64,000 bases of DNA from Tetraselmis striata (taxonomy: Eukaryota; Chlorophyta; Chlorodendrophyceae; Chlorodendrales; Chlorodendraceae). Below, in pieces: positions 1 to 64,000 of this stretch (position 1 is its first letter; each line of letters begins with the position of its first letter). The position numbers and the translations under genes are program-made. The notes beneath the pieces were generated by a model. It was not told the origin of the DNA and searched no databases. It worked only from the letters and a program-made list of their open reading frames with translations. Location of the stretch: positions 186,001 through 250,000 of the forward strand of contig VCJN01000285.1 in NCBI GenBank assembly GCA_006384855.1, given 5' to 3'.

Positions 1-77
1 CTCCATAGTTGCGCGGTGGCTCGTGTCCCACCGCGACATGGGCACTGAGCGCCCGAGTGGCGCCGCGCTCTCCGCAG

Positions 78-3000
78 GCCGGGCAGGAGTCGGAGTCCCT
101 GCTGCGCGCGAGCCTGCTGGCGGAGGGCGGCCAGGACGACAGCGGCCCGCGCGAGGCCGACCCGGTGCAGCGCGGCCCGGACCTGCCGGGCGGCCTGCAC
201 TTTGGCGACTCCCAGCTGCTGCAGGTGTCCCCCCCACCTCCCCCTCCTCTCTTGCAGCCCCCCTGAATAACAAATTACCTGTCTCATTTCAAGCTGGCGG
301 CCCAAGGTAAATGTTTCATATGCCCGTCGTAGTTTGTGGAGGAGATGCAGATGTCATCTGAGTGCGCGGCCACAAAGTAGCGGAGGAATGGGGGCAGGAT
401 GTCATTCATCATGCGCTGGAAAGTGGCCGTATTGAGCGTATTGCATAAACCACAGGGCATTGCACTGCAGCCCACACTAGCAATCCATCTGGAGTCTGGT
501 ACGCCGTTGTTTTGGGTACCTTCCTCTGTGAGCGCCAGCTGCCAGTGTTCTGTGATGGAGGCGCCGGCGGGCTCACTGTGGCTGCTGTGGCTGGGCACCC
601 GGCAGGACGCGCCCCGGGGGCCGGGCGTCTGCCTGCTGTGGGAGGACATCCGCTGCACCATCCGCGTGCGCGCCGGCGCCATGGGCGTCACGGAGCGCCT
701 CGTGCTCGACGGCATCTCCGGCGTCGCGGGTGCGGGCGTCCTTCCCGCCCCCCTTCCCCTTTCTCTTCTTGTCCTGTCCTTCTCCAACTCCTCTACCCCC
801 ACATCTTGTATAGGCGGCGAGTTCATTACAGGTGCCGACGCACCCACAAGAAAGCCGCAATAATTAAAATAATTCTGTGGCGGCCCTGCGGCGCTTTCGT
901 ATTTTCGGTGTACCTTTCTTTGGGTTTGGCCGGTCGCTTTTCCGTCAATTACTTAGTGCCTCCGGGTTCATCGCCACCCGTGATAATAGACGGCGCAGGT
1001 CACCAGTCACCAGCGCGACATATCAGTGATGAGTGTACCCGAGCACCGGTTGGCGTCTTGGCGCGCCCTATTGTCCCTTGTCGGTGTTCATTTTGAAGTG
1101 TCCGTATGTAGGAATGACAAGCGTACCTCCCTTGGGGCTCCTCCTCCCCATGCAGCTCATAGATGCAAATGTGGCCGAGCTTGATGGACGAATGGCGAAG
1201 GATGCCTCTCCCCCCTCCCCCATCCCAGTCTCTTCATTGACCCCAAAAACGGCGTACCCGCCCCCCGCCGCCCCGCAGGCGCGACCTCCCCGCAGACGCG
1301 CGGCTCGAGCTGCGCCGCGCTGATGGGGCCAAGCGGCGCGGGCAAGACGACGCTGCTGGACATCCTGGCGGGCCGCCGCGGGGGCTGGGGCGTCAGCGGC
1401 GACGTGCGCTTTGACGGACGCGTCACCCCGCCCGCCATGCGCATGAAGATGAGTGGATATGTGCTGCAGGTGCCCCCCCACCCCCTCGCCATCGGTCCAC
1501 CGTTCAAGATGTCCTAAAAATCCATGGGAAACTACCCCTGGAGTGTCTTCGACACTGGAATGGTTAACACCATCACCTCCGGCTCCGTACTTTTGAAGAG
1601 GTGCCGACCGTATCAGTTCCAAAGGAAAATAAAAAAGTTTCAGTGGGCTATACCTTGTTTAAAATTTGATCGGATTCGTGGGGCCCAATGACCGGGACCT
1701 GTTTTGCAGCATCGAGGTGCGCTCTCCGCAGCGTTTTCGTTTTGTGTTTTCCGACATAATCCGCATAGTACAAAACACTACTAAGAAAAGCATTTTTTTT
1801 TTGCAATTTCCGTTTTTGACGAATTTTCGTCCTGGCGTTCATTTGCTGCATCAGTTTGGGTTTTTCATCATAAATGTTGCAATTTCCGAATGTTGCATGT
1901 TGGCCTTCACCGCGAAGAGGGGCAACCAGATTGATACACAGTGTGCCCACAGCGTGGTCGTATCACTTAAGCATGATGTGGGGCTATATATGCCCTCAGC
2001 AAGGGCTGCCTGTCCGCCATCGCCCATGGCCAAGGCCTCCCCCGGCATCAAGCCGCAGGGGCACCTGACAGTGATGCCTGGCGCACGCCGCTAACTGCTG
2101 TGCGCCGCGGGCGGTGGGCGGCGGCCGGCAGGACGACGTGCTGCCGGGCACCTCCTCCGTGCTGGAGTACCTCATGTTCCACGCCAAGCTGCGGCTGCCG
2201 GCCAACATGTCGCGCGCGCAGCGCGTCCACCGCGTGATGAACATCATCCAGGAGCTCAGCCTCGGCAAGGTGGCCGCCCTCCCCCCCCCCCCCCCCCCCC
2301 CACCATCCACCGCTTCACCTGAACCCCATCTGCACGCCGCAAGCCGTCATCAGCGGGGGCAGCTCGGCGCTGCTGACGGGTGCCGCAAACCGTGGCAGGT
2401 GGCGCACACCTACATTGGCGACGAGTTTCTGCGCGGGCTGTCAGGCGGCGAGAAGCGCCGGGTCAGCATCGCCGCGGAGCTGCTCACGCGCCCGGGGGTG
2501 CTGTTTCTGGACGAGCCCACCACGGGTGAGGCGGTCCCTGCCGTCCCCATCCAGCTCCCCCGCAACCAATCAACATGCCGCATGCCGTGGCAGTGCCGCC
2601 CGCTCACCCGTCCCCCCCCCCCCCCCCCCCCCCCGCCGGCCATCGCCCTCCAGGGCTGGACTCCACCAACGCGGCCAACGTGGTGGACCTGCTGGCGCGG
2701 CTGGCCTCCGGCGGCGTCACCGTCATGATGAGCCTCCACCAGGTGCGCCATCAGCCCCGCCGCTGAAGAGTGCCCCAAGGCAAAAAACATAACATGCTGC
2801 CTCCCTCCCCCCCTCTGCTCTCCTGCAAGCTGAGCTGAGCTTCTCCGATCTTATCTGAGCTGAGCTGTGGCTGTGCCCCCCCCACCCCCCCCCCCCCTTC
2901 CCCCCTCGGGCTTCCCCCATTGATGTTGGCGCCGGCAGCCTCGGCCAGACATCCTGCGGCTGATCGAGCGCGTGACGCTGATGTCCAAAACGGGGCACAT

Positions 3001-6000
3001 CGTGTACAGCGGCCCCATGGCCGCGGCGGAGGGCTTCTTCGCGGGGCTGGGCCACGCGTCGGCGGAGCGCAGCATCCACGTGATCGATCACATGCTGGAC
3101 GTGGTCATCAAGGGCTCGGCGCACGAGGTGCGCGGGCTGATCGCCGCCTTCGAGGCCAGCGCCATCCGCGAGGCGGACGCGGGCGTGATGGTTCGCATGC
3201 AGTACACGGACGCCATGACGTCCATCCAGAGCGCGCGGCCCGGCTGGCTGCTCAAGTACGAGGCGTCGGCCTGGGCGCAGCTCAAGGTGCTCGCGGCGCG
3301 GCAGCTGCGCAACTCTGTGCGCCACCCCGTGCTCATCTCCCTCAACCTGGGCGCCACAGGTGCCCCCCCTCGCCCCCCCCCCCCCCCCCGCCCCCCGCCC
3401 GCGCCCTCCCACACCCTGCCCTTGCACTGCCTCCCGCCCATTCAGCCGTGTCAAAGAGCAGGCGGGGTGAGGATAGTATCTGCCCTGTACACTTGGCCAA
3501 TAATATGAATGCCGTCAACCAGCGGCCGCTTAGCATACGAACCTATTGTTTGATTGCGATATATGCTACACGGGGTTCAGGATTTCAGGTTAAGGGTTTA
3601 GGGGTTGAAAACCTACTGTAAAAACTCTAAAATCCTAGGCTCGCTGCGCAACCAGGTGCTCAGTCAGCGTGTGCACATTCAGCTTACCCGGCAGTTACTC
3701 ACTGTATTTCACGCGTCCCGATCGATGTGTGTGGTGCATGTGAAACTTGCTGCTGCTGTCTCCCTGCTTTGTTGTCTAGTCCTTGTGTACCGTGGGTAGT
3801 ATTTACAAGCATTCACCCGAGACCGCAGAGACAACCCGTGCTGTTCCATTGGGTTTGCGGGTCCAAAAACGAATGCATTGGGTGGTGCAGCACCGGGCCG
3901 GAGCATCCGTGTCATGTTATTATTTGTGGCATTGCCTGATGTATTTCAAGATATATTTTTCCCTGCTCTTGGGTGGGGGTTGGATGGGGGGCTCGAAATC
4001 GATGACATGCCTTGAAGTCAAAGCGCAACTATAGTATATGTGCATGCAGTGGCATGTGTTCGGATGACGACGGTGAGTGGCGCCGCCCCGAAGGTTTGTG
4101 ACCATGCCCGCCGCCCCCCTTTAACCCCCCCCCCCTTCTCCCCTCTCCCGCAGCGTTTGTGGCCTGCCTGCTGGGGAGCGTCTTCTTCCACCTGGGCAAG
4201 GACACCACCGCCGCGATCCAGGGCCGCTTTGGCGTGCTCTTCTTCATCATCCTCTTCCAGGCGCTGATGAGCCTGTCCAGGTGCGGCGCCAAGGATCCCC
4301 CCCCCCCCCCCCCCCCCGGGATGCGTGACCATCGACCTCGCGCGACGAATAGCATCGCCCCTCCCACAAACACGTCACGTTTAAGCAAGTACCGTCTCAC
4401 CCATTTTCGGAGGTGTTTCGGACGTACTCCGCCGCTACCTTTCTTGGCCTTGTGGCCCTCTCGAGAGCGGGACGCCCCCTCCCCTCTGACCCCCCCCCCC
4501 CCCACCACCACCACCTGCGCGCAGCCTGCCGCTGTGGGAGCAGAACCGGCTGCTGTTCCGGCGCGAGCGCGCCTCGGGCGCCTACTCCACGGGCCCCTAC
4601 TTCACCTCCGTGGTCCTCTTCGACCTGCTGCCCATGCGCTGCCTGCCGCCGCTGCTCTTTGTGCTCACCACCTACGGCCTCATCGGCCTGCGCGGCACCC
4701 TGGGCGCCGTGGCGCAGTTCTGGCTGGTGCTGGTGCTCTCCAACATCGCGGGCGCCACCGCCAACATGGCCATCGGTGCGCCCCCCTCCCCGCGCCCCGG
4801 CTGCCCGCTACGATGTGCGCCATGTTGGCCCACAAGCGCCAGGCGCTCCGCGGCATCGCCACCACTGCTGTCGTCTCCTGGGCATAAGCTCTCATCCTCG
4901 TGCCCGTGGTGTCACCGGCGACTATCCTGAAGTATTTGGGGGGAGGGGGTTATGGCTGTTCATAGCCGGTCACTGAATGACTGATGCGGGTGAACGCTGG
5001 CGACTTCGTTGAAGTTCTTGCGGGTGAATCAATGCCCCCCCCCCCCCCCCCCCCCCCCCCCGGTTTCAGCTTCCATGGTGGTTTGGTGCAGGTTTTCAGC
5101 CCTAAGGTTTGCAGCCCCATCGTCGCCAATTCTCCCCCAGAAAAGTCTGGCTGACGCGAAACGATCCCCGATCGCCGCCCCCACGCAGCATCGGTCGCCC
5201 GTGCTGGTGCCACATGTGATACAGCGGAGGCCACTGGGCTGGCGCTGACCCCCTCCCCCCCCCTCCCTTTCCCCTGTCCGCCTCCCCGCCTCCGCAGGCG
5301 CGTCGGTGACCTCCAGCGCGGTGGCCAACGCCATCGGCTCCATCTACTGCCTCTGCAACATCCTGCTCGCCGGCTTCCTGCGCTCCAACGCCGGCATGCC
5401 GGCGCCGCTGCGCTACGTGGCGCAGCTCACCTTCGTGTCGCCCGCGTACGAGGCGCTGCTCATCAACGAGTTTGGGTACAACGCCACCGGCTTCCGGTGC
5501 GCCCCGCCCCGCCCCGCCCTGCCCCCCGGGGCCGGCAACGCTCACAGCCAAGTTACCTAATCGAATCGGCAACACGCCATACCGTGCCCATCCCGCAGGA
5601 TGTGCCCCCCCCCCCCCCGCCCCCCCTCTCCTTCCTACCTCTCCCTCTCTATCACAGCTTGATGTTTTGACATCGGGTTACTGTGTGGCTGTGTGTCTAT
5701 GTGCGTGTTGGGGGGGTGTTGAGGGAGGTGGCCCGCATGCCCGTCCCCTTAGTGGCAGCGCCAGTTGTTCATGGAGTCGCATATGTTGCCACTCGGCAGA
5801 GCGGTGCACGGCCGGGCAGCGTGGGCAGTGCGTGTCAGCATAGGACATGGGCGGAGGCCCACCAGGAGGGAAGGGCGCACTCTGGCAGATACGGCGCAGA
5901 CACGCGACCCGACCCACCTGGCGCCGTCCTGTCACATGCCCGACCTCTTGTGTTTATCCGCACCTTAGTGTGCCATAGGTTACACCGAGTAACGCATGGT

Positions 6001-7386
6001 CGAGCGCAACGCCGAGCGTGAATGCGCAACGCCGAGCGTGAATGCGCAAGGTGGGCGGCGGCAAGGGTACCTGCAGGATCGGGCTTGCACGCAACCTAAT
6101 AAAAGACCAGCGCGTACGTGGCAAAATAAGTTTAAGCGGCGCTAGGCCGTCTTTGATTTGCCCCACCCTTCTAGCGTGTTTTGATTTCTATTCTATTCCG
6201 CCATTCTGTTCCTTTATTCTACTTGTCGCTGAGCTTATTCCATCGTAGCAGACTGTTTAGACGCGGAAGTAAGGATGTTGATGTGGTCATTCGTGTCTGC
6301 TCTGCTTGATTGCAAGCACCGTGTTTGCCGTCCTTACTAAGCGCGCTATATATGTATAATAATCCTTATTGCCAGCATATTCACCTTAACTTATATCGTA
6401 TGCCAGGACCAGTACGACGGTTCGCTAAGGATAAAACTCGTACCTGGTAAGCACGGGTACCAATCGTCCTTGTAGTCTTATCGGTGTGAATCGGTACGCA
6501 TCCCTGTATCGCTCTATATATTCAAACAACGTACTTGGTGCTTTCCGAAATGAATTCGCAACACGACTAAGATGTATCTGTCAGATTTCTTTCCTATAAA
6601 TCCAAATTATCAACACACATCATACACAATTCTATTTCTAATCTATTCAATTATATTTCTATTCTATTCTATGCTATTCTATGCTATGCTATGCCATGCT
6701 ATGCTATGCTATGCTATGCTATGCTATGCTATGCTATGCTATGCTATGCTATGCTATGCTATGCTATGCTATGCTATGCTATGCTATTCTATTCTTTTTC
6801 TAGTTGCCGAACATCCATCCTGGTGAGTAGTACATACTGTGTGTGTAGCCTCTGTATCGTTTCGACTATGGTGTTTAACATAGAGAAGGTAGGGCGGGTC
6901 CCTACTCGCGGCAGGGTTCGTATTGCTGCTATTTTCTGGCACCTAGCTGTGGCACAGCGCACGATGCAGTAAGCCACCGGCAGGGCCCCCACCATGGCGC
7001 AGAGTGGCGGCGCCTTAGAGAATGCCGTGGAAGGCGCGCCCCGCACGTGTCGGTTTCCCCGGAGGTTCGCTCGCCTCCGAGAGGGGTTTTAGGGTTTAGG
7101 GACCCTCAATCACCCCCCCCCCCCCCCCCCCCCTTGCGCCAGGTTCACAGTGCACACGCCCGGGCGGGAGGACACCTTCGGGCAGGATGTGACGGGCGAC
7201 GATGTGCTGGACACCATCGGCTTCCCGCACAACACGACGCTGATGGGGCCTGGCTGCGCCGCGGCGCCGGGCGCCATACCCTACGCCTGCGTCTTCGCGC
7301 AGGACGTCTGGCGGCTGCTGCTGCTCAGCGGCGCGCACCTGCTGGCCACCTACCTGCTCCTCAAGCACCACGCCCGCCGCGGGTAG
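78..7386 (+). CDS. ABCG-family (White/WBC) ABC half-transporter, 5'-partial, 11 exons
   Basis: Exons: 78-224, 546-729, 1279-1469, 2132-2269, 2399-2525, 2654-2742, 2939-3359, 4154-4280, 4525-4775, 5298-5496, 7143-7386. They total 2118 nt (705 aa plus stop), with splice phases matching at every junction. Order is nucleotide-binding domain then membrane domain, as in ABCG half-transporters. Walker [10 protein letters not shown] is near residue 127, the signature LSGGEKRR near 234, Walker [11 protein letters not shown] near 254, and the H-loop SLHQPRPD spans the exon 6/7 junction near 291. The membrane half (about residues 390-705) has hydrophobic stretches such as [14 protein letters not shown] and [19 protein letters not shown], and ends with a last helix before HHARRG-stop. 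Family members dimerise and export lipids, sterols or hormones; the substrate here cannot be inferred. The first exon (78-224) is the weakest; the real start may lie upstream of the window or at the ATG in exon 2 (555). Every intron carries C-rich runs. Confidence 0.93.
6671..6785. repeat. Pentanucleotide microsatellite (ATGCT)n
   Basis: About 23 near-perfect copies of a five-base unit lie inside the long last intron of the ABC transporter gene (5497-7142). Degenerate ATTCT units flank both ends, suggesting an ATTCT-rich seed that expanded as ATGCT. Confidence 0.97.
7085..7105 (+). repeat. Short interstitial telomere-like motif
   Basis: Two adjacent TTTAGGG-type units sit just upstream of a poly-C tract and the last ABC transporter exon. 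Plants and many green algae use TTTAGGG telomeres. Similar short stretches recur near 3590, 59180, 59985, 60485-60560 and 61570, mostly in introns. Confidence 0.6.
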
Positions 7387-7548
7387 CCCTCGCAAGGGGG
7401 GGACGCCCACCCGAATTGCCCCCACCCGCCCTGCAGGTGCTTCACGCAGCATACCTCACGCCCCGCACTGATTGCCCGTAAGGATGGCCGCCGTGAAGCC
7501 CCCCCCCCCCCCTGCTACTCCCCCCCCCCCCCCCCCTACCCCCGTGTT

Positions 7549-7669
7549 GGCCCCTGATGCTACACCATGTAAAGCCATCCGGTGCAGATGCGCCGCCAAT
7601 GGCGACTCGACCACGGCCGATGGGGACGCACCCATCTCGGCGTGGCGGACTGTCAGCGGTGGCCGCTAT
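7549..7669. repeat. Dispersed repeat family 1, copy A
   Basis: Resembles 20635-20753 in the same orientation. Both follow a C tract, start with a CCCCTGATGC-like stretch, contain ATGGGGA(C/T)G, and end with GCGTGGCGG(A/G)CTGTCAGCGGT. Spacing is nearly equal (121 and 119 bases). No coding capacity recognised; likely an old non-autonomous element. Confidence 0.6.
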
Positions 7670-9833
7670 TTCCGATCGTCTTCTATTTCTGCATCTTCTC
7701 ATGGCTCTCGACGTGGGGTCTGCCCGGGTCCCCCCCCTCCCCCCCCCCTGGGCTGGTGGCTGGGATGCATCATGGGCCCCGGGTGCCTTAGAGATACGGT
7801 GATGTATGGCGCAGCATGACGCCCCCTCCCCCCCCCCCCCCCCCCCCTTCACCAGATGACCATATCAACTATGGCAGTGCCCAAACACGAAGCATCTGTC
7901 CGGCACATGTGCGGATGTTACATCGCACAAGGCCGCAGACAGTCCCCCCTCGTAAGTCTTGCCATGTACGTATCTGTCCATATCGCCACGTAAGCACCGG
8001 CGGCGCCGACCGCCGAGTGGTAACTTGGCGTATTTTTAACGATATAAATAACTTAAATATTCACCGACGGCTTGAGATGTGATAGGTGGCGGAGGGGGGG
8101 GGGGGGGGGGGCTGCATGTTGCGCTCGTGATTCCGCTCGTCGCTGGTTCGAACCCTGCCGGGGCCCTTGGTGGAAATATAACCGAGGGGGGTAGGTGATA
8201 GGGGGCCCGATGCAAGTGTTTTTAGGTTCTACTACAAACCCTGGTACAGTGGCTTACCGCGCGACCCGCATCCCGATATGAAAAGGCGATGTTCGGGGAC
8301 TCGCCCTGCGCGGGCGGATTTTCCCCGCCTAGGGGCCCGCTAGGCGCAGCCCAATAGCAGAATATGGGATCGTATTGATGGCCAGCTCTACCTCATACCC
8401 TGGACGATGCCCTAGTAGATGACCATATGGACCCACCCGCTGACTCGGGGGCTGCACCCCTGCGCAGTATGGGCTGAAACCCGGCTCCTAGCAAGGGCGC
8501 ATTGAATGCGGACAGCAGCTGTAGGTGGGCTGGTTTTGGAGCAAGCCTTTATCGCATCATTGGCCGTTTTGCGGGAACTGCTCACTTGCTTGCATGCCGA
8601 CGGTGGGGAGAGCGCGCCTTTGTGAATGTGCTCTACGATGGTAGAGCTAACTCTTGGCGTGCATCCGTACAGGTAGAAAGCATGCACGTGCGATATACAA
8701 ATTCGTGCCCTCGTGACATTGGGTTATCAAATTCATTACCAACCCTGAACAATGACACGCACACGTATGGCTTTTACAACGAGAGCACAACAAACGCCAC
8801 TTAGGGCTCCCCCCACGCATGATGTCGTGTTCACGTATGACACATGGAAGGGCGCGGCCGGAAACGAAGGTGACGGCTCATAATGGGCCAATCTACAATT
8901 GATGCTTGACAAGTGGGGCAAGACTTTTGTGGGCCAGTATATATATTAACACGATATTCTTGTATATTATACGTACGGGTATCGATTTCCGATATCGCCT
9001 TCTGCTGCTAGCTCATGTAAGTATTTATTTACATATATAATTATAATACGTACGGGTACCGTATGGTTCTTACCGTATGGGACTGGGGGGGGGGGGGGGG
9101 GGGGGCGCTCACCGGCCTCTACGAGCTTGCACGCCCCCTATGTCCTGTGGCAGAGAGAACGCACGGAGGCACGATCGCGACAACCGCAGTGACCCGCGCC
9201 AACCGCTGCCCCATTCACACCACGCAGCCTAAGTACATCGCCTGCAACCCGCCATTGGGCGCCACTGCTTCTACTGAAGTTCTTCCGGTGCGGCGAGCGC
9301 AAGCACTCCGCGCCGTCGTTTGTCCACCACCATCTCGCCGGCCGCGTTGACCGACCACCCTCGGTTGCTGGTCGCCTCCTAGTTGGCCCGAGTGGCTACC
9401 CATGCCCTCCCGCATCCGTCCCGGGGACAGAAACTTCTGCGGACGGCATACCCTCCCCCTCTTGGTCCTTTAGACTGAAACCGCCCTTCCCCCTCCCCTG
9501 GGCCGTTATCCTGCCGGCGACCTTTGCTCCTCGGGTTTGTTGTCGCCGGAATAAACCTCCGCCGCGAGCACCGACAACGGTCCGACGGAACAGTGTCAGT
9601 TTACGATATACCTATTAACCAGTATCTCCACAGATAGAGGGAGACGATCTTACTTACGCGGCGCCATCTTACCATTATTAGCAACCACCGCGGCGGGCTC
9701 GACACCCCTTCACCTCTAAAAGGGATTGAACACAACCTGGTTGAAAACCTGCTGCAACTCTGCAAGTACGTGGTACATTCCCATGCCGCTCGCTTCGTGG
9801 CGAGTTAAGGTCCGCCCTTGTAGGACTGCTTCC

Positions 9834-9836
<3 letters not shown>

Positions 9837-9865
<29 letters not shown>
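9837..9865. repeat. (GCT)n microsatellite
   Basis: About nine GCT/CTG triplets in tandem. No supported exon overlaps it. Confidence 0.9.
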
Positions 9866-10401
9866 AGCTCTCGACGAGCCCCTCTGCGGCCAAAGCCTCT
9901 CTACCTCATGTTGCGTACCACCCCCTTGTGTCTTAAAAAGTGGGATTGGGCCCATGACACCCCCGCCAACCTGCCCCAGACTGGGGTCCATCTGTGCGTT
10001 TTCCGGGCTGGGGTTTGTGAACGTATGTTGAATTTGAGGCATGTGTCGATATGATGGTCGTCACATCCCAACAGCTGATAACTTTTGCAAAGTCGCTCTC
10101 CGTTGCGACGCGGCCTTTGTGCCCCGGGGCAAAAATAGATCAGCAGGCAGGCTGTGGTTGCTCGGTGGTGAGGTGGCAGGGCAAATCTACGCCGTCAGCT
10201 TCCCGGTTTGTGTCGGATTATCCGAGCTGCAATCGGAGTTTGTGGTTTGTGGTGCCGGGTGGCGCTGGCAGCGAGTGCGGGGCTGTCGCCGTGTGCCGTT
10301 GTATCCAGGTGGCTGTCTCAGACCGCACTGAATGGGCTGACATGTTCGCGTGCATGCGCCTGTGTGCACCGCAGATAGGCCTCACGATTCTGGAGCTGGG
10401 A

Positions 10402-13309
10402 ATGGATCTGAAGCGACGCCAAACCAGCGGCGGGAGTCCGCTGGTCTTACGGACCCCATCCACAGCCACAGCGGCGCATCGGATCGTCGCCGCTCTCGCC
10501 GCCGCCCTCCTCTTGGTTGCGCCACGCTGCGATGCAAGTCTCACCGGCCACCTCCATGTAGTCGCGCCAGGGTCCGCCCGCCGTGCCCGTGTGGACGAGC
10601 GCACCATTGACCCTGGTGACTTGACGGCGGAGCACGGACCCGGCAAGCCCGGCGGCGAGCGGCCCGCGTTTGACGCATATGAAGACCCGGAGAAGCTGAG
10701 GGCGGTGCGCCATGCCTTTGCCGACCAACTTGATCCTGCGGGTCGGGTGCAGGCGATGTCCGTGTACCGGGAGGCCCGGGCCAAGTGCAGCTGGACCTCG
10801 GCACCGGCACCTCACTACACACTGTCAACACACAACAGGTGCGTCTTCTGTCAGGATCCGCGCCCCACACATGGCTACATGCAACGCCGCTTGAGATGTG
10901 CAGTCGTAAGTAGGGGTGGCCCTTTAATATAGGCACGTGGGGCTGAATATGGGTTGGCGTAAAAGGGGAAGGAGAGATTCCCCAGGGCGGGGGGTGCAGC
11001 CGCAGTCCGCGGCGCGTCCGCGGAGCGGATGGTGTATACAGGGGGAGGGGCATCCCTGCGGTAGTTCCAAAAGAATATGGCACTTCATATGGTTGTGATA
11101 ATGAGACGCGGCCGGGGAGGGGGGGGGGGGGGGGGGGCTGTTATATTTCTTCAGAGGGCACTGGCTAGGCGGTTTTCTCCCGGTTTCACACGCACTGTCT
11201 ACGGATTACGCCAAGCCGCTGGTGAAGGTCGCCCGTAGAGCGCGCAGCAGTACCTGTACGGTGTGACAACTTGCAGCACTGCAATGAGCAAACATCGTGC
11301 CGTTGTCCCGGATCCGAACATGTGGAGACCCGTGCGCGTGTTGGTTGCAGACAATTTCGGAGGTGGGATGGCGGTCGAGCAGACCTTTAAGGTTCTATCA
11401 CGGACACTTGTGGTCACTTTTTCACAGACCTTCAGGCGGCGGTGCCACGTGAAGCTGAAGCTGATTTGGGGGGCGCAGCTACCTTACTCTATAGGTTCTT
11501 ACATCAGAGCGCCCGGGCCCCTCTGAGAAGGGCGCTTGGGGAGGTGGGGAGGGGGTGATATCATTTAGGCTGTTTGTGGTGGTTGCCGCGACCTCCATAA
11601 TACTTGTGGCTCCTCATCAAAACATGACGGAATGTCATGAATTCAGGATATATCGGCCACAAGTGTCACGAAAAGTGACGTGGGGCACCGGACCGTGATG
11701 TAAGCACAGTTTTGTATCCGCGTAAGTCATCAAGCATGTGATATATCGTCCGGCGTTAATTCGTAAAATCTATTGATATTTCGAGCATTCGTTCATAAAA
11801 TCTATCGACTTTGATTCGAGTACGATGTGTCACTATCAACTATTTAATATATATTGATTAAAAAAGACTTATCCATGCTCCGCATTCGGGCCAGGAGGAC
11901 TGTCTGCGGCACTTGCGCGCCCAACAGTGAGGTCACTTTATTGGCTGTGGTAAAGTGTATCGTATGCGCGCCAATCGCCCGGAGGCCAGGATGCCCTCCG
12001 CCGGCTGATGGCGTGCCGCAGCCATGTTGACCGCGGATGATGGTTGTGATGGCACCCCTGGCCATGCAGGAGGGTCGACCGCCCGCCTGGACCAGCCGGC
12101 CAGCTGGTGTTTGAGAGCTGCCGTGTGCGGGATGACAGCGTGGCGTCACGCTCGGCCCCCGAGGGTCACGTGTGGGAGATCACCCGCGCCGGGCCGTTCA
12201 AGAGCTCCCCTGGAGACTGGCAGCATTTTGGCGGAAGCGAATTCATCGACCTCTCGGAGGGGCTTGGCGGGGGGCGGCCCGTCTGGATCACCGGGTACTC
12301 CCTCCAGCTTCTCGGCGCCGACGGGACCCCCCTCGGGTCCCCGCCCCTGCACATCCACCATGCTCGCGTGTATTACCCTGACGACCGGGAGGTCGGCGGA
12401 GAGACCGTGCAAGCTGGGGCTCAGAAGGAGTATGAGCTGTTCCCCTGGAAGCTGTTCCATCTGCACGGATGGTCCGGTGACAGTCAGTGCAAGGACGCCG
12501 AGGGCGGGGCGGAGTGCCTCATCGACTCGCTCCCAGCTGGCTTCGGCCAGAAGCTTCAGTCCGAAAAGAGCCGTCTGCCCTTGCGTCACATTATTCTGGA
12601 TGTGCGCGAAGACGGCTTGGAGGATATGGAGTACTACGTGGAGGTGGGCGTCCGTTGGACGCGGGAGCCCCAGGCATCGCTGACGCGGTATGATGCCAGG
12701 AGACCCGGCACCGGCACTTTTGGGACCTACCACATCTCCGAGCAGTCAGCCACCATGGGCTGGGGCGCGTCGCCGGCACCCCGCAGTGGCCGCGTCATGT
12801 ACATGTGGCCCCACGGCCACTGGGAGTTTGTGGATAGCCTGATGGTCTTTGCTGCGTCGCCCGAGCAGCTAGGGTTGGCCGGGGGCGCGGGCCCGCTCGA
12901 CTACAGCAACTTTGGCCCTCTTGACGATGCCGTGGAGCTGGAGAAGGTCGGCTACAGCATCGGCAAGGCCCAGGCTTACCTCCTTGAGAACCTGGCGCGG
13001 TCTCAAAGGCTCTGCGGCTTCCACGGCAACTGCACGCACGCACCGCGGCTCATGTGCGCGTTCATGGATGAGCACAGGGAGCCGCTGGTGGGAGGAGAGC
13101 AAGGCGGTGGCCCGAGGCGGGGCCCACAGTGGGACCGCCAGGCGCACCGAAGCACCGATTGCGAGTCGCTCTTTGTCAACGAGGGGGACATTGTTACGCA
13201 GGTGATGTTTCACCCTCGAGCCCAAGACCGCGAGGCCAACTTGCAGCACAACTATTTTGTGTTCTACTTCCTGGACTCGGATGAGGGGACGGCTGACGGG
13301 TCGCCTTAG
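10402..13309 (+). CDS. Secreted or membrane-anchored protein with HxHH motif, function unknown, 2 exons
   Basis: Exons 10402-10838 and 12070-13309 (1677 nt, 558 aa). The donor CAG|GTGCGT and acceptor GCAG|G fit phase 2 exactly. The ATG at 10402 opens a polar stretch followed by a hydrophobic segment (about residues 31-46) ending near CDA: a signal peptide or signal anchor. The C-terminal 400 residues are well structured: SPPLHIHHARVYY near residue 235, later MYMWPHGHWEF, a Cys-containing stretch (CGFHGNC) and a terminal HNYFVFYFLDSDEG. The clustered histidines suggest metal binding, and HHxxx-beta motifs recall copper monooxygenase-like or SURNod19-like secreted proteins, but I cannot assign a family. 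The 1231-base intron contains a poly-G tract. A TGTAA lies 59 bases after the stop. Confidence 0.75.
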
Positions 13310-13367
13310 GCGTAGCCGTGTCGCCATCCACAGGCCGTGGCCTTGATAGTCGCACCAACTTCGATTT

Positions 13368-13372
13368 TGTAA
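13368..13372 (+). promoter_or_regulatory. Probable poly(A) signal TGTAA
   Basis: Lies 59 bases after the stop at 13309. TGTAA is the usual green-algal polyadenylation signal, and 10-150 bases is a normal spacing. Confidence 0.5.
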
Positions 13373-13634
13373 TGTTGTGTTTATGGAAGGCAACTACACC
13401 TGTGTGGTGGCGGCATGTTTCCTTTGGCGAGGCATCCTTGAGACGAACGGGCACCACCTGTAGACGAATAGGCTACGACTGCAGCCACACTACGGGTACA
13501 TATGCGGATACTAGATGGCTATTACTTCAAGCAGCCCTGGCCTGCAGGTCGGAGGCCACAGGTAGGACCCCAGTGTGATGGACGATGGCACGTTGACACA
13601 CGTTGGCCATCACAGCAAGCAAGCCGGTACGTGA

Positions 13635-13665
13635 CATTCTGTACCCGAGTCTCCGGTACAGAATG
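13635..13665. repeat. Perfect inverted repeat, 11-bp arms
   Basis: CATTCTGTACC (13635-13645) pairs with GGTACAGAATG (13655-13665) around a 9-base loop. It lies 326 bases beyond the upstream stop, so it is not obviously an mRNA 3'-end element; it may be a remnant of a transposon end. Confidence 0.7.
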
Positions 13666-14082
13666 CTAGGTTTTAATTAGGGTATTGTCACCCCCTCACA
13701 CTGGACCGTCTAGTATAGATGTGCTGCACAGCTCTGCCGTGATCCAACAGTATTGGAAATTCCCTCACTGGCCTCCAATTAGTCCTGCGGAATGCCTCGG
13801 CAATTTGCTTGTTGACCATAACGGAGCGTCGCCTACTACTCAGGGCTTTCCGTAACTGGATCGCTGCCTAAAAGGCCGTCGTAGAGACGCTGCCAGGGTT
13901 TCAGTGGTGCCAGTCCGGTCCCGGGGGCGGGGAAAAACAAAACCTCTGCCGGCGTGCTGCATCGCGTATGACCACTGCCACCAAGCGCTTGCGGCTGGCT
14001 ATAGGCTCGACGGAGATACCGTCAAACTTCAGGATCGACTCTTTTGGTGCATACAGTCCACGTCCCGACCATTCAAACTTGT

Positions 14083-14373
14083 AGAGCGCGGAATCTGATG
14101 CCGGCTCTTGTGTGTGCTTGAGTGCGGAGGCGGAGGGTGAGGCGAGGAATCGCTGGAAAGAAAGAAGTGATTACATGCGCTAGAGGGCACTCCGTGACCA
14201 GGTGCCCCTACCAGGTACTGGTAGCTCCATGCACTGTGTGCCCCGAGCTCCCGGCTCCGAGCGCAGGCGCGCGCAGCACCCTACTGAGGCTAATATCTAT
14301 CCGCGAGGAGCGCATATGTGTAGAATATCTGAGTGATCTAGTCAGTGGTAATATATACTAAAGCTGCATTGCC
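14083..14373 (-). repeat. Copia element 3' LTR (left copy)
   Basis: Direct repeat of 18072-18351. Boundaries are set by where similarity to the right copy ends (AGAGCGCGG at the left, GCATTGCC at the right), so they are good to a few bases. No clean target-site duplication could be read. Confidence 0.85.
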
Positions 14374-14459
14374 AACTCATCATCAACTCTCCCCCCTGTA
14401 ATAGGAGACATATGATAGTGCTGCAATGTTCGCATCTTCTAGTCATCAGATAGCGTCTC

Positions 14460-15340
14460 ATTTCCTGTTTCTGCCCATGGCTGTCCTAGCATGCTTGGCC
14501 AGTGCCGGGGCCGGTAACGATTCTGTCAGCATGTCAGCCACTACGTTATTGTCGGTGGCCACTACATTTATTGTACTGCAGATGCACGGTGCCCGCCTGC
14601 ACATTGTCCTTGAGGAAGTGGTACTTGACATCGATGTGTTCCGTCTTGCCAATGACGATGCTGCTGTTGGCGGTTGTTCTCCAACGGCTTATCTGTGCGA
14701 CGGCCGCCCAGCAGTTCGTCCACGAATAGCCGCAGGTGGATGCTGTCCTTGAGGGCCATGCAAAGAGCCACATGCCCTGCCTCGCATGTGGATAAAGCGA
14801 TGCATTGTTGCAGTCGTTTTCCAGCTGCATGCCCCATAGTCACCTACGGAGCACACACAGCCGGACCTCGATTTGCGTTGGACTGGGTCATTCGCGTGTA
14901 GTCTGCATCAACATGCCCAATCAGCCGCACATTATTTTCATCGGAAGCTGCGCCTAATGTAAGTCCCTGGTCTATGGCGCCTTGGAGGTACCTGAGTACT
15001 TGTTTAAGGGCTGTCATGTGCAGATGCGTTGGTGTCGCCTACACGCTGCCCAGTATGATGAGTGCAGTGCTGCTGTCTGGTCTTGTGCAAGTGGCCATGT
15101 ATAACAGCGACCCGAGCATCTACTTGTATAAGGCTGTGTCATGTGCGTCTAATGGTGGAGAGGGTCGTGGGGCTGACGCTGGCAGATGGCTGGTTGGTGT
15201 AGTTTTTCTCCACGGCGATTGCGGACGCGTTGCACGCCGTCGTTCCAAATCTGTCATGAATATATGGGTGATGTAAGTTGTTTGTGACAAAGTAATTTTG
15301 CCAAATTCTCTGTTGTAATCCACTCCCATGCCCAGAATCC
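14460..15340 (-). pseudogene. Copia RNase H and end of reverse transcriptase, broken
   Basis: Reading the minus strand, fragments in several frames follow copia order: GVDYNREFGKITLSQTTYI and LYKQMLGSLLYMATCTRPD (end of RT), LKQVLRYLQGAIDQGL, ALSTCEAGHVALCMALKD (RNase H), then IGKTEHIDVKYHFLKDNV and a closing VVADMLTESL. Each matches a conserved copia block (tRPD, YLkgT, SsteAEyvA, RsKHIdvryHfirE, ADilTK.L). Frameshifts and a stop separate them, so no active protein is made. Confidence 0.85.
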
Positions 15341-15429
15341 ACAGTTGCGGACGCCGTTAAATTTGGAACGTTCACTTATTTGTTTTTTTCTTTGTTTGTT
15401 TGATGTTTGCTTGTTTGTTTGATGTGTTT

Positions 15430-16020
15430 GGTGTGTATCGCAAACGCATCCAGCCATGCCTCACAGCTGCCTGCCAGGAGCATGTCCTCCTCATATAGGC
15501 CCATGATCCCAAATGTGTTGTTCGCGATATTTCTGAAGCAGCATGGATCAGCCTTGGATCAGACCCATCCATCATCCTTCCGCCATCGGGCCATTATGGC
15601 ATCCCAATGTTTGCCTGACTGTTGAAGGCCGTCTAAACATTTGTCCAGCTGACATACTCTGCCAGTACCATCGTTGAGACCATCGGGCTGATGCATGTGT
15701 ACCTTCTCCCCTGCAGGAATTTCCGCATTGAGATAGGCTGTCACTGCATCCAACTGCCCGAGGTACAGGCGTTTGGCAGCCGCTGTGACGAAGAGTTCTC
15801 GAAGGCTGGATATTATGATCAGAATATCTTCTGTAAAGTCATGCCCTGCATGCTGCCGGCTGCCACATGCCACCAGTCTAGCCTTGTATTCTTCCACTTC
15901 CCCATTTCCGTCAGCCTTCGCGTTGAACACCCACAAGCATGGGATAATGTTCATTCCATCCGGCCATGGAACCACATGCCATGTGCAGTTGGCGGTAAGC
16001 TGTTCAGATTCCACGTGGGT
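15430..16020 (-). pseudogene. Copia reverse transcriptase (RVT_2), broken
   Basis: The minus-strand ORF from 16014 begins with TANCTWHVVPWPDGMNIIP, then CLWVFNAKADGNGEVEEYKA and RLVACGSRQHAGHDF, and continues through QLDAVTAYLNAEI and VCQLDKCLDGLQQSGKHW. These correspond to the RVT_2 blocks for template binding, the first catalytic Asp (LDVktAFLnG) and LYGLkQapr.W. The catalytic YVDD box reads YEED in a shifted frame near 15490, so both the frame and the active site are damaged. Confidence 0.88.
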
Positions 16021-16473
16021 GGAGTCATTTCATCCTTCAGCATGTTGCGGATAAACAAGTGCCTGCTTCAGTGCTGTAATTATTCTGATGTCCTTAGCAG
16101 ACAGAAATGCGACGAGGTTATCAACCGAGTGACTGGCTATGCATCCCTCAGCTCCTGGTGAAGTGTCCAGTAAAGTTGAGTTCTGCGCCGCCTGGGCCAT
16201 CATGGTTACGGGATCGCGATCATGGCGGGGCCGCCAGTGCATGCCACCTACAAGATCAGTTAATGCAGCGGGTGACAAGTCGGGTGGTTTGCCCACCATT
16301 AGCGCGTCATCTGCCTGCATGTCACAGCATATGCTGGTCGGAGCCATGCATGCCACCAATCGATATGGTGGTTTGCAGCATCATGACCCTTTGATGAGTT
16401 CCACTGGATCTACGGCACGTGTCATTTGATGGCATGTTTCGAGATACTGCCATGTGGGCTGTCATGCATGTCA

Positions 16474-17190
16474 TCACCCTGCATGCCCGATGGGCGCCGT
16501 GGTATGTGTACTGGTCCCCGCATCCGGTGGGTCCTCGACCTCGATGGCTGATTGAACCGATGGGTCGGTGCCGAAGCCTGGAAGTGCTTCATTAAATGTG
16601 ACATGCAGCGTGACAGTGATGAGTCTGCCCGTTCTCGGGTTATAAATTCGGTATCCTGGTGACATGTCAGCATAGCCCACCATGATGCCCTTGACCGCTT
16701 TGCAGTACAACTTTCGCTTGTCCCCCTCCGGCATTTTGATATATGTCTGGCATCCGTATACCTTGCAGCCCAAGACGTCAGGTACAATGGTGCCCTTGGT
16801 CAGCAGAGTGATGGAGACTCCTCCAGCGGGTCCGTTGGCAGGTGAGTATCGCCGGCATTTGATCCTGTTGGCAGCGTGTATGCCAGTGGTCCACATGCAA
16901 TTTGGCACCGACATTTCATACCTCATGACGCATGCTGCGTCCCGCAGCGTGCGCCAGGGTCGCTCCACTTTTCCATGCTGATGATAAGGTGCGGTCCACT
17001 CTATCATGCCGCCGAAACCCCCAATGATGTCATCCATCTCATCTGTCCCAAATACAGTGTCTCGGTCGAATCGTGGGGCAAATGCCCCCCCCCCCCCCCC
17101 CCCCCCCTCCTCCGGACCAATAAGTAACGGGGGAAGAAATGTCCGACTTATATTCTTGCATGAGTGAAGACATGGCATGGGGACTGTCAC
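16474..17190 (-). pseudogene. Copia integrase, partial
   Basis: Minus-strand ORF covering the end of the integrase core and the following copia region. IEWTAPYHQHGKVERPWRTL matches the conserved (S/T)APYxPQxNGxxER.NRTL block; the catalytic Glu is in KVERPW. Then come PDVLGCKVYG, KGIMVGYADMSPGYRIYNP and VTFNEALPGF, the usual post-integrase motifs. Upstream of the core a pure C tract (encoding a glycine run on this strand) has been inserted and the N-terminal part is lost. Confidence 0.85.
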
Positions 17191-17529
17191 TTTTATCCTT
17201 CATGAAGCATAGCCATTCGAATCCAGTTTAGTGAGAATTACCCCAATGCAATATTGGAAACCCCCTGCGGATGGCTACTGGAGCGGGTCCAAACTCATCC
17301 ACGGGTAGTAGTTTGCATGCCCCATTGGGTTTTACGTGCTGGCTGCTGCTTGTTCCGTTTTGCTGCCACCGCCTCCTTATTCATGTGATATCATCCACAG
17401 TGGATGTTTCTGGCAACAGTGGGGAAATGGGGCACATCCTCTACGCCATGGGAGTGTTGTGCATGCATTCCTGCCATGTGCAGATGGCTTGGGCGCTTGT
17501 GCCAGACCTTGGTGTTGTCCAGCTCGGGC

Positions 17530-18060
17530 TGTCTAAGCATAAATTGCTATGGGGTCATGGGTCTTAGCCGCCGAGGAGGGCTGTCCATCGTCCAGCAGGT
17601 GAAGTCCGTTGAGAGACTTCAACAATACTATTCCTGCATTAGTGTCCATCCAACCCCGGTTAGCGCCAGCATTTAATTTGAAATCACATTGCACATGCTG
17701 TTGCAGCCATGATTGTTTAAGCAGACTACCGGCTCCCACTGTGTTAGAAGATGGCAGTGATGGTGTATAATGCCGGCACTCTGGTGGTCCGCTGGCCAAT
17801 GACTGTGGCTTGATGTGGCTTTGGTGAGGCTGCCAAACTCCCCTCTATCACATTCATTGCGATGTCCACCATGCCTTTGCCAGCTAGTATGGTCTGAACA
17901 TCCCCGACTGACTCAGTGGATGCAAATGATTCGAACTCCCGCCCTTTTACAAATTCTGGGAGTATGCGGTCAATGTCTATAGTTGCACTCCCCATCCGTA
18001 ATCCACTTCTCACATAATTGCAGCAATGAGTTATAGTGGTGAGTATTATCATCAGCCAAA
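17530..18060 (-). pseudogene. Copia protease/pre-integrase remnant
   Basis: Minus-strand fragments TAFLADDNTHHYNSLLQL and VGDVQTILAGKGMVDIAMN fit the aspartic-protease-to-pre-integrase part of copia polyproteins (D-S/T-G-A-x-H followed by GkGtv.i). The DSG triad reads ADDN here, so it is not functional. LLKSLNGLHLLDDGQP lies further on, where pre-integrase sequence is expected. Assignment rests on position plus weak motif similarity. Confidence 0.5.
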
Positions 18061-18071
18061 AATGCAGTCAC

Positions 18072-18351
18072 AGAGCGCGGACTCTGACGCCGGCTCTTGT
18101 GTGTGCTTGAGTGCAGAGGCGGGGGTTGAGGCGATGAATTGCTGGATATAAAGAAGTGATTACAAGCGCTGGGTCTCCGCGACAAGCGTGCCCCTAGCTC
18201 CGAGCTCCGTGCTCCACTGCGTGCCCCGAGCTCCCGGCTCAGAGCGCAGGTGCGCGCAGCACACTAATGAGGCTAATATCCCCGAGGAGCGCATATATAG
18301 AAGTTCTGAGTGATCTAAATAGTGGTAATAGTATAGCTGCGATGCATTGCC
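18072..18351 (-). repeat. Copia element 5' LTR (right copy)
   Basis: Direct repeat of 14083-14373; because the element reads on the minus strand this is its 5' LTR. I could not find a primer-binding site complementary to a tRNA 3' end on its internal side. Confidence 0.85.
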
Positions 18352-18591
18352 GATCTACCATGAGCAAGACTCTGAATTTGGGATGTATTATCAGGTGCAG
18401 TGGGCATGCTTGGCGACACATTCCGCCGGTGGCTCCGCCGGCGCCATGGCTGTCGCTGCCTTGCGCATGCGCCTATCCTGATAGAGAGGCCCCACGCTAC
18501 GTCGAAGCTGGGCGGCGGGTGGGGTGGATGGGTGGGGGGGAAGGGGCACGGCGCACCCGCCCGGTGCTTACTGACCGGCTAACGGTACGGC

Positions 18592-18620
18592 ACCCGGGTG
18601 CGGTTTTACCGCACCCGGGT
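18592..18620. repeat. Perfect GC-rich hairpin, 13-bp arms
   Basis: ACCCGGGTGCGGT (18592-18604) pairs with ACCGCACCCGGGT (18608-18620) across a 3-base loop. Each arm contains the shorter palindrome ACCCGGGT. It sits about 240 bases beyond the copia element. Confidence 0.85.
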
Positions 18621-18898
18621 ACAGTGTTACGATATTCTGAACCGGGGAACCCCCACACCAACATGGCTCGATTGGTGGTCCCCAAGGACGACCGAGTGCA
18701 ATTATAGAAGTCTGCGGTAGGCGGGTGTCGTGCGGCGGTCACGCTGTGCGCGCCGCGATGGCGGTGGACCTACGCCCTGATCCGCTCAAGCTTGTCACGA
18801 TCCCATTGTTGGCTGTGATATCGACCGCAGTGCTATCGACACGCATTGGTAGGCCTCGAGAAGGGACGTGTCTGCATTCCCCTGACGTTTCACTCAAA

Positions 18899-18958
18899 TT
18901 ATCGGCGCTTGTCGACCAGTTATCGGCGTTGTCGACCAATTATCGGCGTTGTCGACCC
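18899..18958. repeat. Three tandem copies of a 20-base unit
   Basis: TTATCGGCG(C)TTGTCGACCAA is repeated three times head to tail, the first copy with one extra base and the last diverging at its end. Confidence 0.85.
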
Positions 18959-19164
18959 CGTCGACCGGCCCCAAGGCCAGCGTTGCATGTCCAACCGCCT
19001 TTGCAGTGCCTCAGAGGTTGGATCCGGTCAAACATCCTGGCCAAACGGGGCCAGCATCGGATTTCGGCTAGAAGTTAGATTCATAGCAATTATCTCGTGT
19101 CAATTTTAGACCCAAAATCCGGCCGATGTCCATGTTAGGGTCTTCAGATCACACCACACCGCAC

Positions 19165-19345
19165 CATGTGCTCCCTGGCCGCTTCCGCCGCCCGGGCAAG
19201 CAGTGGGTCGGCGCCAACTCGGCGCCACATGCCACGGTCGCTTCCACTGTCCGAGCACGCAGTTAGTCGGCGCCCTGAGGCCGCTACTGCACCCGTGTGC
19301 CCCGGCCGCTTCCGTGGTCCGGGCACGATCAGGTGCGCGGACCGC
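19165..19345. repeat. Three degenerate tandem copies of a ~60-base unit
   Basis: Each unit contains a (C/G)GCCGCTTCC...(C/G)TCCGGGCA-like core followed by GTCGGCGCC or a variant. It lies directly before the beta-helix pseudogene and may be decayed repeats of the same protein or an unrelated minisatellite. Confidence 0.55.
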
Positions 19346-19389
19346 GGGTTGGCGTGGCCCCCGCCGCTGGCGCCGAGCTCGAGTCCCAC

Positions 19390-20568
19390 CATGCCGTATA
19401 CGTTGTGTGCGGCCGGGTCAGCGCCTCAGGCTGCACCTTCACCGGCGGCACGGGCCCGCTGTGGCCATAACCAGCAGAGCAAGCAGCGCTGCCCTCACTG
19501 ACTGCAACATCTCCGGGAGCGCAGCCGGCGGCCTGCTGGTGTGCCACTACGCAGCTGTGTCCGCAGAGCGGCTGCGAGTGTCGTACAATGACTTCAACGG
19601 CGTGGAGGTCCGCAAGCACGGCAAGCTGCAGCTGACGGGCTCCTAGATGGAGGCCAACGGCAGGCAGGGCGTCCTCTTGTGGTGCCAGGGCGGCGATGTC
19701 GACTCGTCGGCTGCGAGATCAGCAACCACGCTCACGAGAGCGGCTGCCTGGTCTGCGACGGCGAGGTGAGCCTCCATGGCTACCGCGTTTTCTGACAACT
19801 GGATGGGGGTGGCGGCCCGAGGGGGCAAGTGCGGCATCTGGCAGTGCACCGTCTTCCGCAACAAGAGCAGTAAGGGCACCATGCTCCAGGACAAGGGCTC
19901 TGCGTCGGTCACCAAGACGGAGACTTGGGCCAATACGGCGCACGGCATGTTTGTCGGCTATGACTCTTGCGGGCGGGTGCTCCTGAAGGGGAACCAAGCC
20001 CACCACAACCAAGGAGACGGCATCTTCGTGGGGTTGCCCTCCTCCCGGAAGGCTTTGCTGCAGGGCAATGCACAGAAGAAGAATCGCGGCCGGCCCGCCC
20101 CCTAGCTGGACAGAGCAATTCCTTCTCGCACTGTAAAGTGAAAGGCGCCAGCTCCGGCAGGGGCATCCAGTGGCGGCACTGGCAGCGGCTACTCGCTGGA
20201 GGAGCTGTGGACCTCGTTGATGGCGTCCATGAAGGAGACGGACCGCGCACGTTGGCTGAAGCAGATGCGCAAGCAAGGTGGGGGCGCCTCCGTGGCCGCT
20301 GCCCACACCAAGCCGGCATGCCGGTGGTGAGCGACGCCTTCGCGGAGGTCATCGATGCCCAGATCCGACAAGCGCGGACCTGCTGGTAATGCGGCCCGCG
20401 GAGGATCCCGCCCAGAGCAAACTGCTCATGTGCGCTGCCTGCCGGAGGTCAGTGTGCTGCTCCCGGACCTGCCAGAAGCGGCACTGGAAAGAAGGCCACA
20501 AAGCCGAATGCGAGCCACACATCGAGTTCCCGGTGGCCGGTGACCCCTCACGCGACGTGAGAGACTAG
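19390..20568 (+). pseudogene. Right-handed beta-helix repeat protein with C-terminal MYND zinc finger, broken
   Basis: Protein-like segments follow one another in changing frames: VYVVCGRVSASGCTFTGG; ALTDCNISGSAAGGLLVCHY to a stop at 19644; GCEISNHAHESGCLVC; then an open frame from 19776 (MATAFSDNWMGVAARGGKCG through GNQAHHNQGDGIFVGLPSSR) to a stop at about 20103. These are parallel beta-helix (pectate-lyase-like) coils. YSLEELWTSLMASMKETDR lies next in another frame, and CRRSVCCSRTCQKRHWKEGH with a final AEC near 20425-20510 is the second half of a MYND finger. At least three frameshifts and in-frame stops without sensible splice sites argue for a pseudogene; small unseen introns or sequence errors are alternatives. 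Confidence 0.6.
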
Positions 20569-20634
20569 CGCCCAGCACGTCAAGCTGCGGCTTAGGACCT
20601 CCTCTCCCCCCCCCCCCCCATCCGGGCCCATGCT

Positions 20635-20753
20635 GCCCCCTGATGCCGTAAAATGTTAAGCTTTCCGAGGCAGGCCGCCCCCGCACAGCATGGGGCCGCA
20701 CATGGTCCATGGGGATGTCTTGGCGTGGCGGGCTGTCAGCGGTAGCTGTGGCA
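20635..20753. repeat. Dispersed repeat family 1, copy B
   Basis: Partner of 7549-7669, same orientation, also preceded by a C tract (about 20605-20619). See copy A for shared blocks. Confidence 0.6.
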
Positions 20754-20759
20754 ACACTC

Positions 20760-22229
20760 GCCACGGTGCATTGACGGATGCCATGGATGTGACAACCTCA
20801 GGGCGAAGGGAACGGTTAAGGGGCACCACCCCACCCCGATGGGGTACGACCCTGATGCACCACTGCAGCCCGGTGAATGACCCTAGTGTTTTGATGTTTA
20901 CATACGCTAAGGACTATGTGCACCTGTAGCCAACACAATGGATAATGACTGCAAAACTAGTCCTGGGCAATAGAAACGGGTACCTGCCCGGGCCATGAGG
21001 GGCATGGGAGACACGGGAAGCCGGCCAGCAACCCCCCGCCACCCCTCCCCGCCATCCCCTTGTGGCGGGAACAGTTGCACTTATTAGGACCATCGCACTG
21101 TACACTCCCAGGCTACTCTTACTGGCAGAGCGCTGCGGAAGATCCGCCCACGCCATTGCGCAGCCGCTCAAGATCGAGACCTGGCTGAACCCGGCAGGGG
21201 AAGTCATAGCAGCTTTGGGCTGTTATTCTACCTGGTGTGATGGGTGATAGCTGCGGGGTCCCCTGGTAGTACGAAGTGATGCTGCATGTGTTGGCGCAGC
21301 ACTACACAGAAGCTTCTCAGAACGTGCAGGGACAGCCTGGGCTTGATGGGGCACGTGTAACTTTGACTGAGTGAGTGATGGGTATTGATGGTGCCAGTCG
21401 GGCAGAGGCCGCCACGGTCGGCCGGGGCCCCTCCGCGCAGGCCGGCCGTCACCGCTGCCCGCCCTCCCCCGCCCGCTCCAGCAGGCAGCCGTGCTCGGCA
21501 AGGTGGTATGGCATCACGAAACAGGTGAAGATGCCGACGGTGAGCGCGGCGGAGCGGAGTGAGGGCAACGGACGCCCGCGCAGCACCGCCAGCCCCTCCC
21601 ACACTGCCGCCATCGCGGCGGACCTGCCGACAGCGCAGACAGCCGCACAAGCAAGATTCTCGGCTCCCCCGGGGCGAGACGGCGAGACAACAGCAGGCAA
21701 TCCAGTAGAACCCCCCCCCCCCCCTCCCCCCCCCCCCGCTGTCAGCGCGGCGCGCACCGCACAAAGCTCTCAACCACCACCACGCTGCACCCGCCACCCG
21801 CATTGGTCCGCCGGGACAGGACGGAGGACATGCTTCCCGCGCGTGCTGGTAGACCGCGAGTACCACCAGAAGCGCCTCGCGGACCCTTGCTCTGCCTTCG
21901 CGTGCGTGAGAGTCTCAGTGAATAGTTGCGGAGCACAGCATCAAGCGCGGTCTAGCGTTTGCATGGAATATCGTCCTCAACTGCGCGGGGGTAGCCCAGA
22001 TAGCGACTACAGGTAAGGGTACATCGGTGAGGCGAGGTCATACAGGGTATATATGAGGGTGTGGCGGGCGCAGCAGGTGGGGCCGGGTGAGGTGAGGCCG
22101 GCCAGTAGCAGCAGGACGCTGTGTGCTGCAGGAAAATTCTGCACAAATGCGACTCGTTTTTTTTATCTAGCACGGTTGGGCCTGCTTTTTAACGTACCGG
22201 TACTAGTACTGGTACTCGCGGGGCACGTA
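20760..22229. other. Region with at most one weak exon
   Basis: Contains the possible minus-strand exon listed at 21449-21622 and C tracts at about 21711-21737. Otherwise I see no supported gene. Confidence 0.4.
21449..21622 (-). CDS. Possible terminal exon of an unidentified membrane protein
   Basis: On the minus strand a GTCGGCAG acceptor is followed by an open segment reading AAMAAVWEGLAVLRGRP, then LRSAALTVGIFTCFVMPYHL and a stop near 21449. The small-residue and hydrophobic pattern looks like a short membrane protein end, loosely like Tim17/22/23-type hairpins, but I cannot confirm a family or link it to an upstream exon with matching phase. A candidate upstream exon lies around 21742-21936. 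Treat as tentative. Confidence 0.25.
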   Translation of the reverse strand, partial: SAAMAAVWEGLAVLRGRPLPSLRSAALTVGIFTCFVMPYHLAEHGCLLERAGEGGQR

Positions 22230-23563
22230 ATACACCCCTCCACATAAGTCCGGGTTTTGCATTTTCGATCGCAAAGCGCATGCATGGGCGAGGATAACGC
22301 CGGCTGCATGTGCATACATGCCAACTACAGTGGGAATAGTTCGGGCAAACGCCTATTGTGCGCTTTATACCCACCCGCGCGACAAGACGACCATTTGTGG
22401 GCGCCCTTGAAAAAACGCGAAATCATTGCATGATGCGTTGGCGCTAGAAAATTGCGGGTTGCGCCAACCGTCCAAACCTATGGAAATAGCGGCACTCGTC
22501 GCACCAAACTCGGTGAATACGGCCCTTGGCATAAGTTGCACACACCGTGCGTGTAGGCCACTGAAAGCATGTCGCTATAGGCACGACGTGACACCCCAAC
22601 GACAAGTTGGCCACTGTGACGAGCAGTTTTGGGATGAAAATGCTGCTGTTTCTAGGAGAGGCGTTCGATGGCCCCCTTGGCGTAGGGCAATGCTCTACTA
22701 TGGGGGCGCGTGGTGGAATGCCAGTTGCACCGTTTCGTGGGCGGGGTGGCGCGGTAGGGGCGTGGACTTTAATTACTATGAAATTCCTTGAAAAATGCTG
22801 TGGAAAATGGCATTTTGGCTGTAGGTGTGTGTATCGCTAGGAGGCGGCACATGCCAAGTGTTGGTGGTCCGTGGTCATCCACACACAAAACGCTCTCGCG
22901 CAACCGAGTATGGGGCTTAGACACGCACTTGGCGCAAAGCCACGCGCCCGACATGGGTGGGCACATGAGGCAGTGAGGGGCAACTTGGATGATCATCTTT
23001 GGGGATTTTTCCCGGGGCCCCAAAAATCGATGTTTGATATTGGAAGACTGATTTTGACGCAAATTTGAACGAGGAATTGCGTGGTATTTTTAAAAAGTTT
23101 TTCTGAGCAAACCCTGAGAAGTTATAGCGTTTTAAAAGCCGAGGGGGTGTTGCTGAGCGTGGCCAACACCTATGCCATGTCAGTGTCGCAACGCGACATG
23201 TACTAGCAACCACCCACACGGCTGCACCCCAACCAAATGCACCCGAGCCCCTCACCAATGTGTTTCCTCACGCGTTCATGGCCATTCCGCCGTGTGGTTG
23301 TCTATTCACGCGCATCGGCGTGTGCGCGATACCGACCATGGTTTTGGTGCAATTGCAGGCGACGCCCATCCACGCACCAAGTGCAGCGTGACACCCTAGT
23401 CAAAGGTCTTTAAGCTTCGGTTTGAGCCACTCGTTATGCAGGTCTTATAAAACCCTCTGGGATTCCAGGGTTTCATCTCATATAACCTACGTTCAGGTAC
23501 CCTTGACTTCTGAAGTCTTGAGACTGCCGAAAAGGGACCCCAAACTTATGTGGAGGGGTGTAT
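22230..23563. mobile_element. DNA-transposon-like element with 20-bp terminal inverted repeats
   Basis: ATACACCCCTCCACATAAGT at 22230-22249 is repeated exactly, inverted, at 23544-23563, defining a 1334-base unit. The flanks could give an AT or TA target duplication but this cannot be proved. No transposase is recognisable inside; open minus-strand stretches around 22769-23258 have no familiar motif. It is most likely non-autonomous. A related single end occurs at 52112-52150. Confidence 0.8.
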
Positions 23564-23599
23564 GAATACTGTTAAACACCTTTACACCGGTCAGACCAC

Positions 23600-23860
23600 G
23601 CATATTATAGGGTCGCTACCGACTACTGTAGTCGCTACAGGGTACGGGTACTGATGCTGACTGCGAGTCGGTATGCTGCACCCCTGGCAAACTGCACCGA
23701 CCTCGGATTTTGTCTGTAAATTCCTTAGTATGTGGTGATCATTGTGCGGGCGAGAAGTGATGGCGGTCATCGTACCGGGTCGTTACGGGTGCAGGTACGT
23801 AGCGACCTAACTAACGGGTAGCGACTAGCTAGCGGTTTCATTATTTATTGTGTTTTTTAC
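23600..23860. other. GGTAC/GTAGCGAC-rich spacer
   Basis: Short motifs (GGGTACGGGTAC, GTAGCGAC, GTCGCTAC) recur in both orientations. No gene. Confidence 0.4.
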
Positions 23861-23869
23861 ATCAGTGCC

Positions 23870-24200
23870 TCAACATATGCGCACTACAAACAGAACTAAC
23901 AGCAACTATGAAAGGTTGCCAGCAAAATAGAGACTTAAGGCTGAAACCAAGGTCGAGCAGGAGGCAAGGGAGCCAAGAACCACGGGAGAGCAGCCAAGGG
24001 AACCACGAAGTCGCCAATTATGTCGTCATTATTTATGGTCCGGTGGGTTTTGGTGCCGCTGGCGACTGTCGCCTCGAAGACCCGGCGCTTGTAGTCGCGC
24101 ATTAGGTCACTAGGTCGCCCAAATGCTGCGCCGCAGGCTGAGAAATAAATAATGTTGAACCCGCAACACGTCCAACACCCCATGGTCAGCGGGCACACGC
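23870..24200 (-). mobile_element. Fragment of tyrosine-recombinase element family
   Basis: The minus strand encodes DLMRDYKRRVFEATVAS, nearly identical to DLMRDYERRVFEATIAS in the gag-like ORF of the element at 37746-40683. Downstream (23880-24010) it continues into a ~125-base segment almost identical to 33980-34110 of the nuclease-bearing element, including the encoded DFVVPLA...FLAP.PPARPWF. It therefore joins a gag-like end to a 3' end shared by another element. Confidence 0.75.
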
Positions 24201-25015
24201 TTAATCTCGTTGAGCTTCCGCAGGAAGCAAGGCCCGACGGAAACGAAAATCCGTGTCGTTATGACCTCGGCGTGATAACGAGCGCAAGCGAGGTAAGTAG
24301 GGGTGAAGTCCCGATTATACTTTGGAACGTAGGGTATAGCAGCCCGTCGAGAGCCAAGAAGAAGGCGGCAGTGTGAGCCCCGAAATTTAAAATTTCTTAT
24401 TTCTTATTATATATTGTTCCCGCGTATATCTTTGGTGCTACACATGCCATCCGTCTCACGGCCCGGCCGCACGAACCCGCATATGGCACTTTGCCTACTA
24501 GCATTGCACGTAGCGTACGTGTGGCTGGTCCTCCAAAGGCACGGTCCCTAATCTAACGGATAGAATCCGCCTCCTTTGTATTGTCCTATTTGTACAATAT
24601 TTGTCTTTGGTGGACTTTCCTCCGGGTTTTTAGGGCCTCATTATACTAATCCGCCTATCTCGCGCCTAGTGATAACCGCCGCCTACTATCCCGGCAGGTG
24701 TAGCTATGACGCCCCCACGGACGCCCATTCCCCTTCTGTCCCTCCCCACCACCAAAGCTGCGACGCTCATCCGGTCGAGGGTGAACCCCGAAACACGTCA
24801 TTCAAATGTATACTCCTCTTGAGCCGGCAGACGATGGTCATCTTGGTTGAGTTAGTCTTATTCGTTAGATAGGTCGGTACGCAATGGGCGGAAGAGCAGC
24901 CCAGCCATGCACCCGGCTCACCGGTCGAACGTCCTCGTAACCGTGCTCGGCCCTCTGCAGTAGCTCTGACACAGCGAGTTACTCGTCCTGGTCTCTCGCG
25001 GATATCGAACCAACA
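24201..25015. other. Intergenic with dispersed repeat
   Basis: No gene recognised. 24435-24520 resembles 37083-37162 (shared ACGGCCCGGC(C/T)GCACGAACCC and CACGTAGCGT blocks), a second dispersed repeat family. Confidence 0.5.
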
Positions 25016-25545
25016 TCACGCCCGCTTCGGGCTGCCTGGCTTTAGCAAGTCGGGGCGCACTGCGTCTCCCCGGCTGCCCGCAAGCTGTCCCGCGACGAGC
25101 TGCATGGACCTAGAGCCATGTGCTCCGTCTCCATCGATACCGCGTCCGCGAGCCGTGAAGCCGTCAATTGAGCTAGCGACAATGTGAGTTCGAGCATCAA
25201 TGTAGACTGGGCATGCATGCATGCTTGCTTGAAGCGATTCGAGTGTCAGCTCAGCGACGGGTCTTCTCCATCTGGCATGGTGACGCACGGATGAGAACGA
25301 CACACATGGATGGTGAGCCGGTTGTGGTCTTGAAATAACCTGTGACCTTGCCCGCAACAGGTTACGGGACAGTTAATCGCTGTATGTAAGTGGAAGATGG
25401 CAGGCTCAGCGGTTGCGGCTGCTTTTATGCCTACTGCTCGTGCTGCACACGAACGGGCGCAGCGACGGTGAACTAGTAACCCGTACCTCCTAGCAGCACA
25501 TGTAGCCGGAAAAGCGGTGGTTAGGAAAGGAGAAATAACCCAACA
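25016..25545 (-). mobile_element. 5' fragment of tyrosine-recombinase element (terminal repeat plus gag-like start)
   Basis: Reverse complement aligns with 37746-38290: terminal-repeat blocks (CGGCTACA, GCTGCT, GTGCAGCACGAG, CATAAAAGCAGCC, GAGCCTGCCATCTT), the leader TCAAGACCACA..CCGGCTC.CCATC and start of the gag-like ORF. Encoded ELTLESLQA, IDGDGAHGS and AVRPDLL match the other copy. It ends abruptly at 25016. Confidence 0.85.
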
Positions 25546-25976
25546 AAAAGTTTAGTTCAGTAGATCGCATAGTCGCTCATATTGTCGCATCAGCAGCCGT
25601 CCGTAGTACTTTGCCGCCCGTAGTACTTTGCCTTCAGCCGTTCATCACTCGACTCTTATTTCCCCGTACAGCGGTACAGGTACCCGATCGCTATCCCCAT
25701 ACCTGTAGTATACATCAACCTCGTCACAATCCGTCACCGCCGGCCTCGTAATACCCTGCGCGCCCTGCGCCCTTCGGTATAATCCTTACCCGACCGTGCG
25801 CCTGCGCGACCCACCTATCAAGCGCGTGCCGGTCGTTAGCCGGTTGCGACTACCAATACCGTCTCGTTACGCGCAGGGTGTATAGCACGAGTGCAGCCGT
25901 GCCCCCACCAGCAGACAGAAGTAGCGACGCACCTAGGCAAAAGTAAACCGTGAGCGCAGTGCGAAGTTTACGTACC
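25546..25976. other. Intergenic / probable promoter region of the PPNQFT-repeat gene
   Basis: No ORF. Contains a duplicated CCGTAGTACTTTGCC at about 25601-25632 and a CGCGCAGGG-type motif repeated inverted. No confident TATA box. Confidence 0.35.
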
Positions 25977-26281
25977 ATGGGTGTCCGGTTCGTCGGGCGT
26001 CGCGCACCCCTAGTGGCGGTGGCGTTGCTGCTGGCCTACAGCTGCGTCGCGGACGCCAGGTGCGCATTTTCAGACGACCATCATTTTCCCTCCCCCTCTC
26101 TCGCTTTGCCTGTCTCTGGCGGCCCAGTTTCGCTCCGCATGGGGCGGCATATGTTCCGTATTCGTGGGCCAGGCGTCAAGGAAACATTTGTGTGGTGTTG
26201 GCGCCAGCAGGGGTTCCAGCGGGCCGGGGCGTCATGGCAGCGGAACTCGGTTAGGCCGATGACAGATAAGCCCTGCCTCCA

Positions 26282-26317
<36 letters not shown>

Positions 26318-28240
26318 GGCGGGCGATCACTCTCCGCGTCGCGTCAGCGCTCGTCGCATGGATCTTCCCTGCCGACGTTGCTATTGGGTACTCGGACAGG
26401 CACCCTGCAATTCTGCGACTGGGCTGGCTGCGGGGTACAGAAGCAGGTAATATGACAGCACAGACCTCCCTGTCGGCTGGAGGAAAAGGTCCAGCTGGCA
26501 TCAATAATAACACAAGACGCGCCGGTCAGTCGCTGAGGTGGCAGGGTTGGAGACTGTTGGGCAACTTCCGCCGCGTGTCTCCTATGGTATGGGGGCAGGA
26601 ACTTGTCGGGGACACAACTCAGTGCAGCTGACTGGTCGATCAACAACGAATCAGGCGTTCCCGGCCCGGGGGCGGTGGTGTTGGGGAGCGCGGGGGGGGG
26701 GGGGGGGGGAGGTTACGGCCCCTACTTGAAATATTCGCTGTTATAATTTTATGCCTTTACCGGGTACTTTGCAGTATTAAAACAGCAGGCTTTCGTGGCT
26801 AGCTCGCGACGACGTCTGTGCTGGCAGCGGGCCTTTGGCGGCGGGGCATCAGGTGGGGGATAACACACCATGACAACTGCCGCTCCGTCAGGTTGCTGCT
26901 GCGGGACGACGAGTCATCGTCCGGGTACGACGGAGACCTGCCGGACTGCGTGGTACGGACCGACTCGTTGTCGTTTGTGGGCAAGGAGGGTGCCGAGCCA
27001 GCCGGCCCGACCAACAGCATAATCAAGTGCGAGGCGGCATGCTTCGAGGACTATGACATCATGGTCTGGGAGAACAGGAGGTCCAGGTGTCTCTGTTGGA
27101 AAGCAGAGGACGGGGAGTGGGAGGAGAACGAGAAGGCTAGGGTGTACGATATCCGTCCCTGCCGGGGAGAGGAATCGGCCATGCGGGTTCCCGCCACGGA
27201 AATGCTGACACCGGCGACCACCACCATGGTGGGAGCGAGCCGCAGCACCGCGGACGTGCCACCGAACCAGTTCACCTTCCCTACCAGGGCCGGCGCCGGC
27301 AGCTCGGCAGGTGCACAGATCCCCGCGCCAGCCGTCGTTGGAAGCCCTGCGCGGGCGCCGTTCCAGTTCACTCGGCCCAGTATCAGCAGCCCGCCGCCTG
27401 CCGCCGCGGTGCCGCCCAACCAGTTTACGCTGCCGAGCCGGGCCGGCGAAGCCAAATTCACCGCCCCCGCTGCAGTGCCGCCTAACCAGTTCACCTTGCC
27501 TGGCATGATGAGCCCCTCTGGTAGCCCTGGCGGCATGATGCCCACCTTCAGCCAGCCTGGTTCGCACGCCTACTTCATTCTGCGGGTTGCTTACACGCAT
27601 CGAAATGAAACCATAGTCGCACGCCTCCCGCAATATTATATCACTCCGAGTGCTGTCTTCTGACCTGTGCGATTCCGCCAACGCCCTCGCAGCGCCAATC
27701 CCGCCGGCAGAGACCGGGTCGTACCAGAGTCTCGCAGGCAAGGCGTGCATCGCAGGCGTGTCTTCGGTGAGCGCCCTCTTCCTGCGGTTGTAGTCTCGAA
27801 ATCCCGAACTGCGCCAGCCATGTCGAACGACGCGTGTCGCTTCATAATGGTGTTCTGTCTGACGCTTTCCGAGCGCTGCGTGTTGTTTGCTCCGTCAGAC
27901 ATGGGACGACTATTTCAAGGCCGGGTGCATCGGCGACAACCAGAAGACCATCTCCGTCGGGTACCTCATCTTTGAGCGCCCGCTCACGGGGCTGCTCCCC
28001 GAAGTGAGGCCGTACGACGGCAGCTTGGTGGCGTGCAAGTACCTGTTTGAACTCAAGGCGGAAGGACGGCTCGTCAACCAGGACATCTTCCTCGGCACTG
28101 ACAGCTGGCTCACCTGGGACAGCACCACCCGTGCCTGCAAGATCTACGAGACCAGCGCCTCGTGCAACGTGCTCGAGTACAGCCCGGCCACCGCCGGAAA
28201 GATCAGCTCCCGCTTTTGCCCCCGCGGCGCCACGAAGTGA
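25977..28240 (+). CDS. Secreted cysteine-containing protein with PPNQFT repeats, 3 exons, function unknown
   Basis: Exons 25977-26059, 26892-27585 and 27899-28240 (1119 nt, 372 aa). The first exon encodes a clean signal peptide (MGVRFVGRRAPLVAVALLLA ending near SCVADA). Mature residues about 29-120 hold a small Cys-rich domain (CVVR, KCEAACFEDYD, RSRCLCWK, RPCRG) reminiscent of WSC/PAN-type modules. Residues about 145-240 contain the spaced repeat PPNQFT(F/L)P (three good copies plus PFQFTRP). The last exon has a separate Cys domain (AGCIGD, LVACKYL, RACKIYE, ASCNVLE, SRFCPRG). Probably a cell-wall or extracellular protein. The second donor (CGG|GTTGCT) is the least certain splice site; the first intron holds a 33-base G run. 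Confidence 0.75.
26283..26315. repeat. Pure 33-base G tract
   Basis: Inside the first intron of the PPNQFT-repeat gene. It is one of the rare plus-strand introns with G rather than C on the sense strand. Confidence 0.9.
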
Positions 28241-28494
28241 GCGTCGGTCGTCGGATCGGCTGCTAGGCGTTGCATCCGGTATGCGGCGCGTGTGTTCATA
28301 ACTCCCAGCAGCAATCCAGCCCAAGATCAGCTACCTTCTGTGGCAGGCCTTGCGGTGCTGCGGTAGGGATCATTCAGGTGATCAAACCAGCCAGAAAATG
28401 CGTCGATTTGATGATGTAAATATCTGTTCGATTTTATTACCCATTACTGATCAGTTTTTACCATCTTAGGTGCACCCATGCTGAGCACACAAGC

Positions 28495-28525
<31 letters not shown>

Positions 28526-30085
28526 TATCTATCTCTCGCTCCCTGTGTCTATCTCCGATGATAAGCTTTAAATACCATAGGATGGAGCCGGCACATTTCA
28601 GGGCCATCAATAGCAATCTGCGGCCAGCTATTTAGTTGTATCAGCGATGCGCCAAATATACACAGGAATCGCTAATCCAGCAATAGCAATGTAGTGTTAC
28701 AGTGTTCCCCATGCTTTGATATGTTGCTGCGCTTTCTACCGTGTCCTTCTCTGCGCAAGTGCCGCAGCATGCTGCAAGAGGCACCCTCCATAACAATGCA
28801 TATGTAGCATACCGCACTATGGTTGCGGGCTGCAAGCCGTAACTTTGAAATTGCGGTTTCATTCGCCGTACGTATTTGTATTCAGAATTGACAATGATCG
28901 CCAATCATCGTGGAAGCGCGCTACTGTTGCTCGGGCCGCCGGGCTGCATCCCATCGAGTTATGCTGCTTGTAGGAGTGCCGTGCTCCAGGCATAGCATCG
29001 CATCTCTGAGAGCAACCACTCTGAAGTGTGACGTCCCAAGTCGCGACGGCGGCTAACATGCAGCATTGCACATGTCGATTGTGGGGGACTTCGTCCACCC
29101 ACCCTCACGCGGCAATGCGGGGCTCGCCCCTTCCCGCAGTACAGCTGCACGAGCCGTATATTTATCTGTCAGGCGGTCGGCTGCACAGCGGGGCATCGTG
29201 CGGGGCGAAAGTGTGACGTAATAGAAGAGGGCACAAGCAGGGGAAGGGCGGGGTGGGGGGGAATACTGCTATCGCCGCCAGGGCTGCTGGAGCGATGGGT
29301 AGTAGCAAGGGGAGGGCGAGGCGGCGTGCCGCGGTTCTACAAACGCCGCGGCCGGGTGTATGGCTTACATACTGCTATGCCGCGTTTGGCTTGCCGGAGG
29401 GGCAACTGCTGCCATCATGGTTATCAATAAGGCCAGGGGGAGGGGGGCATTCTACGACCTGCCGGCACGCCACCTGCCTCACTCCTGCCCGCCAACCTGG
29501 GTCATGAAGAACGGCTCGCAGCGGCTGCGGTGGACAGCATCCAGCAGGGGTGCATAATTGGGGTTAGCCTCCAACTGGGCTTCGTCGCTACATGCCCACT
29601 ATTCAGCATGCCTCCTCGTCGAGCACAATGCCATTCCGTCACTTTGCTCATCACTATCACGTGGTTTGCTTGGGGAAGGCAGAGCCGGGCACTGGGCAGC
29701 CAGCAGTGGTAGGCCATGGTTTGCAAGTCATATACTCTCCCACAAAAAGTATTCTCTACCCATGAGTACAAAGTAGTGCAGCCGCGAGCAGTGCAACACG
29801 GATCATGTCTGTTCGGCAAAGTTAATTCGGAGCAATGTGGACGGGAGCTCATTGTACGTACTGATTTGGCAGCAGGCAGACGATCCCGCGCAGCAGTGTC
29901 ATTGGAGTCAAGCGTGATGCTGTGACTCACCAGTAGCTGCTTGACAACTACAGGAGCACTGTTCAGTTGCTTGTATGATTATCTGTATTCACAGTCATGG
30001 ATTGTGTACACCCATAAATCGTGGAAGTGAAAGTGCAAATTTATTATTGATGCTTATTACTGATAGAATGGCATAACCATCAATA
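28241..30085. other. Intergenic, no supported gene
   Basis: A TGTAA at 28415-28419 lies 175 bases past the upstream stop. A 30-base C tract is at 28494-28523. ORFs here have no domains, no splice logic and unremarkable composition. Confidence 0.6.
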
Positions 30086-30123
30086 CTACAAATAATCGTA
30101 TACTTCATATACAAAAATGCATT

Positions 30124-30165
<42 letters not shown>

Positions 30166-31286
30166 CGGGGAGTGGGGAGAGAGAGAGGGAAAGGGGGGGC
30201 GGGGGGGCGTACGAGATGTTGGCCACCGCCCCTTTGACGGACCCCTTGAGCAAGTCAAAGCCTGGCAGGGGTGAGACAAAGCACACACGGTAGCTCAGTC
30301 GCGGAAGGGCAACCAGCGGCTGCACACAGGGCCATGGAGGAGGAATGAACATGAAAGGGTATGTTTTCTTTTTCTGTTATTTTGGGGCGCGGGGGGCGGG
30401 GAGGGGCACCCATGTAGCCCAGCTCGTCCACAAAGTCCGCCTGCGTCACCAGGTCCCTCTTGGGCCCCGCCCGCTCAGCGGCGCCCTCCGCGGTCAGCAC
30501 CGGCTCCATCAGCTTCGAGGACGAGTCGCCGTGCACGCCGTCGTTGAACCCGGACAGCGTGCTCGAGGTCTGCAGCGCCTCGATGGCCTGGGTGGCGGCG
30601 GCAACAGGGGACAACACATCAGGGCCGTGGTCGGCACTTCCAACCGGAGCCCTGGACAGAATGGGCACTCGTATGCGGCTCTGCCTGATCATGCGTGGCA
30701 TGCACTGTACATTCACGCAGCACCCATACATGCACACCACAGCATCGTGCCTATGCCCCACACACACGCATACGTGTACTGAGCTCTGTCCGTCGTTGTG
30801 CCGCAAGGGGGGGGGGAGGGGGGAGGGGGGGGGGGGGGGGCATGATTCCCCACAAGCACAGCATAAGCATGCAACATTAGCCATTTAACCCGACACTGAC
30901 AGTGTCGAGTGAAACAAAGCCAGTGCATAAACATGCCGAGTCCCACTTTGCGTTTGAGTGAACGAGGTACCTGGACGCTTTATCATGTTGGTCCGCCCCA
31001 CAACACGTTCTCCTGCAATCTTCAACGTGCAATCTTATGGCTACTCGGGATTGCAGGCATTAGGGCCCTGGAGCACCCAAAATCCCGAAAGGCCAAGAAC
31101 AGCGGCTGACTGACGGGTTAGCTGGCCGCCACTGCGTTGACGCAACCGATGGCGCGCATCCAAGGGCGCAGCGGGTGGAGTGACACCCTCCACTTCAGCA
31201 GAGGGGAACTAGGAACTGAGGGCTGGTAATGCAGAGCCCTTGATGAGGCATCTGGTACGCCTGCCCTGCCCAGTAACACACCCAGC

Positions 31287-31319
<33 letters not shown>

Positions 31320-31666
31320 CGGGGGGAGAGAGAGAGAGAGCCGGGGAGGGGGCGGGTACCGAGGGCGAGACAACCATGTAGTCCACGCCCGCCAGCTGCA
31401 GCGCCTGCTCCTTCTGGCGGATGCCGGTGGCCATCAGCTGCGTCTTGGGGTGGTGCGCCTTCACGTAGTCAAACACGCGGCCAATCAGGCGCACGCCCGG
31501 ATCCACCTCGCTCTTGAAGCCGGCGTCCTCGCGCGGGCCCTGCATACCACAGGCCAGGGGGCAGCCGCACAGGGACGGGTCAGCGACCGCTCGTGGAGCT
31601 CTTTTTGGTGCACCAGACAAAACGCCTTCCTTCCCCCCCCCCCCCCCCCCCCCCCCCAACACAAAC

Positions 31667-31721
<55 letters not shown>

Positions 31722-33438
31722 GATGCAGCGGGTGCATAAGGCCACGGTACGAGCGGATGGGGTGGGGCATGACGCGGGCGCGCGTACCGTGGGGTCACGG
31801 ATGAAGCCCGGGTTCTTGTTGTACCAATCGGTGATGCGGCCCACGTTCATCTGGATGACGCTGGCGCCCGCTTGCGCCGCGGCCACCGCCTGGACAAAGC
31901 TGTGGCCAAAGGGAGGGGGGAGGAGGGGGGACGGGTCATCCTGGCTGCTTAGTAACCCACTGGTCTGTAGCTGTCAGAAGGGAAGCAGCCATGTGAGAGG
32001 GGCTGGAGACACCCAGCAAGGTGTCTGTCAATGATTGAAACCGGCCTGGCAGTGCAGACTAGTTGCAGCACTGATACTACAGCCACCACCAGCGAGTGTT
32101 TGGGAGGCCTGCAAGCAGGGAAATGGGGTTCCACCCTCTCCACCCCCTCACCTACCCCCTCGTCAGTCGCTAATCAGCATGCCGTGCCATCCGCCCCCAA
32201 AAGACACGCCCCCCTCCCATCCCCTCTGCCTAAGCAGGCGTAACCATCGTCCTGGCCGAGGGAAGGGAAGAAGAGCGGGGGCAACCTGTAGCAGTGCACC
32301 GCGTGGCACTCTATGCCCTCCGCCTCCAGCGTCTTCACGGCCTGCAGGCCTTCCCAGGTGGCGGGGATGGTAAAAAGGATCTTGGACAGCGCCGTCTTGT
32401 TCTCCTTGTACATCTCGCAAAGGTGGTGCACCCGCTTGACCATGGCCTCTGTGTGCGCGGAGAGCAGCGGGAGGGCTCAGCTTGGGGCGAGGCAGGATAT
32501 TCCGCAGGCAAAGCGAAAGGGAGGGATCGCCTGTATGGAGGGGTGCTTACCGGTGTCGTCGGCCAGGCGCGGGTCGACCTCGGTGGACACCCGCCCCTCC
32601 ACCGTGCCGGCCAGGATGCTGCCCACGTTGACGATCGCCTTGTCGAGCTGGCACGCGATGCGCAGATCCTTCACCTCGATGAGGCACTTGTCGTAAGCCA
32701 GCGCGCCCGCCACCGCGGACTGGGGTGCGAAGACGAGGGGTGGAGAGCGAGAGAAAGGGGGGGTGGAGGGGGCACGTGGGTACGTCAGCACCAACGCCCC
32801 GTCTCGGCGGCTCTGACCCCCTTGCTGCGAACAGCGACCGGCGTCGCGGCAGGGTGCTCGTAAATACTTTCTACACATCGAGCAGGGATCGCAGATGGGG
32901 AAGGCGGGGAAGGGGTAACGCTGGACTTGCTCGTACGGAAGAGATAGCTGTGGCGGCGTTTTTCTTGGCAGAGCCCGGCGCTACGTTTATTCGCTTATTG
33001 TTGTTCTTGGCGCTGCCTTCGCGCGGCCAGCAACCAGCTGCTGCCCGTTTAAAATCAAGCCCGCCCCACGCCGCCGCTGCCTGGTCGCACCTTAAACTCA
33101 GCCTGGCCGTAAGGAGACTTGAGCACGCCGAGGATGAAGGCGGCGTTCACGGTGGCTGCGCGCGGCTTGCCGCCGCCCTCCAGCTCGGACAGCATCGAGT
33201 CCGGCACCACCCCGCTCAGCCCGGACAGCAGCTCCAGCTCCGAGCCCGCGGGCGCATAGGATGGCGGCACGGAGGAGGACGTGGCGGCGGTCTTTAGGGG
33301 GACACGTCCGGCTGTGCGGACGACAGGCGGAAGCGGGCGGGTGGCCATCGCGCGGGCGGCATCACGCGAGGAGCGGCGCGGCGCGCGCAGGCCGGCCCGG
33401 GAGGCCACAGCCGCCGTCGTGCTGGAAGTAGCCAACAT
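30086..33438 (-). CDS. Transaldolase-family protein lacking the catalytic lysine, 7 exons
   Basis: Minus-strand exons 33438-33091, 32719-32551, 32448-32286, 31899-31788, 31539-31360, 30587-30410 and 30261-30086 (1326 nt, 441 aa), phases consistent. An N-terminal Ala/Arg/Ser-rich stretch of about 55 residues resembles a plastid transit peptide. Conserved transaldolase blocks follow: STEVDPRLADDTEAM, IPATWEGLQAVKTLEAEGI, YSFVQAVAAAQAGASVIQ, VGRITDWYNKNPG, LMATGIRQKEQ. Transaldolase transfers dihydroxyacetone through a Schiff base on a lysine in the (F/I)KIPATW block; plant homologues read LLFKIPATW, whereas here it is ILFTIPATW, a Thr. The HLTFVYS block reads HAVHCYS, losing a second active-site residue. 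The last exon's end is uncertain: as read, it runs through the GT microsatellite and encodes a His-Thr repeat. Confidence 0.85.
30125..30164. repeat. (GT)20 microsatellite
   Basis: Perfect dinucleotide tract in or just after the last transaldolase exon; on the minus strand it reads CA and would encode alternating His-Thr. Confidence 0.95.
31289..31319. repeat. Pure 31-base G tract
   Basis: Within the fifth transaldolase intron; C-rich on the gene's sense strand. Confidence 0.9.
31633..31716. repeat. Compound poly-C plus (CA)n tract
   Basis: A 25-base C run (31633-31657) followed by CA repeats (about 31672-31716) inside the fourth transaldolase intron. Confidence 0.95.
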
Positions 33439-33902
33439 CTTGTTCGCTTGCAGGGGCCGAGACTACGAGTGGCGTCTACTCGGTGACGCGGGAGCTGCCT
33501 CGTGGCTGGATTAGCACGTGGGCTTAAACCCAATAACTGAATCGCTGCAAATGTGCTTTCCAGCAAAGCCCCCGTCGTCGGTGGAGAGTGCCTCGAGCTG
33601 TGATGGTGATGTGCTGCAGCTGGTTCTTTGGCCTCCTCGCGATGGCGCGCTGCTCCGCCAGTGCCCGTCGCCTGCTGATGACGGTGCTGCTGACGAGGAT
33701 CGAAACGCGGCGGAGGGCGAATCGTCATCGAAATATCCTTTTTTTATTCGCCCGGCCTGGGACAACAGGAGGGTGACACTTGACTGTGACACTGTGACAG
33801 GAGGGTGGAGCCCGGTAGTCGCTATATATTTTCTGACCCAATATCCGGGATTTTTTTACCAGACATTAATATTCACCGAAACAAAACGGGCTCATATAGT
33901 CG
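33439..33902. other. Upstream region of the transaldolase-like gene
   Basis: Open stretches here have no domain similarity; probably 5' untranslated and promoter sequence. No TATA box I would defend. Confidence 0.4.
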
Positions 33903-34989
33903 CTAATATCCTTACATGCAGACAGTACATATATTAAATCAGGGTTTTTAATTACATCGGGGCTTTCACAAAAGCGCGCTACAACAGAACTAACAGCAAC
34001 TATGAAAGGTTGCCAGCAGAAGAGAGACATAAGCCCGAAACCAAGGTCGAGCAGGAGGACAGGGAGCCAAGAACAAAGAAAGAGCCAAGGGAACCACGAA
34101 GTCACTTAGCTGCCATGAACGTAAGGAACCCCCGCCCCGGGGTAGGCTATCAGCTGCGGCGAGGACGCTTGCAGCCAATGACCCGGGTCATAGCAACACA
34201 TGCCGACGAGCGACGCGACGCAGGCGCAGGAGCACCATCACGTGCCGCACGCGCGGCCGCGACCCCGCCAAGAACGTTGTCTGCATGTGCCATGTAGATG
34301 AGCAAGGAGAAACGGCGGCGCCACGCAGACAAGATCTGGCCGATTTTTTGGCCAGTGTGTGCTTGGCTAGCTTTCGCGAGCTCCACCAAGAAAGCCTCGG
34401 CGTGCGGGGCCAGCGAGCCAAACTCGGAAACGGCGAAGGGAACAAAGCGAAGCATACCGGCAGCGTTTCGGACACCCTCGTCATACTTCTGGATTTTGCG
34501 GCGGTCTGCAGCCCGCAAAGCAGTCGTTGGATCCGAGGTTGACACGCCGAGGATAGGGGCAATGGTGGTATCGACAGCAACCGTGTTTCCGCGGATGCCG
34601 CCATACCCAAAAAGCCCAACATCGGCAAGCCGCCCGTCGCTGCCCTTCGGGAGAGAAACAAGCACCGACGGGTCCGTGAGGATCTGGACACCCACGCCCA
34701 GCGCGGACTTCACGTCGTGGCAAATGTCGGAAAGGCCATGTGCCGCCCACTCATGTGCGGCGTGATTGGAGTCGCCCCCAGAGCAACGTGCCACGTGATC
34801 AGCGTATGCGACCGCCCAAGTAGAAGGAGTGAACTCCGCGCCAGCATCCTCAAACTGGGCAAGCATACCTTGTACCGAGGAGCAAGAAGCACAAGAGCAT
34901 GGCTCGCCAAGGGAGAGGACAGGAGCCATATATTACATCAGGGCTTTCACAAAAGCGCACTACAACACTAATATCCGTACATGCAGACA
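33903..34989 (-). mobile_element. Retroelement-like unit with nuclease-like ORF and permuted terminal repeats
   Basis: Two short blocks occur at both ends. Block A (CTAATATCC(T/G)TACATGCAGACA) is at 33903-33924 and 34968-34989; block B (ATTACATC(G/A)GGGCTTTCACA and onward) is at 33951-33986 and 34932-34967. Order is A-B at the left and B-A at the right, in the same orientation. Between them lies a minus-strand ORF (34150-34929) and a 3' segment (33980-34110) shared with 23880-24010. Confidence 0.65.
34150..34929 (-). CDS. Nuclease-like C-terminal domain ORF of a retroelement
   Basis: 259 residues on the minus strand. The central part GRLADVGLFGYGG then TVAVDTTIAPILGVSTSDPT, an alpha region (ADRRKIQKYDEGVRNAAG), RFVPFAVSEFGSLAPHAEAF, and a C-terminal AWRRRFSLLIYMAHADNVLG reproduce the layout of an uncharacterised module often found at the end of repeat-encoded reverse-transcriptase-like ORFs (pattern: ADV.., .AlDVTV.sP, K..KY, fiPl..E..G, ...R.n). 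The D...D spacing recalls PD-(D/E)xK nucleases, which is inference. No reverse transcriptase is present upstream, so it is a 5'-truncated copy, though its frame is intact. Confidence 0.55.
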   Translation of the reverse strand: MAPVLSLGEPCSCASCSSVQGMLAQFEDAGAEFTPSTWAVAYADHVARCSGGDSNHAAHEWAAHGLSDICHDVKSALGVGVQILTDPSVLVSLPKGSDGRLADVGLFGYGGIRGNTVAVDTTIAPILGVSTSDPTTALRAADRRKIQKYDEGVRNAAGMLRFVPFAVSEFGSLAPHAEAFLVELAKASQAHTGQKIGQILSAWRRRFSLLIYMAHADNVLGGVAAARAARDGAPAPASRRSSACVAMTRVIGCKRPRRS

Positions 34990-37745
34990 GGGTTAGGCAT
35001 TACTGACTCAATGGTGTGCCGCCCCCGCCGCCCCCCCCCCCCCCCCCCTCAGATTTTTGGGACCCCGCATTGATCATAATGTAGAATAATAAGAACACAT
35101 AAGTTCCGCACTAATTACGAAATTGCGCCATATCGTCTGAAACTCATATCGTGTGAGAACTCATCAGTTTGTGTCTGTGATGGCAAGGCAGCAGTTTGTG
35201 ATATAGCAACAATTTATGGCAGCAATGCGGCACTTGCTGTCATGCATAGTATGACACTTACGTATATGTATGATGATTACATGCAAACCCATGTTGGCCC
35301 TCCCGGCAATAATGCCCCTCCCCCAAAATACTATAGAATGTTGCCACAATACCTGAATACCTACGCTAGATACACATCGCTTCTTCTTGCTAGGACAAGC
35401 AGTCTTGCTACACGACCTATAGACATGTGATTTGTAATGCCACATATTGTTGCCTCCTAGCGTGCGAGATAATATGCCGCGGCTTATTCTCACCATTAAC
35501 GCGAAAATGTTTCACCAACGTCTTGCTTGGCGCTTGCTGATGTGTACACCATTAAAAAGAGAAATTTCTTACAACTTTATTCATGCTTATATTGAAAATT
35601 GAAATTGAAATTGATTAAGGATTACAACGTGATGCTAGCATGATTCTTATTTCCGCCGCTCATAGTGAGTTGTTTTTAGGGCATGCCATCTCTAACCGTA
35701 GTATCGGGAACACACATAGTGCGATTACAACAGCTCAAGCTTCCGGCCAAGGCATCCTCTTTCGTTTCCAAACCCCGCCTCCTTCCATCAGTAACGGTGT
35801 TTTCCCGGATAATTGCAGGCAATCGCCAGTACGAATGATTGATGCTAATTGGCAGTACATGAATTACTCATGCAGTAGTTGCCCCACCTGCCTAGAAAGG
35901 GCTTTCTTGTTCCATTAATAATGCGCCGGTACCGCGAAATTTATGGTCGCCGTGCTGCGTCTTGGCTCCACCTACCGCAATTGCTGAAAACATCCCGCAT
36001 ATTATGTCGCGGCGCTTATCGAACCGCCGCGCCGGGTGTGGCGGTCCGCCTGCCTCGGCCATGGTCCGCCGCTGCTGCCGCCATTTCGCCCGCCTTAGCT
36101 CTTTCGACAGAATCCCCGGGGGGGATTGGAGGGGGAAAGGCGGGCACCCCCCCCCCCCCCCCCCCCCTGCCCGCCCCCCCGGCCCCCTTACCGTCCGCAT
36201 GTCGTCGCTCCATGGTCGGCAGGCCGCCACATGCGCGCCGCTTGCCGCCGCAGTGCGCCTCGTCGTTGTAGCCCCCCGGCCAGAGTCAGACCGGGCTGGC
36301 CGCCAGCTAAATAACTCCTCCGGCCCGCTGTCTGGCCGCGACTCCCTCAAGACACTCCGGCTCCAGTCTCCTAGCCCCGGCCTCACCACCCCCGAACGCC
36401 CGCACCGCCTTTAAAAGCCGGGCTCCCGTCTCCTCGCGCTCGCCGACCTCCTTCGCCCGTTCTCACAGGGCGGATGAGGGTTTCCCGCGTGTTTTGAGCG
36501 GGTCGGCCGCAAGGCGCCGCCGAACACTCCAAATCGTAGCAAGCCAAGATTCGAGTGATTCACATGTGGAACACATACGGGTGGGGGTACGCCAAATCTT
36601 CTGCAAGTCGGTCGCGGGTCGTACAAGGCAGGCACGAGAACACGATTTTATTTTGAACACCCCTCGTGAGTAGGCTGCCCCCGTGCGTGCGAGTCGTACT
36701 AATAACACACCCACTCCCCACCCGTAGGCGGATCTCGGAGAGGCCGACGCAAGGCCGAGGTCGAACACGAATTATTTTTAGCGGCCCCCCGAATAGGGCT
36801 GCTGCATGGCGGCGCCAGCAGGCGCGCGCCACCGGGACTACATGTATTATTTGAAAAGCCCCCCGGTAGGGCTCCCCAATTGTCGCAGAATCCGAGGATC
36901 AGCGGAAACAAGCCACCCCGCTCAGCCCCTAGCGCACCCAGCCAGTCGGGCACACGGGTCTAAGGGGTTACCGTCGCCCATCGCGTGGACGTGGGGGTGG
37001 TGCCGCCGGGCCCGCCGCACCCGAGATCCTCCGCTCCTTGTGGGCTGCTGTCTGGCGGCGGGCTCCAATCCTGCTCAGTCCTTGATGCTAAACAAGCTAG
37101 CTGTCGTACGGCCCGGCTGCACGAACCCGCAGAGGGTCCACTAATACAAGCACGTAGCGTGCAAATCTCTGAAGGCCAAGTTCCTTATCCCCCACTCCTA
37201 GCAGCTGGCAGCATAGTGATTCTCGTGGGTTAAGCCCCTCCTTCAACACTATGACCCGGCCCAGGCACCCATCCATCGGTTTGTGTAGGGAAGTTGTAAG
37301 GGGCACCCAAGGCTTAAAAATGCCAAAAAGTGTAACGCCCCATCCCACTACATGCGTTAAAATTTATGAACATGGTTTTTGACCACTCGACTTCAAATCT
37401 GTGTCCCACTCGGTACAACGAGCCTTTCCATACCGGCGGGTGTATATAACAAAACAAAGCGTCAGGCGTCAAGCTCTCCGGACGCGCGCACACACATGCG
37501 CAAGGTCGATTCGATTCTCGCATTGGGCATATCTCCTCGTAGTGAGGCGGGTCCACCGCGCGCGAACCACAATGCGTGGACTAGTGCGCGGACTTAGCGG
37601 GCGCGGGTACGAGTACCGCACACACTTAACCTCCGCACTATGACCTTGTATACTGCGCTTTTTTTGATTTTTGCGCATTTTATCGTTGACTGCTGGAATT
37701 TCCTTTTTTCTGGCGCGCAGTGCCTCGATCGCATGTGTGGTTATG
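34990..37745. other. Intergenic, repeat remnants, no supported gene
   Basis: C tracts at about 35031-35048 and 36149-36167. 37083-37162 is the second copy of the dispersed repeat at 24435-24520. Around 36640-36880 three stretches share an A/T-rich TTATTTT core followed by a C5-6 run and a TAGG motif, a possible degenerate tandem repeat. Long ORFs near 36000-36400 lack any motif. Confidence 0.5.
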
Positions 37746-37933
37746 ATCTAAACTAGTTTATGGGGTTCCCTCCCTTGCCCGAACCGATTTTCGGCTACAA
37801 TTGCTGCTCAGTGGTACAAGAACTAGGCACCTATCGTTGCGCCCTTTTTGGGTGCAGCACGAGTAGACATAAAAGCAGCCATAACAGCTGAGCCTGCCAT
37901 CTTCGTGCAGTTTTCGCTGCGTTGCACGCAGCG
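37746..37933 (+). repeat. Left terminal direct repeat of YR element
   Basis: Shares CGGCTACAATTGCTGCTCAG, GGGTGCAGCACGAGTAGACA and TAAAAGCAGCCATAACAG with 40488-40683. It ends in an 8-bp-arm hairpin CGCTGCGT-TGC-ACGCAGCG (37915-37933). Confidence 0.9.
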
Positions 37934-38046
37934 ATGTTAAAACTGTCTCGTAATCTGTTGCGAGCAAGGCCACCCCAGGTTGCTCAAGACCACACCCGGC
38001 TCGCCATCCGTGTGTGAAATCTCATCCGTACGTCCGTGCGTTACCA

Positions 38047-38930
38047 TGCCAGATGGAGAAGAACCCGTCGTTGAGCCGACGCTCGAATCGCTTCAAGCAT
38101 ACGTGAAGGCCCAGTCTACATTGTTGCGCGAGCTTGCAGCAACGTTAGCTCAATTGACGGCTCGTGACCGTGTTGTTGATGGAGACGGGGCACATGGCTC
38201 CGTTTCCGGGCAGCGCATCGCGGGACAGCCGACAGGCAGCGGGGGAGCCGCAATGCGCCCCGACTTACTTGAGCTAGCCCAGGGCGGCCGTGTCGGAGCA
38301 AAATCCGTGAGTGACGAGGACGACTACCTCGCGGTGTCAGAGCTACTGCAGCGAGCAGAGTCTGGTTACGAGGCCGTTCGACCGGTCAGCCGAGTGCCTG
38401 GACTCTTCCCCATGAGCACCGATCTAACGAACGAGTACCTCAAGCAAGATGACCGGCGTCTGCCGGCCCTGGAGGAGTATCTTTGGATGTGGTGTTTCGG
38501 CGCCCACATGCATGGCCGCATTTTTTGTATCTCTCAACGAGCTACCCTACGTCCCAGCTGCAAATCAAGACTTCACCCCCACCTCGCACGTGCGCTCGGA
38601 ATCACGCCGAAGCCATCGACAAAGCGTTTCGCTTTCGTCTGGCCTTCTTACAGAGGCTGAATGAGGTCAAACGCGTACACGCCGCACGGTGATCAAGGTG
38701 TTCTGGACGTGCTGCGAGCCCAGCATTTTCAGCCTGCTTCCGAGCACCTGGGTTCTGCGATCTTTGGGGACCTCATGAGGGACTACGAGCGTCGCGTCTT
38801 CGAGGCGACAATTGCCAGCAGCGCCAAAGCAACCGCTAATGCTCGAGTAGCGGCAACGGCTGCAGGGCGCGGACGGGGACGAGGGCGTGGTGGCGGTCGT
38901 GGACGTGGTCGCGAAGGTGAGCACGAGTGA
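38047..38930 (+). pseudogene. Gag-like ORF of YR element, frameshifted
   Basis: From ATG 38047: MPDGEEPVVEPTLESLQAYV, a likely coiled coil (LLRELAATLAQLTARD), then GDGAHGS and a tail containing SVSDEDDYLAVSELL and TDLTNEYLKQDDRRLPALE. The frame shifts near 38500-38660 and resumes as LGSAIFGDLMRDYERRVFEA, ending in a basic Gly-Arg repeat tail (RGRGRGRGGGRGRGRE) before the stop at 38930, typical of a nucleic-acid-binding gag C-terminus. Homologous pieces occur in the two minus-strand fragments. Confidence 0.65.
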
Positions 38931-39085
38931 CGGTGTGGGGCGCCTTTCGTCGGAGCTGCTGGCGCTTTGCGAGGCCACCTTTCGGTGACCGCCGCAAGGC
39001 GAACGCTAGCAACTCAACGACGGGATGAGGGCCTTGTGTCAGGACCAGACCGCCCACCTTACAGACTTCATTTAGACCTTCCTCG

Positions 39086-39454
39086 ATGCGGCGCTTCTTA
39101 CAGCTACAGTCGAGTGCGGCTCAACCATCCGCACACCTGCGCATTACGGCTCAACAAACCGCCTTCCGTACCATCTCACCGTTGCGTCAGTCGGTTGTTA
39201 CACTGCGTGTTACAATTGGTTCGCAACGACGAAGCTTCGCACGTGTACGACACGCGCGTGACAAGCGCTACGAGCGCGAAGGGCGCGCGGGGCGGCCCTC
39301 CTACCTGAACCTAGCCCCGCAAACCCGTAATGATGCTGTGGCAAACCCGTCCAGCAACTACCGGCCAACCGCCGGAAACCTAACCGTTGCTGCCGAGTAC
39401 TTTGCTAACAGTAGTTGCCCCTCTGTTACTCTGACCGCCAAACGCCGCACTTAA
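39086..39454 (+). CDS. Small ORF between gag-like and recombinase parts, unassigned
   Basis: 122 residues, basic and Gln/Arg-rich, no recognised domain. Given its place inside the YR element it may be a remnant of the missing reverse-transcriptase region in a shifted frame, but no RT motif is visible. Confidence 0.3.
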   Translation: MRRFLQLQSSAAQPSAHLRITAQQTAFRTISPLRQSVVTLRVTIGSQRRSFARVRHARDKRYEREGRAGRPSYLNLAPQTRNDAVANPSSNYRPTAGNLTVAAEYFANSSCPSVTLTAKRRT

Positions 39455-39455
39455 G

Positions 39456-40369
39456 TAATTGACGAGCTCGAAACTGCTGCCCCTTGGGCTGCTTCGCTCC
39501 GGTCTCGGCCGCAAGACGCATTTGGCTCAGACGAGTTGGGACAACGGACCCTCGATATACTCTCCAACTCCTTTACCGCTCAGACCCTCATGAGCTACGC
39601 CGGCAGACTCTCTCAGTTCGCGGAGTTCTGCCACGACTCCGAAAACATCAGCCCGCTAGAGGCGACCACTGCTACTGTCGTCTGGTACGTTGCTTGGGTT
39701 GGTGAGCGAGGGCACATTGGGGCTAAGTCGTTGCAGCCCTACTTGTCAGCAATCAACACGTTCTTCGAGCTGCACAACCTCGACCCGATCGCTAAGGACA
39801 GCCTACACCTTACCGCAGCTCGTCGTGGGCTAATGCTACGGCAGCGCCGCTTGGAGGATGCCCCTTTGCGAGTCCCCTTGTCTGCTGATGTCGCCTACAG
39901 CTTCGTCGAGCGGGCAAAGTCGATTGTGTCAGCTCCCACCCCAGAGTACCAATACAACCTCCGAGGCCTCGTGGCCTCGGTTGTCAACTTCGTGTTCTTT
40001 GCCAAGGGGGTTACTGGCGCGTCATGCCGAGTGCGGGATGTGCATGTCGACGATTACAACATTACCCTGCATGTGTACCGCAAGAAAGGCCGCGCTGGTC
40101 GACGGGGCCCCGACGACGCGCGCGTGATGCTCTTACCAGTGTCAGAACACCCTCGCGTTGCACGTCTCCTGCACCACTTCATCGACCACGTACAGTCTGT
40201 CCCCCTGGTTCCTGTGACCTTGGCCGAAACAAACTTCTGGGCGGTCACCCCAAGCGAGTCACTCCGACGTCGTTCTGGACTACATCGACCCCAACGTTCT
40301 TCCTTCGCCTGGCGCATGGTTCTTCTTCGGTCACATCGCGCCCCTCCGCCACTTCCAAGTCCAACATGA
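39456..40369 (+). pseudogene. Tyrosine recombinase (phage-integrase-like) with missing catalytic box II
   Basis: Residues about 25-110 form the SAM-like core-binding domain (SNSFTAQTLMSYAGRLSQFA, VVWYVAWVGERGHIGAKSLQ, LSAINTFFELHNLDPIAKD). The catalytic domain starts at RGLVASVVNFVFFAKGVTGA with the first Arg region in CRVRDVHVDDYNITLHVYRK. After FWAVTPSES the frame shifts; the family's usual C-terminal end (VVLDYIDPNVLPSPGAWFFF) follows at once in another frame at about 40262-40330. The HxxR box expected between these blocks is absent, so the copy is probably inactive through a short deletion. Confidence 0.75.
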
Positions 40370-40487
40370 CTTCGCAGCGGTGGCCTTCCCGGTGCCCCCT
40401 TCATGACCTGGCGCTACCCCTTCTACGTCAATCCACCGCTCTCTCCGTTCGCTCATGATTGGCAAAACCAGACTCAACTTTGAAATT

Positions 40488-40683
40488 ATCTAAACCAATT
40501 TACGAGGTTTCCTCCCTTGCCCTAACCGCTTTTCGGCTACAATTGCTGCTCAGTGGTACGGGGACTAGGCACGTGTCGTTTTTGGCACATGTGCTGTCTT
40601 TTTGGGTGCAGCACGAGTAGACATAAAAGCAGCCATAACAGTTGAGCCCGCCATCTTGCATTTTCGCTGCGTTATACGCAGCG
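40488..40683 (+). repeat. Right terminal direct repeat of YR element
   Basis: Partner of 37746-37933, with one ~13-base insertion (GGCACATGTGCTG region) and the same terminal hairpin, CGCTGCGT-TAT-ACGCAGCG (40665-40683). Confidence 0.9.
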
Positions 40684-41386
40684 CCCCCCCTGACTCCGTT
40701 TTCCCTCCACGCTTTCACTTATACTTCCTGCCAATTTCGGCTCTTGTCCGTGTAAAATAGCATGCGCGACCTTTTATTTGGCAACACAAGAGTCAACTTT
40801 TAAACTTTTTTAAAAACTATTGTCGTGGTTCATATCTTACTACAATATACAGGGATGCCTCAGGGCACTATGTCAGAACGGGGTCGAACGAGCGAGGGGC
40901 ACCGCGTTTCCATGACTACGCCTCCTACTTAGGCCCTGGCGTGTGCCATATATAGTGACGTGGAGGATTTATGAGTCGTGTTCTGACGCATCTGGTGCCG
41001 GGCAGGTGGGCTGGCAGGTAGCGAGTGCTTTAGCTGCGCGCGACGCGCCTAGGTAGCCGCGACCTGCGATTAGTATCGCGAACGTGAAAAATCCTTCGTA
41101 GTACTATTTGCCTACGCCAGAAGAATGTGGTTAGATTTATAATCACACCACAATCCGATTATCCGAGAGCGGGCGGGTATTGCTGCAATGAGATTTTTGA
41201 AGCGCATACGCCCAGTGCGGCCACGGGCTCGCGAAGCAACATAGCCGCAACATCGCTCCACATATTCTCAGCGCAGGGGATAGAAATACCTTAGATAACC
41301 CTAGATATACACCGCGTACATGCGATGCAACGCATTTACATCTGAAAAGACTACGTAGCATTTCACCAATGCTATATCTAACGTAA

Positions 41387-41436
<50 letters not shown>

Positions 41437-41831
41437 GTCCATCACACGCCATCGCATTCATTGTGCGACTACTAGGGCCAACTAGCTCGAGGGAAGATGA
41501 GGCTATATGCCCACAATGCAGCAATCAGGTTGGCGACATGTGGCGTGCAGCCTGGGCACGGATCAAGACCCACCAGTTCAGTACTTTTGACGCCTGTAGT
41601 AAAAGGCAGCGCTTCCGATGTGGACTGTTTGTGCATGTGTGTACCCGTATTTATGTCTGGCACAATAATTGATGAGATATATTCCACAGACATTTCTAGG
41701 TGAATCATATGTTTAGTTTTTGCGAACAGAATGCCCGCAATATACACATCCATGTATACATCCATTTCTGGGTTTAGGTGCAACAAGGGTAGGGTGCCAG
41801 CATGTTGCAATCCAAAAGCAGTTTTTTTGCG
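40684..41831. other. Intergenic, no supported gene
   Basis: Contains an AT microsatellite and otherwise nothing recognisable. Confidence 0.6.
41393..41430. repeat. (AT)n microsatellite
   Basis: About 19 AT units. Confidence 0.95.
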
Positions 41832-44800
41832 TCATGTTTTGGTCGCGTCACTGGGGTTCGGCGGGAGCAGCTGCGCGGCCAAACGATCGGCAATCTCTTG
41901 GCCCAGGGCGCACTGCGCCTCCGTGGAGAGGTGCAGCTCATCGGGGAGCTCCTCCTGCCGCCGCGCGTGCGGCCTTGCATCCACAGTGGCAACCCCCGGC
42001 ATGCGGAGCGCCAGCTGCGCGGCGCGGACCCGCTCCACAAAGGGCAGGGCGCCGCGCGTGGTGTGGACGGCCACCTGACTCCAGGCGGGCGTGAGCAAGG
42101 GTATGATGTGAGCAGCGGCATGCCGGGAGGGAGCCCAGTACTACAGGTTCCGAGTCGGCCGGCGCAGATCCGTAAACCCTGCGGATAACGACAGCGGAGC
42201 CACGGCGGCAAAGACATACCTTAACACACGTACCGGAACGTATGGCTGCTGATGCAGTAATATCAAGCAAACTGTAAACAGCAAGAAACTGCGCCACCCG
42301 TCAGAGGGGTGCATGGTGGATATTCTAGGCAAAACGACTGTTAAATGCTAATGCTCCTATAGGTTTTAGGCAATCCAATGCAAGCCTTAGGCGTTTTAAT
42401 ATGGGTTCTTTGAGGTGAGTCCTCACCGGTACCTGGGTACATGTGGTAGTGTTGCATAATGCATACAACCTGCACATAGCGTAACGGGAACTGCACTAGT
42501 TTTGTGGCAATGTATATCACGGGTGAATCAAATCCTCTGCACGCCAGCAGCATCAGCACCAGTGATTATACGGCACTCGTATATGCAAGGGCATGCAGCC
42601 CTGCGTGGCGGCACAAGGGTGGCTCCGCGGCGGAGGGGCGCACCTGCACAATGGGCAGCTCCGGTACGCCCAGCCGTTCGCGGAAGGCGGCGAGCAGGCG
42701 GGGCAGCTTGGCGGAGAAGGCCGCCGCCTTGTCGTCGCAGTCACAGTCCGACTCGCCCTGCCGCACACATCCGCAAGCAGCGGTTAGAGGCCGCCCCCAT
42801 TGAGCAGCCCGCAGCCCGGGGTCTGCACGGTCAACATGCCTATGTTGCTTCTTGTTTTGTTTTTTAAATGGAAACTGGATTAGAATGTTGGCATCTGATG
42901 AATGAATGCGACTTTGTGTGCTATAATTCAAAAATCGAAACACGTTTACTAAATTGCCAAGTCATGACACAAAGTTACAGAATGCATTCCGCTGTTGCGG
43001 AAATAGTCCCCCGGAACCCTAAAATGCCGATACTTAGCCCACACAGCATAAACCATGACTGCCAAATACACTAATAAGGGGATTTTAGGAACAAGCTAGG
43101 AGATTTAGAAAACATGGCTTGCAGTTCCCCAGAAACATTGTATAGCTCTTTTGATTGGATGCCATCGCTGGATCATGCCCCAACAGAACTATCAATATAG
43201 AATAGAAATATGTCATCACAGCGGACCTTCTATATGGTATGGTCAAATTCTTGTTTTGTTTTGATGGACACTGGATAAGAATGATCGCTGTATCATGCCA
43301 CAACAAAACAAACAATATAAAAAGAATTACGTCATCACAGCGGACCTACGATATGGTACAGTATGGTCAAACTCGCCCTAATCCTCAGGTCTGGGGTTAT
43401 GGTGGCTGGGGGCATCACCCGGTCCCAATCGGGTACCTGGCCGCCGCCCTAGCTAGGGTTTGTTTTTAGGTAGGGGGGGGGGGGGGGGGGGAGGGGGGGT
43501 GTCCGCCCGCCACAGCCCTGGGGCCACCGCGCGCGGAACCATCCAGGACGGCGGATGCTCTGGCAAAGTTCCTGGCAGTTTCGATATTTTCCGGCCGGCG
43601 CAGCAGCTGCTTAACTGGGGCGCTTGCGGGGCGGCCGCGCTGAGGACGTCGCGGAGCTTTACAAGACCACTAAAAGTGGGCATGGTGGTGGTAGGAACCA
43701 AAAACTGGTATCATGTAGCCATGAGCAGAGTGCCATGCCTGGAGCAGCGAAAATATCAACTTGTGCAAACCGGTTCCAAAACCCACCGCCAAATAAGGAA
43801 GTAGTGGATGACAGTGCCCGATCTTGTGCGGGACACCAAAGACCCCCCCCCCCCTCCCCCCCCCCCCCCCCCAAACCCCCAAGCTAGACACCTGTGGCGA
43901 ATCGTGTAGAAACTCAAGAAAGTTGGCCGTCCCCGGCCTCCTGCTGGGAGATGCCGCCGATGTACAATGATCTCTAAGAAACAACCGGCCGATAGCAACA
44001 GCTCCCGTCATACTGCCATCGTGCAATTCATTGGCATTAACGTTTCAGCTGTGAATTACTTGGGTGAATAAAGCGTTTGTGTTATACTAGCGCTCGGAAT
44101 GTTTTATTGGAGAGCATTGCGCGGGGCAGTGGCGCACCTGGTACCACAGCAGTCCGCTCAGCCGGGCGCCCCGCAGGCTTGCCAGCGCTGCACGAGTCCG
44201 CTGGATGGCGTTCTCGAACAGCTCGCCCCCCGGCGCCCACTGGTCCATGCTCGTGTTGCCCACCGCGCACGGCACCAGGCCTGGGCGACCCGGTACAGCG
44301 TAAGATGGGCAAAGGGGGCAATAACAGTCTGGTCAACAAGCACATTGCAGAGGGGTCTGCCGTGGCAGGTGAGCAGTCATTGGGAATTAAGCGGGGGGGG
44401 GGGGGGGGGGGGACCTATGACGGCGTGATCGCTCCGCAGCGTCTGAAGTCGCCTGGCGAACGCCATCCCAGGCCCGACGCCGCAGGCTTTGCTGGTGTCG
44501 ATGCCTTCGTGCAGCGGCTCGGCGGCTGGGGCCCATTCCGCCGCAGCATTAAACGCCAGGATCTGCGGGCCGCCAGCCGGGGTTGCCGGCACGTGAGCCC
44601 AAACGGAAGGGCCAAAGAAGCCACCGCAACGAAAGCAAAGCGTTGCCGAGCCCGGTCCAATTACCCAGACGCCCATCCTTATGGCATGAAGCTCAGCGCT
44701 GCATTAGTAGCATTACAGCCCTACCAATGCCCCCCTCCGCCCCCCCCCCCCCCCCCCCCCCCCCCCCCGCCTAACTATGCGTTGTCTCCACTAGACATCG

Positions 44801-45379
44801 CTATTAGCCAGCATTGTTTACAGATGACGAATGGTATACTGTCATTACCTAGCAGGAGGCGCACGGCCAACCGGCGGTAGCCGCAGCCCGCCCCAGCATA
44901 TGCATATACATAGCAGGCAGTGCCTTCTGTTACTGCTGAGAGTTTCACTGTTTACACAATTGGCAAGCGGTTAGCCTCTCCATCTAGGGATTGAATAGGA
45001 TTTTGAATAGCCTTTTCCCTGGGAGAAATACGCAAATATTTTTAGCGGGCTACCGCATTCGTCGCGGGTAGTCTCGCTGCCAGAGAGTACGGCACACATT
45101 TCCGAACATCCAGGTGCTCAGGTGGCCTTTCAGCGACGAAGCGTTTTAGCGCCCTCCGTTCGCGACAGATTTGCCAGCCCCTGCCCGCTGGGGCGGCACC
45201 GCTGCGCTCACCTGCTCGGGGCGCGGTCGACAAGCCTCCGGCACAACCCCGTCCCATCGGACGCCCGCGCGCGCCTCCCCTGCGTCGCCGCGCACAAATG
45301 TACCCCCGCGGCCGGCCATGTTGCTCTGCCCCGCCAGTAGAAACACCGACACGCGGCCGTCATATCCGCCGCGCGCCAT
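41832..45379 (-). CDS. SASA-domain (SGNH-fold) carbohydrate/sialate-type acetylesterase, 5 exons
   Basis: Minus-strand exons 45379-45212, 44562-44415, 44280-44138, 42757-42644 and 42074-41832 (816 nt, 271 aa), every junction in phase. Motifs in order: VFLLAGQSNMAGRG near residue 12 (nucleophile Ser in GQSN), PLHEG and GVGPGMAFA near 75-90, IGLVPCAVGNTSMDQW near 104, LLWYQGESDCD near 153 spanning the exon 3/4 junction, and DELHLSTEAQCALG near 245 with the catalytic Asp/His. Length and motif spacing fit the Pfam SASA / CE6-like family, which deacetylates sugars such as acetylated xylan or sialic acids. No signal peptide is visible, so it may be cytosolic. Introns 1 and 3 are long and contain C or G tracts and a tandem repeat. 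Confidence 0.92.
43163..43380. repeat. Diverged tandem duplication, ~118-base period
   Basis: The block CATCGCTGGATCATGCC...GTCATCACAGCGGACC...TATGGTATGGTCAAA at 43163-43247 recurs at about 43281-43375. The linking TTCTTGTTTTGTTTT(G)ATGGA(C)ACTGGAT(A/T)AGAATG stretch (43247) also occurs at 42848, hinting at a third partial copy. All lie in intron 3 of the esterase gene. Confidence 0.75.
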
Positions 45380-46243
45380 CGAGGCGACGTTTCACAGTGC
45401 CACGGGCCTCGCGCTCTCCTTCCCAGGTCTATCGGTGCTCGCCCGGATGTTGTGTTCGGGCTTTATCGAGGGCTGTGATGGTTTTCGAGAGGCCAGACGG
45501 CTTCTATCCTGCTCTGTCCCCCCCCCCCCCACCCCCCCCGCGCGCGCCCTGGCCACCAGTCGGCGGGAGTACAGGGTACCCTGTAGACGGGACGCTAGGT
45601 CACAGGTTTACCTACCCGTACCTGTAGGGTTGCTCCCCCACTCCCCGGCGCGGTGGTTTTAATATTAGAAATATATTGGCGATAATTAAGAAATGAGTAT
45701 GACTTAGGGTCTGATCGGGGTTTGAAACGGCCGGCGCCAGATCACCAGCCAGGCGAGCATCCAGCCTGTCCAGCTCCAGTATATAGCACAAAACTTTCCC
45801 GCAGACGATAGCATCGCAGATGCGATACCCCCGCGTGGCACGCTGCCTGGCGACCACCGCGTTACGGCACAGTACGGAAGCGTCGACGCGGATATGTCGC
45901 CACTCACTGATATGCAGAGCTCCGCGACGACAGATCAGTTCTCGACAACTGCACCCAAGCCGTCCCCAGTGCCGCCGACCCCGCCCGTGACGTGTGCGGA
46001 CAGCCGCACAATCGAAAAGCTAATCGCGTGTCACAGGCGGCGGTATGGCGACATCTGTGGCAGTGCGTGCCGGCGTGGCGGATGGCGTCGCCGGCAGGGC
46101 GGCTAGACGGTCGGCGAACCACAGGCGTCGGAGCGCCGTCGCGCCGGTCTTGGCGAGCAGGACCCGACGCGCCGTGGGGGGCGGCCATGGGATGAGGCAC
46201 CCCCTGCATAGTCATGTGTCACGGCTATGCGTGGTAAGGCCGA
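45380..46243. other. Divergent intergenic region between esterase and propeller genes
   Basis: Both neighbours read away from this 864-base region, so it likely holds both promoters. No TATA box or shared element identified; C-rich stretch at about 45519-45538. Confidence 0.45.
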
Positions 46244-49200
46244 ATGCCTGCAGCTCTAATACGCGAGAAGCCAATATGCGGTTGTCGCTCGGCGGAGGAG
46301 TCTGTGATGGCACCTTGCATCCCGCCTCCGCCCGGCAGCATCGCAACGCCGCCTCGGGCCATCTCAGCACGCAGGGCGGCTGGTAGCCGAGTCGCTGACC
46401 CTGTATGCCCGGCCGCGTTTAAGGCGGCGTCCAGCGACAACGGCAATGGCGCGGCGCCCAGCGTGGCATCGCCTGCGCCCGGAGCCGCGCTGTCCCCCGC
46501 ACAGCGGGAGGGCCTCATCTTCACCACCGGCGTGAGCGGCTCCTGGGACGAGGCCTCCGTGGGGAACCCCGTGGTGCGTGGAGCCGCGGCACGCAGGATG
46601 ACCCCGCTGAGCCGTATGTGTTGCGTTGCGGCGGACACTGACAGCCCTCACCAACCACTCTGCCCCTCCTTCAGGTACGGTACTCCTCCGTGGAGGGCCA
46701 GTCGCAGTGGTGCATGTGGTACGCAGGCGCCACCTCCGAGTCGCCCGCGCTCGGCAGCGTCGCCCCGGTCGCGGGCAGCATCGGCGTCGCCATGTCCGAC
46801 GACGGCGTGACCTGGACCCGCGGCTTTGGCGCCATCACCGGCGCTCGCGAGCAGGAGAAACGTGCGACCCCCCCCCCCCCCCCCCCCCCTTCGCCCCTCC
46901 TGCCCCCCAACACACCACGCACACACAAAGGTACACAGAGACACACATGCCTCCCACGGCCCAGCCATGCCCGCTGCCGACCCTCTCATCCTGACTGTGC
47001 TGAGGCTGGTGCGCGGCGGCGTGCTCGCGGCGGCCAGGTGATGCGGACGTGGGCAAGATCATGGAGCAGAACGAGGACTGGTGGTGGATGGACACCTGCC
47101 ACCTGGCGGCCTCCGATGTCCAGGTGGAACCCCCCCCCCACCCCCCCCCCCCCACCCCCCCCCCACTTGCCGGACCAACTGTCCACCTGCCCCATTTTGC
47201 CAGCCATGCAATACATATACAGGTGTGTGTGTGTGTATATGTATACACAAATATACACATATATACATATTTACATATTTACATATAAATATGTATATAT
47301 GTGTCTATATATTTATATGCATATATGCATGTGTATATATATACTCAGTCGTATACATGTATGGGTGAAGGTGACGCTCCTTGCGCATCCTGGCCCTTTC
47401 CGTTCACCTCTCCGCAGAGCGCAGCGCCTGCCTCACGCGCGGGGTCGCTTGCCTGCGTGCAGGTGATGGGCGACAGCGACGCGGGAGCGGGCGTGTTCTG
47501 GATGTTCTACAGCGGCGCGGACTGGGAGGCGGTGGAGGTGCCGGACGGCCTGAGCGGCTCCATCGACGAGAAGGAGGTGGAGGGGCTGCGCATGCGGCCG
47601 GGCCTGGCGCTCAGCCAGGTGCCCCCCCCCCCCCCCCCCACACACACACACAATTAAAAGCCGGTCCCTCTTATTCAGTCGTCAATGCATCAGGGATGTC
47701 GCCTGGATTCATCAACTGGTCACGTGGACCGGGCCTGATAGTGAACTTGATTCCTATCCAGGAGCCAATTGGTCAGACGCAACGATCATTGGAACCCGCA
47801 TTGGGTCCCATGCAGATCAGACCACAGCCTGATCTCGGTCTTTTGCTTACTTCCTTATCGAAATTATCTTGATCTTTTGGTCGCGACTCCTGATGCGGAC
47901 CCGACGGGCTGAGCGTGCCGGTGCGCACAGGATGGGAAGAACTTTGCGCGCATCGAGGGGGACCACCACTCGGGCGCGCTCTTTGACGTGGGCGAGAAGG
48001 GCGAGTGGGACGAGCTGTTCATCGGGCACCCGCAGGTGCAGCCCCCCCCCCCCCCCCCAGCCCCAGCCCCAGCCCCCCTCCCCGCCCCCCTTCCCCTCGT
48101 GCTGAGACTCACCGTGCGTGTTGGTCCCCACGGCAGGTCCTCACCGTGCGGCCAAAGGACATGCGCATGTACTACCACTCGTACGACGCAGCGGCGGATT
48201 GCTACAAGGCAGGGCGCATGCCCCCCCCCCGCCCCTCCCCGCGCGGCGCATGCAGCTGTCTCAAGCCGCTGCTGACTGCTCTCCACGCGTTCCCGCCAGG
48301 TGGGCCTCGCGGTCTCCACCAACGGCTTCCGCTGGGAGAAGAAGGGCGTCATCTTTGAGGGCGGGCAGGGCGACTTTGACGCCCGCGGCGCCGCGGCGCG
48401 CCATGTCGTGCGCAACCGCGACGGCGACTTTGTGATGTTCTACGAGGCGGTGCGTCACCTGCCCCCTCCCCCCCCCCCCTATCCGCGGCTCTTGGCCGCC
48501 ATATCCCCCCCCCCCCCCCGCCCCCCCCAAAAAAAATGACAACGACGCCACCAGGGCACCACCTCCCCCCCCCCCCCCCCCCCCCCCCCCCCGGATTCCC
48601 CCCTCCCTCCCACCGCAGCCATTCTGTAAGCGGCACGGATAAGAAGCGGCAGGTCGATCCCACTCTGACCGAAGTACGATCCCCACCTCTTGTCACCCCC
48701 CTCTGAGTGCGGTGCGGCAGGTGGCCAAGGACGACACACGCTCCATCGGGATGGCCATCTCCAAAAACGGGCTGGACAAGTGGTACGCCCCCTCCCCCTT
48801 GTCCACAACACACACACCCACACGCTCACATGCGCGCGCGAATCCGTCCTTGCAGCCTCCAGCGTGCTCCGACCCGGTCCATGGCAACCACCATGGCGTG
48901 CGGCATCCAAGCATGCGCCTTGAGTGCTGCCCCCGGCGCCCTGGAGCACCGGGGACATGTCGCTGCATTTCAGGGTCGCGCAACTGACTTACTTTTTTCA
49001 CCATGGAGTCCGAGGTTCCGCGCGGTGCTTGGTATTGTGGATTATGACACATTTCCAAATATGTCTACATTTTCCTTCGGTGCAAGGGGTTTAAGACTAA
49101 TGTTAATAGCAGCATGGTTAACGGTATTAATGTCATTTATTATAGTGTGCGACAAACCCAAAGCCCAAGGGAGGGGGAGGGGCAGGGGGGGCTCTGTGTC

Positions 49201-49562
49201 ATTTCTTTGTGACGAGGGGTGTTTCCCTCCTCGGCGTATCTGCCCACAGGACGGCCGTGGGCGGGCCGGTGCTGGCGCCGTCAGGCGTGGCGGGGGCATG
49301 GGACGGCGGCAGCGTGGGCACGCCCCGCGCGGTGCCGATGGCCGACAGCTGGCGCCTGTACTACGCCGGTGAGAATGCCCCCCCCCCCCCCCCCCCTGGA
49401 GCTCTTGTACACACCCACATCCCCACTACCCGCTGCGGCGAGAACCTGTAACAGCCATAGCGGCAACAATGCTCTCGCATGATGCACTGTATGCTACACC
49501 GCAAGCCGCAATTGTGGTCACTCTGCTACCGGACATCAAAATGGTTTACCCCGACGTTGCCC

Positions 49563-49596
<34 letters not shown>

Positions 49597-49995
49597 CGCT
49601 CCCTTTCTCTCTCTCTCTGCCTCTACATGGATGCCCACCGTACATGTATAGGTGTTGGTGTAGGTATAGATGTAGGTATTATATTATTCCATTTCGAAAA
49701 AGTTTTAGGTAAATGTTATGAACATTATATATAATATATCTGCTTACTAGGAGATTGGTCCCCATGATGTTGGCCCGGTGAGGCGTGCGGACACGCTCAT
49801 TAACAGGTGAGACACAATGCCAGTAACTAATTCACTCACTGCGTCGGGTCGCCTGCCTCCCCCCCGGCAGGCCGCGCGGAGGGGGAGGCCGCGTGGACCG
49901 GCATCGGCATGGCGCTCAGCGAGGAGGGCGGCGCCAAGGTGTCGGGCATGGCTGCCTCCTTCCGCCGCCGCAAGGACACTGGGGCCACAGCCTGA
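46244..49995 (+). CDS. GH32/GH43-like five-bladed beta-propeller protein, 10 exons
   Basis: Exons 46244-46573, 46675-46861, 47038-47123, 47463-47618, 47931-48035, 48137-48208, 48300-48449, 48721-48782, 49250-49368 and 49871-49995 (1392 nt, 463 aa), phases consistent. The repeated signature of arabinanase/invertase/levansucrase-type propellers is clear: GSWDEASVGNPVVRY, WCMWYAGA with IGVAMSDDGVTWTR, VFWMFYSGAD, GEWDELFIGHPQV, MRMYYHSYD, VGLAVSTNGFRWEKKGV, GDFVMFYEAV, SIGMAISKNGLDKW, SWRLYYAG, WTGIGMALSEEGG. Plant and cyanobacterial relatives are annotated as glycosyl-hydrolase-like; substrate and activity are unknown. The N-terminal Arg/Ala/Ser-rich stretch may be a plastid transit peptide; start could be ATG 46244 or 46307. 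Intron 6 appears to use a GC donor (AAG|GCAGGG). Confidence 0.88.
47220..47345. repeat. TG/TA-rich low-complexity tract
   Basis: GTGTGTGTG followed by many TATACA/ATATAT units, in intron 3 of the propeller gene. Confidence 0.8.
48209..48299 (+). other. Probable GC-AG intron (propeller gene intron 6)
   Basis: Exon 6 ends TACAAG and the next bases are GCAGGG; exon 7 begins after CCGCCAG. Reading on without splicing gives a different frame from the conserved VGLAVSTNGFRW block, and no GT lies between the last conserved codons and the C-rich intron body. Confidence 0.65.
49565..49593. repeat. (CT)n microsatellite
   Basis: About 14 CT units, in intron 9 of the propeller gene. Confidence 0.95.
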
Positions 49996-50069
49996 TCGGT
50001 GTACGCGTGCCCTGGGTGCAGTGCGCCTGCCTGCCTGCCGCCCCACCTCGCCCATCCCGGAAGCAAATC

Positions 50070-50074
50070 TGTAA
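50070..50074 (+). promoter_or_regulatory. Probable poly(A) signal TGTAA
   Basis: 75 bases after the propeller-gene stop. Confidence 0.5.
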
Positions 50075-50776
50075 CTTCAACCCGGCCGGTGTCATCAGGC
50101 ACGGAGGCAGACGCTCACCCTGTCACACCGCCAATGCACCCGGGTCTTCTTGCACCTTGGTTCCAGTTCTGATGCATATAGTCAGGTGCATCGCATGCGA
50201 GGGAGCTCAGGCACACGGCCTGGCTTTAGACCGCGCATGCACTTGCCCGCCCCACTCTCATGCACCCGGCTACCCCATTGTGCAGCAGCCTCAAGCACCT
50301 CTGTCTATACGCCCCCCCCCTCCCCCGTGCAGCTGCCAGCAAAGGAGGAAGAGACGGAAGGGAGGGTATTGCAGGATGCGGCCGCCCGCGTGATGTTTAG
50401 ATCTTGGTCCTACGATGCGCCGCAGTCGTCATGGAATGGGGGAAGGGGGGTTCTAGCACATCTGTACACGTCATTCCCCAGTTCACGCAGCATGGCGCTA
50501 TTTACCCTAAAAAGATGTCCTGCATATGTGATATAGCCTCCGGCTAGCCAGGACGGGAACACTAATATCAGCAATGAGCAGCGGGTAGGATATCAGGGTT
50601 GGGGATCCATCCGCAGCATGGCTGGCAAGCGGTTCCGGTTCTGCCCTCCGACACTGCTCATCGTGCTTGCCCCGCCGCCTGGTGCATCTATGCATGGGGC
50701 CTTGGCTTGTTGACGCTGACTGCTCCATCATGATTGAAAGGATATTACACTTGCGTGATTACAATACATAAACTAT

Positions 50777-50781
50777 TTACA
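50777..50781 (-). promoter_or_regulatory. Probable poly(A) signal TGTAA
   Basis: 16 bases after the acetyltransferase stop; another copy is at 50745-50749, 48 bases after the stop. Confidence 0.45.
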
Positions 50782-50796
50782 CAATTACGGCGAGCA

Positions 50797-51657
50797 TCAG
50801 GCCGCCTCGTTGTGCATCAACGCCTCAGTGATGCCGGAACAGCGCATCTGCGTGCCAGGGAACTCAACCCCGTTGCCAAAGTCGAAGACCTTGGGCGCGA
50901 GCTCCCGGAAGCCCATGCTCTTGTAGAAGGGGACGCCCGTGTAGGTGGCAAAGCACTCCATCTCAGTGCACCCGCGCGCCGCAGCGTCGCGCATGCACGT
51001 CGTCAACAGCGCCTTGGCGACGCCCCGGCGGGTGAAGCCCGGGCAGGTCGCAAAGTGGCGCACGTGCCCCAGTCCCGGCTGCTCCTCCCCTCCGCCTGCT
51101 GCGAAGTGGGGCTGCACGGGGCTCCAGCCCCCCGCCCCGACCATCCGCCCCCCGCCGCCGTTCTGGATCGCGACGTAGAACGTGCCGCTGGCCAGCAGCT
51201 CGGGCCGCGCGGTCGCCAGGGTGGGCATCGCCGCCGCCAGGGTGTCGACCTCGTAGTCGGCCGCCAGGAGCTGCGAGTAGCTGGCAGCGTACAGCTCCGA
51301 GACCGCCTCGACGTCATCGGGCGTCGCCCGGCGGAGGTGATACTCGGGAAAGGCGAGGCGCCAGCTCTCCTGCACTTGGCTGACGACGATCGGGGCAGTG
51401 GTCGGCGTGGATCGCCGGGCTGGGGCTGCGGCGGCCATGACGCTCCGCTTCCGGGAACGGGGGGAGGAGGAGGAGGAGGAGGGCAGGGCAGGTGGTCGGC
51501 TGCCGCGGCGCACGATCGCAGCAGCAGCAGCAGCAGCAGCAGCGAGGTGCTCTGGTTGATGGGCAGGCGAGGGAGCGGCGCTGGTTCGCGGCTGCGTGGG
51601 GGTGGCGCTGATGAGGGCTGGACGCATCGGGCAGCTTGCCGTCGGCCTCGAGCGCAA
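50797..51657 (-). CDS. GNAT-family N-acetyltransferase, single exon
   Basis: 286 residues with no intron, unlike its neighbours. The N-terminal 95 residues are low-complexity (poly-Ala from a GCT tract near 51519-51543, poly-Ser, basic), compatible with an organelle transit peptide; a downstream ATG at 51438 (MAAAAPARRS) could also start the protein. The GNAT fold begins at YHLRRATPDDVEAVSELYAA. Motif A with the acetyl-CoA loop reads HFATCPGFTRRGVAKALLTT (R-R-G-V-A variant of Q/RxxGxG/A), and motif B is CFATYTGVPFYKSMGFREL. The acceptor substrate is unknown. Confidence 0.9.
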   Translation of the reverse strand: MRSRPTASCPMRPALISATPTQPRTSAAPSPAHQPEHLAAAAAAAAAIVRRGSRPPALPSSSSSSPRSRKRSVMAAAAPARRSTPTTAPIVVSQVQESWRLAFPEYHLRRATPDDVEAVSELYAASYSQLLAADYEVDTLAAAMPTLATARPELLASGTFYVAIQNGGGGRMVGAGGWSPVQPHFAAGGGEEQPGLGHVRHFATCPGFTRRGVAKALLTTCMRDAAARGCTEMECFATYTGVPFYKSMGFRELAPKVFDFGNGVEFPGTQMRCSGITEALMHNEAA

Positions 51658-52111
51658 CCTCTCAACTCGTTGCGCGTGGCTCAGACTCCTCAGAGCGGCG
51701 GAACGTGCGTGCCAAGCTCCTGGTTATGCGGCACTGAGCTGCGACTTCCGGGAGGTACCCATTCGGGCGCATCAAGCAGGCTCTGTGCGAGCCAGCGAGG
51801 CGGGAGGGTTGGTTGACGCGGGGGTCCGAGCAATCCGAGGATAGCACAAACTGGGAACCCCTGGGCGAGAGGGAAAGGTCCCTTGAGTGTGCTCCCAGGC
51901 CCCAGGCGAGCGTATTATATCTATGCTGCTTCATAAATTCCCCCAAAAACTTGTATCAGATTGTATCGTTTTGTGTGCTATTATTTATAGCAATTAATTC
52001 TAGCAGATGGTGCTAGCAGCTAATTAATAATGATGTAACTGTAAATTACATATTTACATTTAGTATATTACATAGTAAAGTGTGTAATAATACATGTCGC
52101 CGGGGTACTCT

Positions 52112-52150
52112 TATACCTTTCCACATAAGTCCCAGGCCCCTTTTTCGCCG
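52112..52150. repeat. Solo terminal sequence related to the 22230-23563 element
   Basis: CCACATAAGT followed by CC(C/T)GG.CCCCTTTTTCG matches the inverted right end of the element at 22230-23563, beyond the terminal inverted repeat itself. The matching opposite end was not found, so this is a fragment or a diverged copy. Confidence 0.5.
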
Positions 52151-53664
52151 AATCTGAGTTATATCTACTAGTAGGGCAGCTGAATCTAGGTTATGACCTG
52201 AAATCGTGGAATATTGCACATTTATGTTCTGCCTCTATCACCATAGGGTTCAAGCGAGCCCCATGGCCCAATCAAGTGTCCTACCCGAGTGGTACTTGAG
52301 CCACTTTTGGTGTTTCCTGCACTCCCACCACTGGGAATACTGGAATTGGGGCTGAGGTTGGTGCCCCCACACATGCCGCCGCGCACGCATTGACCATTGC
52401 ATGGTGGGATGCCCGCGGATGGGTGAGGAAACATGTCAGTAAAGAGGGGAGGACATCGCTGGGTGGGGTGGGGCCATAGTGGCGTGCACACGTGCACGAT
52501 GTGGCGTGAGACCATCGCTGATGCAGTGCTGCCTTGTGGTGCAGCTCTCAAACTCACGATATTGCTCAGCAGTACATTGCGAGGAACTCTGAAATACCAG
52601 TCTCGAAAGCATCACGCGAGCACGGCTAAAATTCTCTTCGCGGCTGTCCAAGATCGTTTATGGGATCTGTTTTAGGAACAATATGTCCAAGTTTGACGTC
52701 TGTGACAGCATTTGGGTGTGGAACTGTACGCCTAGAGGATCTCAACATCTGATACACGGTGGCGTGGCGTTGTGTTGGGTGCACTCTTGCACGGACCACC
52801 CATACTTGGCACATGCCCCCCTTGAGCGATGCCCACAGCCACCATGCCGGATGGCCGCTTTCACGGCATTATTTCCTGTTTTCAGCAGCATCGACGCATC
52901 AAAGTGCACGCCATTCCCATGCCACTCGGCTCATGATGGCGCGCTATGCGCATGCATGTACACAGCTATAGAAAAGCTTCCTCCTACGGCAACAACGGAG
53001 CGGGGAGCCCTCTCGAGCCTGCTCGATCATGCAACCAACACAATAGATATATATGATTCAGGATTAATTCCTAGACCTTCCCTCCATTTTTAGCCGCTGC
53101 TCCTCTGCTCGGCTTCGTGGCCCCAGCACTACCACTTCTCAGCCGATCCGGCACACTGCCTCCCGGTACGATAGCACTACGCCTTTGTCCCATTCCGACG
53201 GAGGGAGCGTGCCCTTGAGACCCGACCTGCGAGAGCCGCTGTCTGCCTGCCGAAACACTGTCCTGAAAGAAGTCTCTAGGTATGGCCGGGGAGAGAGGGG
53301 CTTCCAGCAGGATACTGTAGGGCGAAATTATCCCCGCATCTCGCGTTGATCGCCGATCATCCGGGTGCCGTAGCCTGTGTTTTCGACATCAGCAGTCAGC
53401 GAAATAACTACTGACGCAGCAGCACATATCCATCTCTCATTACCAGCAACGCAGTGACGGCATGTGATCGAGCTCCGTGTCGAATAGCTGGGCGGTATAG
53501 CTACCTGCCAGCGAATACATTATTGCTCCGCTCCCTGAATATGTATGGCGCTGCCGCTACTGCAGAGTGCGACATGTTATTCTGACAGTGCCTTTCAGCG
53601 AACCTCACCGCGATTTTTGCAGCTTATTATCTAGATACTCCCCCATTCGCACACGCCCGTATAC

Positions 53665-53724
53665 GTCTCTGTCTGTCTCTGTCTCTCTGTCTCTGTCTCT
53701 CTCTATCTCTCGTCTCTCGTCTCT
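53665..53724. repeat. CT-rich simple repeat
   Basis: GTCTCT and CTCTCT units over about 60 bases. Confidence 0.9.
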
Positions 53725-55065
53725 GCAAGTCTCCCTGCAATGCAAAACACTCGCAGGTCGTTTTAATGTCAGAAGTTTATTTTTCGGGGCACCCGCCGGT
53801 CCGCCATTGATACGCAGCAGTACCTGTCTATGGTTTGAAAGCGCGTAGTTGTCGATAGGTGACGATATCATGTAAAATATCCATGCATTACACGGTCGGA
53901 AACGCCATCATCAGGCGACGAGCCAACTGCCGCTGGCCGCGTTGTGTTTCAGGATAGGGACCGGTGAAGGATGGACGGCGGCCGGCCGCTGCATCACTAC
54001 AAATATGTATATAATATACAGACAATATAATCCTTATCATGTAGTCGCCACGTGGTGTGCCTTGACGTCCTGGCGTGATGGTTATCGCCACTGCAGCGAT
54101 ACGCTACTTTCTGTATATATGGCAGCAGCACGACGAGAGTCACAAGACACGACGAGACGGGCGATAAGTCACTATGTCTGGCAGTTCCATCCTGGCTCTG
54201 GAATCAATCCCCCTGTCCTTGTTTTGTGAGTGGGCGCTGCTAGCACCGAGGGGCGTATGCAGCGACTCGCTTCTGGACTTTCACCAATGCCAAATGGAAG
54301 AACTGCGGCGTGGGTAGGTTGGCGCGAGAAGAGGGGCTGCCTGTCGCCCATGTTGTAACACTTCAATGATGCTGTACCTGGGTGCGTTGGCAGTAGGACA
54401 TGATCGTTCCAACCCAAGGACCAAAATTAGCTTACACCCAACGTTGACAAAAGCCGTTGAGCAGTGATAATCACTGCGATTGCGTGATTGCGCCCGCCGA
54501 AAGGGGGTGATGGCACCGCGGACGGGCAACGAGGAGGACGCCGCCGCAAAGGGGCCACGGCCTAAGCGACAGGTGCGTGATCCGGGGCCTTTGCACTGCC
54601 TGCCTGCATGCCCACCTGCCTGCCTCCGCCCAGCCCGGGAAGCCTCCTGGCACTGAAAGCTGTAACCAGGCTAGCGCCATGGGACATGTAGACGACGAGG
54701 CCACCCGCCGCCACAACCCCCTGTGACGTATCCGCTGCACCGGGGTCCACATCCTGCCGGCCTACCCACATTATCACACCGCCCGAGTACCCGCCATCAT
54801 AGCGCCAAAGTACCCATGCCCCCCTGCTCCCGCCTGGGTCGATTTTCCCGACCATGTACCCAGGTACCCCATGTGCTCACGGAGCCAGGCGGGCGGACGT
54901 GGGCCCGCAGGCCGTGTGCAGCCGCGCACCCTGCTGGCATGCACCCAGCTTCAAGAACATCGCAACGCATCCGTGTGAACAGCCCCAACTCGCCCGGGCA
55001 CCCAGCGCCAGCCTGGCCAGGCACTCCCCGGGGCGGCTCTCCCCGCCTGTCCTGCTGCACGGCTG

Positions 55066-55070
55066 TTACA
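55066..55070 (-). promoter_or_regulatory. Probable poly(A) signal TGTAA
   Basis: 61 bases after the uS17 stop on the minus strand. Confidence 0.5.
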
Positions 55071-55130
55071 GCCCCCGAGCCCGTGCCTCTGCTGGCACAA
55101 GGGAGAAGGGGGTGCTGCGGGCTGGTCCAG

Positions 55131-55335
55131 CTAGGGCGTCGCGGCGCTGTGCGCGCGGGGCGCCGCGGCCGCCTGCGCGTCGTAGATCTTGGCGCGCTGC
55201 AGCACCTCCGTCACCATGAACGACTTGTTCTTGCTGAGCGGGCGGCAGAGGTGGATGCGCACCAGGTCGCCCACGTTGCAGCCGTTGGCCTCGTCGTGAG
55301 CCTGATCGTTGTTGTTTGTGGGGGGCGCAAGCAGG

Positions 55336-55368
<33 letters not shown>

Positions 55369-56009
55369 GCTCAACACGGCCGCAACGCTGCTTGGCAGTG
55401 GGCGTTTGCGAGGGGCCCACTGCCAGCCCTCCCATCCACATCCCTGCGCCCGTGGCATCGAGCAGCGCATGCCGGGCAGCCCCTCATTTCGACGAGCTGC
55501 TAGAGCCAAGGGGGCTGGCCTGAGGGGGAGGAGGGGGGAGGGGATGAGGAGGGGGGACTGGCGGACCATGAACTTGCGCGTCGTCTTGTAGGGCAGGCCG
55601 CTGTACTTGCCCTGCTGCCGCATCACGCGCGTCACCGCCACCGTGACAGACTTCACCATCTTATTGGACACCACCTGTAAGCAGAAGGGGCGCGTGGGGA
55701 GGGGAGGGGGGAGGCAGGGAGATGGCCGGCGGGCTCAGGCAGTGAGAGCAGCAGGAGGCGGCGGCAAAAGGGACAGCCTGCCGGCAGCCAGGGAGAAGAC
55801 GGGCACCACCCGCACATTGCGGCTGTCTGATTCCGCTGAGAGGAGGTGCGGGTGGGGCGGGTGGGTGACCAGGTACATAGGTGCCCAGGTGCGCGTTCAC
55901 AGGTGATGATCGCGGTGGCCTCAAGGGGGGGGGGGGGGGGGGGGGGGGGGGGCGGGGGGGCGCCCCAAACCCCGGGGCGCCCGCTCACCTTGCCCACAAA
56001 CTCCTTCAT
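55131..56009 (-). CDS. Mitochondrial-type small-subunit ribosomal protein uS17 (bS17 form), 3 exons
   Basis: Minus-strand exons 56009-55989, 55674-55567 and 55301-55131 (300 nt, 99 aa), all phase 0. It starts MKEFVGK, then VVSNKMVKSVTVAVTRVMRQ, GKYSGLPYKTTRKFM, AHDEANGCNVGDLVRIHLCR and PLSKNKSFMVTEVLQRAKIY. This is the complete bacterial/organellar S17 OB-fold (G.VVS.KM.KTv.V.v, YvkRt.Kf.aHDE.n.c.iGD.VrI...RPlSk.K...v..il..A). The close match to plant mitochondrial uS17 (KMxKSVxVAV, RAKIY) suggests the mitoribosome. It binds 16S-like rRNA early in subunit assembly. No N-terminal presequence is evident. Two introns carry long G runs on the plus strand, C on the sense strand. Confidence 0.93.
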
Positions 56010-56964
56010 CTTATTGGCTGCCGGAGCTCCCGCGGCGGCGGGTCTGCCACACTGTATGTCAGGCTAGCCTATGGACGCGCTCCGCAGATGGCAGCCCCGG
56101 CGGCGTGCCAAGGGCGGAGGAGGGGGTGATGGGGAGTTGGGATAGGATATGGGGGGGGGGGGGGGGGGGGGGGGGGGGGAGCGTAGGGAGTGGATGAGGG
56201 GGTAGGAGGGGTGGAGGGAGAGAGGGGAGGTGGTGGCGAGCGGTCGTGGACGACGATGCGCGCAGTCCGCCGGCAGCGGTTGGCAGGCCAGGGCTGGAGA
56301 TAGACAGTACACTTGCTGCTGAGGCGACGCAGGCCGGTGAGGCTGGACGCCAGTCGCTGATGGCGAAGTGGCAAGGGGTGAAGACGGCAGGCGGTGGCGC
56401 GCCGTGGCCAGGTGGGCGGGTGTTTGCTGGAGTTGGTGGTACCAGGGGGTTATTTGCAGGAGCGGGGTCTGTAGTTAACTGCTGTGTGTCACACCATAAT
56501 ATACCTACACGTAGTACATTCTGACAACGACTCGCTCGCTCGGCGGCGCGCGGGACGCCCGATCATACATTGATGACGACCGCGGGTGCACATCGCCGCC
56601 GGTGATCTACGCATCACCAAGCATCTCGGTCCCCCCCCCCCCCCCACCCCCCCCCCCCCCGCCCCCCGCCGCACGCCACTCATCCCCGAGCCCTGAATTT
56701 TCAGCCCCACGGGCCTGCGGACCTCCCCGGCCCTGGACGGCTAGCCCAGTGGAATTGCGCCGCAGCCGCCGAGCGGGTGGCGGCGCGTAATAAGACAGCC
56801 CACTCCACCGCTACTCGCCCACTCGCCAGGCGGGCTCAGCGCCCCGCACCCACCCCGCGCCAACGGTGACGGCAGCCAGCTCTAGCCGCCAGCTGCCAGC
56901 CACCAGCGAAGCGCGTGCCCCTGGGCGACGCCCGATTTGAGCAGGGCAGGGGGCGTAGGGCAAA
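56010..56964. other. Divergent intergenic region between uS17 and CstF-77 genes
   Basis: Both genes read outward from here. Contains a poly-G run (about 56151-56179) and a C-rich run (about 56632-56660). No ORF with a domain. Confidence 0.5.
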
Positions 56965-59900
56965 ATGACGTCGAAAGGGGTGAGCGGCACCGGCTCAGCC
57001 CCCCCCCCCCACCCAAAGTCTGACTGCCCCCCCCCCCCCCCCCCCCCAGAAATGTGTCCTCTGCTTTCTTCGGACTGACCTTGACCGGTTGACCTGTTTG
57101 GTAGCGGGACCCGCGCGCCCAGCTGGCGGAGAACCGCTACGACGGCGAGGCATGGGCGGCGCTGGTGCGCGAGACGCGCAACCGCCCCGGCAGCGGCGCG
57201 GCGGAGCTGCGCAAGGTGCTGGAGGAGCTGCTGGAGGTGTTCCCCACGGCGGCGCAGTATTGGAAGCTGTATGCGGAGGCGGAGCTCGCGGACAACAACA
57301 TCGCGGGCGCCAAGGCCGTGTTTGGGCGCTGCCTTAAGGGGCACTGCCCCAGCGTGGACCTCTGGCGCTGCTACCTGCAGTTCATCAAAAAGGCGAGCGG
57401 CGCCCCTTTCCCCAACCTTTACCCCTCCCCTCTCGCCAGCCTAGTGGCTGCACAGCCGCCGTGTCTGCCGCTCATGGCCAGCGCCACTGGGGAGCGAGCG
57501 CAGGGACCCTATGGGGATGGAGGAGAGGTGGTGAAGGGCATTGCAGACTGGACGCACCAGTGACCCAATGGCGCGGTGGCTTCGCAGTGCCAATCCTGCG
57601 CCATGCCACCACCACCGCCACCACCATCCCAGTGCGGCATGTCCGCTGTCCAGCAGCGTGCTGACAAGCCCCCCCCCCCCCCCCCCCCTGATTCCAATCC
57701 GCCCCTGGGGTCGCTTAGATGAACGACGGGCGCGGCGGCAGCGGCGACGCGGTGCAGGTGCAAAAGGCGTTTGAGTACACGCTGAACCAGATCGGCAACG
57801 ACCTCGCGGCCGGCGTCATATGGCAGGACTATATCAGCTTCCTCAAGGCGCGCCCCCCCCCCCCCCCCCCCCCCAAACCCAACCAAACCCAACCCGCCCT
57901 TCCCCCTTTCCCTCTCTCTCATATGGCGGGGCCCTACCTCCACGGCTCGAGGGGTAACGGTGGCGTCGGGCGGGATGGTCCCGGAGGTCTAGGCACCCAT
58001 CAAGCCCACCCAGCATACCTCATCCGCTCTCCAACCCCTCATGCCACATGCCCAAAGTCCTGGCAGCCCCGTGAGCGCAGGGCCTCCCCACATAGCCCCC
58101 TGTCCCCTACACCAGCATGGTGCACAGTGAGGAGTGGGCTCAGAGAGCGTGCGACGGCCGGTGCTGCAGCTACCATAGGCAGCGGCGGCGGCAGCGGCGG
58201 TGTGGCCGCTCTGTGCCGCTAACGGTGGTGGTGGCCGCAGGCGCCCAAGGTCGGCTCGCCCGCGTACGCGGCACTCTTCGGCGGGGGCGTGGCGGGGCAG
58301 GAGGAGTCGCGGCGCACGGTGGAGCTGCGGCGCGCGTACCAGCGCGCCATCGTCATCCCCACCGCCTCCATTGACAATCTGTGGCGGTGCGTCACCCCCT
58401 CCCCGCCCCCCTGCAGCTAAACAACCACGTGACGTAGCTAGCTGCTGGGTGTACCATCTTCTCCTCACGTACGGGTGCCGACGCACTGGTAAGAATCCCT
58501 GTGATCACTTGCATGCAACCTGTTAGAACGTTCGCCATAGGTTCGTCTTTATTTGACCCTACTATCAAGCAGGTCAGGTTCTTCATCGCAGCGTTGTTCA
58601 TACCGCCGTATTGATCAACACATTTACATGTATGCTTTCATACGTGGCGATATACACACACACGCACATTCCGCGCGTCCCCTCTGACCGCGGGCCCCCG
58701 GGTCCCTGGTCCACGTGCGCTCTCGCAGGTCGTACGAAACGTTTGAGAAGGAGGCGAGCAAGCACCTCGCGGCGCCGATGCTGACGGAGCAGAAGCACAA
58801 GTACCAGGCCGCCAAGACGGTGTTCCAGGAGCGCCGCCGCCTGCAGGACGGCATCAAGTGGGACCTGCTGGCGCTGCCGCTGGCCGCCAAGTCGGCGGAG
58901 ATGGAGAAGCAGGTGGGCCCCGGCCCCCGGCGAGTGGCCCCTACTTGGAGGGCACCTTGGGGCTTAGCACCCAGTCAAGGGGGCGATGCCTGTACCGACA
59001 AGGGCGCCCCTGCCATCCGAGCGCGCGGAGCATCCCCGAGCCTGGGTGCAACACGCTGATACCGCTTAGTCCGATCCCCACCGAGCATTTTACCGCCAGC
59101 TCGCAGTCAACCCTCTAGCCATCCACAGCGAGCCTCCTCCCTGCTCTCGCCTACCTACACCGCAACGTTGGCCCGGATTTAGGGTTTGTTAGGGTTGCTT
59201 TGACCTTGTCGCTGAGCGCAGCCGCCCGCCGCTCCCCCCCCCCCCCCCCCCCCCCCCGTGATACCACCAGGCCTTGTTGTGGCGCGCCTACATCGCGTAC
59301 GAGGCCAGCAACCCGCAGCAGCTGGAGAAGGGCGCGCTGCAGGGGCGCGTCGGCCTGGCGTACGACCAGGCGCTCATGTTCCTGTACCACTACCCCGAGC
59401 TCTGGCACGACGCGGCCGCCTGGCACGTGAGCCACCCGCTGGGCGGCGGCCGCGCCAGCGCGGCGCACGTCTTTGAGCGCGCCAAGGCCGCGCTGCCGGG
59501 CTGCGCCATGCTGCGCTACGCCGCGGCCGACATGGAGGAGGCGGCCTCCCGCGAGTGCGCCGCCGAGGGTACGTGCCCAACCCGGCCGCCCCTTATAGGG
59601 CGAGCACCTCGGCGCTTGTAGATACATAGGCGTACCCTAGGCTCCTTGTAGGTTATCGTATGTCGTGTTTCATGTTATATGTTTGTATAAAGGACACTCC
59701 AAGCGATATCAAGTAATATAAAGGACAAACCACACTCCAAGCGATATCAAACCCCTCTACTGATGGGATAGCTCTACTGTATCCCCAAGTTGTGCATGGA
59801 GCTCCGGCCCGGTCGTCGTATGGTACGCTGAGTAGGGTAATCATGATGAGTGTACATCAGGTCAGCGTGGAAACTCTGCATGGGAGATTTTTTGCGGGGT

Positions 59901-60063
59901 CGTGTCATGGGATATTTCACGCGTGATGCTAGGGTATGTCCTAGGGCCTTTGGTAGGGTACACTCTTGTCCCATATAGTTTTATAGGGTAAGGTTAGGGT
60001 TTTGAGCCCTGCCATTGTCCACCTTCCGTACCACACCCATTCCGCTCATCGCCCCTGACTCCC

Positions 60064-60094
<31 letters not shown>

Positions 60095-62863
60095 AACCCT
60101 CTCCCTGGGTCGCGCAGGCCAGGACGTGGAGGCGGAGGAGCGGTTGAAGGACGCAGAGGCCATCTACAAGGCCCTGGTGGGCGACGGCGAGGAGGGGGAG
60201 GAGGAGGTGCAGGCGGGCCTCGAGGCGCGCGCGCTGTCGTGGGTGCTGTACATGCGCTTTGCGCGGCGCGCGCGCAGCGTCAAGGCCTCGCGCGAGGTCT
60301 TCATGCGAGCGCGCAAGTGGGCCGAGTGCCCCTGGCAGGTGTACGTTGCCTCGGCGCGCATGGAGTGGGAGTGCAGCCGCGAGGAGAAGGTGCCCGCTCC
60401 TCCCCCCCCACACACACCTTCCCAAGTATTAGTGTGGGTTCCGGAGGCTAAAGGTTTTGCTAGGAGCAAGTAGTTCATCCCCTTAGGGTTTCAGAGATTA
60501 GGGCTAAGGCAGGTTCTTACATTCCGAACCCTAACATCAAGGACATAAGCCCTAAACCCCACAAATAGGGCACCCATGAGCCCCCCCCCCCCCAATTGGA
60601 CATACGCTTCCGCATTGTTTCGAGGACAGTCGCTGGATGTGAGGTGAGGTTGAAGTTAAATGGGGGGGGGGGGGGGGGGGACCCCAGCGGCGCCGCCCAT
60701 CCGTCTGTCCCCTCCGGATTGTGCCCGCTTCAAGAGTGTCAGTTGCCTGGCTCCGGTGTCCATCATTCGACAATTGATGGTGTCGAATTCCATCAATCCG
60801 GAGGGATTCCATGACTGCGATCGGTCGGGATCCATCATTCCCGCCACCCTCAGCGGCGCCGAGCAGCAGTAGCATTCGTTACACCCACCCGACCTCCCTC
60901 CATCGCCATGAATGTGTTTGGCTTTCGCATTTTGGCCGGGTTGTACGTTTACACGGATTGGCCATAATGCGGCGACATCCCTACCAAGCCGCCCTTGTTG
61001 GATACCCCCTCAGCGTGTATCTGAGAGCGCTCCGTTGCTACTGCCGATACTGACTGTGCAACTGCACCCTGTGCCCCCCCCCCCCCTCCCCCCCCCCCCA
61101 ACACACACACACACAAAGGTGGCGCGCAACATTTTCGAGAACGGCCTGAAGAAGTTCATGACCAACAAGGAGTACGTGGAGGCGTACGTGGACTTTCTGC
61201 TCGGGCTGGGCGACGTCGTCAACGGGCGCACGCTGTACGAGCGCGCGCTGCAGGAGAGCCCGGGGCAGGCGGCGGCGCAGCCGCTGTGGGACAGCTTCGT
61301 CCGCTTCGAGTACCGCGTGGGCAGCATCGAAGCGGTGCGCGCGCTGGAGGTGCGCGCCCCCCCCCCCCCCCCCCCCCCCTTCTCTCCTTTCGGATACTCT
61401 ACTCCCTCCCCATCGACATCAGGCAAGGGGGGCGAGGCGCTTCCAAATGCCGTAAATCCTATCCCTGAGACCAGCACAAAGCCCTTGATATCGACCTAAA
61501 CTTGGGGTTTCATAGGGCCCCAAATGTATACAGTTCCATGCGAACATGGGGCCTTGGCATTTTTTGACCTAGGGTTTAAGCGGAGGGTATATTAGGGTAT
61601 CAATGCACCACATCCCAGGCCTGGTGGCTGCCTCCCATCACTGGGCGGCCTGGCTGCGCGACGACCCCGGCGACGAGCCATCGTGCTTCGACCCCGCCCA
61701 TGGACGGCAGACTGAGGGTGTGTGCTGGGGCTGCTCTGCTCTCACCCCGCCAGGGGCGGCGCCGCGACGCGCTGCTGGCGGCGGGCGCGCAGCCGCAGTC
61801 GGACGCGCTGAGCAACATGGCGCTCCGCTACTGCTTCATGGGCATGTGGCCGGCGGAGGGCACGGCGCGCGAGTACATGCAGGCCACGCTGGCCGGCAAG
61901 CAGTGGTCCTCGCTGGGCGCGCCGCCGCCGACGGCGCCCAAGGCCGCGGCGCAGCCCGCGCCGGGCCCCGCCGCCCCAGCCGCGGGCCGCCCCGCGGACG
62001 CGCGGTCCCCCCTCCGCGCGCCGGAGGGCGCGCCTGCGGGCCGCCCCAACGGCGGCGGCAGCGGCGGCGGCGGTGGTGCACCCAGCCAGAGCCAGGGGCC
62101 GGGGTCGGGGTCGGGCCCGCCCCGCCACGAGGAGCGGCGGCCGCCCAGCCCCGGCCGGCGCCCGCCCGCGCCGGGCCCGCCGCGCCCCGCGCCCGCAGCG
62201 GCGCCGATGCCGATGCCCGGGCCCAACGAGCCGCTCAAGCAGCTGCCGCCCGCGTTGGGCCGCTTCATCGTGGCGCTGCCCCAAAAGGTGCCTCTCCCCT
62301 CCCCCCCCCCCCTTCCTCGGCGCCTTTGACTGTTGCATGTGACTGTGCGCATATATTATCAGCGTGTGTCTCCTTTCATCTTCCGTTGGCAGCGACGTTG
62401 CTTCCGTAGCGCATGTGGCGTGACTGACTGCGCCGGCTGGCTGGCCGGCTGGCAGGTGGTGGAGGGGAGGGTGCCGCCGGTGGACCTGGTGATCGACGTC
62501 CTGATGTCCGCCGACCTGTCGCCGGCGGCGCTGATGGCGGCGGCGGAGGAGGGCGTGCGCGGCAGGCCGCCGGAGCCCGGCCCGCCCGGCCACATGATGC
62601 CGCCGGGCGGCGGGGGCCCACCACAGGGGCCGCCCATGGGCGGCCCCCACCCCGGCGGCGGTCCCGGCGGCCCCTTTCCGGGCGGTCCCGGCGGCGGCCC
62701 CTTTGCGGGCGGCAAGCGGCGCCACATGGAGGGAGGCGGCGGCTTCGGGCCGGACGGCGGCGGCGGCGGCGGTCCTCCCCAGCTGCCCGACAACCGCCCG
62801 CCCGCCTTTGACATCTACCGCCAGCGCCGCAGGCAGAAGATGGGACAGGACGGCGGGCGCTAG
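56965..62863 (+). CDS. CSTF3: Cleavage stimulation factor subunit 3 (CstF-77 / suppressor of forked / Rna14 homologue), 10 exons
   Basis: Exons 56965-56979, 57105-57392, 57719-57847, 58241-58386, 58729-58912, 59271-59568, 60118-60389, 61119-61349, 61754-62287 and 62456-62863 (2505 nt, 834 aa), phases consistent. Residues about 6-560 are HAT (half-a-TPR) repeats that follow the animal/plant CstF-77 order: NRYDGEAWAALV, FPTAAQYWKLYAEAELA, DLWRCYLQFIKK, VQKAFEYTLNQIGNDL, WQDYISFLK, LRRAYQRAIVIP, WDLLALPLA, YPELWHDAAAW, AHVFERAKAALPG, LYMRFARRARSVKASREVFM, VARNIFENGLKKF, VDFLLGLGD, RALEGRRRDALLA. The Suf-type C-terminal part is followed by a Pro/Gly-rich tail (about 590-834) ending FDIYRQRRRQKMG. 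CstF-77 is the dimeric scaffold that bridges CstF-64 and CPSF in pre-mRNA 3'-end cleavage. Introns 2 and 3 appear to have GC donors. Confidence 0.94.
57393..57718 (+). other. Probable GC-AG intron (CSTF3 intron 2)
   Basis: Exon 2 ends with the conserved LQFIKK and the next bases are GCGAGC (AAG|GCGAGC). A GT donor further downstream (about 57526, GAG|GTGGTG) is possible but would add about 45 non-conserved residues. Confidence 0.6.
57848..58240 (+). other. Probable GC-AG intron (CSTF3 intron 3)
   Basis: Exon 3 ends WQDYISFLK with AAG|GCGCGC followed by a 17-base C run; exon 4 starts after GGCCGCAG. Phase 0 on both sides. Confidence 0.65.
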
Positions 62864-64000
62864 CACACAAGAACGGGAGAGCAATTTTAGGGCTTGCCAA
62901 CGATGGCTTCAACAACCATGTCCACAGCACGCATTCAGTCAGACAAAGGGACCGGCATCCGATGTGACAACAACGTGACCGCACTGCATCGAAGCCCACC
63001 GTGCGCAATTCCCGGTTCGGACAACTACTCCCTAAGGGATGGGGAGGGAAAGGGGGGTAGAAGTGGGGGCCTCCTCCATAGCGATGTATTGTCACTCTGT
63101 TGAGCCCTTCATGCCGAATTGCCCTTCGCCGTACCCTTATCGCCGGAGTCTCTCCCCCAGGTGCACAGTCGGCGTGAGGCCTTGTCGCCATTTTCATCAA
63201 AGCACAGTCGATGCCCCCTTGGAACCACCGCGACCTGCGGCAAGCATGTGACCCAAAGGCCGGTCGGAGGGGGACTTTGTAATGCCCATGGAACATTGTG
63301 TTGCATTCCGTACGCGGAGCTATGCCGGCCGGCTGCACACACTGCGACCCGCCCAGATGCCGCCTACACTCTCGAATGGTGGCAATGTGGGTCATCGCTC
63401 GGTGGTCTCTCGTATCATCTTTTCCGCCCCTAGTAAAACTGGCTGTTTACAAACGCCTGTTGCACTAATGTTTGTATACCCATGCGGCTCCTTGCTTCCT
63501 TGCTTGGTGAGCACATCCCCCGACGCGCTTCCTATCTACCGGGCAAGCCATTCTGTTGAGCAGCAACACTGTCACGCAGACATCATGTTTCAGAATAACA
63601 CCATCCTCCAAGTCCGCGAAGGGGTTGGGGCACAAAGGAGATGTAGGGGGATCCCCTACCAAAGGGGGGTTGCGATGTTTCGGTTGTAGGGTGGCAGTTT
63701 GGCATTGACTCAGGAACGGCTTGCCAGGGATGAATGGGGCGGCGCAAGGCTCCATGTGGTGACGTGGTTGCACAGGGGGTGTCACATCAGCGGCGTAGCG
63801 GAGCAGGCCGGATGCGCTTGGCTACCTGCTGCATGCCTCATGACCATGATCTGCCGGGCGTGCCAACCCATGGACCGCAGTACAGCGCAGAAGCCTAATA
63901 TGTGCCTCCGAACCAGCATGGGAGATATCCAGCGTGGCTCTCCGGGCTGCACCTAGCGTCGGTTTCGAGACTGGTGAGATGTTGCAAGGGCACGGGGTGC
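62864..64000. other. 3' flank of CSTF3 and window end, no supported gene
   Basis: A TGTAA at about 63274-63278 is far from the stop. Short ORFs in all frames show no domain. Confidence 0.5.

Follow-up and report, generated by a model that had tools for sequence, protein, structure and literature searches.

Long homopolymer C tracts in the introns of Tetraselmis striata lie predominantly on the sense strand and are densest just behind the donor splice site: the 221 predicted introns of our clean set held 81 sense-C and 17 sense-G runs of at least 10 (4.8:1, p = 4e-11), and within 30 nt of the donor there were 28 C runs and 1 G run. This splice-site gradient is a new feature of strand-biased intronic G/C tracts. 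We adopt, with confidence that is about evenly balanced, the reading that splicing determines where, and on which strand, these C tracts lie, and that the tracts themselves are microsatellites prone to slippage.

The window is the 64-kb stretch at positions 186001–250000 of contig VCJN01000285.1 (C221), part of a 224-Mb assembly in 2903 contigs; its GC content is about 60% and it carries eukaryotic, spliced genes. A 360-kb sample was formed from the window, a further 196 kb of the same contig, and 100 kb from other contigs. So that the strand question could be asked without circularity, genes were called with our own tract-blind gene finder, in which C and G runs of at least 5 were neutral, noncoding DNA followed a single strand-symmetric model, splice signals were restricted to few positions, and coding periodicity was learned first from seven Pfam kinase matches and by self-training afterwards. 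The trained finder returned 40 genes and 408 introns in the sample, and a version with near-neutral splice signals returned 407 introns, 192 of them identical to those of the trained version; the intron evidence thus consists of predictions by one gene finder in two versions. Predicted introns were divided into 350 shorter than 1 kb and 58 of at least 1 kb. The clean set retained 221 of the 350 (no more than 20% of an intron repeated in the sample; 55 in the window, 166 outside), and the 129 dropped were introns in repeats, in repeat-like genes, or in the second copy of each paired locus.

Gene strands agreed with known proteins (CstF-77, uS17, and transaldolase) and were also backed by Pfam matches of single exons in the esterase, acetyltransferase, urease, and other genes; 12 of the 30 exons tested had a match at E ≤ 0.01, two, the ABCG exon among them, only below Pfam's cut-off. 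Errors of the finder included the merging of neighboring genes, the calling of repeats as genes, and the reading of one ABCG intron as an exon. Additionally, a multi-copy gene-like element was observed at window positions 38253–40617, at about 13.7–16.3 kb and 72–75 kb of C221, and at 7.8–9.5 kb of contig L021; its exons were 100% repeated in the sample, and its copies were about 74–90% similar among the matches listed. It is probably a transposable element, and the introns predicted inside it are unreliable.

All 350 introns shorter than 1 kb together contained 100 sense-C and 26 sense-G runs of at least 10, against 2.6 and 0.45 expected from order-1 Markov resampling of the same introns. The 95% range of this ratio by bootstrap over genes was 2.2–6.4; with window-touching genes removed, the counts were 49:19 (bootstrap range 1.4–5.1). 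Introns called alike by both versions of the finder (179 of the 350) gave 58:12, and the near-neutral version gave 95:31. The clean set divided into 40:6 in the window and 41:11 outside it, and by gene, a sign test across its 26 genes found a C majority in 15, a G majority in 2, equal numbers in 2, and no runs in 7. Most clean introns carried no run of at least 10, with C runs present in 59 of 221 and G runs in 16 of 221. Such a C run was found in 26 of the 55 clean introns of the window, which is therefore richer than the rest, and the claim of the first-pass annotation that nearly every intron holds a tract was overstated. When every run of at least 8 was exchanged C for G before gene finding and the original letters were counted, the two versions gave 98:25 and 93:32, and 33:2 and 28:4 within 30 nt of donors. 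Gene-finder bias was thus rejected as the source of the strand bias.

By feature class, runs of at least 8 in the sample numbered 12 C and 4 G in 95 kb of exons and 118 C and 28 G in 102 kb of introns shorter than 1 kb. Sense-C runs in clean introns reached 1.274 per kb and strand, about five times the 0.249 of other repeat-filtered noncoding DNA, and sense-G runs, at 0.267, equaled that baseline; the asymmetry is therefore a gain of C, and loss of sense G was rejected as its cause for the sample. Equal density in other noncoding DNA, which the first-pass annotation had set as grounds for abandoning its claim, was not found in the sample. No bias was seen in the 58 predicted introns of at least 1 kb (25:23 runs of at least 10), many of which probably span merged genes or repeats, or in the 37 first introns (5:6, against 95:20 in later introns, p = 0.01), where errors in gene starts may blur the comparison. 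The flanks of 37 genes, taken up to 400 bp, were likewise unbiased at 9 C and 11 G runs of at least 8 (4 C and 6 G on the upstream side, 5 of each on the downstream side), small numbers from stretches that delimit UTRs only roughly; flanks and introns nevertheless differed (Fisher p = 0.001).

Within the window, 71 runs of at least 8 C or G were assigned to feature classes. Introns shorter than 1 kb held 44 sense-C and 6 sense-G runs, as expected from the earlier claim that intronic tracts place C on the sense strand, and introns of at least 1 kb held 7 and 5. Exons had been described as almost free of tracts, and indeed only three runs fell in predicted exons, all sense C and one really in a missed intron; a further six lay in intergenic DNA. 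The missed intron is in the ABCG gene on the plus strand, at 2270..2398, where sequence reading places C21 (2281–2301) 11 nt after the donor; the gene finder had called it exon, and the corresponding residues are absent from the upstream ABCG copy. In practice, an in-frame C-tract intron can be miscalled by a gene finder as a proline-rich exon, as happened here. In the same gene, intron 2526..2653 carries C23 (2612–2634) 19 nt before the acceptor; intron 3360..4153 carries C7 and C17 (3373–3389) at its donor end and C11 (4125–4135) 18 nt before its acceptor; intron 4281..4524 carries C21 (4297–4317) 16 nt from the donor and C14 (4490–4503) 21 nt before the acceptor; and three more introns (4776–5297, 5497–7142, and 7383–7587) carry C27, C9, C14, C21, C14, and C17. 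A (CTATG)n array with some 27 repeat units was also observed at 6659–6792, inside the predicted intron 5497–7142.

Two further plus-strand genes were rich in tracts. In a propeller-like gene, a name taken from the first-pass annotation and unconfirmed, the last seven predicted introns (46862..49870) had identical boundaries in both gene-finder versions; six of the seven contained sense-C runs of at least 8 and none a sense-G run of that length, and in five of them a run starts within 10 nt of the donor (46868–46889, 47130–47164, 47622–47639, 48042–48058, and 49378–49396). In CSTF3, which encodes CstF-77, sense-C runs of at least 8 occurred in 9 of the 10 predicted introns from 56412 on (56412..62392), near the donor at 57853–57874, 61357–61379, and 62301–62312 and elsewhere in the introns as well; the sole sense-G run among the ten is G19 at 60662–60680, and a sense G29 at 56151–56179 lies outside this range, in an uncertain first intron. 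Two predicted introns, at 57848–58240 (C22 starting five bases in) and 55047–55156, were of the GC-AG type; these may be genuine, or the finder may have misplaced their boundaries.

On the minus strand, plus-strand G runs correspond to sense C. The two introns of uS17 (55302–55566 and 55675–55988) carry sense C29 (plus-strand G 55339–55367) and C28 (55925–55952), and the transaldolase intron 30588..31359 carries sense C31, C16, and C10 (plus-strand G 31289–31319, 30825–30840, and 30807–30816). In the esterase gene, where Pfam found an SASA esterase domain on the minus strand, the GT of intron 44281..44414 is followed directly by sense C20 (plus-strand G 44393–44412). The exceptions that had been named, including 60661–60680, were sense G as claimed: G25 in transaldolase intron 31540..31787 (plus-strand C 31633–31657), G17/G12 in esterase intron 42758–44137 (plus-strand C 43843–43872), which also carries sense C19 (plus-strand G 43473–43491), and G29 in esterase intron 44563–45211 (plus-strand C 44740–44768). 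The last exception, with sense G33 (26283–26315) and G18 (26692–26709), is the predicted plus-strand intron 26060..26891, around which the gene model is unconfirmed because the neighboring exon (26893–27558) had no Pfam match.

The distribution along the intron was steep for C and flat for G. Among 289 introns of 90–1000 bp, C runs of at least 8 per kb fell from 4.04 within 30 nt of the donor to 1.21 at 30–90 nt and 0.53 in mid-intron, and toward the acceptor rose again, to 1.52 at 30–90 nt before it and 1.61 in the final 30 nt; the corresponding G densities ranged from 0.22 to 0.40 across zones (donor 0.23, acceptor 0.23, middle 0.22). The first tenth of the intron held 34 of the 100 sense-C runs, and in several predicted introns the tract starts directly at the GT. 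At the other end, the last 40 nt of the clean introns contained 16 C and 2 G runs of at least 8. Short runs followed the same course: in the first 40 nt of 314 introns, C3:G3 was 163:83 (2.0), C4:G4 91:28 (3.2), and C5:G5 41:5 (8.2), against ratios of 1.2–1.4 in mid-intron and 0.85–1.06 in exons, and in the last 40 nt before the acceptor C4:G4 was 77:23. Even the 141 introns without runs of at least 6 had 37% C and 28% G at +7..12, compared with 28% and 27% inside, and introns without runs still had 33% C and 27% G at +31..45. The zone in which the long tracts lie is therefore rich in C and poor in G even where such tracts are missing.

Motif counts across the 224-Mb assembly, made with no gene calls, pointed the same way on the donor side. 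The donor motif AGGTGMG was followed at 0–20 nt by C10 in 1610 places (reversed control 217) and by G10 in 684 (326), and at 60–80 nt by C10 in 716 places and by G10 in 689 (234). The reversed control for C10 at 60–80 nt (1132) exceeds the pattern itself, so we rely on the comparison between distances, in which C10 drops and G10 is flat. The equality of C and G genome-wide that the first-pass annotation had named as counter-evidence was accordingly not found behind donor motifs. The reversed pattern itself, C10 D N{60,80} GMGTGGA, occurs about five times as often as the reversed control at 0–20 nt, and a repeat family with a C run at this distance may lie behind the count. On the acceptor side, the probe TGCAGG showed no C bias genome-wide (C10 914, control 348; G10 1190, control 502), in disagreement with the 16:2 of the sample; this probe mixes both sides, since TGCA is palindromic and G10..TGCAGG equals CCTGCA..C10, which fits an exon end, donor, and C tract. 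A C-rich motif near splice sites is thus above background at both ends in the sample and on the donor side only genome-wide. A permuted-motif control on the 360-kb sample had too few matches to be informative (at 0–20 nt, C behind 3 of 134 motif hits against a permuted mean rate of 0.0047, and G behind 2 of 134 against 0.0151). Overlapping C18 matches in the whole genome numbered 197,721 and 196,947 on the two strands.

Tract length has the character of a microsatellite. In the 360-kb sample, the numbers of C and G runs fall with length to about 9–10 and then persist, C as a plateau that reaches 35 and G with another rise at about 16–20 and a maximum of 34, and A/T runs have no long tail, with only one longer than 12. 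Intronic sense-C runs of at least 8 have a median of 18 (quartiles 12 and 22), and those near donors a median of 20. Many kinase matches in the assembly come as contig pairs with equal scores, and five such loci (L021/L022, L023/L024, L025/L026, L027/L028, and L029/L030), fetched as kinase loci, were compared. Their matching pieces were mostly 94–99% identical over several kb, a few lower, so part of the assembly probably represents split haplotypes or recent duplicates; aligned parts differed by 0.4–3.3% substitutions. Four loci had tracts and the fifth had none, and length differed between the copies at 21 of 25 tract places; 20 of the 25 had at least 8 in both copies, and 4 were of equal length, with the caveat that some places belong to a single compound tract and that homopolymer read errors, or duplications instead of alleles, could contribute. 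Tandem ABCG half-transporter genes (C221 176 kb to window 7.4 kb) have only about two intron positions in common in their aligned part, so intron turnover looks high. In the first common intron, one copy has C18 at 29 nt from the acceptor, and the other has C21 at 11 nt from the donor; in the second, C23 is present in one copy only. An assembly search with ABCG stretch 2401–7400 found no second copy among the matches listed.

The closest known case is Caenorhabditis (PMC2211496), where G/C homopolymers occur far above chance, are common in introns and rare in exons (4 of 396), and place C on the coding strand. As there, C/G homopolymers are over-represented in T. striata and A/T runs are not, tracts are many in the genome and rare in exons, and C lies on the coding strand within genes. 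The orientation bias of the Caenorhabditis tracts is weaker (84 vs. 47, about 1.8:1) and they show no preferred location within introns, in contrast to the 4.8:1 of our clean set and the 28:1 within 30 nt of the donor. A common place with different lengths in paired copies is a trait of slippage microsatellites that T. striata shows; for short tandem repeats across eukaryotes, the excerpted text of PMC11686069 has nothing on strand.

Vertebrate splicing offers a second comparison. PMC2481429 describes C-rich intronic splicing enhancers and cites, for a chicken beta-tropomyosin intron, hnRNP K acting on a C-rich motif close to a 5' splice site; the resemblance to T. striata is that GC-rich introns carry C-rich motifs beside their splice sites. 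Those enhancers comprise three to four C and were tested by mutation in single introns, whereas the tracts reported here are 10–35 C long, widespread, and known from sequence alone; G-rich motifs can also replace the C-rich ones in vertebrates, according to the same source, whereas sense G is not above baseline in our sample. The C-rich polypyrimidine tracts bound by alphaCP/PCBP, presented in PMC4797308 as an acceptor splicing signal, have a counterpart in the C-rich tract before T. striata acceptors, but here the peak is at the donor, and the acceptor excess is smaller and absent from the genome-wide probe. Among the literature matches listed, no title or abstract opening reported donor-clustered poly-C in algal introns.

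Of the explanations that dispense with splicing-set placement, a transcription-linked process, mutational or selective, is doubtful but a live possibility: sense-G tracts would form R-loops through the nascent G-rich RNA and G-quadruplexes on the displaced DNA strand and be deleted, leaving the sense-C tracts, with splicing irrelevant. It gains from the C excess away from both intron ends, where the clean set still has 46 C and 16 G runs of at least 8, and from C. elegans, in which 84 noncoding-strand against 47 coding-strand intragenic G tracts are linked to transcriptional structures (PMC2211496). Purging of this kind, including the i-motif/G-quadruplex form raised in the first-pass annotation, nevertheless should lower sense G, which at 0.267 per kb is not below the noncoding 0.249; the 400-bp flanks meant to cover UTRs are unbiased at 9:11, although with few runs and only roughly placed UTR ends; and the bias depends steeply on distance from the splice site. 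The mid-intron excess leaves room for a transcription-linked share.

We also consider doubtful a neutral seeding of the tracts, in which the donor context (GTGCG and then C) supplies short C seeds that slippage lengthens without selection. Of the predicted donors, 43% do show C at +4 and 56% at +6, figures that are partly circular because the trained finder re-estimated its splice signal from the introns it had called; the near-neutral version gives 33% and 38%; the differing lengths at common places between paired contigs, and the tract turnover seen in the common introns of the ABCG copies, with tracts at non-matching places, fit as well. However, the short-run excess extends past the donor consensus to +31..45 and returns before the acceptor, and something must keep the seeds themselves C-rich. 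Repeat expansion, proposed in the first-pass annotation, accounts in the same way for length, given the tail to 35 and the 21 of 25 differing places, but alone sets neither strand nor position.

Arrival of the tracts with recently gained introns or introner-like elements is very improbable: tracts directly at the GT in several predicted introns and the high intron turnover suggested by the tandem ABCG copies would suit it, but the clean set, in which no intron is more than 20% repeated, has 81 C runs, and the best 40 of 262 similar intron pairs fall repeatedly in the same multi-copy stretches (C221 13.7–16.3, 72–75, and 224.5–226.6 kb; L021 7.8–9.5 kb), so that no single sequence family among introns, as in introner elements, was found within the 360-kb sample. 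An artefact of gene calling, assembly, or a chance-rich window has a negligible probability. Genes were called with a single finder of our own, whose two versions (408 and 407 introns) had 192 introns in common; sequencing may misread the lengths of homopolymers; and tracts are more frequent in the window than in the remaining sample. Even so, the bias survives the swap control, holds at 41:11 outside the window, and recurs in motif counts that use no gene finder, known proteins confirm the gene strands, and an assembler is blind to gene strand.

Under the reading that we adopt, of slippage-prone microsatellites placed and oriented by splicing, the ends of introns, above all the first 30–40 nt after the donor, would be rich in short sense C and poor in G, as observed in the sample also for introns without long runs. 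The genome would then let C/G homopolymers grow long with labile lengths, as the differences between paired contigs support, and long sense-C tracts would pile up beside splice sites because C-rich ends and lengthening coincide. The C-rich zone may be kept because it is helpful, or harmless, to splicing, and by analogy the likeliest agent would be a candidate C-binding protein of the hnRNP K/PCBP (KH) kind at the donor. Among the ideas of the first-pass annotation, a CU-rich splicing element is the best supported, by the donor peak, the short runs near both splice sites, and the unbiased flanks (few runs); the genome-wide acceptor pattern, from a confounded probe, shows no C bias, and we infer the effect on splicing from the arrangement of the tracts.

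The C-rich zone may bring another benefit, since a stretch with C but little G could leave a region of 60–70% GC less folded. In 180 introns, the C-rich flank folded at a mean of −31.0 kcal/mol against −35.0 for the C/G-swapped flank (p = 4e-9), and donor accessibility showed no gain with the real flank in the same number of introns (0.368 vs. 0.389 unpaired, p = 0.39), so that accessibility is not supported as an explanation for the C. By donor score, sites followed by a C run at +8..60 were not weaker than the others (2.84, n = 25, vs. 2.63, n = 228; p = 0.34), and this comparison gave no sign of compensation for weak donors.

Whether intronic homopolymers are junk or are shaped by splicing is hard to judge where bias is weak, as in C. 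elegans (1.8:1); in T. striata it is strong and tied to donor distance, which suggests an influence of splicing on the homopolymer runs that are retained in introns. Because 1610 donor-like places have a C10 run close behind them, and paired contigs often differ in tract length, a single organism could serve to relate the length of C tracts to the efficiency of splicing. A bolder reading, improbable in our estimate, is that a C-binding protein in this lineage recognizes introns in general by the C homopolymer that follows the donor and, in part, by one that precedes the acceptor; in that case, slippage between alleles would change tract length, and many genes would carry fast-evolving splicing dials.
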